Source: Prauserella marina
GTDB taxonomy: Bacteria; Actinomycetota; Actinomycetes; Mycobacteriales; Pseudonocardiaceae
Reading direction: 5' to 3'
Length of the DNA stretch: 64,000 bases
Assembly (NCBI RefSeq): GCF_002240355.1
Contig: NZ_CP016353.1
Coordinates: forward strand, 1,476,501-1,540,500
Shown here: piece after piece, positions 1 through 64,000 of the stretch
Position numbering within the stretch: position 1 is the first letter of the stretch
Layout of the letters: each line of letters starts with the position of its first letter
Translations under genes and position numbers: made by a program
Notes under the pieces: model-generated
Database searches by the model: none
Seen by the model: the letters and a program-made list of their open reading frames with translations, nothing else
What the model was told of the DNA's origin: nothing

Positions 1-1
1 C

Positions 2-3000
2 CGCCTCAACGACCTCACCGCCGAATTGCGGCGCCAGCTCAAGCCGCTCGGCAGGCAGGCGGAGATCGCGCGCAAGGCGCAGGTCGTGCAATCCGAGCTC
101 AGGGACGCGCGACTCCGGCTGCTCGGCGACGACCTGGTCACCCAGCGAGCCGACATCGCCAAGGAAGAGGCCGACGAGAACGCCGCTCGTGCCCGCCGTG
201 CCGAGGTCGAGCAGGCGCTGGAATTCGTCACCTCGGAGGAGACCGAGCTGGAAAGCTCGCTCGCCGAGGACGCGCCGCTGCTGGCCGCCGCGCAGGACAC
301 CTGGTACAAGCTTTCCGCGCTGGCCGAGCGGCTGCGCGGCACCGTGCGGCTGGCCGTCGAACGGCAGCGGCACCTTTCGGCGGACGTCGAGACCGGCGGC
401 TCCGGCAGGGACCCCGAGGAACTGCTGGCCGAGGCCGAAAGCGCCGCCGAACGCGAGGAGGAGCTCGCGGAGGCGGTCACCGAGGCCCGCGCCCTGCTGT
501 CGGACACCATCGAGCGCCGCGAACATCTCGAACAGGCCGTGCAGGCTGCCGAACGCGCACACCTCGCCGCCGTCAGGGCGATCGCGGACCGCAGGGAGGG
601 CATCGCCAAACTGACCGGCCAGGTCGAAGCCCTTCGCAGCAAGAACGGTGCGACCGCCGACGAGATCGACCGGCTCAGCACCGGTATCGACGAGGCGACC
701 GTCCGCGCGGAAACCGCCGCGGAAGAACTCGAACAGGCACGAGCCGAAGGCGGAGTCGAGGAATCCGACGACGCGGGACTGCGCGAACGGCACGACCGCG
801 CCGTCGAGGCCAACAACGCGGCCAAGGCAAGGGTCGAGGAGCTCAGCAAAGCCGAACGGGCCGCGGAGCGTGACATCGCCTCGGAAAAGGCGCGAGTCGA
901 CGCGCTGTCCATGGGCCTCAAGCGCAAGGACGGCGCGGGCGCGCTGCTCGGCGCCACCGACGACCTGCCTGGACTATTGGGTTCGGTCGCCGCGCTGCTC
1001 ACCGTCGACGCGGGATACGAGGTCGCACTCGCCGCCGCGCTCGGTCCCGTGGCCGACGCCGTGGCGGTCGCGGCCGGAGCCGACGCGCTCGCCGCGCTGC
1101 GCTACCTGAAAGCCAACGAGTCGGGAAGGGCCGGTCTCCTGCTCGGCGGCTTGTCGTCCACTGTGGATAGTGCGAACTGGCCATCGTTGCCGCACGGGGC
1201 CAGGTGGGCTCGCGAGGTCGTCAACTCGCCCGAATCACTGCGGCCCGCCGTCGAGAAGGCACTCGACAAGGTCGCCGTCGTCGCCGACCTCGAAGCGGCC
1301 CGTGAACTCGTTTCCGCGCAACCCGGAGTCACCGCCGTCACCAGCGAGGGCGACGTCTTCGGCGGACATTGGGCGGCGGGCGGATCGGCAAGGGACGAAA
1401 GCGTCATCGAGGTCCAGGCCGCCGTCGACGAGGCACAGGACCGGCTCGGCGCCGCCGAGCGCAGCCTCCAGCGCACCACGGCCGAACTCGAAGGCGCCCG
1501 CGCCGCGCAGCAGGACCGCAGGACCGAGGTCGGCGAGGCCAAGGAAGCGCTCAACGAAGCCAAAGTACGCAAAGCCCGGTCTTCCGAACGTCTCTCCAGC
1601 CTTGAGCACGCCGCGCGTTCGGCGATGTCGGAGGTCGAGCGGTTGCGCGGGCAGCGCGCGAAGGTCGAGCAGAGCAGGGACGACGTCCTCGCCAAACTGG
1701 CCGAACTCGAAGAACGTCTCGCCGCGGTGTCGGATCAGCCGGTCGACGACGACCCCGACACCACCGAACGCGACGAGGCAGCGGAAACGCTGTCGGCCGT
1801 CCGGCAGGAAGAGGTCGACGCACGACTTGCCCTGCGCACCGCCGAAGAGCGGGCGCGCGGAATCGCGGGCAAGGCCGAGGCATTGCGCCGCGCGGCGGAA
1901 GCCGAGCGGCAGGCACGGGAACGTGCCGAAAAGGCGCGGGTCGCAAGGGCGAGGGGAGCGGAGATCGCCGCGGCCGTCGTCAACGGCGGCGAACTGGCGC
2001 TCGACCGCATCGAGAACTCGCTCCAGCGGGCGGCGAGCGAGCGGGACGCCGCGCAGGCACGGCGCGAACACCGCGAGACCGCGCTCACCCAGATTCGCGG
2101 AAGGGTTCGCGAACTCACCGGGGAACTGGAAAAGCTCACCGACGTCGTCCATCGCGACGAGGTGCAGCGTGCCGAGCAGCGGCTCCGGCTGGAACAGCTC
2201 GAAGTCAAGATCACCGAGGAGTTCGGCATCGGCCTCGACGACCTCGTCGCCGAGTACGGCCCCGAGGTGCCCGTTCCTCCCGGTCAGGGCGAACTCGCCG
2301 AATACGAGGCCGCCAAGGAACGCGGCGAGACCGTCATGGCGCCGCAGCCCATCCCCTACGACAGGGCGACCCAGGCTCGCAGGGCCAAGCGCGCGGAGAA
2401 GGACCTCTCGCTGCTCGGCAAGGTGAACCCGCTAGCGCTGGAGGAGTTCGCGGCGCTGGAAGAACGCTACAAGTTCCTGTCGACCCAGCTCGAAGACCTC
2501 AAGGCGACCAGAAAAGACCTGCTCACCGTCATCAAAGAGGTCGACGACAAGATCCTGGAGGTGTTCGAGAGCGCCTACCACGACGTGGCGCGCGAGTTCG
2601 AGATCGTGTTCTCGGTGCTGTTCCCCGGTGGCGAGGGCAAGATGATCCTCACCGAGCCGGGCGACATGCTCACCACCGGCGTCGACGTCGAGGCAAGGCC
2701 ACCCGGCAAGAAGGTCAAGCGGCTCTCCCTGCTGTCCGGTGGGGAGAAGTCGCTAGTCGCCGTTGCCATGCTGGTGGCCATCTTCCGGGCGCGGCCCTCG
2801 CCGTTCTACGTGATGGACGAGGTCGAGGCCGCGCTCGACGACACCAACATGCGCAGGCTCATCGGCTTGATGGAACAACTCCGGGCCAGCTCACAGCTCA
2901 TCATCATCACGCACCAGAAGCCGACGATGGAGATCGCCGACGCGCTGTACGGCGTGAGCATGCAGGGCGACGGCATCACGAAGGTCATCTCGCAGCGGCT

Positions 3001-3295
3001 GCGCACCGAGGCCGAAGCCGAGCGGTTGCGAACGCCGAAGGTGCCCGCGGACCCCGAGGCGCCTGCGGTGCCCGAGGTGCCCGAGGTGTCCGCGGACCCC
3101 GAGGGGGTGCCGGAGCCAGAGGCGCCCGAGATGTCCGCGGTGGCGGAGGTCCCGGAGTCGGAGTCTGCGGGTTCGGCGGAGGCGCCTGGTTCGGCTGAGT
3201 TGACGGGGCCGGACGCGTCCGAGCCGGATGCCCCGGATGCCCCGGAGTCGGTTACGGCACCAGAGACGCCTGGTGCGCCGGAGCCGCGCGAGTAG
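2..3295 (+). CDS. smc: Chromosome segregation protein SMC (5' partial)
   Basis: ATPase core of the SMC-ScpAB condensin that compacts and segregates the chromosome. Only the C-terminal 1,097 or so residues are present; the N-terminal Walker A head lies upstream of base 1. Visible in order are a long Ala/Glu/Arg coiled coil, a glycine-rich hinge (about bases 930-1380), a second coiled coil, and the C-terminal ABC head with signature LSGGEK (about 2732) and Walker B YVMDEVEAALDD (about 2807). The ATPase core ends near residues ISQRLRTEAEAERL. It is followed by about 85 residues rich in Pro, Glu and Ala, an unusual extension for SMC. A 21-bp repeat array begins 14 bases after the stop. Confidence 0.97.
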   Translation, partial: RLNDLTAELRRQLKPLGRQAEIARKAQVVQSELRDARLRLLGDDLVTQRADIAKEEADENAARARRAEVEQALEFVTSEETELESSLAEDAPLLAAAQDTWYKLSALAERLRGTVRLAVERQRHLSADVETGGSGRDPEELLAEAESAAEREEELAEAVTEARALLSDTIERREHLEQAVQAAERAHLAAVRAIADRREGIAKLTGQVEALRSKNGATADEIDRLSTGIDEATVRAETAAEELEQARAEGGVEESDDAGLRERHDRAVEANNAAKARVEELSKAERAAERDIASEKARVDALSMGLKRKDGAGALLGATDDLPGLLGSVAALLTVDAGYEVALAAALGPVADAVAVAAGADALAALRYLKANESGRAGLLLGGLSSTVDSANWPSLPHGARWAREVVNSPESLRPAVEKALDKVAVVADLEAARELVSAQPGVTAVTSEGDVFGGHWAAGGSARDESVIEVQAAVDEAQDRLGAAERSLQRTTAELEGARAAQQDRRTEVGEAKEALNEAKVRKARSSERLSSLEHAARSAMSEVERLRGQRAKVEQSRDDVLAKLAELEERLAAVSDQPVDDDPDTTERDEAAETLSAVRQEEVDARLALRTAEERARGIAGKAEALRRAAEAERQARERAEKARVARARGAEIAAAVVNGGELALDRIENSLQRAASERDAAQARREHRETALTQIRGRVRELTGELEKLTDVVHRDEVQRAEQRLRLEQLEVKITEEFGIGLDDLVAEYGPEVPVPPGQGELAEYEAAKERGETVMAPQPIPYDRATQARRAKRAEKDLSLLGKVNPLALEEFAALEERYKFLSTQLEDLKATRKDLLTVIKEVDDKILEVFESAYHDVAREFEIVFSVLFPGGEGKMILTEPGDMLTTGVDVEARPPGKKVKRLSLLSGGEKSLVAVAMLVAIFRARPSPFYVMDEVEAALDDTNMRRLIGLMEQLRASSQLIIITHQKPTMEIADALYGVSMQGDGITKVISQRLRTEAEAERLRTPKVPADPEAPAVPEVPEVSADPEGVPEPEAPEMSAVAEVPESESAGSAEAPGSAELTGPDASEPDAPDAPESVTAPETPGAPEPRE

Positions 3296-3308
3296 CCGCG
3301 AGGCTCCG

Positions 3309-3413
3309 GCGCTCAGGTCGTCGAGTTCCACGCCCAGGCGGGCGAGTTCTGCGCTCAGGTCACCGAGATCCACGCCCAGGTCACCGAGATCCGCGCCCAG
3401 GCGGGCGAGTTCC
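3309..3413 (-). repeat. 21-bp tandem repeat array A1 (5 units)
   Basis: Five consecutive 21-base units start at 3309, 3330, 3351, 3372 and 3393. Each has the form (G/A)CGC(T/C)CAGG followed by TCGTCGAGTTCC, TCACCGAGATCC or GGGCGAGTTCC. This is the reverse complement of the unit in arrays A2, B, C2 and D, so the array is oriented opposite to A2. No spacers interrupt it. Confidence 0.9.
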
Positions 3414-3564
3414 GCGAAGGGTGCCTGAGCGGCAGTCCAGACCGGCAGGTTCGGGTACCGCCTCGGGTCCCGCGCGGGCAGGGCGTTCCCGGCATAGCCG
3501 CCCGAGCGAAATCGCGGCCCGGTTATCTCACCAGTGCCCGACCTGACGATGGATTTGGTGTGCC

Positions 3565-3690
3565 GACCGTGCATCTCGGCCGCCGGAGTGCGGATCTCGG
3601 CGGGCCGGGCGGGGATCTCGACGGCCTGAGCGCAGATCTCGGTGACCTGAGTGCGGATCTCGACGTCCTGGACGGGGGACTCGCGGGCAC
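3565..3690 (+). repeat. 21-bp tandem repeat array A2 with terminal cap
   Basis: Units begin at 3565 (degenerate), 3586, 3607, 3628 and 3649, with core GGATCTCGGCG or GGATCTCGACGTCCT. The array closes with a different cap unit (3670-3690) containing GGGGACTCGCG. Bases 3635-3651 are the perfect 17-base reverse complement of 3354-3370 in array A1, so the two arrays can pair in single-stranded form. Confidence 0.88.
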
Positions 3691-3756
3691 CGTCCCCGGC
3701 ACCTGGATCTCGGCAACCGGTGCCCTTAGGGCGCCGCTTCTGCCAAGATGCCCGCT

Positions 3757-4530
3757 ATGACTGAGGACGGCTGGCCCGCGGGCGACCCGCGACGCTACTT
3801 CGACGCCCCGATCGATCCCGCCCACCTCAAGGAAAGCAGTCCGAACATCTACCGGCGGGTCATGTGGTTCGCCATCGGGATCGTCGTCGGCGGCGGGCTC
3901 ACCGCACTGGGCGTGTGGGCGAGCATCGACGGCAGGTGGTGGTCGGTGCTGCTCGGCGTCATCGCCATCATCGTCGGCCTCGGCCTGCTGGTCAGGGGCG
4001 TGCTCTCGGGCAGCGCGAGTAAACCGTTTCGCGGCGGTCAGCTCGTCCCCGGCCTCGTGGTCGAGCAGGCCGACGCGGCCGTCCAGATCCTCGTGCTCGG
4101 CGACACCTCGCGCGATCCCGCCGCCTCGCCCGCGTTCGCCTACCGGCTGGTGACCTTCACCGCGAGGGAGAACACGACCTTCGTACCGGGGCAGTGGGTG
4201 CCGTGCGTGATGCACGGCTTCGTCGCGCCAGCATGGAGCCCGCGCTGGTGGAGCTTCGAAGCCTCACCGGTGACCTGGGCGACCCCCGACGCCGAGATAC
4301 TCGACAGGGCGAACAAGGCCGTCCCGCAAGCCGAGTGGGAGCAACTGCTCGGCGGCGTCGACAAGGTCGCCGAGATCCGCCGACGGTGGACCCGCCTCGG
4401 CCGGATCGACTACGAGGACCTGCACGAATCGCTGCGAAGGCCGCCGACCCGGCTCGGTGTTCCCGTCGAATGGCAGGCCGACGGCAGGGCCAGGTTCGTC
4501 GGTTCGGTCGCGGCAGGCGTGGCGGGCTGA
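3757..4530 (+). CDS. Membrane protein of unknown function
   Basis: Unrecognised 257-residue protein. The first ~35 residues are polar. Two hydrophobic segments follow back to back (WFAIGIVVGGGLTALGVWA, then a WSVLLGVIAIIVGLGLLV region), separated by a short loop. The remaining ~170 residues are soluble and Trp-rich, with no catalytic motif I recognise. This gives a two-helix anchor and a C-terminal soluble domain. The start at 3757 (MTEDGW) is preferred; an in-frame ATG at 3748 is possible. It lies downstream of repeat array A2 and converges on the DinB-like gene with a 5-base gap. Confidence 0.7.
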   Translation: MTEDGWPAGDPRRYFDAPIDPAHLKESSPNIYRRVMWFAIGIVVGGGLTALGVWASIDGRWWSVLLGVIAIIVGLGLLVRGVLSGSASKPFRGGQLVPGLVVEQADAAVQILVLGDTSRDPAASPAFAYRLVTFTARENTTFVPGQWVPCVMHGFVAPAWSPRWWSFEASPVTWATPDAEILDRANKAVPQAEWEQLLGGVDKVAEIRRRWTRLGRIDYEDLHESLRRPPTRLGVPVEWQADGRARFVGSVAAGVAG

Positions 4531-4535
4531 CCCGG

Positions 4536-5135
4536 CTACATCGGAGACGTCGTTCCGTCCCATTCGGACAGTGGCGCGCAGTGCCACCACCACCTGGTCA
4601 GGCGTTCGCGGCCGGGCAGAGCCGTCCGCCCGTTGGCCCAGCGCAGCGCGGGCCATGACTCGGCGTCCGAGGGTGCCCACGGGAAGAGCCTGCGTAGCAC
4701 CGGCTCGGCGAGGTCGTCAGGCGGCGTGAACGGCACGCCGAGACCGCGGGCGACGTCCTCGGTGTGGATCAGTAGTTCGTCGCAGCCCATCGCGACGAAC
4801 CCCGACGCGTCGGCGAGACCGTACGGATGCCACCCCCTTGCCGAGGGGTCCGCGACCGTGACGGCTGCGCCGAGCAGCGCCGCCGCCGTCGTCACGGTGC
4901 GTACCAGCTGTCCGGGCTCACCGTCGGCACGCACCGTGGTATCCGTTGTGGACAGTTCGGCATCGCCTGCCGTGAAGTCGAACGCGTACCACAGCAGGGT
5001 GTTGCCGATGTGCGCGACGATCGAGCGCGCCGGCCATTCCATGTCAGGCGCCGTCGCCGACCAGTCGGCCGAAAGATGCTCACCGAGGAACGCGGTGCAG
5101 AACTCCGTGGTCGCGGTCAGTGCTTCCGGCTTCAT
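4536..5135 (-). CDS. DinB/maleylpyruvate-isomerase-like protein
   Basis: A 199-residue protein resembling the DinB-fold mycothiol-dependent maleylpyruvate isomerase N-terminal family: an early WSATAPDMEWPARSIVAHIG stretch with a candidate metal-binding His, and a later DELLIHTEDVARGLG helix. Members use mycothiol as cofactor or act as thiol S-transferases; the substrate cannot be inferred here. The start is the ATG whose first bases overlap the stop of the upstream symporter (ATGA), so it is probably translationally coupled as the last gene of the anmK-symporter operon. An upstream extension in the same frame lies inside the symporter gene and was rejected. Confidence 0.72.
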   Translation of the reverse strand: MKPEALTATTEFCTAFLGEHLSADWSATAPDMEWPARSIVAHIGNTLLWYAFDFTAGDAELSTTDTTVRADGEPGQLVRTVTTAAALLGAAVTVADPSARGWHPYGLADASGFVAMGCDELLIHTEDVARGLGVPFTPPDDLAEPVLRRLFPWAPSDAESWPALRWANGRTALPGRERLTRWWWHCAPLSEWDGTTSPM

Positions 5136-6646
5136 TTCATGCTGCTTCCTGCCGCTCTCGGGTCGGCGTTCTCCGGGTCGGGCTTGGGATGCCGCAAGGA
5201 GAGTAGCCCGCCCACGATCAGGGTCACCGCGACACCGAGCGGAACGAAGAGCGGGAAGGCGAGCGGAACCTGCTCCCCGTCTTCGGTGAACCTGATGAAC
5301 AGCGCGAACACCGCCGAAACCGCGATGGTGCACAGGAAAGCGATGATCCCGTCACCCTGCCTTGCCCGCTTGACGAGGATCCCGAGCAGGAACGCGCCGA
5401 GCAGCGCACCGTAGGTGTAGGACTGGATGGTCAGCCCGAGTTCGACGACCGGCTGGTCGGTGCTGGTGAACAGCGACGCGAAGATCACGAAGACGCCTGC
5501 CCAGATGAGTGTCCACAGCTTGGCCTGCTTGAGAATCGACTCGTCGGAAAGGGTGCGCTTGGTGAAGCGCTGGTAGATGTCGCTGATGGTCGATGTGGAC
5601 AGCGAGTTGAGCGACGAGGAGATCGTGCTCATGGCCGCCGCGAGAATTCCCGCGACGAGCAGTCCGGAAAGGCCGGGTGGCAACTGCTCGACGATGAAGG
5701 TGGGGAACAGCTCGTCGCCGGTGCTCATGCCCATCGACTCGGGGGAGGCTCCGTTGAAGAACGACCACAGCATCGTTCCGATGAACAGGAAGAGCGCGAA
5801 CTGGATGAATACGACGAAACCGCTGGCGATCACGGCCTTCTGACTGTCCTTGACGGTCCGGCAGGCCAGCAGCCGCTGAACCATGAGCTGGTCGGCACCG
5901 TGCGAGGCCATCGCGAACAGCGCGCCGCAGATCACGGCGGTGAAGAACGCGTACTGGTTGGTCACGACGTTGGACGTGAAGTCGAAGAACTGGAACTTGC
6001 CTTCGTCCGCCGCGTTCGACAGCCAGCCCTCCGGCAGCTTCCCCGCGAGCACGAAGACGGCGGCAATGGCGCCGAGAATGTAGATGCCCATCTGGATCAC
6101 GTCGACCCACACGACGGCGCGGATGCCACCGAGATACGTGTAGATGACGGAGATCAGGGCGATCGCCGCGACGATGAACCAGTAGGGCAGGTCGAGGCCG
6201 AACGCGCCGAACATGACCTTGACCGGGATGGCCGTGGCGAACAGCCGGACGCCGTCGGCGAGCAGCCGGGTGAGCAGGAACGTCACCGAAGCCGTTCCCT
6301 GCATGCCGTTTCCGAATCTCTTGCCGAGGAATCCGTAGGCGCTCACCAGGTTTCCCGCGTAGTAGCGGGGAAGCAGCACGAACGCGACGATCACGCGGCC
6401 GATGAGGTAGCCGACCGCGAGCTGCAAATAGGTGATGTTACCGAGGTAGGCGACGGTGGGAACGCTGATGACGGTGAGCGTCGACGTCTCGGTGGCCACG
6501 ACCGAGAACGTGACCGCCCACCACGGGATGTTCCTGCTGCCGACGAAATAGTCGGTCGACGATCGCTGCTTGCCGCCGAGCCATATCCCCAGCAGTGGCG
6601 TTCCCACCAGGAAGACGGCGACGATGGCGAGGTCGAATGCGCGCAT
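5132..6646 (-). CDS. Sodium:solute symporter (SSS family)
   Basis: A 504-residue polytopic membrane protein of the sodium/solute symporter family, with about 13 hydrophobic segments. Early family features are visible (GGKQRSSTDYFVGSRNIPWW, then SVVATETSTLTVISVP), and the central SSS region carries SHGADQLMVQRLLACR. It should couple sodium influx to uptake of a small solute. It starts 9 bases after the anmK stop, so the two are surely co-transcribed. Because anmK phosphorylates 1,6-anhydro-N-acetylmuramate, the likely cargo is a cell-wall-derived amino sugar or sialic-acid-like compound; this is inference from context. Confidence 0.9.
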   Translation of the reverse strand: MRAFDLAIVAVFLVGTPLLGIWLGGKQRSSTDYFVGSRNIPWWAVTFSVVATETSTLTVISVPTVAYLGNITYLQLAVGYLIGRVIVAFVLLPRYYAGNLVSAYGFLGKRFGNGMQGTASVTFLLTRLLADGVRLFATAIPVKVMFGAFGLDLPYWFIVAAIALISVIYTYLGGIRAVVWVDVIQMGIYILGAIAAVFVLAGKLPEGWLSNAADEGKFQFFDFTSNVVTNQYAFFTAVICGALFAMASHGADQLMVQRLLACRTVKDSQKAVIASGFVVFIQFALFLFIGTMLWSFFNGASPESMGMSTGDELFPTFIVEQLPPGLSGLLVAGILAAAMSTISSSLNSLSTSTISDIYQRFTKRTLSDESILKQAKLWTLIWAGVFVIFASLFTSTDQPVVELGLTIQSYTYGALLGAFLLGILVKRARQGDGIIAFLCTIAVSAVFALFIRFTEDGEQVPLAFPLFVPLGVAVTLIVGGLLSLRHPKPDPENADPRAAGSSMK

Positions 6647-6655
6647 GGCTATCTC

Positions 6656-7867
6656 CTACCGTGACTCGGAGGGGCTGGCTACCCGTAGCCGCCGGGGTGC
6701 GGCCGGTGGTCGTCCGGGAAGCACGAGTGGTGCCCTTCCTGGAGTGATGCTGCCGAGCGGCCGTGGTCCTCCCGCTCCGGTCGCGCCGGGCACGTTGCCT
6801 GGCAGGCCGTGCCAGGTGAGCCAGCCGAGCAGCGCGGTGAGGTATGCCTCTTTGGCGTCGGAGGGCAGGCCGTGTTCGTCGCTCGCGACGACGGTGATCC
6901 GGGCGCGGAGCGCGCGTACGAGCGCGGGATTGCGCAGTCCTCCGCCGGAGGCGACGACGGCGCGCACGCCGTGGTTCGCGCAGGCGGACGCGATCGTCGC
7001 CGCGGTGAGTTCGGTGAGGGTGGCGAGCAGGTCCTCGGCGGGGACCGGCGCGAACGCGGCGACGGCTTCGTCGAGGTAAGCGGCGTTGAAGTGTTCCTTC
7101 CCCGTCGACTTGGGTGGCAACCGTTCGTAGTAGGGGTCGGCGAGCAGGCGGTCCAGCAGCCCGGGGTGCACCGTGCCGCGTGCGGCGAGCGCTCCGTCGA
7201 CGTCGCTGTGCAAGCGCCCTCCGGTGAGGGTGGTGACCGCCGCGTCGAGCAGGGCGTTGCCAGGGCCGGTGTCGTAGGCGAACACGGTGCCGTCGCCATG
7301 CACGACGGTCAGGTTGGCGATGCCGCCGATGTTGAGCGCCCCTCGCGGTGCTCCGCCGGGCTCGGGCCGCAGCCACAGCGCGTCGAGGGTGCTCGCGAGC
7401 GGCGCGCCGTGACCGCCTGCCGCGACGTCGCGGGTCCGAAAGCCGGAGACGACCGGCAGCCCGGTGCGCTCGGCGATCCAGGCGGGCTCGCCGAGCTGGA
7501 GAGTGCCGAGCGCCGTGCCGTCCTCCACCCAGTGGTACAGCGTCTGGCCAAGCGACGCGATCAGGTCGGCGTGCCCGCCGGCGTGGTCCTCGATGCCGAG
7601 CAGGGCGGCTTCCGCGAACGCCTGCCCGACTCCCGTGTCGAGCTTGGTGAGCCGCTCGGCGGTGCACGCGCCGGGTGGCAGCGCCGCGAGCAGGTCGTCC
7701 CGCAGCGCGGGCGGATAGGGCACCTCACCGTGGCCGAGCGGGGTCAGCCGGAGTTCCCGGTTTTCACCGCCCTCGGCTCGCAGGTCCGCGACGGCGACGT
7801 CGACGCCGTCGACGGAGGTACCGGAGATGAGCCCGACGACTCGCAGGCTTCCGCTGGAATCCGCCAC
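6656..7867 (-). CDS. anmK: Anhydro-N-acetylmuramic acid kinase
   Basis: Converts 1,6-anhydro-N-acetylmuramate plus ATP to MurNAc-6-phosphate, the entry step for recycling cell-wall muramic acid in the cytosol. 403 residues, normal family size. Motifs: the N-terminal nucleotide-binding GLISGTSVDGVDVA (residues ~11-24), central SGFRTRDVAAGGHGAPLA, then LNIGGIANLTVVHGDG and AYDTGPGNALLDA. The start is a GTG with no clear Shine-Dalgarno, and a candidate promoter (TTGCGC, 17 bases, TAGACC) puts transcription start very near it, suggesting a leaderless message. A DasR-like operator overlaps the -10 region. It is the first gene of a three-gene operon. murQ and nagZ are not in the window. Confidence 0.93.
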   Translation of the reverse strand: MADSSGSLRVVGLISGTSVDGVDVAVADLRAEGGENRELRLTPLGHGEVPYPPALRDDLLAALPPGACTAERLTKLDTGVGQAFAEAALLGIEDHAGGHADLIASLGQTLYHWVEDGTALGTLQLGEPAWIAERTGLPVVSGFRTRDVAAGGHGAPLASTLDALWLRPEPGGAPRGALNIGGIANLTVVHGDGTVFAYDTGPGNALLDAAVTTLTGGRLHSDVDGALAARGTVHPGLLDRLLADPYYERLPPKSTGKEHFNAAYLDEAVAAFAPVPAEDLLATLTELTAATIASACANHGVRAVVASGGGLRNPALVRALRARITVVASDEHGLPSDAKEAYLTALLGWLTWHGLPGNVPGATGAGGPRPLGSITPGRAPLVLPGRPPAAPRRLRVASPSESR

Positions 7868-7870
7868 TGG

Positions 7871-7886
7871 AGTGGTCTAATCCACG
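7871..7886 (-). promoter_or_regulatory. DasR-like (dre) operator before anmK
   Basis: AGTGGTCTAATCCACG resembles the DasR-responsive element A(C/G)TGGTCTAGACCA(C/G)T: the left nine bases fit and CCAC is kept on the right. It sits immediately upstream of the anmK GTG and over the proposed -10. DasR is the GlcNAc-phosphate-responsive repressor of amino-sugar genes in actinobacteria, which suits an amino-sugar kinase. The match is imperfect. Confidence 0.5.
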
Positions 7887-8007
7887 GTGCGCCGCGGCGC
7901 AAGACATCAGGTGACATTTTCGCCAAAAGTACGCAGTCCAGGTTGAATGCTCACCGTCGGAGCAGGGGCGCCAGGGCGGGGCCCGGCGCGAATGCGAGGA
8001 TGGCCGG

Positions 8008-9417
8008 GTGTCGAGCAGCACCTGGATCTGGATCATCGTCGTCGCGGCTGTCGTCGTCCTCGTCGCGGTCGTCGCGTCGCTGGCCGTAGCCCGCAAGCGC
8101 AAGATCAGCCTGGAGAAGGAGCCCGAGGAGAAACCGAAGGGCGGTACCTACCAGGCCGGAGGTGGTTTCACCTTCGCGGAGGGCGGGACCAAGGCCCCCG
8201 AACATCCCGTTGCCGAGCGCACCGAAACCGACGGCGAGCCCGGCGTCGGTGACGATGCCGCCGTGCCGAGGGACGCGCCTCGCCGGGGGATCGTCGACGT
8301 CGGTCTTCCTGACCAGCACACGAGCACCGAGGCCGGCCAAGTCGCCGAAGCCGAGGCTGAGGCCGAGGCGGCCGAAGCCGAGGTCGCCGAGGCAGCCAAG
8401 ACCGAAGAGCCCGCGGCACCCGAGGCCCCCGAAGCGCCGGAGCCCGAGCCCGCCGCGACCGCCCCCGAGGTGGAGGAGGTCGCACCGGCGGCGGGCCGGA
8501 TGGAGCGGCTGCGCGGCAGGCTGTCGAAGTCCCGTTCGGCGCTGGGGCAGGGCCTGCTCGGCCTGCTCGGCGCCGGTGATCTGGACGAGGATTCCTGGCA
8601 GGACGTCGAGGACACCCTGTTGCTCGCCGACCTGGGAGCCGCGACGACGACGGAGATCGTCGAACGGCTGCGGACCGAGATGGCGACCAGGGCGGTGCGT
8701 ACCTCGGCCGATGCGAGGGCGTTGCTGAGGGAAGTGCTGATCGACACGCTCGGTGCCGACACCGATCGCGCGGTGCGCGCGTTGCCGCACACCGGGCCGG
8801 AGGGGCGCAAGCAGCCCGCCGTCGTGCTGGTCGCCGGTGTCAACGGCACCGGAAAGACCACCACGACGGGCAAGCTCGCCAGGGTGCTCGTCGCGCAGGG
8901 AAGGCAGGTGCTGCTCGGCGCGGCCGACACGTTCAGGGCCGCCGCGGCCGAGCAGTTGCAGACCTGGTCGGAGCGCGTCGGCGCCGAGGTCGTTCGCGGC
9001 AAGGAGGGCGCCGACCCCGCCTCGGTCGCCTTCGACGCGGTGAAGCGGGGCATCGACTCCGGTGTCGACGCCGTGCTGGTCGACACGGCCGGTCGGCTGC
9101 ACACCAAGACCGGCCTCATGGACGAGCTCGGCAAGGTCAAGCGGGTCGTCGAGAAGCAGGCCGAGGTCGACGAGGTGCTGCTGGTGCTCGACGCGACGAC
9201 GGGGCAGAACGGGCTCGCGCAGGCGCGGGTGTTCTCCGAGGTCGTCGACGTCACCGGCATCGCGCTCACGAAGCTGGACGGCACCGCGAAGGGCGGCATC
9301 GTGTTCCAGGTCCAGCGCGAACTCGGTGTTCCGGTGAAGCTGGTCGGTCTCGGCGAGGGGCCCGACGACCTCGCCCCGTTCGAGCCGTCGGCTTTCGTCG
9401 ACGCGCTACTGGACTGA
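8008..9417 (+). CDS. ftsY: Signal recognition particle receptor FtsY
   Basis: Membrane-associated SRP receptor GTPase that docks ribosome-SRP complexes at the translocon. 469 residues from GTG: an N-terminal transmembrane helix (residues ~4-29), a long acidic Ala/Glu/Pro A-domain (to ~160), the helical N domain, then the G domain with GVNGTGKTTTTGKLA, ADTFRAAAAEQL, DTAGRLHTKTGLMDELGK and TKLDGTAKGG. The N-terminal anchor and acidic linker are common in actinobacterial FtsY. In related genomes ftsY lies close to smc; here four genes intervene. Its stop is 6 bases from the convergent IclR gene. Confidence 0.97.
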   Translation: MSSSTWIWIIVVAAVVVLVAVVASLAVARKRKISLEKEPEEKPKGGTYQAGGGFTFAEGGTKAPEHPVAERTETDGEPGVGDDAAVPRDAPRRGIVDVGLPDQHTSTEAGQVAEAEAEAEAAEAEVAEAAKTEEPAAPEAPEAPEPEPAATAPEVEEVAPAAGRMERLRGRLSKSRSALGQGLLGLLGAGDLDEDSWQDVEDTLLLADLGAATTTEIVERLRTEMATRAVRTSADARALLREVLIDTLGADTDRAVRALPHTGPEGRKQPAVVLVAGVNGTGKTTTTGKLARVLVAQGRQVLLGAADTFRAAAAEQLQTWSERVGAEVVRGKEGADPASVAFDAVKRGIDSGVDAVLVDTAGRLHTKTGLMDELGKVKRVVEKQAEVDEVLLVLDATTGQNGLAQARVFSEVVDVTGIALTKLDGTAKGGIVFQVQRELGVPVKLVGLGEGPDDLAPFEPSAFVDALLD

Positions 9418-9423
9418 GCTGCC

Positions 9424-10194
9424 TCAGGCGCTGGTGCGGTGTGCCAGTTGCGCTGACAACGCGGTGGCGACGCGCTGCACGACCGGGGCGATGCGGGTGA
9501 CCGCTTCCTTGGTGAGCCTGCCTTCCGGTCCCGATACGGAGATGGCCGTCGGCGTCGGCGCGTCCGCGATGGGCACGGCGACGCAGCGAACGCCCAGTTC
9601 CTGTTCGCTCTCGTCGAGCGCGTAGCCCTGCTTGTCGATTCGGGCGAGGTGCCGCTGAAACCGGTCGACGTCGGTGTGGGTGTGCTCGGTGTAGGCGGGC
9701 ATGCCGGTGCGGCCGAGCAGCGCGCGCACCTCCTCGGAGGGCAGGGTCGCGAGGATGGCTTTGCCGACTCCCGTTCCGTGTGGCAGCAGTCTGCGGCCGA
9801 CCTCGGTGAACATGCGCATGGAATGCCGGGACGGCACCTGCGCGACGTAGACGACCTCGTCGCGTTCCAGCACTGCGAGATTGGCTGTCTCGCCGACCTC
9901 GTCGACCAGTTCGGCCAGCAGCGGTCGCGCCCACGTGCCGAATTGCAGGCTCGCGTGCTCGCCGAGCCTGATGAGCCGTGCCCCCAGCGCGTAGCGCCGG
10001 TTGATGTTCTGCCTGACGTAGCCGAGCGCGACGAGCGTCCTGATGAGGCGGTGGATGGTCGGCATCGGCAGGCCGGAGGATGTGGCCAGCTCGGAAAGGC
10101 TCGCTTCTCCTCCCGCGTCCGCGAGGCGTTCGAGCAGCTCGAACGCCCGCTGCAACGACTGCACTCCACCACCGGCTGACCGTTCGGGGGTCAC
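9424..10194 (-). CDS. IclR-family regulator of malate synthase (AllR-like candidate)
   Basis: A 256-residue transcription factor with an N-terminal winged helix (ASLSELATSSGLPMPTIHRL, residues ~31-50) and a C-terminal IclR effector domain containing HGTGVGKAILATLP and DESEQELGVRCVAVPI. It is transcribed divergently from malate synthase across a 95-base region that contains repeated sites. In Streptomyces an IclR protein, AllR, controls allantoin and glyoxylate genes in a similar setting, so this is a candidate sensor of allantoin-derived glyoxylate. Orthology to AllR is not demonstrated. Confidence 0.88.
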   Translation of the reverse strand: MTPERSAGGGVQSLQRAFELLERLADAGGEASLSELATSSGLPMPTIHRLIRTLVALGYVRQNINRRYALGARLIRLGEHASLQFGTWARPLLAELVDEVGETANLAVLERDEVVYVAQVPSRHSMRMFTEVGRRLLPHGTGVGKAILATLPSEEVRALLGRTGMPAYTEHTHTDVDRFQRHLARIDKQGYALDESEQELGVRCVAVPIADAPTPTAISVSGPEGRLTKEAVTRIAPVVQRVATALSAQLAHRTSA

Positions 10195-10219
10195 GCTGTC
10201 TCCTCTCTCGCCGCTCCCG

Positions 10220-10262
10220 TTGAGCTTCCGCGATGTAGAAACTATAGTCCGAGATGTAAAAC
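10220..10262 (+). promoter_or_regulatory. aceB promoter with two 21-bp-spaced GATGTA sites
   Basis: A -35-like TTGAGC (10220-10225) and -10 TATAGT (10243-10248) are separated by 17 bases. GATGTAGAAAC (10232-10242) and GATGTAAAAC (10253-10262) are direct repeats offset by 21 bases, two helical turns, bracketing the -10. ACTATAGT (10241-10248) is itself a palindrome. The layout suits repression by the divergent IclR protein. Confidence 0.6.
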
Positions 10263-10289
10263 AAGATGATCGTTATATGAGGTGTTCGC

Positions 10290-11864
10290 ATGTCTGATGT
10301 TCGAGTGCTCGGCGGCGCTGTCGAGCGCGGCGACGAGGTGCTGACCCCGGAGGCCCTGCAATTCCTCGGCGGCCTGCACGAGGCGTTCGCGGCGACGAGG
10401 GACACGTTGCTCGCGGCGAGGGCCGAGCGCAGAGACGAGGCGAAGCGCACCGGAAAGCTCGACTTCCTTCCCGAGACCGCGCACATCCGCGAATCGGAAT
10501 GGCAGGTGGCCGAGGCGCCGCCCGCGCTGCGCGACCGCAGGGCCGAGATCACCGGGCCGACGGACCGGAAGATGACGATCAACGCGCTGAACTCGGGAGC
10601 CAAGGTGTGGCTCGCCGACTTCGAGGACGCCAACACGCCGCACTGGGACAACGTCGTGTCGGGGCAGGTCAACCTCGCCGACGCGGTCAGGGGCAGCATC
10701 GAACTCGACAGCGGCGGCAAGCACTACGCGCTGCGCGAGGACGGCGAACTGGCCACGATCGTCGTGCGCCCCCGGGGCTGGCACCTCGACGAACACAACA
10801 TCGAGGTCGGCGGCCGCAAGGCGGTCGGCGCGCTCGTCGACTTCGGGCTCTATTTCTTCCACAACGTCAGGGCGCTGCTCGCGGGCGACAGCGGACCGTA
10901 CTTCTACCTGCCCAAGATCGAAAGCCACCGCGAGGCGCGGTTGTGGAACGACGTGTTCACCTGGGCTGAGCACGAACTGGGCATCGAGCACGGCACCATC
11001 AGGGCGACGGTGCTCATCGAGACCATTCCCGCCGCGTTCGAGATGGAGGAGATCCTTTACGAACTGCGGGAACACGCGAGCGGGCTCAACGCGGGCCGCT
11101 GGGACTACCTGTTCAGCATCATCAAGTACTTCCGCGACGCGGGCGCCGACTTCGTACTGCCCGACCGCAACAGCGTGACGATGACGGCACCGTTCATGCG
11201 GGCCTACACCGAACTGCTCGTGCGCACCTGCCACAAGCGCGGCGCCTTCGCGATCGGCGGGATGGCCGCGTTCATCCCCAGCAAGGACCCCGAGGTCAAC
11301 GAGAAGGCCATGGCCAAGGTCCACGACGACAAGGCTCGCGAGGCGGGCGACGGATTCGACGGGTCATGGGTCGCTCACCCCGGCATGGTCGCGCTGTGCA
11401 CGGAGGAGTTCGACAAGGTGCTCGGCGACCGGCCGAACCAGCTCGACCGGCTGCGCGAGGACGTGTCGGTGACCGCGGCCGACCTGCTCGACATCGCGGC
11501 GACCGAGGGTTCGGCGACCGAGGCCGGGCTCAAGGCGGCCGTCGACGTCGGGGTGCGCTACATCGCCTCGTGGCTCGGCGGCACCGGCGCGGCGGCGATC
11601 CACAACCTCATGGAGGACGCGGCGACGGCGGAGATCTCGCGCTCGCAGGTGTGGCAATGGGTGCGCAACGAGGTCGTGCTCGACAACGGCGAGGTGGTGA
11701 CGCGGGAGCTGGTTCGCGCGGTACTCGCCGACGTGCGCGCGCAACTGGCCGACGTCGTCCCCGCCGATCTGCTCGATCCCGCCGTGGAGCTGTTCGAGGA
11801 AGTCGCGCTCGCCGAGGACTTCGTCGACTTCCTGACCCTTCCGGCCTACGAGCGGATCAAGTAG
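10290..11864 (+). CDS. aceB: Malate synthase (A-type)
   Basis: Condenses glyoxylate with acetyl-CoA to malate, feeding glyoxylate into the TCA cycle. 524 residues, typical of malate synthase A rather than the ~720-residue G form. Recognisable blocks: GPTDRKMTINALNSGAKVWL, DFEDANTPHWDN, RPRGWHLDEHN, FYLPKIESHREARLW, ATVLIETIPAAFEMEEILYE and GRWDYLFSIIKYF. Controlled by a good promoter with IclR-type sites. It overlaps the following CitE-like gene by one base (TAGTG). The nearby Gcl pathway and purine island make allantoin-derived glyoxylate the probable substrate source; isocitrate lyase is not in the window. Confidence 0.96.
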   Translation: MSDVRVLGGAVERGDEVLTPEALQFLGGLHEAFAATRDTLLAARAERRDEAKRTGKLDFLPETAHIRESEWQVAEAPPALRDRRAEITGPTDRKMTINALNSGAKVWLADFEDANTPHWDNVVSGQVNLADAVRGSIELDSGGKHYALREDGELATIVVRPRGWHLDEHNIEVGGRKAVGALVDFGLYFFHNVRALLAGDSGPYFYLPKIESHREARLWNDVFTWAEHELGIEHGTIRATVLIETIPAAFEMEEILYELREHASGLNAGRWDYLFSIIKYFRDAGADFVLPDRNSVTMTAPFMRAYTELLVRTCHKRGAFAIGGMAAFIPSKDPEVNEKAMAKVHDDKAREAGDGFDGSWVAHPGMVALCTEEFDKVLGDRPNQLDRLREDVSVTAADLLDIAATEGSATEAGLKAAVDVGVRYIASWLGGTGAAAIHNLMEDAATAEISRSQVWQWVRNEVVLDNGEVVTRELVRAVLADVRAQLADVVPADLLDPAVELFEEVALAEDFVDFLTLPAYERIK

Positions 11865-13096
11865 TGGCCGCGCCCCGGCGGCTCGGCGACGATCTCTACG
11901 CGCGGATCGACGACAGGCTGGCCGAGGCCGACGCCAGGGTCGCGGCGAGTTATCCGGGCGAGCGCGCGGGGCGGCAGCCCGTGCACACCGTGTATGTCCC
12001 CGCGAATCACTACCGCGCGGGGCTCGCGGGGGAGTGGGGAGAGCGGGCGAGTGCCGCGCTCGCCGAGCACGGCGCCGTGCTCGCCTTCGGAGAGCACGAC
12101 GACGATCTCGCCGAGCGGGTGCGTGCCAAGCTCGCGACGCAGCCGGTCGAGGACCTGCGGATCGATTTCGAGGACGGGTACCGCGCCTCGTCCGGCTCAG
12201 GTGAAGATGCCGAAGATGTCGATGCCGTGCGGGCGGCCGGTGAGCTGGCCCGCGATGTCGAGTCGGGTACCGCCCCGCCGTTCACCGGCATCCGGTGCAA
12301 GAGCCTTGAGGCCGCCACGCGCCGGAGGGGCATCAGGACGCTGGACATGTTCCTCGGCGCGCTGGGCACCCCGCCGCCCGGTTTCGTGCTGACGCTGCCG
12401 AAGGTGACGGCGATCGAGCAGGTCGCGGCCATGGTCGAGGTGCTGGGAGAACTGGAGAAGGTACACGGGCTCGCCGCCGGTTCACTGCGGTTCGAGGTGC
12501 AGGTCGAGACCGCGCAGTCGGTGGTGTCGCGCGACGGAACCCTTGCGCTGCCGCACATCGTGCGGATCGCCGAAGGCCGGTGCACCGGGCTGCACTTCGG
12601 GACCTACGACTACAGCGCGGGTCTCGGCATCAGCGGTGCCTACCAGTCGATGGAGCATCCGGCCGCCGACTTCGCGAAGAACGTCATGCAGGTCGCCGCG
12701 GCGGGAACGGGGGTCAGGCTTTCCGACGGTTCCACCAACCGGCTTCCCGTCGGCGAAGCCGCTGCCGTCGCCGGGGCGTGGGAGGAGCACCGCAGACTGA
12801 TTCGCCGCTCGCTGATCAGAGGCTTCTATCAGGGCTGGGATCTGCATCCGCATCAGTTGCCGAGCCGTTTCGCCGCGACCTACGCGTTCTTCAGGGAGAA
12901 CCTGCCGAGCGCGGTGGCCCGGCTCCTCGACTACGTCGAGCGGACCGAGGGCGGGGTGCTCGACGAACCGGCGACCGCGGCTGCCCTGGCCGGTTACCTT
13001 TCCCGTGGCCTCGACTGCGGCGCGATCGAGGAGGCCGAACTGCCGGAAGTACTCGGGCGGCCCGCGCTGGCGCGCATCGCCAACCGGACCGGGTGA
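11864..13096 (+). CDS. CitE/HpcH-type aldolase-lyase family protein
   Basis: A 410-residue protein of the pyruvate/PEP-binding TIM-barrel superfamily (CitE, HpcH/HpaI and malate-synthase-like; probably the DUF6986 group). Visible blocks: DLRIDFEDGYR, IRCKSLEAATRRRGIRTLD, FVLTLPKVTAIEQVAAM, RFEVQVETAQSVV and LHFGTYDYSAGLGI. The acidic and Arg residues match the metal/oxoacid site of CitE-like enzymes. The GTG start shares a base with the malate synthase stop, so the two are translationally coupled. The substrate is unknown; a glyoxylate- or malyl-type thioester or oxoacid reaction is plausible from context. Confidence 0.8.
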   Translation: MAAPRRLGDDLYARIDDRLAEADARVAASYPGERAGRQPVHTVYVPANHYRAGLAGEWGERASAALAEHGAVLAFGEHDDDLAERVRAKLATQPVEDLRIDFEDGYRASSGSGEDAEDVDAVRAAGELARDVESGTAPPFTGIRCKSLEAATRRRGIRTLDMFLGALGTPPPGFVLTLPKVTAIEQVAAMVEVLGELEKVHGLAAGSLRFEVQVETAQSVVSRDGTLALPHIVRIAEGRCTGLHFGTYDYSAGLGISGAYQSMEHPAADFAKNVMQVAAAGTGVRLSDGSTNRLPVGEAAAVAGAWEEHRRLIRRSLIRGFYQGWDLHPHQLPSRFAATYAFFRENLPSAVARLLDYVERTEGGVLDEPATAAALAGYLSRGLDCGAIEEAELPEVLGRPALARIANRTG

Positions 13097-13167
13097 CCTA
13101 GCGGGTGTCGTTCTTCCCACTCCCGTGGCATCCGGAAATGCCGGGGTCGCGCCGTTATCCTGGCGAA

Positions 13168-13938
13168 ATGGCTGGTTCGGTGATCGATCTCAACAGTGAC
13201 CTCGGCGAGGGATTCGGCAACTGGCCGCTCGGCGACGACGAGGCCCTTCTCGACGTCGTGACGAGCGCCAACGTCGCGTGCGGCTTCCACGCCGGTGACC
13301 CGACGGTATTGCGCAGGGTCACCGAGAGAGCCGCGGAACGGGGGGTGACGATCGGCGCGCAGGTCGGTTACCGCGACCTGCCCGGGTTCGGCCGCCGGTT
13401 CATCGACATGGAACCGCACGAACTCGTCAACGACATCATCTACCAGATCGGCGCGCTCGACGGGCTCGCGAAGGTCGCCGGAACCGCCGTGCGGTACGTG
13501 AAGCCACATGGCGCGCTGTACAACGCGATCGTGACGCACGAGGAGCAGGCGGCGGCCGTCGTGGAGGCGGTGTCGCGCTACGACACATCGTTGCCGCTCA
13601 TGGGACTTCCCGGATCCGAGGTGCTGCGGCAGGCGGAGGCGGCGGGCTTGACCACCGTGCACGAGTCCTTCGCCGACCGCGCTTACACGCCGGAGGGAAG
13701 GCTGGTGTCGCGAAGGCAGCCGGGCGCGATCGTGCACGAGCCGGACGCGGTGGTCGAGCGCAGCGTCAGGATGGCGACCAAGGGCACCGTCGAGGCGATC
13801 GACGGGAGTTCCGTCGCGGTGTCGCCGCGTTCGCTGTGTGTTCACGGCGACACGAGGGGCGCCGTCGAAATCGCCCGCGGGGTGCGTGAGGGACTGCTCG
13901 CGGCGGGCGTCGAGATCACCTCGTTCGTCTCCGCGTAG
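13168..13938 (+). CDS. pxpA: 5-oxoprolinase subunit A (LamB/YcsF family)
   Basis: LamB/YcsF protein, 256 residues, normal length. In PxpABC this subunit opens the phosphorylated 5-oxoproline ring to glutamate. Motifs: [37 protein letters not shown] and [11 protein letters not shown]. The ATG at 13168 is chosen because the family begins just before the DLNSDLGE motif; an upstream in-frame extension to 13105 lacks homology. The usual partners PxpB and PxpC are not adjacent or elsewhere in the window, so it either works with distant partners or has another role. It ends 3 bases from the convergent nuclease-family gene. Confidence 0.92.
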
Positions 13939-13941
13939 CGC

Positions 13942-14760
13942 TCACGCGTCCCGCAGGTCCGCGACGACGGCGGCGTGGTCGGAGGGCCAGACCCCGCCGT
14001 GCGCCGCGTCGCCGGCGCGGCGCACGGAGGTGACGTCGCCGAGCCCGCCGGGGCCAGGCGGGCCTACGTGGATGTAGTCGACGCGGGCGCTGGGACCGAA
14101 GTAGACCGCCACGAAGGGGTTGGCCGTGTCCCAGGTCGCCGAGGGCTGAGTGGGGCTCGCGTGTTCCCACGCGTCGAGCAACACCTGCCCCGCGACGGCG
14201 GGGGCCGTCTTGTAGCCGCCGAACAACTGGATCTCGTCCGAATCGGGCCGGGCGTTGAAATCTCCCGTGATCACGGGAGGGAACGAGGTGCCGTCCCGGT
14301 GGGCCGCGACGAACGTCGCGAGTGCCTTCACCTGTTCGCATCGGACCGCCGAGGCGTCTGCCGCGGCCGCGAGATGTGTCGTGAAGAACGGCAGGTCGTG
14401 ACCGGGCGCGGCAATCCTGGCGTGCAGGGCGATCCTGCCCCGGTCCTCGCCGTGAACGCCAGGTAACTCGGCGACCTGCCGTGCGGTGATCGGCCACCGG
14501 CTCAGTACGGCGTTGCCGACGCCGATCGCAGGGTCGCCGATCCGGCGCTGCCACGGCCGTGGATCTCCTACCTGGGCGAAGGTCCAGTGCATGCCGAGTT
14601 CGTTCGCCAGCCACCGCGCGAGGTTGTCGCCGTCGGCGGCCCACACTTCCTGTAGCCCGGCGACGTCCGGCCGCAGGTCCCGCAGCACGGCCGCGATCGC
14701 CTCGCGCCGCCGTTCCCACGGGCCGAACCGCCACCACAGGTTCCAGGTCAGTACTCGCAT
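13942..14760 (-). CDS. Endonuclease/exonuclease/phosphatase family protein
   Basis: A 272-residue EEP-fold hydrolase (DNase I, exonuclease III and sphingomyelinase relatives). Motifs: MRVLTWNLWWRFGPW at the N-terminus, VAGLQEVWA (metal-binding Glu), FFTTHLAAAADASAVR, ITGDFNARPDSDE and the C-terminal WPSDHAAVVADL (catalytic Asp-His). There is no signal peptide, so a cytosolic role is likely; DNA, RNA or a phosphoester are all possible substrates. The start is the ATG of MRVLTW, where the family begins. The promoter region upstream is shared with repeat array B. Confidence 0.85.
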   Translation of the reverse strand: MRVLTWNLWWRFGPWERRREAIAAVLRDLRPDVAGLQEVWAADGDNLARWLANELGMHWTFAQVGDPRPWQRRIGDPAIGVGNAVLSRWPITARQVAELPGVHGEDRGRIALHARIAAPGHDLPFFTTHLAAAADASAVRCEQVKALATFVAAHRDGTSFPPVITGDFNARPDSDEIQLFGGYKTAPAVAGQVLLDAWEHASPTQPSATWDTANPFVAVYFGPSARVDYIHVGPPGPGGLGDVTSVRRAGDAAHGGVWPSDHAAVVADLRDA

Positions 14761-14799
14761 GTGCCGCCTCCGGTTCCGGGGTTCGAGTATCGCGTGCCT

Positions 14800-14883
14800 G
14801 AACGCGCATCTCGGCGTCCCGAGTGTGGAAGTCGATGTCCCGAGCGCGGATCTCGGCGTTCTGGTCGAGGGATTCGCGAGCAC
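14800..14883 (+). repeat. 21-bp tandem repeat array B with degenerate cap
   Basis: Three 21-base units at 14800, 14821 and 14842 with core GCGGATCTCGGCG or a variant, followed by a degenerate cap at 14863-14883 (AGGGATTCGCG in place of GGGGACTCGCG). It lies between divergent genes and stops one base before the operator of the SDR operon. Confidence 0.8.
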
Positions 14884-14884
14884 T

Positions 14885-14915
14885 ACTTGAATCTGGCTTC
14901 AAGTTCAAATACGCT
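14885..14915 (+). promoter_or_regulatory. SDR-operon promoter with perfect inverted-repeat operator
   Basis: ACTTGAA, six bases, TTCAAGT (14885-14904) is a perfect inverted repeat. It overlaps a promoter: -35 TTGAAT (14887-14892), 17-base spacer, -10 TACGCT (14910-14915). The TetR gene in the same operon (18717-19355) is the obvious candidate repressor. This AT-rich stretch stands out against its GC-rich neighbours. Confidence 0.7.
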
Positions 14916-14960
14916 CCTCGGCTACGGGCTAGAGGCGCTGAGGAAGGCGGCCGGGGCGAC

Positions 14961-15800
14961 ATGAACGAGAACGGCGAGACAGGCGAGACAGGCGAGACTC
15001 CGGTGACCGGCAAGGACCCGGCTCGGCTGTGGCGCCTCGACGGCAAAGTCGCGCTGATCACCGGCGGGTCCAGGGGCATAGGCAAGGCCGCGGCGGCGAT
15101 GTTCGTGAAGGCGGGCGCGCACGTCGCGCTCGTGTCCCGCGACGCCGACCGGCTCGCCGAGACGGCGAGCGAACTGCGGACCCTCCGGCCTGGTGCCGAG
15201 GTGCGCTGCTACCAGGGCAACGCGGGTGACCCCGACCGGATCAGCGCGACGGTCGAGCAGGCGAACACCGATTTCGGGCACCTCGACGTGCTCGTCAACA
15301 ACGCGGCGACCAACCCTTACTACGGCCCGCTCAGCGAACTCGACCTGTCACGCGCGCGGAAAACGACCCAGGTCAACCTGCTCGGACCGCTGTTGTGGAC
15401 CCAGGAGGTCTGGCGGCGGTCCATGCGCGAGCACGGCGGCGCCATCGTCAACATCGTGTCGCTCGGTGCCTTCATCGCCGAGCGGGGAGTCGGCTACTAC
15501 GCGACGACGAAGGCGGCGCTGAAGCACCTGACCACCCAGTTCGCGGCCGAACTCGGGCCGACAGCGCGCGTCAACGCGATCGCCCCCGGGCTCGTGGAAA
15601 CCGACATGGCACGAGTCCTGGTCGAGGCGAAGGGGGACGAGCTGGCGGCGCGGCTCCCGCTGCGCAGGCTCGGTACGCCCGACGACATCGCTGCCGCCGC
15701 ACTGTTTCTCGCCGGCCCGGCTTCGTCCTGGCTCACCGGCCAGACGCTCGTCGTCGACGGTGGCGCGCTGGCGATGCCGCTGGCCGGCATGGACAACTGA
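14961..15800 (+). CDS. Short-chain dehydrogenase/reductase
   Basis: Classical SDR oxidoreductase of 279 residues. A ~25-residue polar N-terminal extension precedes the Rossmann fold. Motifs: cofactor-binding TGGSRGIGKAAAAMF, VLVNNAATNPYYGPLSELD, Ser in IVNIVSLGAFIAE, catalytic YYATTKAALKHL, then ARVNAIAPGLVETDMA and SSWLTGQTLVVDGG. It probably oxidises or reduces a hydroxyl or keto group on an acyl-chain intermediate. First gene of the lactone/hydroxyacid operon, with CoA ligase following after 38 bases. The ATG at 14961 is used; a longer frame would run back through the operator and repeat array. Confidence 0.9.
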   Translation: MNENGETGETGETPVTGKDPARLWRLDGKVALITGGSRGIGKAAAAMFVKAGAHVALVSRDADRLAETASELRTLRPGAEVRCYQGNAGDPDRISATVEQANTDFGHLDVLVNNAATNPYYGPLSELDLSRARKTTQVNLLGPLLWTQEVWRRSMREHGGAIVNIVSLGAFIAERGVGYYATTKAALKHLTTQFAAELGPTARVNAIAPGLVETDMARVLVEAKGDELAARLPLRRLGTPDDIAAAALFLAGPASSWLTGQTLVVDGGALAMPLAGMDN

Positions 15801-15838
15801 CCGGTTTCATCCGTCACTCTCACTTCCGGGGAAGCCTC

Positions 15839-17431
15839 ATGGAATGGATCCAGCAGTCGGACCTGTTGCCTTTCGTGCTCGAACAGCGGGCGAAGGAGAG
15901 TCCCGACACGATATTTCTGACTCACGTCGACGGCGATTCGCTGTCCTACGGCCAATCCTATGAGCTGAGCCTGCTTTGGGCCGGTGCGTTGCGGGACATC
16001 GGCGTCGGCGAGGGCGACAACGTCCTGAGCCTGCTGCCCAACGGGTTCGCGACCTATCACGCGTGGCTCGGCATGTCCTGGCTCGGCGCGGTCGAGGTCA
16101 GCCTCAACACCGCCTACCGGGGACACCTCCTGCGCTACACCATCGAGACCTCGCGAGCCCGGGTCCTGATCGTGGCGCGACGGTATCTCGCTGCGGTCGC
16201 CGAGATCGCGGAAGGGCTCAGTCAGCTCGAAACGGTCGTCGTGCTCGACGATCCGGCCGACGGTGCCGAGGTGGTCGGAATGCCACAGAAACTGGTGTCA
16301 GAACAGGAGTTCTTCGCCGGTGCCGCGCCCATCGGCCCTCCAGGTGAGGCGGGACCGCGACAGTGGACCAGTTCCTGCATCATCTGGACCTCGGGAACGA
16401 CGGGACCGTCCAAAGGGGTCATTCTTCCCTGGGCGGAGTGGTATCCCTTCTGCGAGGTCGTCACGAGCGTCACGCGAGCCGACGACGTCCTCTATCACTT
16501 CCTCCCGCCGTTTCACGTCGGCGGCAAGATCCTGTTCTATTCGGCGCTGTTGCGTGGTTTCCCCATCGTCATGCGGGAAGTGTTCAGTTCCAGCAATTTC
16601 TGGCGGGACGTGCGGAAGCACGGCGTGACGCACACCGTCATGCAGGGACCGATGGCGATGATGCTGGCGAGCGCGCCCGAGTCGCCTTCGGACGCGGACA
16701 ATCCGCTGCGTTCCATGGGATGCGCGCCGTTGCCGCCCGATCTTCCCGGTTTTCTCGGCCGGTTCGGCCTCACCGGGGTCAATACCTACTACGGGATGAC
16801 CGAGATCGGGTTGCCGTTCGCCTCCGCCGGATTCGACCTGCCGGGTACGGACAGCTGCGGCAGGCTCAGGCCGGGCTACGAGGTTCGCATCGTCGACGAA
16901 CACGACTATCCCGTCGAGGAGGGCAAGGTCGGCGAGCTGATCGTCAGGGCGGACCATCCGTGGACCATGAACGCCGGGTACTACGGCATGCCCGCCGAGA
17001 CGGCGCACGCCTGGCGCAACGGCTGGTTCCACACCGGCGACGCCTTCCGGGTGGACGAGGACGGCAACTACTACTTCGTCGACCGCATGAAGGACACCCT
17101 TCGCCGTCGCGGCGAGAACATCTCCAGCTTCGAGGTCGAGACCTACGTCAACCAGCATCCCGAGGTCGCCGAGTGCGCGGCGGTCGCCGTGCCGTCGGAA
17201 CTCGGCGAGGACGACGTGAAGATCGTCGTCGTGCTCGCCGAGGGCAGCTCGCTCGGCCACGGCGAGCTCGCGGACTGGCTCGCCGAGCGCCTGCCCCGGT
17301 TCATGGTTCCCCGGTACGTCGAGTTCACCGGCCGGTTGCCGAAGACCGACGCGACAATCAAGACCAAGAAGGCCTTTCTCAGGCAGAACGCGAATCCGGA
17401 GAACACATGGGATCGCGAAAAAGCCGGATGA
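15839..17431 (+). CDS. Acyl-CoA synthetase (CaiC/FadD-like)
   Basis: AMP-forming acid:CoA ligase, 530 residues. Motifs: P-loop IIWTSGTTGPSKGVILP, LPPFHVGGKILFY, YYGMTEIGLPF, the GWFHTGDAFRVDEDGNYYF hinge region, RRRGENISSFEVE, and a C-terminal KTDATIKTKK region holding the catalytic Lys. Overall it is closest in look to crotonobetaine/carnitine-CoA ligases. It would activate a carboxylic acid, here perhaps the 4-hydroxyacid released by the SMP-30 lactonase. Start: ATG with GGGGAAG upstream. The stop overlaps an in-frame ATG of the dehydrogenase gene. Confidence 0.92.
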   Translation: MEWIQQSDLLPFVLEQRAKESPDTIFLTHVDGDSLSYGQSYELSLLWAGALRDIGVGEGDNVLSLLPNGFATYHAWLGMSWLGAVEVSLNTAYRGHLLRYTIETSRARVLIVARRYLAAVAEIAEGLSQLETVVVLDDPADGAEVVGMPQKLVSEQEFFAGAAPIGPPGEAGPRQWTSSCIIWTSGTTGPSKGVILPWAEWYPFCEVVTSVTRADDVLYHFLPPFHVGGKILFYSALLRGFPIVMREVFSSSNFWRDVRKHGVTHTVMQGPMAMMLASAPESPSDADNPLRSMGCAPLPPDLPGFLGRFGLTGVNTYYGMTEIGLPFASAGFDLPGTDSCGRLRPGYEVRIVDEHDYPVEEGKVGELIVRADHPWTMNAGYYGMPAETAHAWRNGWFHTGDAFRVDEDGNYYFVDRMKDTLRRRGENISSFEVETYVNQHPEVAECAAVAVPSELGEDDVKIVVVLAEGSSLGHGELADWLAERLPRFMVPRYVEFTGRLPKTDATIKTKKAFLRQNANPENTWDREKAG

Positions 17432-17463
17432 TCGGCATCCACTTCGGACAGTCAGGAACGGAC

Positions 17464-18678
17464 ATGCACTTCTTTTATTCGGAACGCGCCGTGAATCTGG
17501 GCAAGCAGGTGAGGGAGTTCGTCGAGAACGACGTCATCCCAGCCGAATTCCGGTACCGCGAAGAGCTGATCGCGGCAGGGGATCCGCACCACCAGCCCTC
17601 CGTCATGGAATCGCTCAAGGAGAAGGCGAAAGCAGCCGGTTTGTGGAACCTCTTCTACCCAGACGCCGAGTGGGGTGGAGGGCTCACGAACGTCGAGTAT
17701 GCGGCGCTCGCGGAGATCATCGGGCAGAGCCTCATCGGTCCCGAGGTGTTCAACTGCTCGGCTCCCGACACCGGGAACATGGAGGTGCTCAGCCTTTTCG
17801 GGACCGGTGAACAGAAACGTCGCTGGCTCGAACCGTTGCTGCGCGGCGAGATCAGGTCCGCTTTCTGCATGACGGAGCCGGACGTCGCCAGCTCCGATCC
17901 GACCAACATCGCGCTGCGCATCGATCGTGACGGCGACAACCTGGTGCTCAACGGCAGGAAATGGTGGGCGACCAACCTGTACCACCCGCACTGCCGGATC
18001 CTGATCGTGTTCGGAAGGACAAGCGGGGAAGGGCCCCGGCACCAGCGGCACAGCATGGTGCTCGTTCCCCTGGACACGGCGGGAATCACCGTGGGAAGAG
18101 CACTGCCGATCCTCGGTTACCAGAACCAGGAGGGGCACGCCGAGATCTCCTTCGACAACGTGACCGTGCCCGCCGCCAATCTCGTGGGTGAGCTGGGGCA
18201 GGGGTTCGCGATCGGCCAGGCGAGGCTCGGGCCTGGACGGATCCACCACTGCATGCGTGCCATCGGCATGGCCGAGCGCGCGCTCACGCTCATGTGCGAG
18301 CGTGCCTCGTCGCGAACGGCCTTCGGCAAGCCGCTTGCCGAGAACGCCAACATCCAGGACTGGATCGCCGAGTCGAGGATCGACATCGAGATGGCGAGAC
18401 TGCTCGTCATGAAGGCGGCCTGGCTGATGGACACCGTCGGCAACAGGGAGGCGAGAACGGAGATCGCGGCCATCAAGGTCGCGGCGCCCCGGATCGCGTC
18501 GCAGGTCATCGACAGGGCCATCCAGGTACACGGCGCGGCGGGCGTCAGCGACGACGTGCCGCTCGCCGAGATGTGGGCCTTCCAGCGCGTCTTGCGGATC
18601 GCCGACGGACCCGACGAGGTGCACAAGAGGAGCATTGCCCTGCGTGAGCTGCGCGACCGGGCACCGGTCGCGGGCTGA
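17464..18678 (+). CDS. ACAD10/11-type acyl-CoA dehydrogenase
   Basis: FAD-dependent acyl-CoA dehydrogenase, 404 residues. Motifs: FCMTEPDVASSDPTNIALRI (flavin/substrate loop), GRKWWATNLYHPHCRI, ARLGPGRIHHCMRAIGMAER, AFGKPLAENANIQDWIAESR, and the C-terminal IQVHGAAGVSDDVPLAEMWA and ADGPDEVHKRSIA. The GPGRIHHCMR block is characteristic of the ACAD10/ACAD11 clade. In mammals that domain is fused to a kinase and processes 4-hydroxyacyl-CoAs through a 4-phospho intermediate. The matching kinase gene lies two genes downstream. Start 17464 is preferred (AGGAAC upstream, normal ACAD N-terminus); ATGs at 17407 and 17428 are in frame. Confidence 0.93.
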   Translation: MHFFYSERAVNLGKQVREFVENDVIPAEFRYREELIAAGDPHHQPSVMESLKEKAKAAGLWNLFYPDAEWGGGLTNVEYAALAEIIGQSLIGPEVFNCSAPDTGNMEVLSLFGTGEQKRRWLEPLLRGEIRSAFCMTEPDVASSDPTNIALRIDRDGDNLVLNGRKWWATNLYHPHCRILIVFGRTSGEGPRHQRHSMVLVPLDTAGITVGRALPILGYQNQEGHAEISFDNVTVPAANLVGELGQGFAIGQARLGPGRIHHCMRAIGMAERALTLMCERASSRTAFGKPLAENANIQDWIAESRIDIEMARLLVMKAAWLMDTVGNREARTEIAAIKVAAPRIASQVIDRAIQVHGAAGVSDDVPLAEMWAFQRVLRIADGPDEVHKRSIALRELRDRAPVAG

Positions 18679-18716
18679 CACCCAGGGAAACCAGCACGGG
18701 CGGACAGGGAAAACAC

Positions 18717-19355
18717 ATGGTGTACCAGGAGAACGACACGGCGGGCCGTAGCGCGGACAAGGCGTTGCCCCGGTCCCAGCGCGGACGCAACACGAGGGCG
18801 AAACTGCTGACCGCGGCCCGCACGGTCTTCGAGCGCGACGGGTTTCTGGACGTGAAGATCACCGACATCACGGCCGAGGCCGGGGTCGCGGCCGGTTCGT
18901 TCTACACCCATTTCGACGGCAAGGAAGAGATCTTCCGGGAGCTGCTCGACGGGTTGCGCGACGACCTGCTGCATTCGGGTATCGGCGGTTCGCATTCCGG
19001 CGACCCGGTCGACGCGATCCGGCAGGCCACCCGCCGGTATTTCGTCTCCTACCGCGACAACGCCGGGCTCATGCGCATTTTCGAGCAGATGTCGGCGATG
19101 GACGGGGTCTTTCGCAACGCGAGGCTCGAAAGGGCCAAGGTGTTCCAGGACCGCAACGCGCGCAGCATCCGCAGGCTCCAGGAACAAGGAAGGGCCGACG
19201 CGGAGTTGTCGCCGGAACTGGCGAGCCTCGCGCTCAGTTCGATGGTGTCGAGGCTCGCGCACGTGGTGTTCAACCTCGGCCACGAGGCAGGGAGCCTCGA
19301 CGAACTGACCGACACCGTCGTGACGATCTGGGTTCGCTCGCTGGAAATCAGGTAG
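18717..19355 (+). CDS. TetR-family regulator of the acyl-CoA operon
   Basis: A 212-residue repressor-type protein. The N-terminal TetR helix-turn-helix is clear: RNTRAKLLTAARTVFERDG, then ITDITAEAGVAAGSFYTHF, then GKEEIFRELLDGL. The C-terminal helical domain is variable and should bind the inducer, probably an acyl-CoA or lactone-derived compound. It sits inside the operon between the dehydrogenase and kinase genes, with a clear AGGGAAA ribosome site. The perfect inverted repeat over the operon promoter (14885-14904) is its likely operator. This predicts negative autoregulation. Confidence 0.9.
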   Translation: MVYQENDTAGRSADKALPRSQRGRNTRAKLLTAARTVFERDGFLDVKITDITAEAGVAAGSFYTHFDGKEEIFRELLDGLRDDLLHSGIGGSHSGDPVDAIRQATRRYFVSYRDNAGLMRIFEQMSAMDGVFRNARLERAKVFQDRNARSIRRLQEQGRADAELSPELASLALSSMVSRLAHVVFNLGHEAGSLDELTDTVVTIWVRSLEIR

Positions 19356-19369
19356 CGGGGAGGAAGCCG

Positions 19370-20425
19370 GTGTCCGAGGGAACACACGCCGTGGACGCTT
19401 CGGTGGTCGACATTGAGCGAGTTCGGTGGTGGATGGGAGAAGCGGGTCTCGGCGATGGCCCTTTCGAGGACGTGTCGGTGCTCGGCGGCGGCACCCAGAA
19501 CGTGCTGCTGAGGTTGCGGCGGAACGGCCGTGAGTACGTGCTGCGCCGTCCCCCGCCACACAAGCGGCCCGACAGCGACAGGACCATCGAAAGGGAAGCC
19601 GCCGTGCTCGGCGCGCTCGCCGGATCGGCGGTACCGCATCCGGGACTGATCGCCGTGTGCCAGGATCCCTCCGTCATCGGGGCGGCCTTCTACCTCATGG
19701 AGCCGGTCGCGGGAAGGAATCCGTGCGGTCCACTGCCCCCGGGGCTTTCCGACGACCCTGGCTGGCAGCGCGTGCTCGGACTATCCATTGTCGACGGATT
19801 GATCGCGTTGTCGGAGGTTCGCCCCTCCGAGGTCGGTCTCGCGGATCTGGGAAAGCCACGGGGCTGGCTCGAACGCCAGGTTTCGCGGTGGCGAGGGCAG
19901 TTGGTCGGCTACGGGCGCGCCGAACACTACGAGCCCGGCTCGCTCGGTTCCGTCGACGACATCGCGCACTGGCTGGACACGTATCGGCCCGCCGACCACG
20001 GAACCGGCCTCATCCACGGCGATTTCCACCTCGCGAACATGCTCGTCGACGACGAGGGAACGCTGGCCGCGATCGTCGACTGGGAACTGAGCACGCAAGG
20101 GGACCCGCTGCTCGATCTGGGGCATCTGCTCGCGACGTGGCCAGGTGAGGACAACCCGGCGGGGGTGGATCTCGCCGTCCCGTTGCCGTGGCTGCCCACA
20201 GTGGACGAACTGCTCGCCCATTACGCCAGGCGCACGACGCGGGGCCTGGCCGACATCCACTGGTTTCGCGTGCTCGCCTGTTACCGGCTGGCCATCATCC
20301 TGGAAGGCACCTACGTGAGAAGCATGAGCGGACAGGCCGCCCGCGAGACCGGAATCGCGGCCCACGAGCGGGCGAGAGCGCTGCTCGACGCCGCGCGCGG
20401 GCTGCTCCGACGAGGGGAGAACTGA
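19370..20425 (+). CDS. ACAD10/11-type aminoglycoside-phosphotransferase-fold kinase
   Basis: A 351-residue APH/choline-kinase-fold enzyme. Motifs: VLGGGTQNVLLRLRRNG and YVLRRPPPHKR (nucleotide-binding Lys/Arg region), PSVIGAAFYLMEPVAGR, the catalytic loop HGDFHLANMLVDDEG and the metal-binding IVDWELSTQGDPLLDLGHL. This pattern matches the kinase domain fused to dehydrogenase in mammalian ACAD10/11 and the LvaA kinase of bacterial levulinate catabolism, which phosphorylates 4-hydroxyacyl-CoA. Antibiotic resistance is unlikely given the operon. Start: GTG with GGGGAGG upstream. The next gene starts 1 base after its stop. Confidence 0.9.
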   Translation: MSEGTHAVDASVVDIERVRWWMGEAGLGDGPFEDVSVLGGGTQNVLLRLRRNGREYVLRRPPPHKRPDSDRTIEREAAVLGALAGSAVPHPGLIAVCQDPSVIGAAFYLMEPVAGRNPCGPLPPGLSDDPGWQRVLGLSIVDGLIALSEVRPSEVGLADLGKPRGWLERQVSRWRGQLVGYGRAEHYEPGSLGSVDDIAHWLDTYRPADHGTGLIHGDFHLANMLVDDEGTLAAIVDWELSTQGDPLLDLGHLLATWPGEDNPAGVDLAVPLPWLPTVDELLAHYARRTTRGLADIHWFRVLACYRLAIILEGTYVRSMSGQAARETGIAAHERARALLDAARGLLRRGEN

Positions 20426-20426
20426 C

Positions 20427-21221
20427 GTGGGCGCCAGGCTCAGGCAGGTCGCGCTCATCGCCGACGACCTCGACACCACCGTCGCCCGGCTGCGGGCAGT
20501 GCTCGGCCTCGACGTGTGTCTCACCACGGCCGACGAGATCGAACTGTGGGGCACCGACCTGATCGACCGGTTCGGCATCGGCAACGCGGTTTTCGCGGCG
20601 GGGGACACGTTTCTGGAAGTGATCTCGCCGAGCGACCAGGAGACACCGGCCGCCCGCTACCTCCGTAATCGCGGAGGGGACAGCGGGTACATGGTGTTGT
20701 TGCAGACCGACGATCTCGCGGCGGTGGACGTCCGCGCGCGTGAACTCGGAGTGCGCACGGTATGGGAGTCGCCGTTGCCGGGGATCCGGGGCAGGCACTT
20801 TGATCCACGCGACACCGGTGGATCGCTGCTGTCACTGGAACAACCCGACGATCCGGCCGAATGGCCGTGGGCGGGGCCGGCGTGGCGAGCCCGCTCCAAC
20901 CCGGATGTCGAGCTCGCCGGTGTCGAGGTCGAGTGCGGCGAACCGGAGCGAGTCGCCGCCCGCTGGGCGGAGCTGATCGGCACCACGGTGACCCGCCGCG
21001 ACGACGGCGTCGCGGCGGTGGAACTCGCGAGGGGACGCGTCAGCTTCCTGCCCGCCTCCGGCCGGGGCGAGGGCGTGTGCGGCATCGAGGTCCGTTGCCG
21101 AGACCGGGATGCCGTGCCGCGAAGGGCGCGCGAACTGGGACTGCGCGTCGAGGACTCTGATGACTCCGCTGTGTGGCTGTGCGGTATCGCGATCCGCCAG
21201 GCGCCGGTGCGGGAGCCGTGA
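20427..21221 (+). CDS. VOC (glyoxalase-like) domain protein
   Basis: A 264-residue protein of the vicinal-oxygen-chelate superfamily, apparently with two babbb modules: LRQVALIADDLDTTVARLRAVL at the start with NAVFAAGDTFLEVISP, then DVELAGVEVECGEPERVAARW and RGRVSFLPASGRGEGV in the second half. VOC proteins bind a metal and act as isomerases, dioxygenases or lyases, or only bind ligands. The reaction here is unknown; an isomerase or epimerase acting on a CoA ester or lactone intermediate would fit. Tightly packed after the kinase gene, with a GTG start. Confidence 0.8.
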   Translation: MGARLRQVALIADDLDTTVARLRAVLGLDVCLTTADEIELWGTDLIDRFGIGNAVFAAGDTFLEVISPSDQETPAARYLRNRGGDSGYMVLLQTDDLAAVDVRARELGVRTVWESPLPGIRGRHFDPRDTGGSLLSLEQPDDPAEWPWAGPAWRARSNPDVELAGVEVECGEPERVAARWAELIGTTVTRRDDGVAAVELARGRVSFLPASGRGEGVCGIEVRCRDRDAVPRRARELGLRVEDSDDSAVWLCGIAIRQAPVREP

Positions 21222-21270
21222 CACCGCAAGGTTTTCGAGCACCAAGAACCATTCCACGAAGGGAAGTTTC

Positions 21271-22161
21271 ATGCGCACTACCACCTCGACGCTGTCCTCA
21301 GGCCACGTTTTCGCCGAGTGCCCCAGGTGGCACGAAGGCAGGCTGTGGTTCGTCGACATGCACGGGCACACGGTGATCGCCGTCGACGAGCACGGCGAAT
21401 CCGAAGTCATCACCGAGGTACCGGGAAGGACGGGCGGCATCGGCTGGCTGCCCGACGGGCGCCTGCTCGTGGTGCAGCAGGACGCGCGCAAGATTCTGCG
21501 GCTGGAACCCGAAGGGCTTGTCGAGCACGCCGACCTCTCCGGTGCCGTTTCGTCCATGTTGAACGACCTCTGGGTCGATTCCTCGGGCAGGGCGTGGGTC
21601 GGCGAGATGGGCTTCGATCCGGAGGAATTCCTCGCCGACCCCTCGGTCGTCGGCGCGCTGATGGCCGAGCGGGTCGACGGCCCGCTCGACGTTCCCGCCA
21701 CCAGCAGGGTGTTCGCGGTCGAGCCCGACGGCTCGTGGCGCGTCGCCGCGGAAGATCTCGTCTTCACCAACGGGATCGTCGTGGACGAAAACCTCGGAAG
21801 GCTGTACGTGGCGGAGACGATGGGCGCGCGCATCACCGTATTCGACATCGGCGAGGGCGGTGAACTGACCGGCAGGCGCGAACTTCCGCTCGGCTACGCC
21901 CCCGACGGTATCGGCCTCGACGGCGAGGGCAGGCTGTGGGTTTCCGACCCGCTGCACCTCGGCGCCGCACTCGTCGGCACCGACGGCACCGAGCTGGACA
22001 GGGTCGGCACCGATCAGCTGTGCCTCGCGTGCGCCGTCGGCGGCGAGGACGGGCTGACGCTGTACCTGTGCACCGCGCCGACCACGGATTCCGAGGAGTG
22101 CGCGCGGCTGCGCGCGGCGCGGATCGACACCGCCTCGCTCGTCGCCTCTGCCGCGCCGTGA
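21271..22161 (+). CDS. SMP-30/gluconolactonase family lactonase
   Basis: A 296-residue six-bladed propeller of the SMP-30/gluconolaconase/LRE family. Metal-site residues are visible: Glu in FAECPRWHEGRLWFVDM, Asn in VFTNGIVVDENLGRLYVAE, and Asp in YAPDGIGLDGEGRLWVSD; LNDLWVDSSGRAWVGEMG is also typical. Such enzymes hydrolyse lactones with a divalent cation. In this operon it could open a gamma-lactone to the 4-hydroxyacid that the ligase, kinase and dehydrogenase then process. Start: ATG with AAGGGAA upstream. It is the last gene before the convergent pucR-like gene, 24 bases away. Confidence 0.9.
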   Translation: MRTTTSTLSSGHVFAECPRWHEGRLWFVDMHGHTVIAVDEHGESEVITEVPGRTGGIGWLPDGRLLVVQQDARKILRLEPEGLVEHADLSGAVSSMLNDLWVDSSGRAWVGEMGFDPEEFLADPSVVGALMAERVDGPLDVPATSRVFAVEPDGSWRVAAEDLVFTNGIVVDENLGRLYVAETMGARITVFDIGEGGELTGRRELPLGYAPDGIGLDGEGRLWVSDPLHLGAALVGTDGTELDRVGTDQLCLACAVGGEDGLTLYLCTAPTTDSEECARLRAARIDTASLVASAAP

Positions 22162-22185
22162 GCGGGTAGCCGGGCGGGGGAGGCG

Positions 22186-23595
22186 TCAGGGGTCGATGGT
22201 CAGCGCGAGGTAGAGATCGACCTGCGTTCGGAAATCGGTCACGTCGACGCCGAGCAGTTCCCCCGCCCTCGCCATCCGGTAGCGCAGCGTATTGACGTGC
22301 ACGTGCAGTGCTTTCGCCGCCTTCGCTGGGGAACCGGAACATTCGAGGAACACGCGCAGCGTGTGCAGCAACTCGGGATTCTGTTCGAGCAGCGGTCCCA
22401 GCACGCGGTCGCGCAGGGCACGTCGCAGGTCGTCGGGCGCTCCCGCGAGCAGCAGGGTGAGCGGGCCGAGCCGTTCGCCCGAGACGACCGCGACCCTCGT
22501 GGCGCCCCGTTCGGCGACGCCGACGGCGTGCAGCGCCTCCTCCGCCGCGCCGCGCAACCCGGAAAGCGGCGCGGGCCCACCGGTCCCGACGAGCAGTCGG
22601 CCGGGGCCCAGTCTCGCCAAACCCGCTTCCGCGTCACTCGCCCAGCCGGACGGCCACTCCGCGTCGACGGCTACCGCCAGTGCCGAACCCGGATCGTCGC
22701 CCGCGCCCGCGAAGAAGGGCGCGGGGTGCTCGGCGAGTAGTTCGCCGAGCACGTCACCCGCGATCGGCGCGGCAGGGGTGCTCGCGGCGAGCACCCTCAG
22801 CCGGGCTCCCGATGGCAGGCCCGTCGAGGCGAACGCGCTCGCCAGTTCGGCCGGATCCGCGGCCGAACGGTCGCGCAGCAGCGCGAGCAGCGGCTCCGCG
22901 ACGCGCGTGCGCACCGCGCGAACCTCGTCCTCCCTCGCCCTCGCCAGCCCGACGAGGCTCGCCAGCTCGTCGGCGATCTCTGCCCTTCCCCCGCTCAACT
23001 CGGCGTCGACGACCAGAGTCCACGGCACGGCATGCCGTCCACCGACGGTGACGACCGCCCTGTCCCGTGGCGAGCGCGGCGTGCTGCCTGCGACGACCCT
23101 GCCGGTCGCCGACCTGACCCAGCAGTCGGCGCCGAGTTCGGCTGCCCCGCTCGCCAGCAGCTCCGGCAGCGAGGCGGTCTCGGCCGCCGCTGATAGCAAA
23201 CGCTTGCGGGCGCCGTCCGATTCGGCGGCGAGCGCCAGTACGACGCGCTCGGTGATCACCGCGAACGACAGGTCGGCGGGTACTTCCACCAGCGGGATGC
23301 GGTGCCGTTCGCACGTGCTGACCAGATCGGAGGGGATGCCGCCGCTGTCGGCTCCCGATGCGGCCAGCGCGGCGCAGCCCGCCTCGGCGAGCGCGGCGAC
23401 GAACGGTTCGGCGTCACCGGGAGCGTGCCACCACAGCAGGCCGCTGAGTACCAGCTCACCCCGCGTGACGTACCGGCTCGGATCGGGCAGCTCGGTGACG
23501 TAGATGCGGGTGACCTCGCGATCGAGCAGATCGCCTCCGGCGCGGAGCCGCAGACGTAGCTCTGGCAGGCCGAGCAAGGTTCGCACCAACGTCAT
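22186..23595 (-). CDS. pucR: PucR-family transcriptional regulator of purine catabolism
   Basis: A 469-residue PucR-type activator/repressor. The N-terminal purine-catabolism-regulator domain (MTLVRTLLGLPELRLRLRAG, VTELPDPSRYVTRGELVLSG) spans about 120 residues, a GGDEF-like central region follows, and the C-terminal PucR helix-turn-helix reads AAKALHVHVNTLRYRMARAGE. It is divergent from the xanthine dehydrogenase genes and should sense a purine or its breakdown product to control them. The ATG at 23595 is chosen; an in-frame TTG at 23616 is an alternative. Two inverted repeats lie in the shared upstream region. Confidence 0.9.
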   Translation of the reverse strand: MTLVRTLLGLPELRLRLRAGGDLLDREVTRIYVTELPDPSRYVTRGELVLSGLLWWHAPGDAEPFVAALAEAGCAALAASGADSGGIPSDLVSTCERHRIPLVEVPADLSFAVITERVVLALAAESDGARKRLLSAAAETASLPELLASGAAELGADCWVRSATGRVVAGSTPRSPRDRAVVTVGGRHAVPWTLVVDAELSGGRAEIADELASLVGLARAREDEVRAVRTRVAEPLLALLRDRSAADPAELASAFASTGLPSGARLRVLAASTPAAPIAGDVLGELLAEHPAPFFAGAGDDPGSALAVAVDAEWPSGWASDAEAGLARLGPGRLLVGTGGPAPLSGLRGAAEEALHAVGVAERGATRVAVVSGERLGPLTLLLAGAPDDLRRALRDRVLGPLLEQNPELLHTLRVFLECSGSPAKAAKALHVHVNTLRYRMARAGELLGVDVTDFRTQVDLYLALTIDP

Positions 23596-23605
23596 CAGAT
23601 TTGTA

Positions 23606-23699
23606 GGAAAGCACAATTTCCCTCGTTCGTGCGCACCTGTCTTTCATGCTCGCGCGCCGTTGCCCGCGCCCGCCCCCGGTGTGTGTACTGGAACACACC
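23606..23699. promoter_or_regulatory. Inverted repeats in the pucR/xdh divergent region
   Basis: Two candidate operators lie between pucR and the xanthine dehydrogenase genes. GGAAA, six bases, TTTCC spans 23606-23621 close to the pucR start. GGTGTGT, eight bases, ACACACC spans 23678-23699 just before the xdh ribosome site. Both are perfect inverted repeats in otherwise non-palindromic sequence. PucR is the obvious ligand. Confidence 0.5.
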
Positions 23700-23721
23700 C
23701 GGACCTCAGGAGTGAACATTC

Positions 23722-24597
23722 GTGGATTTCCTCCGACCTACCACTCTCGACGAGGCCGTCGCCTTCAAGGCGCGGCGGCCGGATGCCGTGCCCATCGCGG
23801 GTGGCACCGACGTCATGGTCGAACTGAATTTCGACCAGCGGAGGCCGTCGGCTCTGCTCGACCTCACCGGTGTCCCCGAGCTGGCCACACCGGACCGTCC
23901 GTCCATTTCGGATGGTTGGCTTTCGCTGGGAGCCTGCGTGCCCTACAGCAAGGTCATCACCGAGTTCGGCGCCGTCCTGCCGGGACTGGCGATGGCGGCG
24001 CGCACCGTCGGTTCCCCGCAGATCCGCAACAGGGGGACCGTGGGCGGCAATCTCGGAGCGGCCTCTCCCGCCGGTGACTGCCATCCCGTACTGCTCGCGA
24101 GGGAAGCCGAGGTCGAACTCGTCTCCGAGCGGGGAACCCGGCGGATTCCCGCCGAACGGTTCTACACCGGGGTGAAACGCAACGCGCTCGACGAGGACGA
24201 GCTGATCGCGGGCGTGCGGTTTCCCGCCGTGACCCGATGTGCCGAGCAGTTCGCGAAGGTCGGTACCCGCAACGCCATGGTGATCGCGGTGTGCTCGTTC
24301 GCGATCGTGCTGCGAGACGGCAGGGTCGGTGCCGCCATCGGTTCGGCGGCCCCGGTTCCCCGCAGGGCCGCCGAGGCCGAGCGGTTCCTCGCGGCCGAAC
24401 TGCCATGGGAGGAAGGCACGGCGCTGCCCGGCTCGCTGACGCGGCGCTTCGGCGAGCTCGTGGCCTCGGCTGCCGAACCCATCGACGATGTGCGCGGCAG
24501 CGCGGGATACCGCACGCACGCGCTCGCCGTGCTGGCGCGGCGGACCTTGACCTGGGCGTGGGACGACTACCGAAGTGGGGAGCGAGCATGCGCGTGA
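23722..24597 (+). CDS. xdhB: Xanthine dehydrogenase FAD-binding subunit
   Basis: FAD subunit of a molybdenum hydroxylase that oxidises hypoxanthine/xanthine to urate. 291 residues from GTG with AGGAG upstream. Motifs: the N-terminal DFLRPTTLDEAVAFKARRPD with IAGGTDVMVELNFDQR (FAD pyrophosphate loop), the second FAD motif TVGSPQIRNRGTVGGNLGAA, and the C-terminal CO-dehydrogenase flavoprotein domain. Belongs to a coxM/xdhB-like three-subunit enzyme; the 2Fe-2S subunit overlaps its 3' end by 10 bases and the large subunit is two genes on. The purine context, not sequence alone, assigns xanthine as substrate. Confidence 0.92.
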   Translation: MDFLRPTTLDEAVAFKARRPDAVPIAGGTDVMVELNFDQRRPSALLDLTGVPELATPDRPSISDGWLSLGACVPYSKVITEFGAVLPGLAMAARTVGSPQIRNRGTVGGNLGAASPAGDCHPVLLAREAEVELVSERGTRRIPAERFYTGVKRNALDEDELIAGVRFPAVTRCAEQFAKVGTRNAMVIAVCSFAIVLRDGRVGAAIGSAAPVPRRAAEAERFLAAELPWEEGTALPGSLTRRFGELVASAAEPIDDVRGSAGYRTHALAVLARRTLTWAWDDYRSGERACA

Positions 24598-25046
24598 CCT
24601 TGCGGATCAACGGTGAACGCAGGCAGGCCGACGACGTGTGGGAAGGCGAGAGCCTGCTGTACGTGCTGAGGGAACGGCTTGGCCTTCCCGGTTCGAAGAA
24701 TGCCTGCGAACAGGGCGAATGCGGATCGTGCACGGTGTATCTCGACGAGGTTCCGGTGTGTTCCTGTCTCGTCGCGGCCGGTCAGGCCGAGGGCCGCGAC
24801 GTGCGCACGGTCGAAGGACTCGCCGAAGGCGACCGGCTCCATCCCGTTCAGGAGTCCTTTGTGGAGTCCGGGGCGGTGCAGTGCGGCTTCTGCACGCCGG
24901 GACTCGTCGTCGCGGCACACGATCTGCTCGGCCGGATTCCCGACCCCAGCGACGAGGAGATCCGCGAAGCGCTCGCCGGAAACCTCTGCCGGTGCACGGG
25001 CTACGAGAAGATCCTCGACGCGGTACGGACGGCGGCGCGCCGATGA
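24588..25046 (+). CDS. xdhC: Xanthine dehydrogenase 2Fe-2S subunit
   Basis: Small iron-sulfur subunit of the molybdenum hydroxylase, 152 residues. The plant-type ferredoxin cluster motif is [15 protein letters not shown] near residue 40. The helical second cluster uses [16 protein letters not shown] and [15 protein letters not shown]. It passes electrons from the molybdopterin site to FAD. Its ATG lies inside the end of the FAD-subunit gene, and its own stop overlaps the deaminase start (ATGA), so all are translationally coupled. The xdhC symbol is used in the 2Fe-2S sense; naming varies between species. Confidence 0.94.
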
Positions 25047-26383
25047 TCGTCATCGAGAACGCGGCCATCGCGACGGTGGACGCCGAGGGCACCGAGTACC
25101 GCTCGGGGCACGTCGTCGTGGACGGCGACCGCATCGCCGCGGTCGGTGAGGGCCCCGCGCCTTCCTTCGACGGCGAGCACACGCGCGTCGACGGCACGGA
25201 CTGCCTCGTCACGCCGGGGCTGATCAACACTCACCACCACCTTTACCAGTGGGCCACGCGGGGGCTCGCCGCCGATTCGACGCTCTTTCAGTGGCTTGTC
25301 GAGCTGTACCCGGTGTGGGCGAGACTGGACGCCGACAGCACGCATGCCGCTGCCACGGCCGGTCTGGCGAGGCTCGCGCTCACCGGCTGTACGACGGTCG
25401 CCGACCACCACTACGTGTTCCCGCATGCGGGCGGTGACCAGATCGCGGCGCTGGTCGCGGCGGTCGAGCGGATCGGGGTGCGCGGTCACCTCGTGCGGGG
25501 CTCCATGGACCGCGGCGAGTCCGAAGGCGGACTGCCCCCGGACAGCGTCGTCGAGGACACCGAGAGCGCGTTGCTGGGCACGGAGCGGGCCATCGAGGCG
25601 CACCACGACGCCTCCGAAGCCGCGATGCTGCGGATCGCGGTCGGCCCCTGCTCGCCGTTCACCGTCACCGAGCACCTGATGAAGGAAGCCGCGGAACTGG
25701 CACGCCGCAAGGGAGTCCGGCTGCACACGCACCTCGCCGAGACCCGTGACGAGCACGAGCAGTGCCTCGCCGAAACGGGCCGTACACCGGCCGAGTACGC
25801 CGAATCCCTCGGCTGGCTCGGCGGGGACGTGTGGCTCGCGCACACCGTGCACCTCGCCGAGGACGCCGTCGCGATGCTGGGAACCACCGGTACCGGCTCG
25901 GCGCACTGTCCCACGTCCAACGGCAGGCTCGGCACCGGCATCGCGCCCGCCGCCGATCTGCTCGCGGCTGGCGCGCCGGTCGGGCTGGGTGTCGACGGCG
26001 CCGCCTCCAACGAATCCGGCGGACTCGGCGAGGAACTGCACCAGGCGCTGTTGCAGGCCCGGCAACGCGGCGGGCCCAAGGCGCTGACCGTGAGGCAGGC
26101 ACTCTGGATGGGCACGATGGGCGGGGCGCGCTGCCTGGGAAGGGACGGCGAACTGGGCTCGATCGAGCGGGGCAAACTCGCCGATCTCGCGGTGTGGCGG
26201 CTTTCCGGGCTTCGCTACGCCGGGATCGAGGACCCGGTGGCAGCCCTCGTGCTCGGTGCGGTCCCCGACGTGAAGCTGCTCCTCGCCGGTGGAAAAACCG
26301 TGGTGGCCGAGGGAGAACTGCGCACGGCCGACGAGAACACCATCGCGGTCGAGCTGAGCGCGGCGAGCGGGAGGTTGCGGTGA
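25043..26383 (+). CDS. 8-oxoguanine deaminase-like amidohydrolase
   Basis: A 446-residue amidohydrolase-superfamily deaminase. Metal and substrate motifs: TPGLINTHHHLYQWATRGLA (HxH-type), VRLHTHLAETRDEHEQCL, WLAHTVHL, AHCPTSNGRLGTGIAP and LGVDGAASNESGG. This is the pattern of 8-oxoguanine deaminases, which convert 8-oxoguanine directly to urate; guanine or another aminopurine is also possible. It is embedded between xdh subunit genes with start-stop overlaps on both sides (ATGA and GTGA), so its product is made together with the dehydrogenase. Urate would then go to the uricase at 35.6 kb. Confidence 0.87.
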   Translation: MIVIENAAIATVDAEGTEYRSGHVVVDGDRIAAVGEGPAPSFDGEHTRVDGTDCLVTPGLINTHHHLYQWATRGLAADSTLFQWLVELYPVWARLDADSTHAAATAGLARLALTGCTTVADHHYVFPHAGGDQIAALVAAVERIGVRGHLVRGSMDRGESEGGLPPDSVVEDTESALLGTERAIEAHHDASEAAMLRIAVGPCSPFTVTEHLMKEAAELARRKGVRLHTHLAETRDEHEQCLAETGRTPAEYAESLGWLGGDVWLAHTVHLAEDAVAMLGTTGTGSAHCPTSNGRLGTGIAPAADLLAAGAPVGLGVDGAASNESGGLGEELHQALLQARQRGGPKALTVRQALWMGTMGGARCLGRDGELGSIERGKLADLAVWRLSGLRYAGIEDPVAALVLGAVPDVKLLLAGGKTVVAEGELRTADENTIAVELSAASGRLR

Positions 26384-28674
26384 AAGCGACGACGGCGACG
26401 ACGGTGGCCCGGAGCGCCACGACGGGCGGCGTGGGCACGAGCCCCGCCAGGCCCGACGGTGCCATGAAGGTGAAGGGCGAGTTCGCCTACGCCTCCGACC
26501 TCTGGCACGAGGACATGCTGTGGGGAGCGACGCTGCGCAGCCCGCACCCGCACGCCCGCGTCACCGGCATCCACATCGCCGAGGCACTCGCGGTGCCGGG
26601 GGTGTACGCCGTGCTGACCCATGCCGACGTACCCGGGGTCAACAGGTACGGGCTCGAACACCCCGACCAGCCCGTGCTCGCCGAGGCCGTCGTGCGGTAC
26701 CAGGGTGAGCCGGTGGCGCTGGTCGCGGCCGATCACCCCGAGACGGCAAGGAGGGCACTGGCCCGCGTCACCGTCGACTACGAGGTGCTGGAGCCGGTGA
26801 CCGACGCCGAGGCGGCGGTGGCGGGTACGGCGGCGGCACTGCATCCCGGCGGCAACGTCGTGCGGCACGTTCCCGTGCTCGCGGGCGACCAGTACGCCGA
26901 GGCCGAGGTCGTGGTCAGCGGCACCTACGAGGTCGGCATGCAGGATCAGGCTTTTCTCGGTCCCGAATCCGGTCTCGCCGTGCCAGCCGAGGACGGCGGC
27001 GTCGACCTCTACGTGGCGACCCAGTGGCTGCACGTCGACCAGCGGCAGATCGTCGCCGCGCTCGGCCTGCCAGAGGACAAGGTGCGGTTGACGCTCGGCG
27101 GGGTCGGCGGCGCCTTCGGCGGGAGAGAAGACCTTTCCATCCAGGTGCACGCCTGCCTGCTCGCCCTGCACACCGGAAAACCGGTGAAGATGGTCTACAA
27201 CAGGGAAGAGTCCTTCTTCGGCCACGTCCACCGGCATCCCGCGCGCATGTACTACGAGCACGGGGCCCGCCGCGACGGCACCCTCGTCTATGTCAGGGCG
27301 AAGATCTATCTCGACGGAGGGGCCTACGCCTCCTCGACGCCCGCCGTCGTCGCCAACGCGGCGACTCTCGGCGTCGGACCCTACGAGGTGCCCAACGTGC
27401 GGGTGGAGTGCTGGGGTGCCTACACCAACAACCCTCCGTGCGGAGCCATGCGCGGTTTCGGCGCCGTACAGGCCGCTTTCGGCTACGAGTCGCAAATGGA
27501 CAGACTCGCCGAAGCCTGCGGCCTCGACCCCGTCGAGATCAGGTTGCGCAACGCGATGCGCGAGGGCTCCACGATGCCGACGGGTCAGATCGTCGACTCG
27601 GCCGCACCGGTGGCGACGCTGTTGCGCGGCGTCGCGGACCTGCCGCTTCCCTCGTCCCCCGGCGGGCTCGATTTACGCCGCCTTCCTGGCGGAGTGTCCA
27701 ACACGACGCACGGCGAGGGCGTCGTCAGGGGTGTCGGCTATGCCGTCGGCATCAAGAACATCTGTTTCTCGGAGGGATTCGACGACTACTCGACGGCGAG
27801 GGTGCGGTTGCGGCTCGTCGGCGGCGAACCCGCTGCCACCGTGTACACGGCTGCGTGCGAGGTCGGGCAAGGGCTGATCACGGTGCTCCAGCAGATCGTG
27901 CGCACCGAACTCGGAATCGAGCGGGTCACCGTCGAGCCGGCGGACACCTCGACCGGCAACGCGGGCTCGACGTCGGCGTCACGGCAGACCTATGTCACCG
28001 GTGGCGCGGTCAGGGCGGCGGCGCTGGCGGTGCGCTCGGCGCTGTTCGCCGACGTGGCGAGCCGGTCGGGAACGCAACGGTCGGAGCTGAGTCTTTCCGG
28101 AGGCAAGATACTGTCCACGATGGACGGTGTCGTCGGTGAGCTGGCCGACGTGCTCGGCGACCGGGACTACGACGAGACCGTGGAATGGCGGCACCGGCCC
28201 ACCGAGACGCTCGACCCCGAGACCGGCCGGGGCAACGCCCACGTGCAGTACGGTTTCGCCGCGCACAGGGCCGTCGTCGACGTCGATGTGGAACTCGGTC
28301 TCGTCAAGGTCGTCGCGCTCGACTGCGCGCAGGACGTCGGAAGGGCCATGAACCCGCAGGCTGTCGCAGGGCAGATTCACGGCGGCTCGGCGCAGGGACT
28401 GGGACTCGCGCTCATGGAGGAGATCCAGATCGAGGGCGGAGTCATCCGCAATCCGTCCTTCACCGACTACCTCATTCCCACCGTGCTCGACATGCCGCCG
28501 ATGAACGTCGAAGTGCTCGAACTCGCCGACCCGCACGCGCCCTACGGACTGAGGGGAGTCGGCGAACCGCCGACGATCTCCTCGACACCGGCCATCGTCG
28601 CCGCGATCAGGCAGGCGACGGGAAAGGCGCTCACCAGGGTGCCGGTCCGTCCTGAACACATCGCCGGGATCTGA
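26380..28674 (+). CDS. xdhA: Xanthine dehydrogenase molybdopterin-binding subunit
   Basis: Large catalytic subunit of the molybdenum hydroxylase, 764 residues. Motifs: the N-terminal RPDGAMKVKGEFAYASDL domain, GGVGGAFGGREDLSIQ and CGAMRGFGAVQAAFGYES (molybdopterin/cofactor contacts), YTAACEVGQGLITVLQQI, DCAQDVGRAMNPQAVAGQIH, and the catalytic Glu in LRGVGEPPTISSTPA. It hydroxylates the purine at the molybdenum centre. The GTG start overlaps the deaminase stop. It is the last gene of the xdhB-xdhC-deaminase-xdhA operon. An XdhC/CoxF-type molybdenum-insertion chaperone is not in the window. Confidence 0.93.
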   Translation: MKATTATTVARSATTGGVGTSPARPDGAMKVKGEFAYASDLWHEDMLWGATLRSPHPHARVTGIHIAEALAVPGVYAVLTHADVPGVNRYGLEHPDQPVLAEAVVRYQGEPVALVAADHPETARRALARVTVDYEVLEPVTDAEAAVAGTAAALHPGGNVVRHVPVLAGDQYAEAEVVVSGTYEVGMQDQAFLGPESGLAVPAEDGGVDLYVATQWLHVDQRQIVAALGLPEDKVRLTLGGVGGAFGGREDLSIQVHACLLALHTGKPVKMVYNREESFFGHVHRHPARMYYEHGARRDGTLVYVRAKIYLDGGAYASSTPAVVANAATLGVGPYEVPNVRVECWGAYTNNPPCGAMRGFGAVQAAFGYESQMDRLAEACGLDPVEIRLRNAMREGSTMPTGQIVDSAAPVATLLRGVADLPLPSSPGGLDLRRLPGGVSNTTHGEGVVRGVGYAVGIKNICFSEGFDDYSTARVRLRLVGGEPAATVYTAACEVGQGLITVLQQIVRTELGIERVTVEPADTSTGNAGSTSASRQTYVTGGAVRAAALAVRSALFADVASRSGTQRSELSLSGGKILSTMDGVVGELADVLGDRDYDETVEWRHRPTETLDPETGRGNAHVQYGFAAHRAVVDVDVELGLVKVVALDCAQDVGRAMNPQAVAGQIHGGSAQGLGLALMEEIQIEGGVIRNPSFTDYLIPTVLDMPPMNVEVLELADPHAPYGLRGVGEPPTISSTPAIVAAIRQATGKALTRVPVRPEHIAGI

Positions 28675-28760
28675 TCCGGCCTGACGAACAGAACCAGCCC
28701 CGGGTGTGCCGATTGGCAGGCCCGGCGGTGAATCCTGCCCAACTCGCGCTGGAGGCCATC

Positions 28761-30194
28761 GTGGTGCAACCGCGCACGGACCGCGTACAGCAACCGGGGG
28801 AGCCCACCTCCGTCGACAGGTTCTTCCGCATCAGCCATCGCGGCAGCACGGTGGGGAGGGAGGTACGCGGCGGGCTGACGACGTTCGTCGCGATGTGCTA
28901 CATCGTGCTGCTCAATCCGTTGATCCTCAGCGCTTCCACCGACATCACGGGCCTGCGGCTGACGACGGAACAGGTCACGACGGCGACGGCGCTGGCCGCG
29001 GCCGTCACCACCGTCCTCATGGGACTCATCGGCAACGCGCCGCTCGCCGTCGCGGCGGGGCTGGGGGTCAACGGCATCGTCGCCTTCCAGCTCGCTCCCG
29101 CCATGACCTGGGGGCAGGCGTTCGGGCTCGTCGTACTCGAAGGACTGTGCATCGTCGCGCTGGCGATCTCGGGCGTGCGCGAGCGCATCATCAACGCCAT
29201 TCCCTCGGCGCTCAAAACCGGAATCACCGTCGGCATCGGGCTCTACATCGCGCTGGTGGGGCTGGTCAGCGCCGGGTTCGTCACCAGGACTCCCGACAAG
29301 GCGGACTCGACCGTTCCGGTGCGGATGGGCGTCGACGGTCACCTCACCGGCTGGCCGATCGTGGTGTTCTGTCTCGGGCTGCTGCTCATGGTGATCCTGG
29401 TGGCCAAGGCCGTTCCCGGCGCGGTGCTGATCTCCATCGGCGCGGCGACGTTGCTGGCCGTCGTGCTCAACAGCGTGTTCGACATCAGCGGCTGGGGTCT
29501 CGTCGAGCCGGCCGTGCCGACCCAGGTCGTGGCGAGCCCCGACTTCAGCCTGTTCGGCCAGATCGACCTGTTCGGTGGATTCGTCTCGGCAGGGGCGATG
29601 ACGGCGACGGTGTTCCTGTTCACGCTCGTGCTGTCCGGGTTCTTCGACGCGATGGGAACCATCACGAGCGTCGCGCAGGAAGCCGGGATCATGCGGGAAG
29701 GCAAGGTCGAGGGGATGGGCCGCATCCTGTTCGTCGACGGGCTCGGCGCGGTCGCGGGCGGGGTGAGCGGCTCGTCGCCGAACACGGTGTTCCTCGAATC
29801 GGCGGCGGGAGTCGGCGAGGGGGCGCGGACGGGGCTGGCCAGTGTGGTCACCGGAGGGTTGTTCGCGGCGACCCTGTTCCTGACGCCGATCGCCGCGATC
29901 GTGCCGGCGCAGGCGGCGGCGCCCGCGCTGGTGGTGATCGGCGGCATGATGATGGCCCAGTGCAGGCGGATACCGTGGCAGGACGCCGATGTCGTGCTGC
30001 CGGTGTTCCTGATCGCCGCGCTCATCCCGTTCACGTACTCGATCACCAACGGCATCGGGGCTGGGCTCATCGCCTACGTGGTCATCAAGCTGAGCAAGGG
30101 AAAGGCGAGCGAGGTCGGCTGGCTGCTAGGCGGGCTGGCCGTCGTGTTCGCGGCCTATTTCGGGGTCGAGGCCGTCAAGCTGGTGGTCACCTGA
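28761..30194 (+). CDS. NCS2-type purine permease (AzgA-like)
   Basis: A 477-residue polytopic permease of the AzgA-like branch of the nucleobase transporters, expected to import adenine, guanine or hypoxanthine with protons. Typical blocks: the RISHRGSTVGREVRGGLTTF start, CYIVLLNPLILSAS, APLAVAAGLGVNGIVAFQL, LSGFFDAMGTITSVAQEAG and GSSPNTVFLESAAGVGEGAR. About 12-14 membrane segments. Start 28761 is preferred because GGAGG sits 5 bases upstream; GTG 28764, and further-upstream starts to 28704, are in frame. Follows xdhA by 86 bases and precedes repeat arrays C1 and C2. Confidence 0.92.
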   Translation: MVQPRTDRVQQPGEPTSVDRFFRISHRGSTVGREVRGGLTTFVAMCYIVLLNPLILSASTDITGLRLTTEQVTTATALAAAVTTVLMGLIGNAPLAVAAGLGVNGIVAFQLAPAMTWGQAFGLVVLEGLCIVALAISGVRERIINAIPSALKTGITVGIGLYIALVGLVSAGFVTRTPDKADSTVPVRMGVDGHLTGWPIVVFCLGLLLMVILVAKAVPGAVLISIGAATLLAVVLNSVFDISGWGLVEPAVPTQVVASPDFSLFGQIDLFGGFVSAGAMTATVFLFTLVLSGFFDAMGTITSVAQEAGIMREGKVEGMGRILFVDGLGAVAGGVSGSSPNTVFLESAAGVGEGARTGLASVVTGGLFAATLFLTPIAAIVPAQAAAPALVVIGGMMMAQCRRIPWQDADVVLPVFLIAALIPFTYSITNGIGAGLIAYVVIKLSKGKASEVGWLLGGLAVVFAAYFGVEAVKLVVT

Positions 30195-30225
30195 CCCCGC
30201 GTGCCCGTGGGTGCCAGCGCGGTGC

Positions 30226-30429
30226 CCATACGCGAGTCCCCAGCTCAAGCCGTCGAGTTCGGCGCTCAGGTCGGCGAGTTCCGCGCTCAGGCTGTCGAGT
30301 TCCGCGCTCAGGCTGTCGAGTTCCGTGCTCAGGTCGTCGAGTTCCGCGCTCAGGACGGCGAGTTCCGTGCCCAAGCCGGCGAGTTCCGCGCCCAGGTCGG
30401 CGAGTTCCGCATTCAGGTCCTGAGAGTTC
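30226..30429 (-). repeat. 21-bp tandem repeat array C1 (8-9 units plus cap)
   Basis: The longest array in the window: eight exact 21-base units from 30240 to 30407, of the type CGCGCTCAGG(T/C) followed by CGTCGAGTTC, then one degenerate 22-base unit to 30429. Read on the minus strand the array ends in a cap with GGGGACTCGCG (30231-30241), the same cap as in A2, C2 and D. Two neighbouring units (30282 and 30303) are identical. Confidence 0.92.
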
Positions 30430-30558
30430 CGGACAGCTCGGGCATGGCTCGCCGAATGAGCGGTGCCAACGGGCCAGTGACCGACTCACCGACCGCAGCG
30501 TGGGAACAGCCTTCCGGCGAGGCGCGCGTCACGCACCAAGGGCGAACTCACGCGTACC

Positions 30559-30684
30559 AACGCGGATGTCGGTGACCCGACTGCGGATGTCGGTGACCTG
30601 ACTGCGGAACTCAGGCATCCTGAGTGCGGATCTCGCGCGCCTGGACGGGGAACTCGGCGGCCTGGACGGGGGACTCGCGCGCAC
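30559..30684 (+). repeat. 21-bp tandem repeat array C2 with cap
   Basis: Units start at 30559, 30580, 30601 (22 bases), 30623, 30644 and 30665. The early units have GCGGATGTCGGTGACC and the later ones GCGGATCTCGCG. The last unit is the cap with GGGGACTCGCG (30669-30679), and the penultimate unit is itself cap-like. Orientation is opposite to C1, giving a head-to-head inverted pair. Confidence 0.87.
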
Positions 30685-30746
30685 GAGGGCCCGGGCCCCG
30701 CCAGCGCCCGGCGCGGGCCAGCGCCCGGCGCGGGCGGGCGCGCGGC

Positions 30747-32438
30747 TCAGGGGACCGGCTCGAACTCGGCCACGTTGTCCAGCGCGGTTCCCATGGCGGC
30801 GTTGGCCTCCCGCTCGATCATCACCTCGACCAGCACGGGACGACTGGTGCGGTCGGCTTCCTTCCTCGCCCACTCCAGCGCGCCCCTGATGCCGTCGGGT
30901 TCGGTGACCCTGGTTCCCGAACAGCCGTACGCCTCCATGATCTTGACGTTGTCGGTGCCGTGCTCGTCGTAGTGCAGGTCGACCTCGAAGTTCATGTCAT
31001 AGCCCAGTTCGGCCTGTCTGATCAGCCCCAGGTACGTGTTGTTCAGCATGACGAGCACGAACGGCACGTCGTACTGGGCCGCCACCGCCAGTTCCTCGAC
31101 GAGGAACTGGAACGAGTAGTCACCGACGACGCCGACGACCTCGGCGCCCGGCTTCGCCTTCTTGACCCCGATCGCGGCGGGAATCTCCCAGCCGAGCGGC
31201 CCGGCCTGGCCACAGACCTGGTAGTGCCGTGGCTTGTGCGCGCGCTGGAACTGACCCGACCAGATCTGGTAGAGCCCGATCGCGGTCACGAAGTAGGTGT
31301 CCTCGCCGTAGAATTCGTTGATCTCCTTGAACACCCTCGGCGCCTTGATGGGTACGGCGTCGAAGTCCTCGGTGCGGTCCAGCGTCGCGCGCAGTTCGCC
31401 GATGCGCTCGACCCATTCCACCGGCCTCACCACCTGCCTTCGCGCGGCGGCGGCGCCGAGCGCGTCGAGGAATGCCGCACTGTCGGACACCACACCGAGG
31501 TCGGGCCCGAACACCCTCCCGATCTGGGTGGGCTCGATGTCGACGTGGATGAACCTGCGATCGCCGCGGTAGACCGAAAGGTCGCCGGTGTGCCGGTCAC
31601 CGAACCTGGCACCGACGGCGAGCACCAGATCCGATTCGAGGAACGCCGCGTTGGCCCAGCGTTGTGAGGTCTGGATACCGGCCATGCCCGCGAAAAGCCG
31701 GTGGTCTTCCGGGAAGACCCCCTTGCCCATGAGCGTCACCCCGACCGGCACGCCGAGGGTTTCGGCGACGTTCAGCAGCGACTCGCCCGCGTTGCCGAGC
31801 GTGACGCCTCCCCCGGCGAGGATCAGCGGGCGCCGCGCGGACAGCAGCAGGTCGAGCGCCCGCTCCACTCTCGCCGGCGCGGGCTGTGGCACGGCGACCG
31901 GGAGCCTGGCGTCGATGTCGGCGTCCCACTCGATGAGCTGCTTCTGCACGTCGAGCGGCAGGTCGATGAGCACGGGCCCGGGCCGTCCGCTGCGCGCGAT
32001 CCGGAACGCTTCACGGAAGATCCACGGTGCCTGCGCGGCTTCCTTGACCTGCACCGCCCACTTGGTGACGGGCTTGGCGATCTCGACGATGTCGACGGCC
32101 TGAAACGCCTCCTGATGGAGCTTTGTCGACACGGCTTGGCCCGTGATGCACAGGATGGGGATCGAGTCGGCCTGCGCGGTGTAGAGGCCGGTGATCATGT
32201 TGGTTCCGGCCGGACCTGACGTCCCGATGGCGACGCCGACGTTGCCCGTCGTGCGGGCCCATCCGTCGGCCATGTGGGTCGCGCCCTCCTCGTGCCGCAC
32301 GACGAGGTGTTCGATTCCGCTTCCTCGCAACGCCGAGTAGAGCGGCAGAATCGCGGCGCCAGGGCAGCCGAACGCGGTGTCGACTCCCTCGGAGACGAGT
32401 ACGTCGACGACGGCCTTCATCGCAGGAACCTTTGCCAT
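30747..32438 (-). CDS. gcl: Glyoxylate carboligase
   Basis: Thiamine-diphosphate enzyme joining two glyoxylates to tartronate semialdehyde and CO2. 563 residues, slightly shorter than the E. coli enzyme. Motifs: FGCPGAAILPLYSALRGS, TSGPAGTNMITGLYTAQADS, SIPILCITGQAVSTKLHQEA, FQAVDIVEIAKPVTKW, CGQAGPLGWEIPAAIGV, the ThDP motif GVVGDYSFQFLVEELAVAAQ with LNNTYLGLIRQ, and the Gcl-type C-terminus AAMGTALDNVAEFE. Residue 50 is Glu (VRHEEGATH) where E. coli Gcl has Val51, the residue that sets Gcl apart from other ThDP enzymes. Last gene of hyi-glxR-gcl, with GAAGGGAA before its ATG. Confidence 0.92.
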   Translation of the reverse strand: MAKVPAMKAVVDVLVSEGVDTAFGCPGAAILPLYSALRGSGIEHLVVRHEEGATHMADGWARTTGNVGVAIGTSGPAGTNMITGLYTAQADSIPILCITGQAVSTKLHQEAFQAVDIVEIAKPVTKWAVQVKEAAQAPWIFREAFRIARSGRPGPVLIDLPLDVQKQLIEWDADIDARLPVAVPQPAPARVERALDLLLSARRPLILAGGGVTLGNAGESLLNVAETLGVPVGVTLMGKGVFPEDHRLFAGMAGIQTSQRWANAAFLESDLVLAVGARFGDRHTGDLSVYRGDRRFIHVDIEPTQIGRVFGPDLGVVSDSAAFLDALGAAAARRQVVRPVEWVERIGELRATLDRTEDFDAVPIKAPRVFKEINEFYGEDTYFVTAIGLYQIWSGQFQRAHKPRHYQVCGQAGPLGWEIPAAIGVKKAKPGAEVVGVVGDYSFQFLVEELAVAAQYDVPFVLVMLNNTYLGLIRQAELGYDMNFEVDLHYDEHGTDNVKIMEAYGCSGTRVTEPDGIRGALEWARKEADRTSRPVLVEVMIEREANAAMGTALDNVAEFEPVP

Positions 32439-32452
32439 GACTGACGTTCCCT

Positions 32453-33334
32453 TCAGTCCACACCGGATAATTGTTCGGTGACCTTGAGAAGTGCCGAGTG
32501 ATCGAGCGAGCCGTGACCCATTGCCTTCGCCGACGCGACGAGCTGGGCCACGAGTCCCGTCATGGGTAGTGAGACACCGGCTTGCCGGGCGGCGGCGGTC
32601 GCGATGCCCATGTCCTTGTGGTGCAGGTCGATCCGGAATCCCGGAGCGAATTGCCGCGCCACCATGGTGGCGCGTTTGAGGTCGAGGATGCGGTTGGCGG
32701 CGAGACCTCCGGCCAGCACGTCGAGTCCGGTCGCCGCGTCCACTCCGGACTGTTCCATCAGGACGATCGCCTCGCCGACCAGGGCGTAGATACCGCCGAC
32801 GACGAGCTGGTTGGCCGCCTTGACGACCTGTCCGGCTCCGTGCGGGCCGACGTGCACGACGGTGGTTCCCATGAGCCGCAACACCGGCATGGCCGCCGCG
32901 ACGTCCGCGTCGTCGCCTCCGACCATGATGGACAGTGCGGCCTCACGCGCTCCGGTTTGTCCTCCCGAGACGGGAGCGTCGATCACCCGGACACCCTTGT
33001 GCTTGGCGGCTGCGGCAAGCTCGATCGAGGTCTCCGGCCGGATGGTGCTCATGTCGATGAGCAGTGCTTCCTTCCGCGCGGTCGCCAGCACTCCGCCTTC
33101 GCCGAGTACGACCTGCTCGACCTGCGGATGGTCGGGAAGCATCGTGATGACGACGTCGGCGCCCTCGACCGCCTCGGCGACGGACGAGGCCGCGATTCCG
33201 CCGTCCGCGACGAGCGTGTCCAGTGCCTCCGAGGCGACGTCGTAGCCGGTGACCCGATGTCCCGCGGCGGCGAGATGGCCCGCCATCGGCGATCCCATGA
33301 TGCCGAGGCCGATGAATCCGATGGTGCTCGTCAT
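32453..33334 (-). CDS. glxR: Tartronate semialdehyde reductase
   Basis: NAD(P)H-dependent 2-hydroxy-3-oxopropionate reductase, 293 residues, turning the Gcl product into glycerate. Motifs: N-terminal dinucleotide site IGFIGLGIMGSPMAGHLAAA, substrate-binding DAPVSGGQTGAREAALSIMV, catalytic Lys in GQVVKAANQLVVGGIYALV, and C-terminal FRIDLHHKDMGIATAAARQ. The start overlaps the hyi stop (ATGA) with a GGAGGG site upstream. It is 14 bases before gcl. 3-Hydroxyisobutyrate dehydrogenases share the fold, but the operon settles the role. Confidence 0.93.
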   Translation of the reverse strand: MTSTIGFIGLGIMGSPMAGHLAAAGHRVTGYDVASEALDTLVADGGIAASSVAEAVEGADVVITMLPDHPQVEQVVLGEGGVLATARKEALLIDMSTIRPETSIELAAAAKHKGVRVIDAPVSGGQTGAREAALSIMVGGDDADVAAAMPVLRLMGTTVVHVGPHGAGQVVKAANQLVVGGIYALVGEAIVLMEQSGVDAATGLDVLAGGLAANRILDLKRATMVARQFAPGFRIDLHHKDMGIATAAARQAGVSLPMTGLVAQLVASAKAMGHGSLDHSALLKVTEQLSGVD

Positions 33335-34143
33335 ACGGCTGCCCTCCTTGCGCGCGGCAGCCAGGAAAGCGAAGCCTCGCTGCCGGTGGTCGGCTGGTAT
33401 TCCAGTCCCGCGTAGCCGGTGTAACCGGCTTCCTGCAACGCGCCGAGATATCCGTCGATGTCGAGTTCGCCCGAGCCGGGTTCGTGCCGCCCTGGTACGT
33501 CGGCGAACTGCACGTGCCCGATCCTCGCCGTGTGCTCGGCGATGACGGCGGCGAGGTCGTCGCCGTTGGTGGCGAGGTGATAGAGGTCGGCGAGCAGGGT
33601 GAGCTCGGGCCTGCCGAGCTTGTCCATCACGGCGAGCGCGTCGGCCGCCGTGCGCAGTGGGTAGCGGTCGGCGCCGGAAAGCGGTTCGAGCACGAGCTTG
33701 GCGCCGATGGCGGCGGCCTTGCCCGCGAGCAGGTCGAGGTTGGCCAGCGCCGTCTCGTCCTGCGCGGCGGGGTCGAGGCCGTCGATCCGGTTGCCGTACA
33801 GGGCGTTGAAGGTGCGGCAGCCGAGCCGCCGCGCGATGTCGATCGCGACATCGGCGCTGTCGGCGAGTTCGCTCTCCCTGCCCGGCCACGACACGAGCCC
33901 CCGGTCTCCGCCAGGCATGTCGCCCGCGAAGAAGTTGAGCCCGGCGAGCGCGACTCCGGCGTCGTCGACCGCGGTGACGAAGGCGCCGACCTCGGCATCG
34001 GAGGGGACGGCTTCGGTGAACGGCCACCAGAATTCGACGGCCGTGAAGCCGGCCGCTCGCGCCGCTTCCGGCCGCTTCGGCAACGGCAGCTCGGTGAACA
34101 GCATGGACAGGTTGATGTCGTAGCGCAGGGTGTGTTCCGCCAT
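33331..34143 (-). CDS. hyi: Hydroxypyruvate isomerase
   Basis: A 270-residue TIM-barrel sugar-phosphate-isomerase-like enzyme interconverting hydroxypyruvate and tartronate semialdehyde. Motifs: LRYDINLSMLFTELPLPKRP, FTAVEFWWPF, LNFFAGDMPGGDRGLVSWPG, FNALYGNRIDGL, LVLEPLSGADRYPL (metal Glu), LLADLYHLATNGDDL, IGHVQFADVPGRHEPGSGEL and YAGLEYQPTTG. It heads the hyi-glxR-gcl operon and is divergent from the HTH regulator gene across 64 bases carrying an inverted repeat. Glycerate kinase, the next step after GlxR, is not in the window. Confidence 0.93.
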   Translation of the reverse strand: MAEHTLRYDINLSMLFTELPLPKRPEAARAAGFTAVEFWWPFTEAVPSDAEVGAFVTAVDDAGVALAGLNFFAGDMPGGDRGLVSWPGRESELADSADVAIDIARRLGCRTFNALYGNRIDGLDPAAQDETALANLDLLAGKAAAIGAKLVLEPLSGADRYPLRTAADALAVMDKLGRPELTLLADLYHLATNGDDLAAVIAEHTARIGHVQFADVPGRHEPGSGELDIDGYLGALQEAGYTGYAGLEYQPTTGSEASLSWLPRARRAAV

Positions 34144-34177
34144 GGCTCCGTGCTTCTCGTCTCGGCGTCGCTCAAAA

Positions 34178-34207
34178 TTTCGTAATGTGGAAGTACTTTT
34201 TCGTACT
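34178..34207. promoter_or_regulatory. Candidate operator between hyi and the HTH gene
   Basis: AGTAC, six bases, GTACT (34192-34207) is a perfect inverted repeat immediately before the ATG of the HTH gene. TTTCGTA occurs at 34178 and again at 34199, 21 bases apart. The region is AT-rich compared with its surroundings and is the only regulatory space for the hyi operon. Confidence 0.5.
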
Positions 34208-34768
34208 ATGACAGTAGCGAGCGCGTGGTGGGGTCGTCAACGGTTCGGTTCCGGCGCTTGGCGGGATACCGTGGCCGTCGTGGAGCTGGAAGCGGAGTTC
34301 ACGAGCGAGCCGTTTCGCGGTGAGGGCGAGCCGCCCCCGCATGCCGCGCTGGCAAAGGAGGCCGCGCGGAACGCGGGCCTGACCATCGACTTCGGGCCGC
34401 TGGGTACCTCGGCACGCGGGGACGCCGACGCGCTGCTCGCCGCGCTGCCCTCGATCGCGAGAGCGGCCATTGAAGGAGGGGCGAGCAGGCTGACCCTGCG
34501 CATCGCGCCGGTCGGCGAACGTGAGCGGGGCGAGCAGGGTGAGCGGGGCGAGAAGGGCACGGCGCCCGATGTCCTCGACCGCATCGTGCGGGACGTCGAG
34601 ACCGAACTCGGCGGCCCGCTCGGCGAACTGGACCGCGAAGGAAAGCAAAGGGCGGTGCGGCTGCTGGAGGAACGCGGAGCCTTCCAGCTCAGAAAGGCCG
34701 TCGCCACCGTGGCCGAAGCCCTCGGCGTCACCAGGTTCACCGTCTACAACTACCTGAATCGCGAATAG
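34208..34768 (+). CDS. HTH regulator with DauR/YheO-type C-terminus
   Basis: A 186-residue protein whose last ~28 residues (FQLRKAVATVAEALGVTRFT, then VYNYLNRE) form the helix-turn-helix seen at the C-terminus of DauR/YheO-like regulators. The N-terminal ~110 residues lack the usual PAS-like YheO domain. They include GLTIDFGPLGTSARGDADAL and a charged GER/GEQGERGEKG linker. It lies between hyi and uraD, suggesting a regulator of urate or glyoxylate genes. The start is uncertain: ATG 34208 has no ribosome site and could be leaderless; GTG 34271 is an in-frame alternative. Confidence 0.72.
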   Translation: MTVASAWWGRQRFGSGAWRDTVAVVELEAEFTSEPFRGEGEPPPHAALAKEAARNAGLTIDFGPLGTSARGDADALLAALPSIARAAIEGGASRLTLRIAPVGERERGEQGERGEKGTAPDVLDRIVRDVETELGGPLGELDREGKQRAVRLLEERGAFQLRKAVATVAEALGVTRFTVYNYLNRE

Positions 34769-34783
34769 CTCAGCACATCGAAT

Positions 34784-34823
34784 TCAACAAAATGTTGACG
34801 GCCCGCGTTCGCCGCCTTAGCTT
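34784..34823 (+). promoter_or_regulatory. uraD promoter with palindromic operator
   Basis: TCAACA, AAA, TGTTGA (34784-34798) is a perfect 15-base inverted repeat. It overlaps the -35 TTGACG (34795-34800); the -10 TAGCTT (34818-34823) follows a 17-base spacer. Transcription would start at or just before the uraD ATG (34831), so the message has little or no leader. A repressor on this site would block the uraD-uraH-uricase operon. Confidence 0.68.
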
Positions 34824-34830
34824 TTCCTGA

Positions 34831-35304
34831 ATGACCGAACTCAGCATGGCCGAGTTCAACTCCGCCGATTCCCGTGAGCTTCGCGAGACATTGACCGGAT
34901 GCCTCGCCGTGCCACGCTGGGCGGAGCGGGTTCTCGCGGGACGGCCCTACCCGGACAAGGCAGCGCTGCTGGCGGCTGCTGACCTTGTACTCCAACCGGA
35001 CGAAATTCATGCCGCGATGGCCGCGCATCCCCGCATCGGGGAGAAACCGGCAAGCGGAGCGGCGAACACCGAACAGTCCGGTGTGGACGAATCGGACGCG
35101 AAGCTGTTCCGGGAGGCCAACATCGAGTACGAGAACCGGTTCGGACATGTTTTCCTGGTCCGCGCGAGCGGGCGTGGCGGCTCCGAACTGCTGGCGTTGC
35201 TGCGAGCGAGAATGGCCAACGATCCCGAAACCGAACTCGCCGTCGCGGGTGAGGAACTGATCAAGATCGCCCTGCTGCGACTGGAAAAGGCGGTAGCCGG
35301 ATGA
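34831..35304 (+). CDS. uraD: OHCU decarboxylase
   Basis: Decarboxylates 2-oxo-4-hydroxy-4-carboxy-5-ureidoimidazoline to S-allantoin, the third step after uricase. 157 residues, normal size. Motifs: EFNSADSRELRETLTGCLAV, AAHPRIGEKP (catalytic His region), NTEQSGVDESDA, ANIEYENRFGHVFLVRASGR and ALLRARMANDPETELAVAGE. First gene of uraD-uraH-uricase, overlapping uraH by four bases (ATGA). Transcription likely starts at the promoter just upstream. Confidence 0.94.
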   Translation: MTELSMAEFNSADSRELRETLTGCLAVPRWAERVLAGRPYPDKAALLAAADLVLQPDEIHAAMAAHPRIGEKPASGAANTEQSGVDESDAKLFREANIEYENRFGHVFLVRASGRGGSELLALLRARMANDPETELAVAGEELIKIALLRLEKAVAG

Positions 35305-35618
35305 GCCTGGTGACCACACACGTCCTCGACACGGCGGCGGGCAGGCCCGCGGCCGGAATCCCGGTGCGCCTGCTCCAGCGGGACCAGCGGGAACTGGCGG
35401 CCGGGACCACCGACGAGGACGGCCGGATCGGCGACCTCGGTCCTGACACCCTGCCTCCCGGCGTGTACCGGCTGGTGTTCGACACGGCGGACTATCTCGG
35501 CCCCGGCGCGTTCTTTCCCGAGATCACCGTCACCTTCCGCATCGCCGATTCCCAAGCACACCACCACGTTCCGGTTCTGCTGAGCCCGTTCTCCTACTCC
35601 ACCTACCGAGGGAGCTGA
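35301..35618 (+). CDS. uraH: 5-Hydroxyisourate hydrolase
   Basis: Transthyretin-like enzyme hydrolysing 5-hydroxyisourate to OHCU. 105 residues. Family signatures at both ends: LVTTHVLDTAAGRPAAGIPV at the N-terminus and the C-terminal HHHVPVLLSPFSYSTYRGS, which contributes the active-site His and the YRGS tail. Translationally coupled to uraD and followed five bases later by uricase, so the three successive urate-to-allantoin enzymes form one operon. Confidence 0.96.
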   Translation: MSLVTTHVLDTAAGRPAAGIPVRLLQRDQRELAAGTTDEDGRIGDLGPDTLPPGVYRLVFDTADYLGPGAFFPEITVTFRIADSQAHHHVPVLLSPFSYSTYRGS

Positions 35619-35623
35619 TCCGC

Positions 35624-36517
35624 GTGGGCATCACACTGGGGCCCAATCAGTACGGTAAGGCCGAGGTCCGGCTCGTCACGGTCGAACGGGAAGGGCCGGT
35701 GCACCACATCAAGGATCTCACCGTGTCGACGGCGCTGAGAGGAAACCTCGCGGCGACCCACCTCACCGGTGACAACCGCGACGTCGTCGCCACCGACACG
35801 CAGAAGAACACGATCTTCGCCTTCGCCAAGCGACAGCCGGTCGGTGACATCGAGGATTTCGCACTCAGGCTCGGCAGGCATTTCGTCAGCTCGTTTGGTC
35901 AGATCACCGGGGCCCGCGTGCTCATCGAGGAGCACGGCTGGCGAAGGATCGAGGTGGGCGGAACTCCGCACGACCACGCCTTTTCTCGCTCAGGGGAGGA
36001 AAAACGCACCACGGCCGTCACAGTGGACGGTGACCAGGAGTGGGTCGTTTCGGGCCTGGCCGATCTCGTGGTGCTCAAATCGACGGGGTCGGAATTCCAC
36101 GGCTTTCCCCGCGACGAGTACACGACGCTCGCCGAGACCGACGACCGGATACTGGCCACCGCGGTGACGGCACGCTGGCGTTATCGCGAAGGGGAAACCG
36201 GCGGCTGGTCGCGAGCCCACGCGACGGCGAGGAGCGCGCTGCTGGAGACCTTCGCCCGCAAGCACAGCCTTTCGCTGCAACAGACCCTGTACGCCATGGG
36301 AGGCGCGGTGATCGAGGCGGTGCCCGCGATCGCGGAGGTCAGACTTTCGTTGCCCAACAAGCATCATTTCCTCGTCGACCTGAGCCCTTTCGGGCTCGGC
36401 AACGACAACGAGGTGTTCCACGCGGCCGACCGTCCATACGGGCTGATCGAGGGAACCGTGCTGAGTGACGACGCGCCCGACCCCGGTCTCGCCTGGCACA
36501 CTCTGCCTGCCTTCTGA
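35624..36517 (+). CDS. Urate oxidase (uricase)
   Basis: Cofactor-free oxidase converting urate and O2 to 5-hydroxyisourate and peroxide. 297 residues from GTG. Motifs: the NQYGKAEVRLVTVERE start, DNRDVVATDTQKNTIFAFAK (catalytic Thr/Lys region), LVVLKSTGSEFHGFPRDEYT, TAVTARWRYREG, SLQQTLYAMGGAVIEAVPAI, and the C-terminal LPNKHHFLVDLSPFGLGNDN. Last of the uraD-uraH-uricase operon and directly followed by the urate/xanthine permease gene after 18 bases. Symbols differ between organisms (uox, pucL), so none is given. Confidence 0.96.
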   Translation: MGITLGPNQYGKAEVRLVTVEREGPVHHIKDLTVSTALRGNLAATHLTGDNRDVVATDTQKNTIFAFAKRQPVGDIEDFALRLGRHFVSSFGQITGARVLIEEHGWRRIEVGGTPHDHAFSRSGEEKRTTAVTVDGDQEWVVSGLADLVVLKSTGSEFHGFPRDEYTTLAETDDRILATAVTARWRYREGETGGWSRAHATARSALLETFARKHSLSLQQTLYAMGGAVIEAVPAIAEVRLSLPNKHHFLVDLSPFGLGNDNEVFHAADRPYGLIEGTVLSDDAPDPGLAWHTLPAF

Positions 36518-36535
36518 GGAGATCGGTGGTGTCTC

Positions 36536-37852
36536 ATGCATCCCGTTGACACGAAACCGCCACTGCCGCAGCTCCTCGCGGGTGGCCTGCAACATGTCGC
36601 CGCGATGTACGCGGGGGTCGTCGCACCGCCGCTGATCATCGGCCAGGCGGTGGGACTCGACGCCGGTCAGCTCAGCCTGCTGATCAGCGCGAGCCTGTTC
36701 ACGGCTGGGCTGGCGACCCTGCTTCAGACGCTCGGGGCGTGGCGGTTCGGCGCGCGGCTCCCGCTCGTCAACGGCGTCACCTTCGCCGCCGTCGCTCCCA
36801 TACTGGCCATTGTGGAGCAACACGGGACCGGTAACGGTCTCGGCGTCGTCTACGGCGCGACGCTCGTCGGCGGAGCGCTCGTCGTGCTCGCCGCACCGTT
36901 TTTCTCCCGGCTGACCCGGTTCTTCCCTCCCATCGTCACCGGAACCGTCATCACGCTGATCGGCCTTTCGCTTCTCCCGGTCGCGGTCACGTGGATTTCC
37001 GATCAGCAAGCCTCCGCGAACGGGGAAGGGTTGCTGCTGGCCGCGATCACGCTCGCTGCGGTGCTGGCCTGCAACCGGTTCCTTCGTGGATTCTGGAGCA
37101 GCGTCGCGTTGTTGCTCGGGCTCGTGCTCGGCACGCTCGTCGCCTGGCCGCTCGGTGCCGTCGATACCTCGACGCTCGACGGCGCGCCCGCGTTCGGCAT
37201 CACGACCCCGTTCCACTTCGGAACGCCGGTGCTGGACATCGCCGCGATCGTGTCGATGGCGATCGTGATGCTCGTCGTCATGGCGGAGAGTACAGCGGAC
37301 ATGCTCGCGCTCGGCGAGATCGTCGACCGGCCGACGAGCGAACGCACACTGGCCGACGGCTTGCGTGCCGACGGGTTCGCCACCGCGCTGGCGACCGTGT
37401 TCGGTGGCTTCGCGGCGACGGCGTTCGCGCAGAACGTCGGACTCGTCGCCATGACGAGGGTGGTGAGCCGCTACGTCGTCGCCATGAGCGGCCTGATTCT
37501 GGTGCTGCTCGGGCTTTTCCCTGTCACCGGCGGGGTCGTCGCGCTCATCCCGGCGCCCGTGCTCGGTGGAGCGGGACTCGTGTTGTTCGGCAGCGTCGCG
37601 GTGGCCGGGATCCGGACCCTCGGCAAGGTGTCGTTCGCCAGCCCCGCCAACGTCACCATCGTCGCCGCCGCACTGGGCATCGGGCTCATTCCCATCGCGG
37701 CGCCCGAGTTCTACGCCGGTTTTCCCTCGGCGGTCAGGACGGTGCTCGACTCGGGAATCAGCGCGGGCTGCATCGCGGCGGTGCTGCTGAACGTGATCTT
37801 CGGCGAGCGGGCGAAGGCGGCGGCACCCGCCGCCGACCGGGAAGGGGTGTGA
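36536..37852 (+). CDS. NCS2 nucleobase symporter (urate/xanthine type)
   Basis: A 438-residue proton symporter of the NAT/NCS2 family, about 14 membrane segments. Motifs: GGLQHVAAMYAGVVAPPLII, GARLPLVNGVTFAAVAPI, VMAESTADMLALGEIVDR (NAT substrate region), FAATAFAQNVGLVAMTRVVS and PVLGGAGLVLFGSVAVAG. The AQNVG and MAE blocks fit the xanthine/urate branch, and the position after uricase supports urate or xanthine import. The ATG start is 18 bases past the uricase stop. Downstream lies repeat array D. Confidence 0.94.
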   Translation: MHPVDTKPPLPQLLAGGLQHVAAMYAGVVAPPLIIGQAVGLDAGQLSLLISASLFTAGLATLLQTLGAWRFGARLPLVNGVTFAAVAPILAIVEQHGTGNGLGVVYGATLVGGALVVLAAPFFSRLTRFFPPIVTGTVITLIGLSLLPVAVTWISDQQASANGEGLLLAAITLAAVLACNRFLRGFWSSVALLLGLVLGTLVAWPLGAVDTSTLDGAPAFGITTPFHFGTPVLDIAAIVSMAIVMLVVMAESTADMLALGEIVDRPTSERTLADGLRADGFATALATVFGGFAATAFAQNVGLVAMTRVVSRYVVAMSGLILVLLGLFPVTGGVVALIPAPVLGGAGLVLFGSVAVAGIRTLGKVSFASPANVTIVAAALGIGLIPIAAPEFYAGFPSAVRTVLDSGISAGCIAAVLLNVIFGERAKAAAPAADREGV

Positions 37853-37886
37853 GTCCGTGGCACGGTTCGGTGGCCGGTGTTGCCCT

Positions 37887-37949
37887 GAGTGCGGATTTCG
37901 CCGTCGTGAGTGCGGATCTCGGCGTCCTGGACGGGGGACTCGCGGGGGA
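37887..37949 (+). repeat. 21-bp tandem repeat array D (2 units plus cap)
   Basis: The shortest array. Two units (37887 and 37908) have cores GCGGATTTCGCCGTCGT and GCGGATCTCGGCGTCCT. A cap at 37929-37949 contains GGGGACTCGCG. It sits between the permease stop and allB, and the cap runs into the purine-rich ribosome-binding region of allB. Confidence 0.88.
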
Positions 37950-37960
37950 GGGGTGGGGAG

Positions 37961-39352
37961 GTGAGTGACCTGGATCTGGTCATCCGGGCTCGGCGGGCCG
38001 TCCTCGGTGACTCCGGCACGCCTGGTGACTCCGGCACGCCGGGTCGCGGTGGCTCCGGCGAGGTCGCGGTGACCGTCGGCGTCAAGGACGGCTACGTCGT
38101 TGCCGTCGAGCCGTACTCCTCGCCGGGGGACTCCGGTCTCCCCCCTGACGTCGTCGACCTCGGCGAGGACGTCGTGCTGCTGCCCGGCCTCGTCGACACC
38201 CACGTGCACGTCAACGATCCGGGCCGCGCGGAATGGGAGGGGTTCGCCTCCGCGACCCGCGCGGCGGCGGCCGGCGGCATCACCACGCTCGTCGACATGC
38301 CGCTCAACAGCCTGCCGCCGACCGTCGACGTGGCCGCGCTCGCCGCGAAACGTGAGGCCGCGCGTGGCCGCATCCACGTCGACGTCGGCCTGTGGGGAGG
38401 AGCGATCCCCGGCAACCTTCCCGACCTGCGGCCCCTCCACGACGAAGGCGTGTTCGGTTTCAAGAGTTTCCTGCTGCATTCCGGCGTCGACGAGTTCCCG
38501 CCGCTCGACCCCGAAGGGCTCGAAGCCGCGATGCGGACCCTTCGCGACTTCGACGGACTGCTGATCGTGCACGCCGAGGACGCCGCCGTCATCGAGCGGG
38601 CACCCGATCCGCACGGGAGGCACTATCCGGGGTTCCTCGCGTCCCGGCCTCCGGAAGCCGAGGACGCGGCGATCGCCATGGTGATCGAGCTGGCGAGGAA
38701 AACCGGCGCGCGAGTACACATCCTGCATCTGGCCTCGGCCGACGCGCTGGCGTTGCTCGCGGCGGCCAGAGCCGAAGGGCTCGCCGTCACCGCCGAGACC
38801 TGCCCGCACTACCTGAGTTTCGTCGCCGAGGAGATCGCCGACGGCGCGACCCAGTTCAAGTGCTGCCCTCCGATCAGGGGCGCGGCGAACAGGGAACGGC
38901 TGTGGCAGGGGCTTGCCGACGGGATCATCGACTGTGTCGTCAGCGACCATTCGCCGTGCACCCCTGAGCTGAAACGCTTCGACAGCGGCGATTTCGGCGA
39001 GGCGTGGGGCGGGATCGCCGGATTGCAGGTGGCTTTCCCCGCCGTGTGGACGGGGGCGCGGCAGCGAGGATTCTCGCTGGCCGACGTCGTGTCCTGGATG
39101 GCGACGCGGCCCGCCGAACTGGCCGGGCTGACTGGAAAGGGCCGGATCGCGCCGGGATGTTCGGCCGACTTCTGTGTCGTCGCCCCCGACGAGGCGTTCG
39201 TGGTCGACGCGGCCACGCTGGCTCACCGCAACCCGGTGAGCGCCTACGACGCGCGCCCGCTTGCCGGTGTGGTGCGTTCGACCTGGTTGCGCGGCGAGCG
39301 GATCACCGGCGATCGGCCGCGCGGAAGGTTACTGGAAAGGAAGGGCACGTGA
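37961..39352 (+). CDS. allB: Allantoinase
   Basis: Cyclic amidohydrolase opening allantoin to allantoate. 463 residues from GTG with GAGGGG upstream. Motifs: [20 protein letters not shown] (metal His pair), [16 protein letters not shown] (carboxylated Lys), [28 protein letters not shown], and the substrate Asp in [15 protein letters not shown]. The N-terminal part carries an insertion with repeated GDSGTP (two 18-base DNA copies), unusual but compatible with a loop. Overlaps allantoicase by four bases. Confidence 0.95.
38006..38041 (+). repeat. Two-copy 18-bp coding repeat in allB
   Basis: GGTGACTCCGGCACGCC plus one base (T or G) occurs twice in tandem, encoding GDSGTP twice in the N-terminal region of allantoinase. 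A further GDSG lies about 90 bases downstream. It is in frame and does not disrupt the catalytic core. Confidence 0.85.
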
Positions 39353-40383
39353 ACGACCGTCCTGAGTGGACACGGCAGCTCGATCTGGCTTCCCGAGTCT
39401 TCGGCGCGACCGTGATGTGGGCAAGCGACGAGCTGTTCGCAGAGAAGGAAAACCTCGTCAACCCGTGGCGCCCCAGACATCAGCCGGAGACGTTCGGGCC
39501 GAGGGGGCAGCTCTACGATGGCTGGGAGACCCGCCGCCACCGCGAGACCGGCGACGACAGCGACGACGCCGACGACACAGCGATCGTCCGGCTCGGCCTC
39601 GCCGGGGTGATCAGCGGAATCGTCGTGGACACCGCGTTTTTCAAAGGCAACTACCCGCCGAGGGTGACGGTCGAGGCCTGCGCGGTCGCCGGGTACCCGA
39701 GCGCGGCCGAGTTGCGCGCGATGACCTGGGAACCGCTGGCCGAACGGGCTGAGGTGACCGGCGACAGCGAGAACTTCCTCCCCGTGCGGAGCTCGCGCAG
39801 GTACACGCACGTGCGGCTCACGATGCACCCGGACGGCGGGGTCGCGCGGCTGCGGGTACACGGGGTCGCCGTTCCCGACCCCGCGCTGCTCGATCCCGGC
39901 GCGGTCGATCTCGCGGCGGCTGAGAACGGTGCCACCTGCGTGGGATGCAGCGACATGTTCTATTCCTCGCCGTCCAACATGCTCGCCCCCGGGCTCGCCG
40001 CGCACCAGGCCGAAGGCTGGGAGACGGCGCGGCGGCGCGACGAAGGCAACGACTGGGCCGTCATCCGGCTCGCGGCGGCCGGTGTCGTGCGGTTCGCCGA
40101 ACTGGACACCAGCAACCTGCGCGGCAACGCCCCGGGATGGGCGGCGCTGAGCTGGGCCGTGACCCCTGACGGCGGCTGGCACGAACTGTTGCCGAAGACC
40201 AGGTTGCAGCCCGACACCCGGCACCGGTTCCCGGTCACCGCGCCGCACGAGGCCACTCACGTGCGGCTCGACATCTACCCCGACGGCGGCCTCGCGCGGC
40301 TGCGGCTGCTCGGCGGGCTCACCGAGCGAGGACGCGCGGAGCTCGCCGAGCGGTTCACAGCGGCGGGCGGCGACGGGAACTGA
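39349..40383 (+). CDS. alc: Allantoicase
   Basis: Hydrolyses allantoate to ureidoglycolate and urea. 344 residues, normal size. It is a tandem duplication of the allantoicase jelly-roll domain, visible as [14 protein letters not shown] and [31 protein letters not shown] and [14 protein letters not shown], and [21 protein letters not shown] and [24 protein letters not shown] start overlaps the allB stop. Its 3' end overlaps the convergent CoA-binding-protein gene by 29 bases. Ureidoglycolate lyase, the expected next enzyme, is not in the window. Confidence 0.95.
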
Positions 40384-40837
40384 TGACGCCCGTGTTGAAT
40401 CCGGCGAGGTGGAGCCCGCCTGCGAAGCGGGCATGCTCGATCTTCACGCACCGGTTCATCACCACGTCGAGTCCCGCCGCCGCGGCCAGTTCGGCCGAGT
40501 CGTCGTGCCACAGGCCGAGCTGGAACCACAGGGTGCGCGCCCCGGCGGCGATGACCTCGCCGGTCACCGAAGGCAGGTCCTCGTGCTTGCGGAAGACGCT
40601 CACCAGGTCGACACCGCCCGGCACGGCATCGAGGCTGGGGTAGACGGGTTTGCCGAGCAGTTCGGTGATTCCAGGATTGACGAAGTTGACCGCGTAGCCG
40701 GTGGAGGAGAGCAGATAGGTCGCCACGAAGTAGCTGGGGCGCGCGGGATTGGCCGAGGCGCCGACGAGTGTCACCGACGTCGTGCGGGCCAGCAGTTCCT
40801 GCCGTCGCCGCGCCGTGGCTGGCACGTGCTCCTTCAT
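40355..40837 (-). CDS. CoA-binding protein (YccU-like)
   Basis: A 160-residue single-domain CoA-binding Rossmann protein. Motifs: SVTLVGASANPARPSYFVAT (the GxSxxPxR nucleotide loop), GYAVNFVNPGITELLGKPVY, VDLVSVFRKHEDLPSVTGEV, WFQLGLWHDDSAELAAAAGL and VMNRCVKIEH. It resembles the CoA-binding domain of succinyl-CoA synthetase; its cellular function is unknown. Start overlaps the metY stop (ATGA). Convergent with allantoicase, with a 29-base overlap of coding sequence. Confidence 0.88.
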   Translation of the reverse strand: MKEHVPATARRRQELLARTTSVTLVGASANPARPSYFVATYLLSSTGYAVNFVNPGITELLGKPVYPSLDAVPGGVDLVSVFRKHEDLPSVTGEVIAAGARTLWFQLGLWHDDSAELAAAAGLDVVMNRCVKIEHARFAGGLHLAGFNTGVISSRRRPPL

Positions 40838-42123
40838 TCCCGCACCGCTTTCGTGAGAGCGCGATCGATGTCCCAGAGGATGTCCTCGACGTCTTCGAGC
40901 CCGACGGAGAGCCGGATGAGGTCGGGACCGACCCCGCCCGCGCGCAGGTGTTCGTCGGAAAGTTGCTGGTGGGTCGTCGAGGCGGGGTGGATGACGAGTG
41001 TCCTCGCGTCACCGACGTTGGCCAGGTGTGACAGCAGTTCGACGGAGTCGACGAACCGTTCGCCCGCCGCCCTTCCGCCCTTGATGCCGAAGGAGAACAC
41101 CGCTCCGGGGCCCTGCGGCAGGTAGCGACCCGCCCTGCCGTGATGTGGATGCCCGGGAAGGCCCGCGTAACTCACCCATGCCACGCGCTTGTCGGCTTCG
41201 AGGAATTCGGCGACCGCCTTGGCGTTGGCCACGTGCTCGGTCATCCGTTGCGGAAGTGTCTCGATGCCTTGCAGCAGCAGGAAAGCCGAGTGCGGGGAGA
41301 GCACGGCGCCGATGTCCCTGAGCTGTTCGGCGCGCAGCCGGGTGCAGAAGGCGTACTCGCCGAAGTTCTCCCAGTATCGAAGCCCGCCGTAGCTGTCGAC
41401 CACCTCGGTCATGCGGGGGAACCTGCCGTTGCCCCAGTCGAAGGTTCCGGAGTCGACGACGATCCCGCCGAGTGTGGTGCCGTGCCCTCCGAGGAACTTG
41501 GTCGCCGAGTGCAGCACGATGTCGGCGCCGTGGTCGATGGGACGGCACAGGTAGGGCGTCGCGAGCGTCGCGTCGACGACGAGCGGCAAGCCGTTGGCGT
41601 GCGCGAGTTCCGCGAGCCCGGTCAGGTCGGCGACGGTGCCGCTCGGGTTGCCGATCACCTCGGTGTAGATCAGGCGGGTCTTGTCGGTGACGGCCGCGGC
41701 GTAGTCGTCGATGTCGTCACCGGAGACGAACGTGGTGTCGACGCCGAACCTGCGCAATGTTCCGTCGAGCTGGGTGACGGAGCCGCCGTAGAGCCCGCTC
41801 GCCGCGACGATGTGCTGTCCCGCCTCGGCGAGTGCCGCGAAGGTCAGGAACTCGGCCGCCATGCCACTGCTCGTCGCGACCCCTCCGATGCCGTTTTCCA
41901 GGCTGGCCATGCGTTCCTCGAACGCGGCGACCGTCGGGTTGCCGATCCTGCTGTAGACGTTGCCGTATTTCTGCAGTGCGAACAGGTTCGCCGCGTCGTC
42001 GGCGTCGGAGAACACGAAACTCGTGCTCTGGTAGATGGGTACCGCCCTCGCGCCGGTCGTCGGATCGGGCGTACCGCCGGCGTGCAGAGCACGGGTGCGG
42101 AATCCCCAGCTTCGCTCGTTCAT
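40834..42123 (-). CDS. metY: O-acetylhomoserine sulfhydrylase
   Basis: PLP enzyme of the Cys/Met metabolism family making homocysteine from O-acetylhomoserine and sulfide. 429 residues. Motifs: [95 protein letters not shown]-lysine site [18 protein letters not shown], and [23 protein letters not shown] 42123 chosen over an upstream in-frame start. Third gene of the rlmA-fhuF-metY-CoA-binding operon. The genes around it do not otherwise suggest sulfur metabolism, and no S-box-like structure fits the 27-base gap upstream. Confidence 0.94.
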
Positions 42124-42150
42124 TACCCACCACACTAGGTGACGAAGTGC

Positions 42151-42798
42151 TCACCCGAGAAGGGCGCGAAGACGGCGCTGCCGCTCGGCAGGGGTCTGCC
42201 GGGGGCAGCTCGTGCACTTCTCGGAACCGGCGTGGTAGATCAGGCAGCACGAGGCTCGCCGCACGACGGGCCGGTCGGCGTTGCCGCCTGCCATGGTGAA
42301 GCGGGGCAGAGGGACGCCGTGCCCGATCGCCTCGGCCAGCGGCGCCGCGAGTTCCATCGCGGACTCGGTGCTTCCCAGCGCCGATCCCGCCCACAGCAGG
42401 CGGTTGGCGACGGAGTCGAGCGCGATGGCCCACAGCGACCTCGGCGTCGCGCCGCACACCGAGGCTGCCGCGGTGACGGCGGGCTCCAGCGCCTCACCGA
42501 GCGCCGTTCCGAGCGCGCTCAGCCCGGAGTCACCGAGCGTGCGTGTCGCGCGCGCGTCGAGGTACCGGCCGTCGGGGTGCATCGTGAGCAGAACGGACTC
42601 CAGCGAGGGATCGAGAACGATTCCGCTGTGCAGGAACGGTTCCAGCGCCGGTGCGACGAGCACCGAGGAGGCCGAGTACCAGCGGATCGTGCCGAGCACC
42701 TTTGGCTCGGCCCTGCCGTAGAGGTTCGCGGCGCGGCCGAGATCGGCGCGCAGCCACGTCTCGTCGGCCAGCACGGTCGCGGGAACCTCGGTGCTCAT
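42151..42798 (-). CDS. FhuF-like (2Fe-2S) protein
   Basis: A 215-residue protein with the C-terminal FhuF cluster signature RRASCCLIYHAGSEKCTSC (two adjacent Cys, nine residues, CxxC), which binds a 2Fe-2S centre. The N-terminal part (YGRAEPKVLGTIRWYSASSV) matches ferric-siderophore reductase-like proteins. FhuF reduces Fe(III)-siderophores in the cytosol; the substrate is unknown here. Its start overlaps the rlmA-like stop by four bases. No siderophore transporter is nearby. Confidence 0.85.
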   Translation of the reverse strand: MSTEVPATVLADETWLRADLGRAANLYGRAEPKVLGTIRWYSASSVLVAPALEPFLHSGIVLDPSLESVLLTMHPDGRYLDARATRTLGDSGLSALGTALGEALEPAVTAAASVCGATPRSLWAIALDSVANRLLWAGSALGSTESAMELAAPLAEAIGHGVPLPRFTMAGGNADRPVVRRASCCLIYHAGSEKCTSCPRQTPAERQRRLRALLG

Positions 42799-43667
42799 GG
42801 CGACCTCCGGTAGGCGGAGACATGGAAGCTGGTGGTGACGGTGAGCGTGCCGGTCATCGAGGCGGTGAGTTCGGCCAGCCGCTCGCCGAGTCCGTCCCTG
42901 TGCAGGTGGTGCGCGTTGGGGCCCATCGTGACGACGTGCCTGACCTGCTCGGCGGTGAGTTCGGCCGCGTGGGTGGTTTCCCGCCTGCTCACGAGTTCGA
43001 AGTGCGAGCCGAGCGTGGCTCCGAGGCGTTTCTCCTTGCCGGACTCGGCGTCGAGCAGGCCGAGCGTGCTCGCGAGTTCACCGAGGTGGCCGCTCGCGGG
43101 TCCCGCGACGAGCAGGACACCGTCGGGGCACAGCACGCGATGGAACTCGGCCGCGTTGCGGGGAGCGAACACGTTGAGCACGACGTCGGCGGTGGCATCG
43201 GCCACCGGCCACGGTTCCCACAGGTTCCAGCCGATCGCGCCGGCGCGGGGGTGTGCCTTGGCGGCCTTGCGCAATGCCGCCGCCGACACGTCGAGCGCGA
43301 GCCCCGTGGCTGCGGCGAACCGGTCGAGTACGCGGGCGAGGTAGTACCCGGTGCCCGCGCCCGCGTCGACGACGAGGTCCGGTTCGCCGGGAACCGAGTC
43401 GGCGAGCAGCCCCGCGAGCGGGGCGTAGAAACCGCTGCCGAGAAAGGCGGTGCGGGCCGCGACCATCTCGGTGGTGTCGGCGGTACCGGCTGCGACCTTG
43501 GCGTGCAGCAGGTTGACGTAGCCCTGTTTCGCGGCGTCGAACGAGTGCCCTCGCCCGCAGCGAAGACCATTGCCTGGTGCTTCGAACGGCGCGTGGCAGA
43601 CCGAGCAGCGCAGTGCGCGGGCCACGGCGGCGGGCAGCCTGGGGGCGGTCGTTCCTCGCGAGCTCAC
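42795..43667 (-). CDS. 23S rRNA guanine-N1 methyltransferase-like (RlmA family)
   Basis: A 290-residue SAM methyltransferase with an N-terminal zinc finger, LRCSVCHAPFEAPGNGLRCG followed by RGHSFDAAKQGYVNLL, typical of RlmA/TlrB, which methylate G745/G748 of 23S rRNA. SAM motif I is LVVDAGAGTGYYLARVL, and VVLNVFAPRNAAEFHRVL follows. The GTG at 43667 is chosen because the family begins just before the zinc finger; an in-frame ATG at 43739 would run into the amt regulatory region. First gene of its operon, divergent from amt. Whether it confers macrolide tolerance cannot be said. Confidence 0.85.
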   Translation of the reverse strand: MSSRGTTAPRLPAAVARALRCSVCHAPFEAPGNGLRCGRGHSFDAAKQGYVNLLHAKVAAGTADTTEMVAARTAFLGSGFYAPLAGLLADSVPGEPDLVVDAGAGTGYYLARVLDRFAAATGLALDVSAAALRKAAKAHPRAGAIGWNLWEPWPVADATADVVLNVFAPRNAAEFHRVLCPDGVLLVAGPASGHLGELASTLGLLDAESGKEKRLGATLGSHFELVSRRETTHAAELTAEQVRHVVTMGPNAHHLHRDGLGERLAELTASMTGTLTVTTSFHVSAYRRSP

Positions 43668-43721
43668 GGACCATATTCGACCACGACGTTTCCTGACCGG
43701 ACGAATCGGCACGGTTGTCAC

Positions 43722-43769
43722 GAAACGTATCCGTAACATCCCATTCGGTTTGGTTCACAACTTCGAAAC
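43722..43769 (+). promoter_or_regulatory. GlnR-type boxes upstream of amt
   Basis: GAAAC, six bases, GTAAC (43722-43737) and TTCAC, six bases, GAAAC (43754-43769) match the actinobacterial GlnR pattern GTNAC-n6-GAAAC-n6-GTNAC, with one base off in the second. They lie 115-130 bases and 83-98 bases before the amt start. amtB-glnK-glnD is a known GlnR target in Streptomyces. Confidence 0.65.
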
Positions 43770-43851
43770 GCGCGAAACCATTCAGCGCAACACGCTTTTC
43801 CGATGCTGTGCCGCAATCGCGAATATGCACGGCTCTCGAAGGAGGACAAGC

Positions 43852-45479
<1,628 letters not shown>

Positions 45480-45485
45480 GCAGCC

Positions 45486-47804
45486 GTGGCGGTAGCGGGA
45501 CTCGCCGAGGCGGCGGGCAAGCTGCTCGACGGCCGCAACGGACGGAGGGGAAGGGCCGGTGCCGCCGCGCTGCGGTCGGCGCTGGTCGACCTCTATGAGT
45601 TCTGGCTCGGCAAGGCCGCCGCGGCGGCCGGTGTCGGCACCGCTCGTTCCGGTGTCGCGCTGGTCGCCGTCGGCGGCCTCGGCCGCCGTGAACTCGTCCC
45701 GTTCTCCGACCTCGACCTCGTGCTGGTGCACAACGGAGCGCCCGGCGTCGGCCGGATCGCGGACGCGCTGTGGTACCCGCTGTGGGACGAGAAGGTGGGG
45801 CTGGATCACGCGGTGCGCACACCCGGCGAGGCGCTCAAGGTCGCCGAGGACGACGTGCGGACCGCCATCGGGCTGCTCGACGCGCGGCACATCGCGGGCG
45901 ACGCGGAGCTGACCGCGCGGCTCGCGGGTGCGGCCCGCGACCAGTGGCGGCGCACCGTGCGCGCCAGGATGCCGGAGATCGCCGAGGCGGCAAGGCAACG
46001 CTGGCGGCGCACTGGTGAACTGGCCCAGTCGGCCGAACCCGACCTCAAACACGGCAGGGGAGGGCTTCGCGACCTCGGTCTGCTGGATGCCTTCGCGACG
46101 GCCCAGCTCATCGACCGGCCGGGTGAGGAACTGCGAGCGGCAAGGGAGCTGCTGCTCGACGTGCGCACGGAGTTGCGAAGGGAATCGCGGCGCGAACGGG
46201 ACGTGCTCGGCGCCGCGGAGGCGGACCCGGTGGCGGCCGAATTGGAACTCGGCGACCGGTTCGCGCTCGCCCGCAGGCTGTCCGGAGCGGGAAGGGCCGT
46301 CGCCTACGCGGTGGATGTCGCGTTGCGGACCGCCGAAGCGCCGCGTGGCCGGTTCGGCCGAAGACCCGGCAGGGTCCCGCTCGACGACGGGGTCGTGCTG
46401 CATGGCGAGGAGGTCGCGCTGGCCAGAGACGCCAGGCCCGCGAAGGATCCGGCGTTGCTGCTGCGGGTCGCCGCCGCCTCGGCACGCGCGACCAAGCCCA
46501 TCGCGCACGGCACCCTGCGCACGCTCGCCGATTCGGCGCCGGAGCCAAGATCGCCGTGGCCTGAGCCGGCCCGCGCCGCGCTGACCGCGTTGCTCGGCGC
46601 GGGCGAAGGGCTCGTCGACGCCGTCGAGGCGCTCGACCGCACCGGTTTGTGGGCGCGGTTGTTCCCCGAGTGGGGAGCCGTGCGCGATCTGCCGCCGAGG
46701 GAACCGGTGCACGCGTGGACCGTCGACAGGCACCTCGTGCGGACGTGCGTCGAGGCGGCGAGGCTCAGCGCCGACGTCGCGAGGCCGGACCTGCTGCTGC
46801 TGGGGGCGCTGCTGCACGACATCGGAAAGGGAAGGGACACCGACCATTCCGAGTTCGGAGCCAGAATCGCGGTACAGGTGGCCACCCGTGTCGGTCTGTC
46901 CACTGTGGATAGGGCGATCGTCGAGGGAATGGTGCGGCACCACCTGCTGCTTCCGGACACGGCCACGCGAAGGGACATCGGCGAGCGGGAGACCGTGGAA
47001 CGGGTCGTCACGACGCTCGGCGGCGAACCGCTGCTGCTTGAGCTGCTGCACGCGCTGGCGAAGGCCGACGCGCTCGCGACGGGTCGCGGGGTGTGGACCG
47101 AGTGGAAGGCCAAGCTCGTCGCCGAACTGGTCGGCAGGTGCGGGGAAACCATGCGGGGCAAGCCGTTCACCGAACCGGAGCCGGTCGATCACCGGCAGCG
47201 GGAACTCGTGGCCCGCGCGGTGCGCTCCTCGCGCGGCCAGGCGCTGGTGACCGCGACAGGGAACCTCGCGACCGTGGTGTTCGCCGTCCCCTCCGGAACG
47301 CACCTGCTCGCACCGGCGGCCGGGGTGCTCGCGCTCAACTCGCTCGACGTGCACACGGCGGTGCTGCGCGGCCACGACGGCGGAAGGTCGGGCGTTTTCA
47401 CCGCCTCACCGAGGTTCGGTTCGCTGCCCGACCCGGCGCTGCTGCGAGAACAGTTCGCCAGAGCCGTGGCCGGCGGGCTCGCGCTCGCCGCGCGGCTGGC
47501 CGAGAAGGAACAGACCTACCTCGCGCCCGTGACGCCTCCTTTTCCGCCGAGGGTGCTCTGGTTCGACGACGAGACGCGCGGCCGGGACACCGTCGTGCTC
47601 GAACTGCGGGCACTGGACCGCATCGGCCTGCTGTACCGCGTGGCTGGAGCTTTGCGCGAGTGTGAGGCGCGGGTGCGCTGGGCGAAGGTCGCCACGCTCG
47701 GCGGTTCCGTCGTCGACTCCTTCGCCGTGTCACCGGAAAAGGGGGCCGTCGACGAAGGTTGGCGGCAGCGGGTCGAGAAAACGGTGCTGCGGGCGGCTTC
47801 CTGA
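45486..47804 (+). CDS. glnD: PII nucleotidyltransferase/removing enzyme GlnD
   Basis: Bifunctional enzyme modifying and demodifying PII (adenylylation in actinobacteria). 772 residues: an N-terminal nucleotidyltransferase domain with GVALVAVGGLGRRELVPFSD then LDLVLVHNG, a helical GlnD domain, HD hydrolase motif LLLLGALLHDIGKGRDTDH (residues ~430-455), and at the C-terminus an ACT domain (TVVLELRALDRIGLLYRVAG) for glutamine sensing. GTG start six bases after glnK. Third gene of the operon. Confidence 0.95.
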   Translation: MAVAGLAEAAGKLLDGRNGRRGRAGAAALRSALVDLYEFWLGKAAAAAGVGTARSGVALVAVGGLGRRELVPFSDLDLVLVHNGAPGVGRIADALWYPLWDEKVGLDHAVRTPGEALKVAEDDVRTAIGLLDARHIAGDAELTARLAGAARDQWRRTVRARMPEIAEAARQRWRRTGELAQSAEPDLKHGRGGLRDLGLLDAFATAQLIDRPGEELRAARELLLDVRTELRRESRRERDVLGAAEADPVAAELELGDRFALARRLSGAGRAVAYAVDVALRTAEAPRGRFGRRPGRVPLDDGVVLHGEEVALARDARPAKDPALLLRVAAASARATKPIAHGTLRTLADSAPEPRSPWPEPARAALTALLGAGEGLVDAVEALDRTGLWARLFPEWGAVRDLPPREPVHAWTVDRHLVRTCVEAARLSADVARPDLLLLGALLHDIGKGRDTDHSEFGARIAVQVATRVGLSTVDRAIVEGMVRHHLLLPDTATRRDIGERETVERVVTTLGGEPLLLELLHALAKADALATGRGVWTEWKAKLVAELVGRCGETMRGKPFTEPEPVDHRQRELVARAVRSSRGQALVTATGNLATVVFAVPSGTHLLAPAAGVLALNSLDVHTAVLRGHDGGRSGVFTASPRFGSLPDPALLREQFARAVAGGLALAARLAEKEQTYLAPVTPPFPPRVLWFDDETRGRDTVVLELRALDRIGLLYRVAGALRECEARVRWAKVATLGGSVVDSFAVSPEKGAVDEGWRQRVEKTVLRAAS

Positions 47805-47852
47805 GCACCGCCGGGGTGTCGCGGCGGGACTGAGGGCGGCGGGGATGGCACG

Positions 47853-48221
47853 ATGTCGGCCATGACGGAGCTGGAACCCGCTGTCCTGCCGGTCACGGTG
47901 ACGGCTTCGCATTTGCGGGCCTGCGCGGAAGAACTGGCGAACGCGCGCAACGTCGACGCCGCCGATCTCGGCGCGCTGCTCGACGCCGTCGTGGCCACGG
48001 CGAAGGGACTCACCGGCACGCTTTCCGGTCTCGCCGACAAGGTGGGGCAGGGCTTCGAACACGGCGCGCTCAGCGCGGCCCCCTCCGCCGAGACCACCGC
48101 GCTCGTCGACGTACTCCGAGCGGCTTCCACCGCGTTCGGCTGTTCGGCCGACGCGCTCGCCGAAGCGGGTCCACTGGCGCGTTCCGTTGTAGAAAGCGCA
48201 GGTCCGGACACCCGTTTGTAG
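47853..48221 (+). CDS. Small helical protein of unknown function
   Basis: A 122-residue protein, Ala-rich and probably all-helical (SHLRACAEELANARNVDAAD, LLDAVVATAKGLTGTLSGLA). The pattern of small hydrophobics and Ser/Thr resembles WXG100/EspC-like helical-hairpin proteins, but no WxG motif is visible. It may simply be an uncharacterised actinobacterial protein. Two starts are in frame (47853 and 47862); GGGG upstream favours the first. It lies alone between glnD and ku, 48 bases after glnD. Confidence 0.6.
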   Translation: MSAMTELEPAVLPVTVTASHLRACAEELANARNVDAADLGALLDAVVATAKGLTGTLSGLADKVGQGFEHGALSAAPSAETTALVDVLRAASTAFGCSADALAEAGPLARSVVESAGPDTRL

Positions 48222-48259
48222 CTACCTGCCCACCGGATGGCTGACTAGTCTTTCCGGTT

Positions 48260-49174
48260 ATGCGCACCGTGTGGAAAGGCACCATCGGTTTCGGCAGTTT
48301 CGCCATACCGGTCAAGGCGTACAGCGCGACCGGCGAATACAGCAGCGGCCTCACGCAAGTGCACGCCGTCGACGGTGGGCGCATCAGGTACAAGCGGGTG
48401 TGCGAGGTCGACGACGCCGAGGTGCCGCAAGAGGAAATCGCCAAGGGCTACACCACGGCGGGCGGTGAGGTCGTCGTACTGTCCGAGGCCGACCTCGCCG
48501 AACTGGCCGACGTCGCGCTGCCGACCGCGCATTCCATACAGATACTGGGCTTCGTGGATCCCGGCGACATCGATCCCTTGTATTTCGTCAAAAGCTATTA
48601 CCTCGAACCCGAGGTTCCCGCGACCAAGCCCTACGTACTGCTCGGTGAGGCGTTGCAGCAGGCGGGCAGGGTCGCGGTCGTGCGGGTCACCATCAGGCAG
48701 CGGGAAACGCTCGGCGCGCTCAGCGTGCGCGGCAAGGTGGTCATGCTCGACACGATGCATTGGCCGGGCGAGATCCGTACCCCCGACTTTCCTTTCCTGC
48801 ACGAGGACGTCGACCTGCGCGTGACGGAGGTCAAGGCAGCCGCGAACATGATCGAGAATCTGTCCCTCGGCTTCGATCCGGCCGACTACCCCGACACCTA
48901 CTCCGACGCGCTCGCCGAGCTGATCGAGGCGAGGATCGAGGGCCGTGAGGTGCTGACGCCGAGCGCCACCGTGCAGGAGGAGGGCGTCGCCGAGTTGCTG
49001 CGCGCGTTGCAGGAGAGCACTCAGGACAGGGCGGACACCGATCAGGCGGGGGCCGAGGGCGCGGCTGAGCCGGCCGGGCGGGCCGGTGAGGCGGCTCGGC
49101 GGGCGGAAACCGCCGCCGAACAGGCGCGGCGCGCCGCCGAGCAGGCCAGGTCCGCGCCGAGGACCAATCGTTGA
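48260..49174 (+). CDS. ku: Non-homologous end-joining protein Ku
   Basis: DNA double-strand-break-binding protein that bridges ends for ligase LigD. 304 residues: MRTVWKGTIGFGSFAIPVKA opens the Ku core, then RIRYKRVCEVDDAEVPQEEI, YYLEPEVPATKPYVLLGEAL, RVTIRQRETLGALSVRGKV, and a C-terminal region ALAELIEARIEGREV followed by an Ala/Arg-rich helix (AAEQARRAAEQARSA). The usual partner LigD is not nearby. Function rests on the well-conserved Ku core; the Ala/Arg tail differs from the Lys-rich tails of many Ku proteins. Confidence 0.95.
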   Translation: MRTVWKGTIGFGSFAIPVKAYSATGEYSSGLTQVHAVDGGRIRYKRVCEVDDAEVPQEEIAKGYTTAGGEVVVLSEADLAELADVALPTAHSIQILGFVDPGDIDPLYFVKSYYLEPEVPATKPYVLLGEALQQAGRVAVVRVTIRQRETLGALSVRGKVVMLDTMHWPGEIRTPDFPFLHEDVDLRVTEVKAAANMIENLSLGFDPADYPDTYSDALAELIEARIEGREVLTPSATVQEEGVAELLRALQESTQDRADTDQAGAEGAAEPAGRAGEAARRAETAAEQARRAAEQARSAPRTNR

Positions 49175-49208
49175 TCCCGTGAGAAGCACGGCGTGAGCGC
49201 CGGTCGTG

Positions 49209-49220
49209 GGTAGATCTACC
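49209..49220. promoter_or_regulatory. Perfect 12-bp palindrome GGTAGATCTACC
   Basis: GGTAGATCTACC is self-complementary and lies 35 bases after the ku stop. It may be a regulator site or chance; no nearby regulator gene explains it. Confidence 0.4.
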
Positions 49221-49248
49221 TAGCGCGGTTCCGGTGTCTTCACGCTGC

Positions 49249-49278
49249 CCCGGCCTGCCCCCGGACCGGCAGGCTGGG
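49249..49278 (+). terminator. Strong hairpin after ku
   Basis: CCCGGCCTGCC (49249-49259) pairs with GGCAGGCTGGG (49268-49278), eleven base pairs with one G-U and an eight-base loop, about 75 bases past the ku stop. There is no T-tract, as usual for actinobacterial candidates. Confidence 0.5.
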
Positions 49279-49547
49279 AGTCGCCTCGGTGAGAGGTCCT
49301 TCTCGGCGGTGTCAGCGGTATCGGCACCGTCGGCAGCGGTCGCCTGGTACTGGGGGTCTGGCGAACGCTGCCGGGCCGATGGGGCCCACCGGGGACCCAC
49401 CGTCCGGCCGGGGCAGGGGAGTTGACCCGGTCGGACGGCCCGGTGGGATCGGGCCGGTCGATTCGGCGGCGACCGCCGGTCAGTACCCTGGGGTGTTGTC
49501 GGCCAGCGCGCCGGCTGAGTAACCGCGACCCGCTGGAGCGTGCTTCC

Positions 49548-51098
49548 GTGTTCGACACCCTCTCCGACCGGCTGACGTCGGTTCTGCAGAACCTCCGAGG
49601 CAAGGGAAAGCTCTCCGACGCCGACATCGACGCCACCGCGCGCGAGATCCGCATCGCCCTGCTTGAGGCCGACGTCGCCCTTCCTGTTGTGCGCGAGTTC
49701 ATCAGCCACATCAAGGAACGGGCCAAGGGCGAAGAGGTTTCGCAGGCCCTCAACCCGGCCCAGCAGGTCATCAAGATCGTCAACGAGGAGCTCGTCGCGA
49801 TCCTCGGCGGCGAGACCCGCAGGCTCAACCTCGCCAAGAACCCGCCGACCGTGATCATGCTCGCCGGTCTCCAGGGTTCGGGTAAGACGACGCTGGCTGG
49901 CAAGCTCGCGACGTGGCTCAAGAAGCAGGGGCACGCGCCGCTGCTCGTCGCGTGTGACCTCCAGCGGCCCAACGCCGTCACCCAGCTCCAGGTGGTCGGT
50001 GAGCGTGCGGGTGTCGCGACCTTCGCTCCCGAGCCCGGCAACGGTGTCGGCGACCCCGTCGACGTCGCCAAGCGCAGCATCGAAGAGGCCAAGCACGCGC
50101 AGCACGACGTGGTCGTCGTCGACACGGCGGGCAGGCTCGGTGTCGACGAGGAACTGATGCGGCAGGCAGCCGACATCCGCGACGCCGTCGAGCCGGACGA
50201 GACGCTGTTCGTGGTCGACGCCATGATCGGCCAGGACGCGGTGACGACGGCCGAGGCGTTCCGCGACGGTGTCGGCTTCACCGGCGTCGTGCTGACCAAG
50301 CTCGACGGCGACGCGCGTGGTGGCGCGGCGCTGTCGGTGCGGCAGGTGACGGGCGAGCCGATCCTGTTCGCCTCGAACGGGGAGAAGCTGGAGGACTTCG
50401 ACGTCTTCCACCCCGACCGGATGGCCAGCCGCATCCTCGGCATGGGCGACATGCTCACCCTCATCGAGCAGGCCGAGCAGGCTTTCGATCAGGAGAAGGC
50501 CGAGCAGGCCGCCGCGAAGCTCGGTACCGGCGACCTGACCCTTGAGGACTTCCTTGAGCAGATGCTCGCCGTCCGCAAGATGGGGCCCATCGGCAACCTG
50601 CTCGGCATGCTGCCCGGTGCCGGTCAGATGAAGGACCAGCTCTCCCAGGTCGACGACAAGCAGCTCGACCGGCTACAGGCCATCATCAGGGGAATGACGC
50701 CCGACGAGCGGGCCAACCCCAAGTTGATCAACGCTTCGCGCAGGCAGCGCATCGCCCGCGGCTCCGGGGTCGCCGTCCGCGAGGTGAACGACCTCGTCAA
50801 CCGGTTCTACGACGCCAGGAAGATGATGCAGCAGATGGCGGGCCGGTTCGGCTTCGGAGGCGGCAGCGCCACGAAGAAGCAGAACGTCCGCAAGGGCAAG
50901 AAGGGCAAGAAGGGCAAGGGCCGCAACGCGAACCAGCAGAAGGCGCGCGGCGGCTTCCCCGGCGGTCTTCCCGGCGGCTTCCCGCCCGCCGCGGGCGGCG
51001 GCGGTATGCCCGACCTTTCCCAGCTCGGCGGTGGCCTGAACGACCTTCCGCCCGGGTTCGATCCCTCGAAACTGAAGTTGCCGAAGAAGGGCAAGTGA
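49548..51098 (+). CDS. ffh: Signal recognition particle protein Ffh
   Basis: SRP54 GTPase that binds nascent signal sequences and 4.5S RNA. 516 residues from GTG. N domain (SVLQNLRGKGKLSDADIDAT), G domain LAGLQGSGKTTLAGKLATWL, ACDLQRPNAVTQLQVVGERA, DTAGRLGVDEELMRQAADIR and LTKLDGDARGGAALSVRQV, M domain DFLEQMLAVRKMGPIGNLLG with the SRP-RNA-binding helix NASRRQRIARGSGVAVREVN, then a Lys-rich and Gly/Pro-rich tail common in actinobacteria. Its receptor FtsY is encoded at 8.0-9.4 kb. The SRP RNA gene is not recognised in the window. Confidence 0.97.
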   Translation: MFDTLSDRLTSVLQNLRGKGKLSDADIDATAREIRIALLEADVALPVVREFISHIKERAKGEEVSQALNPAQQVIKIVNEELVAILGGETRRLNLAKNPPTVIMLAGLQGSGKTTLAGKLATWLKKQGHAPLLVACDLQRPNAVTQLQVVGERAGVATFAPEPGNGVGDPVDVAKRSIEEAKHAQHDVVVVDTAGRLGVDEELMRQAADIRDAVEPDETLFVVDAMIGQDAVTTAEAFRDGVGFTGVVLTKLDGDARGGAALSVRQVTGEPILFASNGEKLEDFDVFHPDRMASRILGMGDMLTLIEQAEQAFDQEKAEQAAAKLGTGDLTLEDFLEQMLAVRKMGPIGNLLGMLPGAGQMKDQLSQVDDKQLDRLQAIIRGMTPDERANPKLINASRRQRIARGSGVAVREVNDLVNRFYDARKMMQQMAGRFGFGGGSATKKQNVRKGKKGKKGKGRNANQQKARGGFPGGLPGGFPPAAGGGGMPDLSQLGGGLNDLPPGFDPSKLKLPKKGK

Positions 51099-51101
51099 GG
51101 G

Positions 51102-52199
51102 ATGCCGGGGACGGCATTCCAGCTCACCGGAACGGTGCTGCCGGAAGGCAGTGAGCGCGACATCTGGATCGCCGAGGGACGGATCTCCTTCGAACCGCCC
51201 GGCGACCGGCCGGTCACGCCGTTGCGTGGCGGGTACGTGATTCCCGGGCTGGTCGACGCGCACTGTCATCCCGGCATCGGGGTGGCCGGTCCGACGAGCC
51301 TCGAAGAGGCGGCGGACCAGGCGGCGATGGACGCGGCGGCCGGAACGCTGCTGATCAGGGACTGCGGGGTGCCGATCGACATCAGGCCACTCCAGGAGCG
51401 GCCGGGGCTGCCGAGGATCATCCGCGCCGGGCAGCACCTCGCCCTGCCGAAGCGCTACGTCCCCGGTCTGGGAATCGACCTCGCCGGTCCGGGTGAGTTG
51501 CCGGCCGCCGTGGCCGAGCAGGCGGCGGATGGCGACGGCTGGGTGAAGATCGTCGGCGACTGGATCGACAGGTCGAAGGGCGATCTCGCGCCGTTGTGGC
51601 CGGACGACGTGCTGGCCGAGGCGGTCGAGGTCGCTCACGAGGCGGGGGCGAGGGTCACCGCGCACGTGTTCGGCGAGGACGCGCTGCCTGGACTCATCGG
51701 CGCGGGGATCGACTGTCTCGAACACGGCACGGGCTTGTCGGCGGATTTGCTTGCCGAACTCGCGCGGCGAGGGACGGCGCTGGTGCCGACCCTGATCAAC
51801 ATCGAGAACTTCCCCGGCATCGCGGACAAGGCGAGCAGGTACCCCGCGTACGCGGCGCACATGAGGGCGTTGCACGCGGGCGTCACCGACGTGGTCGGTG
51901 CCGCCGTCGACGCCGGGGTCGCCGTGTACGCGGGAACCGACGCGGGCGGGATGGTCGCCCACGCCAGGATCGTCGACGAGATCGAGGCACTGCACAGGGC
52001 CGGCATGTCGGCCGAGCAGGCGCTCGGCGCCGCGTCCTGGGCGGCCAGGGAGTGGCTTTCCGAGAAGTCGATCAGCCACGGCGCGCCCGCCGACCTGCTC
52101 GTCTTCGCCGACGATCCGCGAGAGAACCTGGCCGTGTTGCGGGAACCTCTGCATATCATCTTGCGCGGCAAGGTGATCGATTCGGCAACCCGCCACTAG
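51102..52199 (+). CDS. Amidohydrolase-family protein
   Basis: A 365-residue member of the amidohydrolase superfamily. Motifs: YVIPGLVDAHCHPGIGV (HxH), ARVTAHVFGEDALPGLIGAG, CLEHGTGLSADLLAELARRG, YAGTDAGGMVAHARIVDEIE and the composite C-terminal domain PADLLVFADDPRENLAVLR. It would hydrolyse a C-N or C-O bond in a small cyclic amide or imide; imidazolonepropionase- and prolidase-like relatives share this form. Substrate unknown. It follows ffh by three bases and is probably co-transcribed. Confidence 0.85.
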   Translation: MPGTAFQLTGTVLPEGSERDIWIAEGRISFEPPGDRPVTPLRGGYVIPGLVDAHCHPGIGVAGPTSLEEAADQAAMDAAAGTLLIRDCGVPIDIRPLQERPGLPRIIRAGQHLALPKRYVPGLGIDLAGPGELPAAVAEQAADGDGWVKIVGDWIDRSKGDLAPLWPDDVLAEAVEVAHEAGARVTAHVFGEDALPGLIGAGIDCLEHGTGLSADLLAELARRGTALVPTLINIENFPGIADKASRYPAYAAHMRALHAGVTDVVGAAVDAGVAVYAGTDAGGMVAHARIVDEIEALHRAGMSAEQALGAASWAAREWLSEKSISHGAPADLLVFADDPRENLAVLREPLHIILRGKVIDSATRH

Positions 52200-52219
52200 C
52201 GTTGGTTTGGGGTGGCTTG

Positions 52220-52328
52220 GGTTCCGGTGCGGGTGGCGGAACCTGAGGTGGCTCCTCGCTGCGGGATCGTCTTCTCATGTATTCCGATACACCACGTCGA
52301 CGCTGTCCTCGCGGAGAAACCACCTCAG
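52220..52328. repeat. Hairpin and long-range inverted repeat before the CPBP genes
   Basis: GGTTCCG, ten bases, CGGAACC forms a hairpin at 52220-52243. CTGAGGTGG (52243-52251) is perfectly complementary to CCACCTCAG (52320-52328), enclosing a small hairpin TGTAT-n4-ATACA (52278-52291). It lies in the ~290-base gap between the amidohydrolase and the first CPBP gene, where no other gene is seen. Confidence 0.5.
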
Positions 52329-52491
52329 AACCCGCTGCGGTGCCGGTTGCTTGCCCGCTCCAAGCGGCTCCGCCGCTTACACGATGATTCTCAGACACAC
52401 TAAGGTAGTTCCCGAGGGTGGTTACGGCCTGGCACCGGGTGGGTACTCGGCGTCAATGGTTCGGGGTGGCCATGGTGACCCGGGAGGTCCG

Positions 52492-53229
52492 GTGCGGGAA
52501 GAGGAACACTCACCGGCCGCGCGGGATGGGCTCGTACTCGGAGCACACTGGGGTCTCCTCACTTTCTTCCTCGGTATCGGCGGCTATTACCTGCTCTCCC
52601 TCGTCCTCGCCGCGGTCGTGCTCGGCGGCGGAGCGAAGTTCAACTCGCTGCAACTCACCGGACTGGGACCGCTCGTCCTGCTGGCTTTCGTCCCCAACAT
52701 CCTGCTCGGATTGCTGCCCGCGATCGGCTCGTGGCTGTGGGGGAGGGGACTACGGGTCGATTTCGGACTGCTCCCCACCGCGAGGGACGTCAAGGTCGGG
52801 CTCGCGTGCGGCGGGTTCGCGCTGCTCACCGGTTACCTGATCAACCTCGCCCTGATCGGGGTGTACGGGGTTCAGCGGCTCGACGATCCGCTGAACGAGA
52901 TGTTCGGCGGTATCTCGGCATCGGTCGGCTGGCTCGTCGTCGCCGCGATCATCGTGGCCGTCGGGGCACCGCTCGCCGAGGAACTGCTCGTGCGCGGCGC
53001 GCTCTGGAACGGGCTCGCCCACTACCGGGTCCCTCCGTGGGTGATTCTCGTGCTGACCTCGCTGGTGTTCGCCCAGTTGCACGGCGAACCGACCCGCATC
53101 GTCGCGCTGTTCGGGCAGGGGCTCGCGATCGGCGCGGCGCGGATGATCACCGGCCGGACCGGGTCGAGCGTCATCGCGCACGCGACCAACAACCTGCCTC
53201 CTGCCCTACTGTTGTTCATCGGGACGTGA
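52492..53229 (+). CDS. CPBP-family intramembrane metalloprotease (1)
   Basis: A 245-residue membrane protein of the CPBP/Abi family (Rce1-like protease fold). Six to eight hydrophobic segments. Family motifs: LAEELLVRGALWNGLAHYR (the EExxxR glutamates), LVFAQLHGEPTRIVALFGQG (catalytic His) and SSVIAHATNNLPPALLLF (second His, Asn). GTG 52492 is chosen because GGGAGG lies just upstream; an ATG at 52456 is in frame. The substrate is unknown. A second CPBP gene follows 57 bases later. Confidence 0.85.
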   Translation: MREEEHSPAARDGLVLGAHWGLLTFFLGIGGYYLLSLVLAAVVLGGGAKFNSLQLTGLGPLVLLAFVPNILLGLLPAIGSWLWGRGLRVDFGLLPTARDVKVGLACGGFALLTGYLINLALIGVYGVQRLDDPLNEMFGGISASVGWLVVAAIIVAVGAPLAEELLVRGALWNGLAHYRVPPWVILVLTSLVFAQLHGEPTRIVALFGQGLAIGAARMITGRTGSSVIAHATNNLPPALLLFIGT

Positions 53230-53286
53230 TCGCTCGTGTGCGCGCAGTAAGCTCCCAGCCCGGTGCCAACCCATTGGAGGATCGGC

Positions 53287-54105
53287 GTGACGTCACCGAA
53301 CGCGGGGGAACCGGTGTCCGGAATTGATCCAGCCACGGGGGCAAGTCAATGGGATGGCCGCGAGGAACCCGCCGGATCCGGTACCGCCGCGCCACCCCAT
53401 CGCTGGGGATTCGGGGCGTTCCTGCTCGTCGAGGTCGTGCTGCTCGCTTCGGCCGCGCTCGTCGGCGCCGTGATCAGCAGAGGGGAGACCGCCGAATCGC
53501 TGCCGGTGCGGGACGTGCTGATCGGCACGATGGCGCCCACGGTGATCGCGGCACTCACCGCGCTGGTGATCACCAAGGTGCGCGGCAACGGCCCGTTCAT
53601 CGACCTGCGCCTTTCCTGGAGCTGGGCCGATGTCAAGGTCGGGCTCAAGTTCGGTGCGCTTGGCCTGGTGTGCACCATGGTCGGGGTGTTCGTCTGGACC
53701 AAGGCGGTCGGCGAGGAGAACGGGACGTCCGCGATCAGCGCGCTCGTGGCGAACAAGCCCATGTCGGTGTCGGCGGCCGTCGCGATGTTCCTCTACCTGT
53801 GGCTGCTGGGACCGATCTGCGAGGAGATCATCTACCGGGGATTGCTGTGGGGCGCGGCGGAACGACTGGAGTGGGGCAGCGAGAAGTGGGGCCGCTTCGC
53901 CGCGTTCCTGCTCTCGACGGCGATCTTCGCGGTCAGCCACCTCGAACCGTTGCGTACCACGCTGTTGCTGGTGATCGCGGTACCGATCGGGCTGGCGAGA
54001 CTGGTGACGGGGCGGCTGCTCGGCAGCATCGTCGCCCACCAGGTGAACAACTTCCTTCCCGCGCTCGCGATCCTGCTGACCGCGCTCGGCGTCGTGAGCT
54101 ACTGA
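53287..54105 (+). CDS. CPBP-family intramembrane metalloprotease (2)
   Basis: A 272-residue paralogue of the preceding protein with the same motifs: GPICEEIIYRGLLWGAAERL, FAVSHLEPLRTTLLLVIAVP and GSIVAHQVNNFLPALAILL. An N-terminal polar segment of ~45 residues precedes the first helix. GTG start with GGAGG upstream. The pair suggests a local duplication, though the two differ considerably. No bacteriocin gene is nearby to support an immunity role. Confidence 0.86.
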   Translation: MTSPNAGEPVSGIDPATGASQWDGREEPAGSGTAAPPHRWGFGAFLLVEVVLLASAALVGAVISRGETAESLPVRDVLIGTMAPTVIAALTALVITKVRGNGPFIDLRLSWSWADVKVGLKFGALGLVCTMVGVFVWTKAVGEENGTSAISALVANKPMSVSAAVAMFLYLWLLGPICEEIIYRGLLWGAAERLEWGSEKWGRFAAFLLSTAIFAVSHLEPLRTTLLLVIAVPIGLARLVTGRLLGSIVAHQVNNFLPALAILLTALGVVSY

Positions 54106-54129
54106 GACTGGCAGGTCCACTGTGGATGG

Positions 54130-54819
54130 TCATTCGCGCTTGGCTGTGCGCAGGCTTTCCCGCATGCGGACCGTGCTGTTGCCGAGATGCACCCTCGCGG
54201 CGGCCCGGGCGCCCTCGGCGTCACCACGTTCGATGGCTCCGTAGATGTTCTCGTGTTCGGTGACGGCCAGCGCGAACCGTCCGGCCTCCGGTGGCAGCCG
54301 GTCGCGGTGCATCACGATCAGCGATGGCCCGAACGAGGTGAGCAGGTCGCTGAGGTAGCGGTTGCCGGAGGCCAGCGCGATGCGCAGGTGGAACCGGAAA
54401 TCCGCGTCGACGGCGGCAGCGGGGTTTCCCCCGCTGGCTGTGAAGGTGTCGAGCGCTTCCCGGATACCGGCCAGTTGCGCCGCGCTGCGGCGCCGCGCGG
54501 CGAGTGCCGAGGACTCGGTTTCGATCGCGGTCCGGAACTCGATGAGCTCGACCGCGCCCTGTTCGGTCAGCTTTCCCGCGGCGCCGACGTCGAACGGTGT
54601 CGTGCTCGGCTGGGCGAGCACGTAGCTTCCCCTGCCGTGCCTCGTGTGCACGAGACCAGCGGCCTGTAGCCGCGAGATCGCCTCGCGGACCACCGTCCTG
54701 CTCACCCCGTGTTCCCGCACGAGATCGTGCTCGGTCGGCAGCCGTTCGCCGGGCTGGATCAGTCCCTCGCGGATGCGCGCGGTCAGCGAAGCCACCAGCT
54801 CCTCGGTGCGGCCGGGCAC
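54130..54819 (-). CDS. GntR/FadR-family regulator of aldarate catabolism
   Basis: A 229-residue repressor: N-terminal winged helix LPTEHDLVREHGVSRTVVRE followed by AISRLQAAGLVHTRHGRGSY, then a FadR-type C-terminal domain with metal-binding residues (DADFRFHLRIALASGNRYLS). The GTG start directly follows the dehydratase stop, so the two are co-transcribed. Two FadR-type operators lie in front of the dehydratase gene, implying autoregulation. The likely inducer is galactarate, glucarate or a dehydration product. Confidence 0.9.
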   Translation of the reverse strand: MPGRTEELVASLTARIREGLIQPGERLPTEHDLVREHGVSRTVVREAISRLQAAGLVHTRHGRGSYVLAQPSTTPFDVGAAGKLTEQGAVELIEFRTAIETESSALAARRRSAAQLAGIREALDTFTASGGNPAAAVDADFRFHLRIALASGNRYLSDLLTSFGPSLIVMHRDRLPPEAGRFALAVTEHENIYGAIERGDAEGARAAARVHLGNSTVRMRESLRTAKRE

Positions 54820-55941
54820 TCAGCGAACCTCGATGCTGTCCGTCGTCCACTCCTCGGTCTTGTCGCTCGTGGTCAGGCCGAGTCCCGGCCGGTCGGGAAC
54901 CAGCATGCGGCCGTCCGAAATGGTCATCCGCTCATTGAACAACGGTTCGAGCCAGTCGAAGTGCTCGACCCAGCCTTCGCTGGGGTAGGTCGCCGCGAGG
55001 TGCAGGTGGATCTCCATCGCGTAGTGCGGGGCGAGTTTCAGGTGGTGCAGGTCGGCGAGGGTGGCAAGGCGCAGGAACGGCGTGATGCCGCCGATGCGCG
55101 GCGCGTCCGGCTGTAGCACGTCGGCGGCGCCCGCCCTGATGAGTTCCCTGTGCTCGCCGACGCTGGTCAGCATCTCGCCGGTGGCGATGGGCGTGTCGAA
55201 AGCGCGGGCGAGCGCGGCGTGGCCCTCGGCGTCGTGCGCGTCGAGCGGTTCCTCGATCCAGGTCAGCCCGAACCGGTCGAGTTCGCGGCACATGCGGCGG
55301 GCCGAGGTGCGGTCCCATTGCTGGTTGGCGTCGACCATGAGGGCGACGTCGTCGCCGAGGTGCTCGCGCACTGCGGTGACCCTGGCAAGGTCGACCCCCG
55401 CGTCGGGATGACCGACCTTGATCTTGATGCCGCCGATGCCGCTTTCCAGCGACGCGGTCGCGTTGGTGAGCACTTCCTCGACCGGCGCGTGCAGGAACCC
55501 GCCAGAGGTGTCGTAGCAGCGCACCGAGTCGCGGTGCGCGCCGATCAGCTTGGCGAGCGGAAGCCCGGCCCGCTTCGCCTTGAGGTCCCACAGTGCGATG
55601 TCGAGTGGAGCGATGGCCTGCGCGGCGAGGCCGCCCCTGCCGACGGAGGCACCGGCCCACATGAGCTTGGTCCACAGTTTCGCGATGTCGCTGGGGTCCT
55701 CGCCGATGAGTTCCGGCGCGATCTCGGCGGCGTGCGCGTACTGGCCAGGTCCGCCCGCTCGCTTCGAGTAACCGAATCCGAGTCCGGCGAGGCCCTGCTC
55801 GGTGCCGATCGCGGCGAAGAGCAGGGCGACCTCGGTCATGGGCCGTTGTCGTCCGGTGAAGACCTTGGCGTCGCTGATCGGCCGGGGGAGCGGCAGCAGG
55901 ACCGAGGACAGGCGGACGGAGGTGATGCGATCGGAGGACAT
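54820..55941 (-). CDS. L-talarate/galactarate dehydratase
   Basis: Enolase-superfamily acid-sugar dehydratase, 373 residues. Motifs: ALWDLKAKRAGLPLAKLIG, VRCYDTSGGFLHAPVEEVL, the catalytic KxK in GGIKIKVGHPDAG, metal ligands in VALMVDANQQWDR, WIEEPLDAHDAEG and PIATGEMLTSVGEH, DAPRIGGITPFLRLA, and the His-containing LAPHYAMEIHLHLA. These blocks match the Salmonella talarate/galactarate dehydratase closely. The product, 5-dehydro-4-deoxyglucarate, is the substrate of the divergent KdgD at 57.6 kb. It starts at the ATG following GGAGG. Confidence 0.92.
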   Translation of the reverse strand: MSSDRITSVRLSSVLLPLPRPISDAKVFTGRQRPMTEVALLFAAIGTEQGLAGLGFGYSKRAGGPGQYAHAAEIAPELIGEDPSDIAKLWTKLMWAGASVGRGGLAAQAIAPLDIALWDLKAKRAGLPLAKLIGAHRDSVRCYDTSGGFLHAPVEEVLTNATASLESGIGGIKIKVGHPDAGVDLARVTAVREHLGDDVALMVDANQQWDRTSARRMCRELDRFGLTWIEEPLDAHDAEGHAALARAFDTPIATGEMLTSVGEHRELIRAGAADVLQPDAPRIGGITPFLRLATLADLHHLKLAPHYAMEIHLHLAATYPSEGWVEHFDWLEPLFNERMTISDGRMLVPDRPGLGLTTSDKTEEWTTDSIEVR

Positions 55942-55949
55942 GTCAGAGA

Positions 55950-55977
55950 TCGTATGACTGGGTTAGTTGTCATACAA
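55950..55977 (-). promoter_or_regulatory. Paired FadR/GntR-type operators
   Basis: TTGTCATACAA (55967-55977) fits the FadR-subfamily pattern TNGTNNNACNA exactly, and TCGTATGACTG (55950-55960) fits except for the last base. GTATGAC and GTCATAC within them are complementary, and the site centres are 17 bases apart. Both lie in the 39-base gap between the TauE-like gene and the dehydratase, whose operon encodes the GntR protein. Confidence 0.65.
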
Positions 55978-55980
55978 CGG

Positions 55981-56757
55981 TTAGATCGCCGAGAACCACA
56001 GGTGCGCGGCGAGCCCGAAGCCCGCCAGCGAGACACCGATCCGCAGCGGCTGTTCCGGCAGCTTGCGAACGAGCACCGGACCGAGGGCGCTGCCGACCAG
56101 GGAACCGGCCGCGAGAACCCCGGCCGCGGCCCAGTCGACGGGTGCGAGAAACGCGAAAGCCACCGAGGCGGTCAGGTTCGCCGCGCCGGTGACGACGTTC
56201 TTCACGGCGTTGGTCACCGGAAGCGGTTCGGTGACCGACACCGAGAGCACGGCGAGCATCAGTACCCCCGCGCCCGCGCCGAAGTAGCCGCCGTACACGC
56301 CGACGAACAGCACCGCGCACAGCGAAGGGAGCACAGGGCGCGTGGTCGCTCCCCGCGCGGCTCTTGCCGCCGATCGCACGTCGGCTGCCTCGCGAAGGCG
56401 GTTTCGGAACAGCAGCAACGCCGAGCCCAGCGCGATGAGCCACGGCACGATCAGTTCGAAGGTCTCCGACGGCGTCGTCAGCAACAACAGCGCTCCGGTC
56501 GAGCCGCCGAGTACGGCCACGACGCCGAGCCGCAGGAGCCGCCCGCCCTGGCCGCGTAATTCCCTGCGGGAGCTGGCTGCGGCACCGGCCGTCGTGGACA
56601 GCATCGCGACGGTGTTCGTGACGTTGGCCGCGATCGGCGGCAGCCCCGCCGCCAGTAGCGCGGGATAGCTGAACAGCGACGCGAGGCCCGCCATCGACCC
56701 GGCCAGCCCCGCCGCCATACCGGCGCCGACGAGCAGCGCCGCGGAGGCTGGATCCAC
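55981..56757 (-). CDS. TauE/SafE-family membrane exporter
   Basis: A 258-residue membrane protein of the TauE/SafE family (about eight helices), which exports or imports small anions such as sulfite, sulfoacetate or organic acids. Motifs: AGMAAGLAGSMAGLASLFSY, PPIAANVTNTVAML, FVGVYGGYFGAGAGVLMLAV and TNAVKNVVTGAANLTASVAF. GTG start 11 bases after the IclR stop, co-transcribed with it. The cargo may be an aldarate or breakdown acid. Frame extension further upstream enters the IclR gene and was rejected. Confidence 0.85.
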   Translation of the reverse strand: MDPASAALLVGAGMAAGLAGSMAGLASLFSYPALLAAGLPPIAANVTNTVAMLSTTAGAAASSRRELRGQGGRLLRLGVVAVLGGSTGALLLLTTPSETFELIVPWLIALGSALLLFRNRLREAADVRSAARAARGATTRPVLPSLCAVLFVGVYGGYFGAGAGVLMLAVLSVSVTEPLPVTNAVKNVVTGAANLTASVAFAFLAPVDWAAAGVLAAGSLVGSALGPVLVRKLPEQPLRIGVSLAGFGLAAHLWFSAI

Positions 56758-56768
56758 GATGTGCGGGC

Positions 56769-57578
56769 TCAGCGCCCGGAAGGCAGCTCGGCCGAGGCCG
56801 CGAGATCGAAGGGAGCCATGCGTTCGATGGTGGCCCTCGTGCGCTCCATGGCGGCGACGATCTCCTCGCGGCGGCCCTCGGTGAGGCTGGTGACGGGCAC
56901 CGAGCAACTGATCGCGTCCGTGGCCGGGTTGGTGTAGCGAAGGGCGAATCCGAAGCACCGCACGCCGACGTAATTCTCCTCGTCGTCGATGGCGTAGCCG
57001 CGTTCCCTCGTCTTTTCCAGGTCGGCCAGCAGCGCGTCGTGATCGACGATCGTGTTGGGCGTCAGCGGCGTGACGTCGGCGGGAACGTGCTCGTCGATTC
57101 CGCCGTCGAGCCGTTCGGCGAGCAGTGACTTGCCCATCGAGGTGCTGAACGCGGGAAGTTGCCTTCCCACCCGGGAGAAGGGCCGGATGTACTTGCTCGA
57201 TTCCCGGGTCGCCAGGTAGACGATGTCGCCGCGATCGAGCCGTCCATAGTGGATGGTCTCGTCCAGTTCCGCGCTGAGATCGGTGATGAGGGGCTGCACG
57301 ATGCGCAGGTAGGGGTCGGTGTCGAGATAGGTCGTTCCGGCGAGCAGCGCCCTGATGCCGATGCTGTACTGGGTGCCCGTGATGTCGACGCGCACCCAGC
57401 CGCGCTCGACGAGCGTCCTGATCAGCGCGTAGACGCTGCTGCGAGGGGCGCCGAGCGCGTCGCTGAGTTCACGTAGTCTCGCCGGCCTGTTCTGCCGGGA
57501 CGCCAGCAGTTCCAGCAGGTCCACGGTCCTCGCGGCGGATTTCACGCCACGTACGCCGGTCGCTCGGTCACTTTCCAC
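56769..57578 (-). CDS. IclR-family regulator (KdgR-like)
   Basis: A 269-residue IclR protein with N-terminal helix-turn-helix RLRELSDALGAPRSSVYALI followed by RTLVERGWVRVD, and effector-domain blocks SSKYIRPFSRVGRQLPAFST, SMGKSLLAER and DDEENYVGVRCFGFAL. GTG 57578 is chosen; a much longer frame runs antisense through kdgD and is spurious. It is divergent from kdgD across a 69-base region with a 16-base palindrome, so it probably controls kdgD and the Tct transporter, responding to the keto-deoxy sugar acid. Confidence 0.88.
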   Translation of the reverse strand: MESDRATGVRGVKSAARTVDLLELLASRQNRPARLRELSDALGAPRSSVYALIRTLVERGWVRVDITGTQYSIGIRALLAGTTYLDTDPYLRIVQPLITDLSAELDETIHYGRLDRGDIVYLATRESSKYIRPFSRVGRQLPAFSTSMGKSLLAERLDGGIDEHVPADVTPLTPNTIVDHDALLADLEKTRERGYAIDDEENYVGVRCFGFALRYTNPATDAISCSVPVTSLTEGRREEIVAAMERTRATIERMAPFDLAASAELPSGR

Positions 57579-57628
57579 GGTTGACAGCCTACCAAGCTGC
57601 GGTCCAAACTGCTCCGCACATAACAAGC

Positions 57629-57644
57629 GTCTACATATGGAGAC
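57629..57644 (+). promoter_or_regulatory. Palindromic operator over the kdgD ribosome site
   Basis: GTCTACATATGGAGAC reads nearly the same on both strands (GTCT, N, CATATG, N, AGAC). It overlaps the GGAG ribosome-binding sequence and lies 3 bases before the kdgD start, in the intergenic space shared with the IclR gene. A bound IclR protein would block kdgD expression. Confidence 0.6.
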
Positions 57645-57647
57645 AAC

Positions 57648-58589
57648 TTGTCTGCTACGTATCTGGGAGACGTTGTCGGGCGGCTGCGGGCCGGGATGGC
57701 CGATGCGGTGTTGTCGTTCCCGCTGACCGCGTTCGACGCCGAGGGCGCACTCGATCGCGAGGCGTTCCGGACCCACATACGTGCGCAGGTCGCCGCGAGC
57801 CCCGGCGCGCTCTTCGCCTGCTGCGGCACCGGCGAGTTTTTCTCGCTCGCCGAGGACGAGTACGAAACGCTGGTCGGCATCGCCGTCGAGGAATCCGGCG
57901 GGCTGCCGGTCGTCGCCGGAGCCGGATACGGCTGGGCACAGGCGAGCCGCTTCATCGCGGCGGCGGGCCGCGCCGGAGCCGACGCGATCCTGCTCATGCC
58001 GCCCTACCTCGTCGAGACCCCGCAAGCCGGGCTCGTCGAGCACGTCAAGGCCATCGCGGCGAGGACGAGCCTCCCGCTCATCGTCTACCAACGAGCGCAG
58101 GTCAAGATCTCCGTCGCGAGCGTCGCCGGTCTCGCCGGGATCCCGAACGTCATCGGCGTCAAGGACGGGCACAGCGATCTCGACCAGCTCCAGCGCCTTC
58201 GGCTGGCCGCGCCGGAGGAATGGCTGTTCTTCAACGGCGCCGCCACGGCTGAGATGCAGGCCCGCGCCTACCGGGGCATCGGGGTGCCCGCGTACTCCTC
58301 GGCCGTGCACGCCTTCGCGCCCGAGATCTCCAAGGCGTTCTTCCGCGCACTGCACGACGGCGACGAGGCGAGGGTCGACGAACTGCTCGCCGCGTTCTAC
58401 GTCCCGCTCGTCGAACTGCGCGACAAAGGCGTCGGCTACGCCGTCTCGCTGGTCAAGGCCGCTGCCAGGCTCAGGGGCGCGAGCGTCGGTCCCGTCCGCG
58501 CGCCGCTTTCCGACCTGCCTCCTGCTCATCTCGCCGAGCTCGACGCCCTGCTGACCCGAGGTCTGGCCCTCGTGGGCGCGACCCGTTAA
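57648..58589 (+). CDS. kdgD: 5-Dehydro-4-deoxyglucarate dehydratase
   Basis: DapA-fold Schiff-base aldolase/dehydratase, 313 residues, converting 5-dehydro-4-deoxyglucarate to 2-oxoglutarate semialdehyde, CO2 and water. Motifs: VLSFPLTAFDAEGALDREAF, FACCGTGEFFSLAEDEYE, the catalytic Tyr in LPLIVYQRAQVKIS and the catalytic Lys in NVIGVKDGHSDLDQLQRLR. Starts with TTG (GGAG five bases upstream), rare here. It receives the product of the dehydratase at 54.8-55.9 kb. The next enzyme, 2-oxoglutarate semialdehyde dehydrogenase, is not in the window. First gene of the operon with tctCBA. Confidence 0.92.
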   Translation: MSATYLGDVVGRLRAGMADAVLSFPLTAFDAEGALDREAFRTHIRAQVAASPGALFACCGTGEFFSLAEDEYETLVGIAVEESGGLPVVAGAGYGWAQASRFIAAAGRAGADAILLMPPYLVETPQAGLVEHVKAIAARTSLPLIVYQRAQVKISVASVAGLAGIPNVIGVKDGHSDLDQLQRLRLAAPEEWLFFNGAATAEMQARAYRGIGVPAYSSAVHAFAPEISKAFFRALHDGDEARVDELLAAFYVPLVELRDKGVGYAVSLVKAAARLRGASVGPVRAPLSDLPPAHLAELDALLTRGLALVGATR

Positions 58590-58607
58590 CCCCTTGTGGA
58601 GGAATCA

Positions 58608-59627
58608 ATGAGGATTCTGTCGAAACCCCGCGCACGAGGTATCCGGTTCGGCGCGTTACTCGCGGGAGCGGCGCTCGCCGTGACCGCCTGTTCCGTCGAA
58701 GGTGGCTCGAACGGCGGCGGCTCGGGTGACGGTGGATCCGGCTATCCCGGCCGCACCGTCGAGTTCACGGTTCCCACCGAGCCGGGCGGCAGCACCGACC
58801 TCATCACGAGGGCACTCGCCAAGAGCATCGAAGAACCACTCGGGGTCAAGACGATCGTGGTCAACAAACCGGGAGCCAACGGAAAGATCGCGGGCAAGGA
58901 CGTGTTCGGTTCCTCCCCCGACGGCTACCGGATCGCGGTCATGCCCCAGTCGCTGTTCTCGATCGGCCCGCTCGTGCTCGACGACCCCGACGCCATCCAG
59001 CTGGACGACATGACCTTCGTCAAGGGACTCGCCGTCGAGGACTACGTACTGGTCACCTCGGCGTCCTCGGACATAGCCGACCTCGACGGCGTGCTCGCCC
59101 GCGATCGCGTCGCCTACGGCACGACGGGGGCGGGTACGGGAAGCCAGCTCGCGCAGGCGTTGCTGTTCGGCACGGCGAAGGTCGACGCCGCGGCCGTTCC
59201 CTTCGACGGCGGCGGCCCGCTCACCACGGCGGTACTCGGCGGAAAGGTCGACGTCGGAGCCATCCAGATCGCCGAAGCCGTCGAACAGGTCAGGGCCGGA
59301 GCGCTGCGCCCGCTCGTCGTGTTCTCCGAGGAACGGCTTGACGCGATGCCCGACGTGCCGACGGCAAGGGAAGCCGGTCACGACATCGTGGTCGACCAGC
59401 GGCGCTTCGTCGCCGCGCCGGCGGGGCTGCCCGACGACGTCCGCGACACCCTCGCCAAAGCCATCGACAAGGCCGTGGCCTCTCCCGAGTACGGCGAGGT
59501 GCTGACGAGGAGCTACATCAACCGCTGGGAGGTCGACGGTTCGCGGGTCGACGACCAGTTGCGCGAGAGCGGTGAACGGTTCGCGCGACTGACCGAAGAC
59601 CTCGGCATCGACCTCGCGGGACAGTGA
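58608..59627 (+). CDS. tctC: Tripartite tricarboxylate transporter substrate-binding lipoprotein (TctC)
   Basis: Periplasmic-type receptor for the TctABC uptake system, 339 residues. Lipoprotein signal peptide with lipobox LAVTAC (Cys28), a Gly/Ser-rich linker (NGGGSGDGGSG), then the TctC fold: YPGRTVEFTVPTEPGGSTDL, VVNKPGANGKIAGKDVFGS, VAYGTTGAGTGSQLAQALLF and DVPTAREAGHDIVVDQRRFV. In context the ligand is probably galactarate, glucarate or another aldarate. ATG chosen with GGAGGA upstream; a GTG at 58596 is out. Confidence 0.92.
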   Translation: MRILSKPRARGIRFGALLAGAALAVTACSVEGGSNGGGSGDGGSGYPGRTVEFTVPTEPGGSTDLITRALAKSIEEPLGVKTIVVNKPGANGKIAGKDVFGSSPDGYRIAVMPQSLFSIGPLVLDDPDAIQLDDMTFVKGLAVEDYVLVTSASSDIADLDGVLARDRVAYGTTGAGTGSQLAQALLFGTAKVDAAAVPFDGGGPLTTAVLGGKVDVGAIQIAEAVEQVRAGALRPLVVFSEERLDAMPDVPTAREAGHDIVVDQRRFVAAPAGLPDDVRDTLAKAIDKAVASPEYGEVLTRSYINRWEVDGSRVDDQLRESGERFARLTEDLGIDLAGQ

Positions 59628-59634
59628 GAAGCCG

Positions 59635-60114
59635 ATGAGCACGGTGAAGTCGCCGAAGTCGCCGGATGCCCGGTACGCGCGGCGGCAGAACGTCATCGCC
59701 GCCACGGTGCCGCTCGTCGCCGGAGTGCTCGCCGCGATCGCGGCGTGGCGACTGGGCCTCGGCGACCTCTCCGATCCCGGCCCCGGACTGTGGCCGCTCG
59801 TGGTCAGCGTCGCGATGGTGGTCGTCGCCGCCGTGCTGGTGATCAAATCCAGTCCGACCGGTGCAGAGGAACGGTTCAACCGGGACTCGGTGATCGTCGT
59901 CGTCGGCGTGTTGTCGCTGCTGGGCTACGCGGCACTGTTCGAGCAGGTCGGCTTCGAGATCCCCACCATCGCGCTGCTCGTGCTGTGGCTCAAGGTCCTC
60001 GGCAGGGAGTCCTGGCTCGTCACGGTCGTCGTGTCGGTCGTGGCCAGCGCCGCGATCTACCTGCTCTTCATCACGGGGCTCGAAGTGCCGCTGCCGCACA
60101 TCGTGCACTTCTGA
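59635..60114 (+). CDS. tctB: Tripartite tricarboxylate transporter small membrane subunit TctB
   Basis: A 159-residue four-helix membrane protein: helix 1 VIAATVPLVAGVLAAIAAWR, helix 2 GLWPLVVSVAMVVVAAVLVI, helix 3 SVIVVVGVLSLLGYAAL and helix 4 SWLVTVVVSVVASAAIYLL, with the family SDPGPGLWPL motif near residue 45. Small subunit of the TctABC secondary transporter. Lies 7 bases after tctC and 10 before tctA. Confidence 0.9.
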   Translation: MSTVKSPKSPDARYARRQNVIAATVPLVAGVLAAIAAWRLGLGDLSDPGPGLWPLVVSVAMVVVAAVLVIKSSPTGAEERFNRDSVIVVVGVLSLLGYAALFEQVGFEIPTIALLVLWLKVLGRESWLVTVVVSVVASAAIYLLFITGLEVPLPHIVHF

Positions 60115-60124
60115 GAGGCCGCAC

Positions 60125-61690
60125 ATGGACTTCTTCTCGCCGGTGCTCGCCGGTTTCGGCGTGGTGTTCCAGTCGGAGAACCTGCTGTACTGCCTGCTCG
60201 GCGTCACGCTGGGCATGCTGGTCGGCGTACTGCCCGGCCTCGGCCCCGCCGCCACCATCGCCATCCTGCTTCCGGTCACCTACAACATCGAGCCGACCTC
60301 GGCGATCATCATGCTCGCCGGAATCTTCTACGGAGCCCAGTACGGCGGCACCATCACCTCGGTGCTGCTCAGGCTGCCGGGGGAGGCGTCGAGCGTCGTC
60401 ACCGCCATCGACGGCCACGAGATGGCCAAGCAGGGCAGAGCCGGTGCCGCGCTGGGCATCGCAGCCATCGGCTCCTTCATCGGCGGCACGATCTCCATCG
60501 TGGTGCTGACGTTCGTCGCGCCGCTCGTCGCCGGGTTCGCGCTGGACTTCGGGCCCGCCGAGTACACGATGCTCGCGCTGCTCGGCATCCTGCTCGTCAC
60601 CACGCTCGGCACCGGTTCGGTCGCCAAAAGCCTGCTCATGGCCGCGCTCGGGCTGTTGCTGGCCACCATCGGCCAGGACCCCCTGCTCGGCACGGCCCGG
60701 TTCACCTTCGGCAGCGACGGCCTGCTCGACGGCATCGACTTCGTCATCGTCGCGATGGGCCTGTTCGGCGTCGGCGAGATCCTTTACAACCTGGAATCGT
60801 TGCGGCACAAGGCACCGCCACCCGCGCCGGTCGGGTCGGTGTACCCCTCGCGCAAGGACCTGCGCGAATCACGCGGCGCGATCTCGCGCGGCTCCGTCGT
60901 CGGCTTCCTCCTCGGCATCCTGCCGGGAGGAGGGGCGACCATGTCATCGATGGTCGCCTACGCCGTCGAACGCAGGACCACCAAGAAACCGGAGCGCTTC
61001 GGCAAGGGTGCCATCGAGGGCGTCGCGGGACCGGAGACGGCCAACAACGCGGCGGCGACCTCGTCGTTCATTCCGTTGCTCTCACTCGGTATTCCAGCCA
61101 ACGCGACGATGGCGATCATGTTCGGCGCGCTGCTGTTGCAGGGCATCACCCCAGGCCCGCTGCTCGTCGACGAGGAACCCGAGCTGTTCTGGGGCGTCGT
61201 CAACTCGATGTACATCGGGAACCTGTTGTTGCTGGCGATGAGCCTGCCGCTGATCGGCCTCTTCGTCCGCATCCTGCGCGTAAGGCCGGCGATCCTCGCG
61301 CCGCTGACGATCCTGATCACGATGATCGGCGTCTACACGGTGCGCATGAACGTCTTCGACATGTTCCTCGTCATCGGGCTCGGCGTGCTCGGGTACCTGA
61401 TGAAGAAGACCGGATTCGAACCGGGACCGCTCGTGCTCGCGTTCGTGCTCGGCGGGATTCTCGAGTCGGCGTTCCGCCGGTCGATGCGCACGTTCGACGG
61501 TGAGCTGTCCGGATTCCTCACCCAGCCCATCGCGGCGTCGCTGCTCGGGCTGATCGTGCTGCTCATCGCCTTCTCCGGCTGGCGAGCGCTCCGTAACCGC
61601 GAGCCGGACCGACGAAAGGAGAAACATGGCGCGGCTGCCGAGCGCCCAGCCGAGGACAGCAGCGACGATCGAGCCGACCACACCGGCTGA
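60125..61690 (+). CDS. tctA: Tripartite tricarboxylate transporter large membrane subunit TctA
   Basis: A 521-residue polytopic protein, about 12 helices, the main membrane subunit of the TctABC solute:sodium/proton symporter. Motifs: LGVTLGMLVGVLPGLGPAAT, FYGAQYGGTITSVLLRLPGE, GFLLGILPGGGATMSSMVAY, NNAAATSSFIPLLSLGIPAN and FVLGGILESAFRRSMRTFDG. The C-terminal ~35 residues are charged and unlike the rest. The last ~65 bases overlap a small open frame (61626-61865) with a good ribosome site. Confidence 0.93.
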   Translation: MDFFSPVLAGFGVVFQSENLLYCLLGVTLGMLVGVLPGLGPAATIAILLPVTYNIEPTSAIIMLAGIFYGAQYGGTITSVLLRLPGEASSVVTAIDGHEMAKQGRAGAALGIAAIGSFIGGTISIVVLTFVAPLVAGFALDFGPAEYTMLALLGILLVTTLGTGSVAKSLLMAALGLLLATIGQDPLLGTARFTFGSDGLLDGIDFVIVAMGLFGVGEILYNLESLRHKAPPPAPVGSVYPSRKDLRESRGAISRGSVVGFLLGILPGGGATMSSMVAYAVERRTTKKPERFGKGAIEGVAGPETANNAAATSSFIPLLSLGIPANATMAIMFGALLLQGITPGPLLVDEEPELFWGVVNSMYIGNLLLLAMSLPLIGLFVRILRVRPAILAPLTILITMIGVYTVRMNVFDMFLVIGLGVLGYLMKKTGFEPGPLVLAFVLGGILESAFRRSMRTFDGELSGFLTQPIAASLLGLIVLLIAFSGWRALRNREPDRRKEKHGAAAERPAEDSSDDRADHTG

Positions 61691-61865
61691 GCCACACCCG
61701 CCGGTGTCGTCGCGGTGGAGCCGCGAGGTGGTCACCCCGGCTCACGGCGGTCCGTGGGTCTCGGCCGACGGCGTCACTACCTCGGTCGGGGCTCCGGCGA
61801 TCCGCGGGTTCCCCGCGGCCGGGCGCAGGGGTGACGGGGTACTCACGCTCCCCGGGGAAGGCTGA
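61626..61865 (+). CDS. Small ORF with strong ribosome site (uncertain)
   Basis: A 79-residue frame beginning ATGGCG, preceded by AAAGGAGAAAC, the best Shine-Dalgarno in this part of the window. The product (MARLPSAQPRTAATIEPTTP start, WSREVVTPAHGGPWVSADGV in the middle) is Pro/Ala-rich, probably disordered, with no recognised domain. It overlaps the 3' end of tctA out of frame. It may be a real small protein, a decayed downstream gene of the aldarate operon, or a fortuitous frame. Confidence 0.35.
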   Translation: MARLPSAQPRTAATIEPTTPAEPHPPVSSRWSREVVTPAHGGPWVSADGVTTSVGAPAIRGFPAAGRRGDGVLTLPGEG

Positions 61866-62018
61866 TTCCCGCCGTCTGGCAAAATAGACGATTGCGTGTC
61901 CCGGTCGGACCCTCTCACCGCACCGGAACATCCATATACCTGCGGGCATTCGCATCCGGTTCCCCACTCGGATCGCGTCCCGAGCCGAGAACCGAGAACG
62001 ACAGGAGTACCCACACCC

Positions 62019-62483
62019 GTGGCCGTCAAGATCAAGCTGCAGCGCCTCGGCAAGATCCGCGCGCCCTACTACCGGATCATCGTCGCGGACGCGCGTACCC
62101 GCCGCGATGGCAGGGCCATCGAGACGATCGGTAAGTACCACCCCAAGGAAGAGCCGAGCTTCATCGAGGTCGACTCCGAGCGGGCCCAGCACTGGCTGAA
62201 GGTCGGCGCGCAGCCGACGGAGCCCGTGCAGCGCATCCTTGAGGTGACCGGCGACTGGCAGAAGTTCAAGGGCCTCCCCGGCGCCGAGGGCACTCTGAAG
62301 GCCGCCGAGCCCAAGCCCTCAAAGCAGGACCTCTTCAACGCGGCGCTGGCCGCTGCCGGTGAGGAGCCCGCTGGCGAGGCCACCACGCCGAAGAAGAAGG
62401 CCCCCAAGAAGGCCGAGGCCGACAAGGCTGAGAAGGCCGACAAGGCCGAAGCCGAGACCGAGAAGAAGGCCGACGAGGCGTGA
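62019..62483 (+). CDS. rpsP: 30S ribosomal protein S16
   Basis: Ribosomal protein of the small subunit assembly core. 154 residues from [43 protein letters not shown] and [16 protein letters not shown] are the universal S16 core, and the C-terminal ~60 residues are a Lys/Ala/Glu-rich tail ([20 protein letters not shown]) found in actinobacterial S16. AGGAG lies 11 bases before the start. First gene of rpsP-khpA-rimM-trmD. Its stop overlaps the khpA start. Confidence 0.97.
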
Positions 62484-62719
62484 GCTTCCTCGCCGATTCG
62501 CTCGAACACCTCGTGCGCGGCATCGTCGACAACCCTGACGACGTCAGGGTCGAGCTGATCACCACCCGCCGCGGACGCACCCTTGAGGTGCACGTCCACC
62601 CCGATGACCTCGGCAAGGTCATCGGGCGCGGCGGGCGCACGGCAACCGCCCTGCGCACCGTGATGGGCTCCATCGGCGGCAGGGGCGTTCGCGTCGACGT
62701 CATCGACACCGACCGCTGA
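62480..62719 (+). CDS. khpA: KH-domain RNA-binding protein KhpA
   Basis: A 79-residue single KH-domain protein with the GxxG loop in [16 protein letters not shown]. KhpA usually pairs with KhpB (Jag) to bind small RNAs and mRNAs involved in cell division and elongation. GTG start overlaps the rpsP stop (GTGA). Standard position between rpsP and rimM. Confidence 0.94.
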
Positions 62720-62728
62720 GGCGCTCGC

Positions 62729-63238
62729 GTGCAGGTCGCCGTTGGCCGGATCGCGAAACCTCACGGCATTCGCGGTGAGCTTGCCGTCGATGTCCGCACC
62801 GACTCGCCGGACGAGCGGTTCATCGTGGGAACGGTGCTGACAGGGCAAGCCCGCAACGGCGATACGACCCGGCTCACCGTGGCAGCCGCCCGCTGGCACA
62901 GCGGGCGGCTGCTCATGCGGTTCGCCGAGGTGCCCGATCGCACCATCGCCGAGGAACTGCGGGGCGTGATCCTGCTCGGCGACACCGGTGATCTGCCTCC
63001 GATCGAGGATCCCGACGAGTTCTACGACCACGAGCTGGAGGGCCTGCGGGCCGAACTGGCCGACGGCACCCTCGTCGGAACGGTGCGGGAGATCGTCCAT
63101 TCGCCAGGCGGCGAACTCCTCGCGATCGACCGCGAAGGCGGAGAGGCGCTCGTCCCCTTCGTGAAGGCCATCGTTCCCGAGGTCGACGTCACGGCAGGCA
63201 AGGTCGTCATCGACCCTCCCGAGGGCCTGCTGGACTGA
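62729..63238 (+). CDS. rimM: 16S rRNA processing protein RimM
   Basis: 30S maturation factor that binds S19 and assists 16S 3'-domain assembly. 169 residues. Motifs: [20 protein letters not shown] (N-terminal RimM domain), [40 protein letters not shown] and the PRC-barrel end [20 protein letters not shown] followed by DPPEGLLD. Two bases before trmD, the typical rimM-trmD pair. Confidence 0.96.
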
Positions 63239-63240
63239 CC

Positions 63241-63990
63241 ATGCGTATCGATGTCGTCACCATCTTTCCCGAGTATCTTCAGCCGTTGCGTGCCGCGCTG
63301 CTCGGAAGAGCCATCGAGCGCGGCCTCATCGACATCGGCGTTCACGACCTGCGCGACTGGACCCACGACGTGCATCGCGCCGTTGACGACTCCCCCTACG
63401 GTGGCGGACCGGGCATGGTCATGAAACCGCAGGTGTGGGGTCCCGCGCTCGACGAAGTGTGTGGTGAGGACACCCGGCTCGTCGTACCGACACCGGCCGG
63501 TAAACCGTTCACCCAGCAGCTCGCGCACGCCTACGCGGCGGAGCAGCACCTGGTGTTCGCCTGTGGTCGCTACGAGGGCATCGACCAGCGGGTCGTCGAC
63601 GACGCGGCGGAACGCATGCCGGTCGACGAGATCTCCATCGGCGACTACGTGCTGGTCGGTGGCGAGGCGGCCGTGCTGGTGATGGTCGAAGCCGTCGTCA
63701 GGCTGTTGCCCGGGGTGCTCGGCAACCCGGTGTCGGCCGAGCAGGACTCGTTCTCCGACGGCTTGCTCGAAGGGCCCTCCTACACCAGGCCAGAGGTGTG
63801 GCGGGAACGGGCGGTGCCCGACGTACTGAGATCTGGCAACCACGCGCTGATCGAAAGGTGGCGCCGTGATCAGGCACTGGCCAGAACCTTCGATCGCAGG
63901 CCGGACCTGCTGGAAAGGCTGCCGGAGGAGCACCTGGACAAGCACGATCGAGCCGTGCTCGACCGGCTTCGCGGGGAGCCCGGTGCATAG
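63241..63990 (+). CDS. trmD: tRNA (guanine-N1-)-methyltransferase TrmD
   Basis: SPOUT-fold SAM methyltransferase making m1G37 in tRNAs. 249 residues, complete. Motifs: [72 protein letters not shown] and the C-terminal [20 protein letters not shown]. Last gene of the rpsP operon in this window; the stop is at the end and the following 10 bases contain no gene. rplS often follows trmD in related genomes but is outside. Confidence 0.97.
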
Positions 63991-64000
63991 ACGTCGACGA

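What the first reader, a model, noticed from the sequence alone, without database searches (positions are those of the whole stretch)
3309..37949. Dispersed family of 21-bp tandem repeat arrays with a recurring cap unit
Seen: six arrays at four intergenic loci (3.3, 3.6, 14.8, 30.2, 30.6 and 37.9 kb). Units are 21 bases, core (in + orientation) GGATCTCGGCGTCCT, tandem, with no spacers. Arrays A2, C1, C2 and D each end in a cap unit with GGGGACTCGCG; B ends in a degenerate version; A1 shows no clear cap. Arrays have 2 to 9 units and none lies within a called gene. A repeat of two helical turns plus a recurring cap resembles neither CRISPR nor REP elements. It could be a minisatellite-like interspersed element, a phased DNA-binding array or an RNA element. 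I do not recognise a named family.
Basis: seen in the sequence. Interest (0 to 1): 0.8.

Follow-up and report, generated by a model that had tools for sequence, protein, structure and literature searches.

The report
Interspersed 21-bp repeats at gene ends
An actinobacterium carries many small arrays of a 21-letter DNA repeat, often at the ends of genes and often in mirror-image pairs; related genera share the repeat, which may help to end transcripts.

Summary
All six arrays exist, lie outside called genes, have a 21-bp period, and four carry the exact cap. They belong to a genome-wide family: 686 core matches against 16 for the reversed pattern; 149 caps against 2.

A1/A2 and C1/C2 are inverted pairs. 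In 1.264 Mb, 48 loci include 17 '-+' pairs, no '+-' pair and 30 single arrays. Caps face outward: of 45 facing a gene 3' end, 18 lie 1-15 nt from it; of 21 facing a 5' end, none lies within 1-42 nt. 23 of 48 loci lie between convergent genes, against 208 of 1176 junctions. The cap is the array unit of relatives, kept at the outer end while inner units differ by species.

Paired arms fold strongly (mean z -7.2, 17 pairs); 23 single arms do not. Best reading: a Pseudonocardiaceae family of REP-like palindromes with tandemly expanded arms that act as, or replace, 3'-end hairpins. Function is inferred. One unit base follows the replication strand, unexplained.

The parts
3296..3421 (-). Array A1: five detected units plus a degenerate outer (cap) unit that starts right after the stop codon of the SMC-like gene (26-3295); left arm of pair A
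3422..3563 (.). Spacer of pair A
3564..3689 (+). Array A2: five units plus cap; right arm of pair A; next gene called at 3757 (DUF3239)
14799..14882 (+). Array B: three units plus degenerate cap, single arm between divergent genes (Exo_endo_phos, minus; short-chain dehydrogenase, plus)
30227..30437 (-). Array C1: nine detected units, cap unit at the left (outer) end after the Xan_ur_permease gene (28728-30194); left arm of pair C
30438..30556 (.). Spacer of pair C
30557..30683 (+). Array C2: units plus cap; right arm of pair C; convergent TPP-enzyme gene (30747-32420, minus) follows
37886..37948 (+). Array D: two units plus cap, single arm between a second Xan_ur_permease gene (36536-37852) and an amidohydrolase gene (37961-39352)

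Best explanation
A high-copy intergenic repeat family of part of the Pseudonocardiaceae. Its simplest form is a palindrome of two 21-bp halves directly after a gene. In this genus each half has been expanded by tandem duplication into an array, giving [minus array]-spacer-[plus array] with the conserved 'cap' units outward, near the gene ends. Transcribed from either side, a complete pair can fold into one long hairpin. The most likely role is a bidirectional 3'-end structure (terminator, transcription barrier or mRNA-end protector) between convergent genes, interchangeable with another repeat palindrome that fills the same place in congeners. Single-arm arrays would be partial or decayed elements. 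Shown: family, inverted layout, placement, fold potential of pairs, species-specific inner units. Inferred: termination or insulation, growth by slippage or unequal recombination, decay of single arms.
For: 17 '-+' pairs and no '+-' pair among 48 loci; 23 of 48 loci between convergent genes against 208 of 1176 junctions and 21,255 of 137,415 intergenic bases. 18 of 45 caps that face a gene 3' end lie 1-15 nt from it, and none of 21 that face a 5' end lies within 1-42 nt. 17 pairs fold with mean z -7.25, 65% of the left arm paired with the right arm. Minimal 42-bp palindrome after a stop codon in G147 (L286). At the ortholog of C, G084 and G053 have a different long palindrome just after the stop codon; a pattern from that second family matches 207 and 216 times in G053 and G084, 25 in G014 and 0 here, and in L347 the two caps flank a member of it.
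Against: 30 of 48 loci have one arm only (three of the 48 loci lie wholly inside genes and look like chance), and 23 single arms have no fold excess (mean z -0.08). Arms of one locus are no more alike than arms of different loci (0.671 against 0.667), so pairing is not visibly maintained locus by locus. 31 other convergent gaps also fold (mean z -4.1), so hairpins are not special to the arrays. 8 of 48 loci lie between divergent genes. L290 (G145) shows the opposite order, + then -. Only 1 of 7 own loci in the stretch aligned to G014 has an array there. No RNA data.
Confidence: 0.5

Rival explanations
1. Selfish or neutral minisatellite: units spread and homogenise by recombination and slippage and survive where nothing is harmed (gene 3' ends, spaces upstream of promoters). 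No host function; the hairpin is a by-product.
For: Rapid species-specific change of inner units; 1 of 7 loci shared with G014; adjacent units of one arm are the most alike (0.723); many single arms without fold.
Against: Strict '-+' order, 17 to 0; caps close to gene 3' ends; conserved outer unit across genera. Some of this could follow from a palindromic ancestor plus loss of spare DNA.
Confidence: 0.3
2. DNA-binding array: a protein (nucleoid, barrier or segregation protein) binds GAG-N7-CTC half-sites every two helical turns.
For: 237 of 277 spacings are 21 bp; the CTCG core is nearly invariant while flanking bases vary; single arms could bind too.
Against: No candidate protein was searched for or found; does not explain the outer/inner gradient or closeness to stop codons.
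Confidence: 0.1
3. Non-autonomous mobile element whose ends are the caps, with tandem recombinase-binding sites as arms, moved by an enzyme in trans.
For: High copy number, inverted ends, poor positional conservation, and a replication-strand-linked variant, as insertion into single-stranded DNA might give.
Against: No Y1 transposase (PF01797) in 4 of 4 genus genomes, while the control rings in 5 of 14 named genomes. Unit number varies between arms. Target-site duplications and other transposase families were not tested.
Confidence: 0.08

Closest known systems
REP elements and BIMEs
   Same: High copy, extragenic, inverted arrangement, species-specific, suggested role in termination (abstract of PMC2817692)
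   Different: 21-bp tandem arrays as arms with a conserved outer unit; no PF01797 transposase in the genus
MIRU/VNTR minisatellites of mycobacteria (recalled)
   Same: Dispersed intergenic tandem repeats of an actinobacterium
   Different: Inverted pairs, 21-bp period, cap at gene ends; strain variation not tested here
Bidirectional terminators made of inverted short repeats, such as DNA uptake sequence pairs
   Same: Closely spaced inverted repeats after genes that form a hairpin; the DUS case is mentioned in passages of PMC2267715
   Different: Arms here are multi-unit arrays, many loci have one arm, T tract not tested, no known link to DNA uptake
Second palindrome family (GAAGGCCACCTTCACTGCGTTCAACG...) of congeners
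   Same: Same place at the ortholog of C; high copy in G053 and G084
   Different: One long palindrome, no tandem arms in the copies read; no match in the window genome

Membership tests
REP/BIME moved by RAYT | High-copy extragenic palindromic repeats, often in inverted pairs | tested here: met
   only paired loci are palindromic (17 of 48)
REP/BIME moved by RAYT | Cognate Y1 (RAYT) transposase gene in the genome | tested here: not met
   PF01797 in 0 of 4 genus genomes
CRISPR | Repeats separated by unique spacers | tested here: not met
   Contiguous units, 21-bp spacing in 237 of 277
Minisatellite / MIRU-VNTR | Dispersed tandem arrays of one related unit | tested here: met
Minisatellite / MIRU-VNTR | Copy number varies between strains of one species | not tested
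   No second strain of the species was compared
Bidirectional hairpin terminator | Stable hairpin at gene 3' ends | tested here: inconclusive
   Met for 17 pairs, not for 23 single arms
Bidirectional hairpin terminator | Transcripts end there | not testable with these tools
   Needs RNA 3'-end data
Known RNA family (Rfam 15) | Match at or above gathering score in the window | tested here: not met
   0 matches

The most novel reading that the evidence does not exclude
A new kind of element: a palindrome whose two arms grow in 21-bp steps while the outermost unit is kept, so that each arm is a layered record (conserved outside, lineage-specific inside), and whose units change by a replication-strand-specific process, so that a unit's sequence hints at which replication strand its array lies on. 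It spreads and homogenises without a known transposase, for example by strand-specific annealing or template switching at replication forks.
Probability: 0.15. Interest if true: 0.78.

Novelty: new variant of a known kind. Interest (0 to 1): 0.55.

Why it matters
If right, several genera of one actinobacterial family carry a fast-evolving repeat at many gene ends for which I found no description in the searches made, and which shares its niche with a second palindrome family. It would offer natural material for studying transcription termination in GC-rich bacteria and concerted evolution of dispersed repeats without a known transposase. The replication-strand-linked variant makes a direct test of fork-linked repeat exchange possible. 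Two arrays coincide with the ends of one local inversion, so the repeats may also help to rearrange chromosomes.

Tried and rejected
Coding repeat (heptad peptide): conserved positions show no clean codon pattern (mean entropy by phase 1.21, 1.01, 0.79), spacings of 19, 20 and 22 also occur, and arrays lie between genes on both strands. Not favoured.

One small hairpin per unit (GAG/CTC): not favoured as the conserved feature. Position 4 is A in 37 of 139 and 37 of 128 units opposite a nearly constant C, and positions 5 and 11 do not covary (Fisher p 0.62 and 0.56).

Nested insertion of the palindrome into its own centre: predicts rank-matched similarity of the two arms; not seen (0.673 and 0.678 by rank against 0.671 for all left-right pairs).

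RAYT/IS200-type mobilisation: no PF01797 in the genus.

A loose consensus array caller picked up many chance pairs (arrays called 124, 118, 391; reversed-sequence controls 29, 27, 50). I use no number from it; its intergenic subset points the same way for convergent gaps in C55 and the own region, less so in C22 (4 of 24).

G014:C22 proved not syntenic with the sampled own region, so a wider breakpoint test was not possible.

A matching strand bias in another genus (G077, list, cut off at 2.85 Mb) was looked at by eye only and is not claimed.

Literature (full-text searches of open PMC papers): 0 papers; 5; 4; 0; 66 with two or more terms, 10 listed; 80, 15 listed; sequence strings; 8, none on this family by title and abstract; 7. 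No listing described this family. I opened PMC2817692 (abstract and outline) and passages of PMC2267715, nothing else. Most subscription journals are not held, so this is weak evidence of absence.
Full report
WHAT IS THERE. The six arrays are present where described. In array sense the unit is (T/C)GAG(C/T)GCGGA(T/A)CTCG plus a variable tail of about six bases; the cap unit is TGGACGGGGGACTCGCG plus a few bases. The core gives 45 window hits with up to 3 mismatches against a shuffled mean of 5.96. A1 and A2 point in opposite directions, as do C1 and C2, caps outward; B and D are single.

THE GENOME. The window is G000:C1:1476501-1540500 of a 6.99 Mb genome in two contigs. C1 starts with open reading frames that I read by eye as dnaA, dnaN and recF (no family search was run on them). 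GC skew is mostly positive in the pieces up to 3.2 Mb (two 3-kb pieces are near zero) and mostly negative from 3.49 Mb (one piece at 3.78 Mb is positive), so I place the terminus near 3.4 Mb. Nearest named relatives by one permease: Prauserella muralis 82%, Qaidamihabitans albus 81%. No call named the species. The core with up to one mismatch occurs 686 times against 16 for the reversed pattern; the longer cap 149 times against 2.

ANATOMY IN 1.264 Mb. I joined the window with C1:1540501-2740500 and called genes with my own codon-usage script (1177 genes, density 0.89). Neighbouring unit hits are 21 bp apart in 237 of 277 cases. Kept arrays (two or more units, best unit with at most two mismatches) number 66 in 48 loci: 17 '-+' pairs, one '++', no '+-', 30 single (arrays under 600 bp apart were merged, and lone one-unit hits were dropped before this count). 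41 of 48 loci do not overlap a called gene; three lie wholly inside genes and look like chance. 23 of 48 lie between convergent genes, 17 between codirectional and 8 between divergent genes; convergent junctions are 208 of 1176 and hold 21,255 of 137,415 intergenic bases. After extension of the arrays, 45 of 66 caps face a gene 3' end and 21 a 5' end; 18 of the 45 end 1-15 nt from the gene end, and none of the 21 comes within 1-42 nt. Three distances in each list are negative, probably arrays in or overlapping called genes.

THE CAP. Among 63 arrays with three or more units, cap-like units are 31 of 63 at the outermost position, 16 of 63 next, 9 of 63 third, 1 of 63 at the innermost. So about half of the arrays have no clear cap. 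In congener G014 many arrays consist of the cap sequence, with inner units drifting away: 15 of 22 scored arrays are closer to the cap in the outer half, 5 in the inner half (Wilcoxon p 0.036; at least one of the 22 rows looks like a coding repeat and the trimming overshoots several array ends; two more stretches were set aside as not of the family). In loci of other genera, fetched because they hold the cap, the outer unit is again GGGGGACTCGCG or close to it in many, and inner units differ by genus. I therefore read the cap as the conserved outer copy of an ancestral unit.

DISTRIBUTION. The window species' own unit (TGAGYGCGGATCTCG, exact) occurs 98 times here and once in each of 15 of the other 149 sampled family genomes, none of them congeners. 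The ancestral unit (GAGYGGGGRACTCGCG, up to one mismatch) reaches 30 or more in 15 of 150 family genomes from 7 of 46 genera (highest: G053 336, G014 303, G077 274, G129 233, G044 191), patchily even within genera; controls in those 15 are 4 or fewer. It is 4 or fewer in each of the 245 other genomes of a class-wide sample that held no other member of the family.

MINIMAL FORM AND REPLACEMENT. In G147 a perfect 42-bp palindrome of two 21-bp halves follows a stop codon (L286), and L287 has two units per arm. Against a fixed layout, L290 (G145) has + then -. At the ortholog of C, G084 and G053 have a different long palindrome just after the stop codon, and G014 shows neither. A pattern from that second family matches 207 times in G053, 216 in G084, 25 in G014 and 0 times here, reversed control 0 (both arms of one palindrome can count). 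In L347 (G020) caps of the first family flank a member of the second. Of 7 own loci in the stretch aligned to G014:C55, only A has an array pair there.

FOLDING. The 17 pairs fold with mean z -7.25 against dinucleotide shuffles (range -2.1 to -12.4); on average 65% of the left arm pairs with the right arm. 23 single arrays with three or more units average -0.08, and 31 convergent gaps without arrays average -4.1, 13 of them below -4. Of 13 single-arm convergent gaps under 900 nt, three hold another hairpin candidate beside the array (mononucleotide shuffles). Arms of one locus are not more alike than arms of different loci (0.671 against 0.667); adjacent units of one arm are (0.723). Hairpin potential thus follows from family sequence and layout, not from visible upkeep at each locus.

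REPLICATION-STRAND SIGNAL. At unit position 11, '+' arrays of the sampled right half have T 119, A 18; '-' arrays A 82, T 45. By array majority: 31 T, 0 A, 1 tie against 9 T, 18 A, 7 ties (p 1e-8). In the complete list of exact GAGYGCGGAACTCG in the genome, strands are 8 plus and 32 minus before 3.42 Mb, 25 plus and 5 minus after it (p 1.5e-7; as 54 arrays 7/25 and 17/5, p 8e-5). Against a general rule, exact TGAGCGCGGATCTCG shows no such link (8/6 and 6/6, p 1): the A form is confined, the T form is not. Further loci agree on the left half (minus T 66, A 17; plus A 56, T 35) and less on the right (plus T 43, A 8; minus A 33, T 32), though many were picked by these motifs. T-over-A skew is 0.03 in other intergenic DNA and 0.12 in array zones. 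I have no tested cause. Fork-linked template switching at imperfect palindromes is a recalled candidate; one search listed papers on it and none was opened.

REARRANGEMENT. Relative to G014 and G053, the segment of about 30.7-37.8 kb is inverted with respect to the permease; its ends here fall at arrays C and D (the G084 piece was too short to tell). In G014 the junction between C55:104369 and 105157 holds a member of the second palindrome family. This is one case and no proof that arrays recombine.

KNOWN KINDS. It works most like REP/BIME repeats or inverted-repeat terminators. The RAYT test fails, and the termination test needs RNA. I rate it a new variant of a known kind.

Noticed in passing
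L210 and L211 just after the permease stop codon; genome-wide in G053 and G084, fewer in G014: A second high-copy palindrome family (GAAGGCCACCTTCACTGCGTTCAACG and its mirror) with 207, 216 and 25 pattern matches in G053, G084 and G014 and none in the window genome.
   Followed up: partly
window 30736-37822: Segment inverted relative to G014 and G053, bounded here by arrays C and D; both breakpoints follow Xan_ur_permease genes.
   Followed up: partly
G000:C1:2064536-2064743 and 2066557-2066889: Two array pairs about 2 kb apart share nearly identical inner units and spacer flanks but differ outside, as if one copied the other.
   Followed up: no
G000:C2 (134 kb), L216:2217-3518: The second contig carries an FtsK-type translocase gene similar to ones on actinomycete plasmids; its first 40 kb shows three isolated unit-like matches.
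   Followed up: no
G000:C1:1826794-1826851 and neighbourhood: A single-arm array lies beside a separate 22-bp perfect stem hairpin in the same convergent gap.
   Followed up: no
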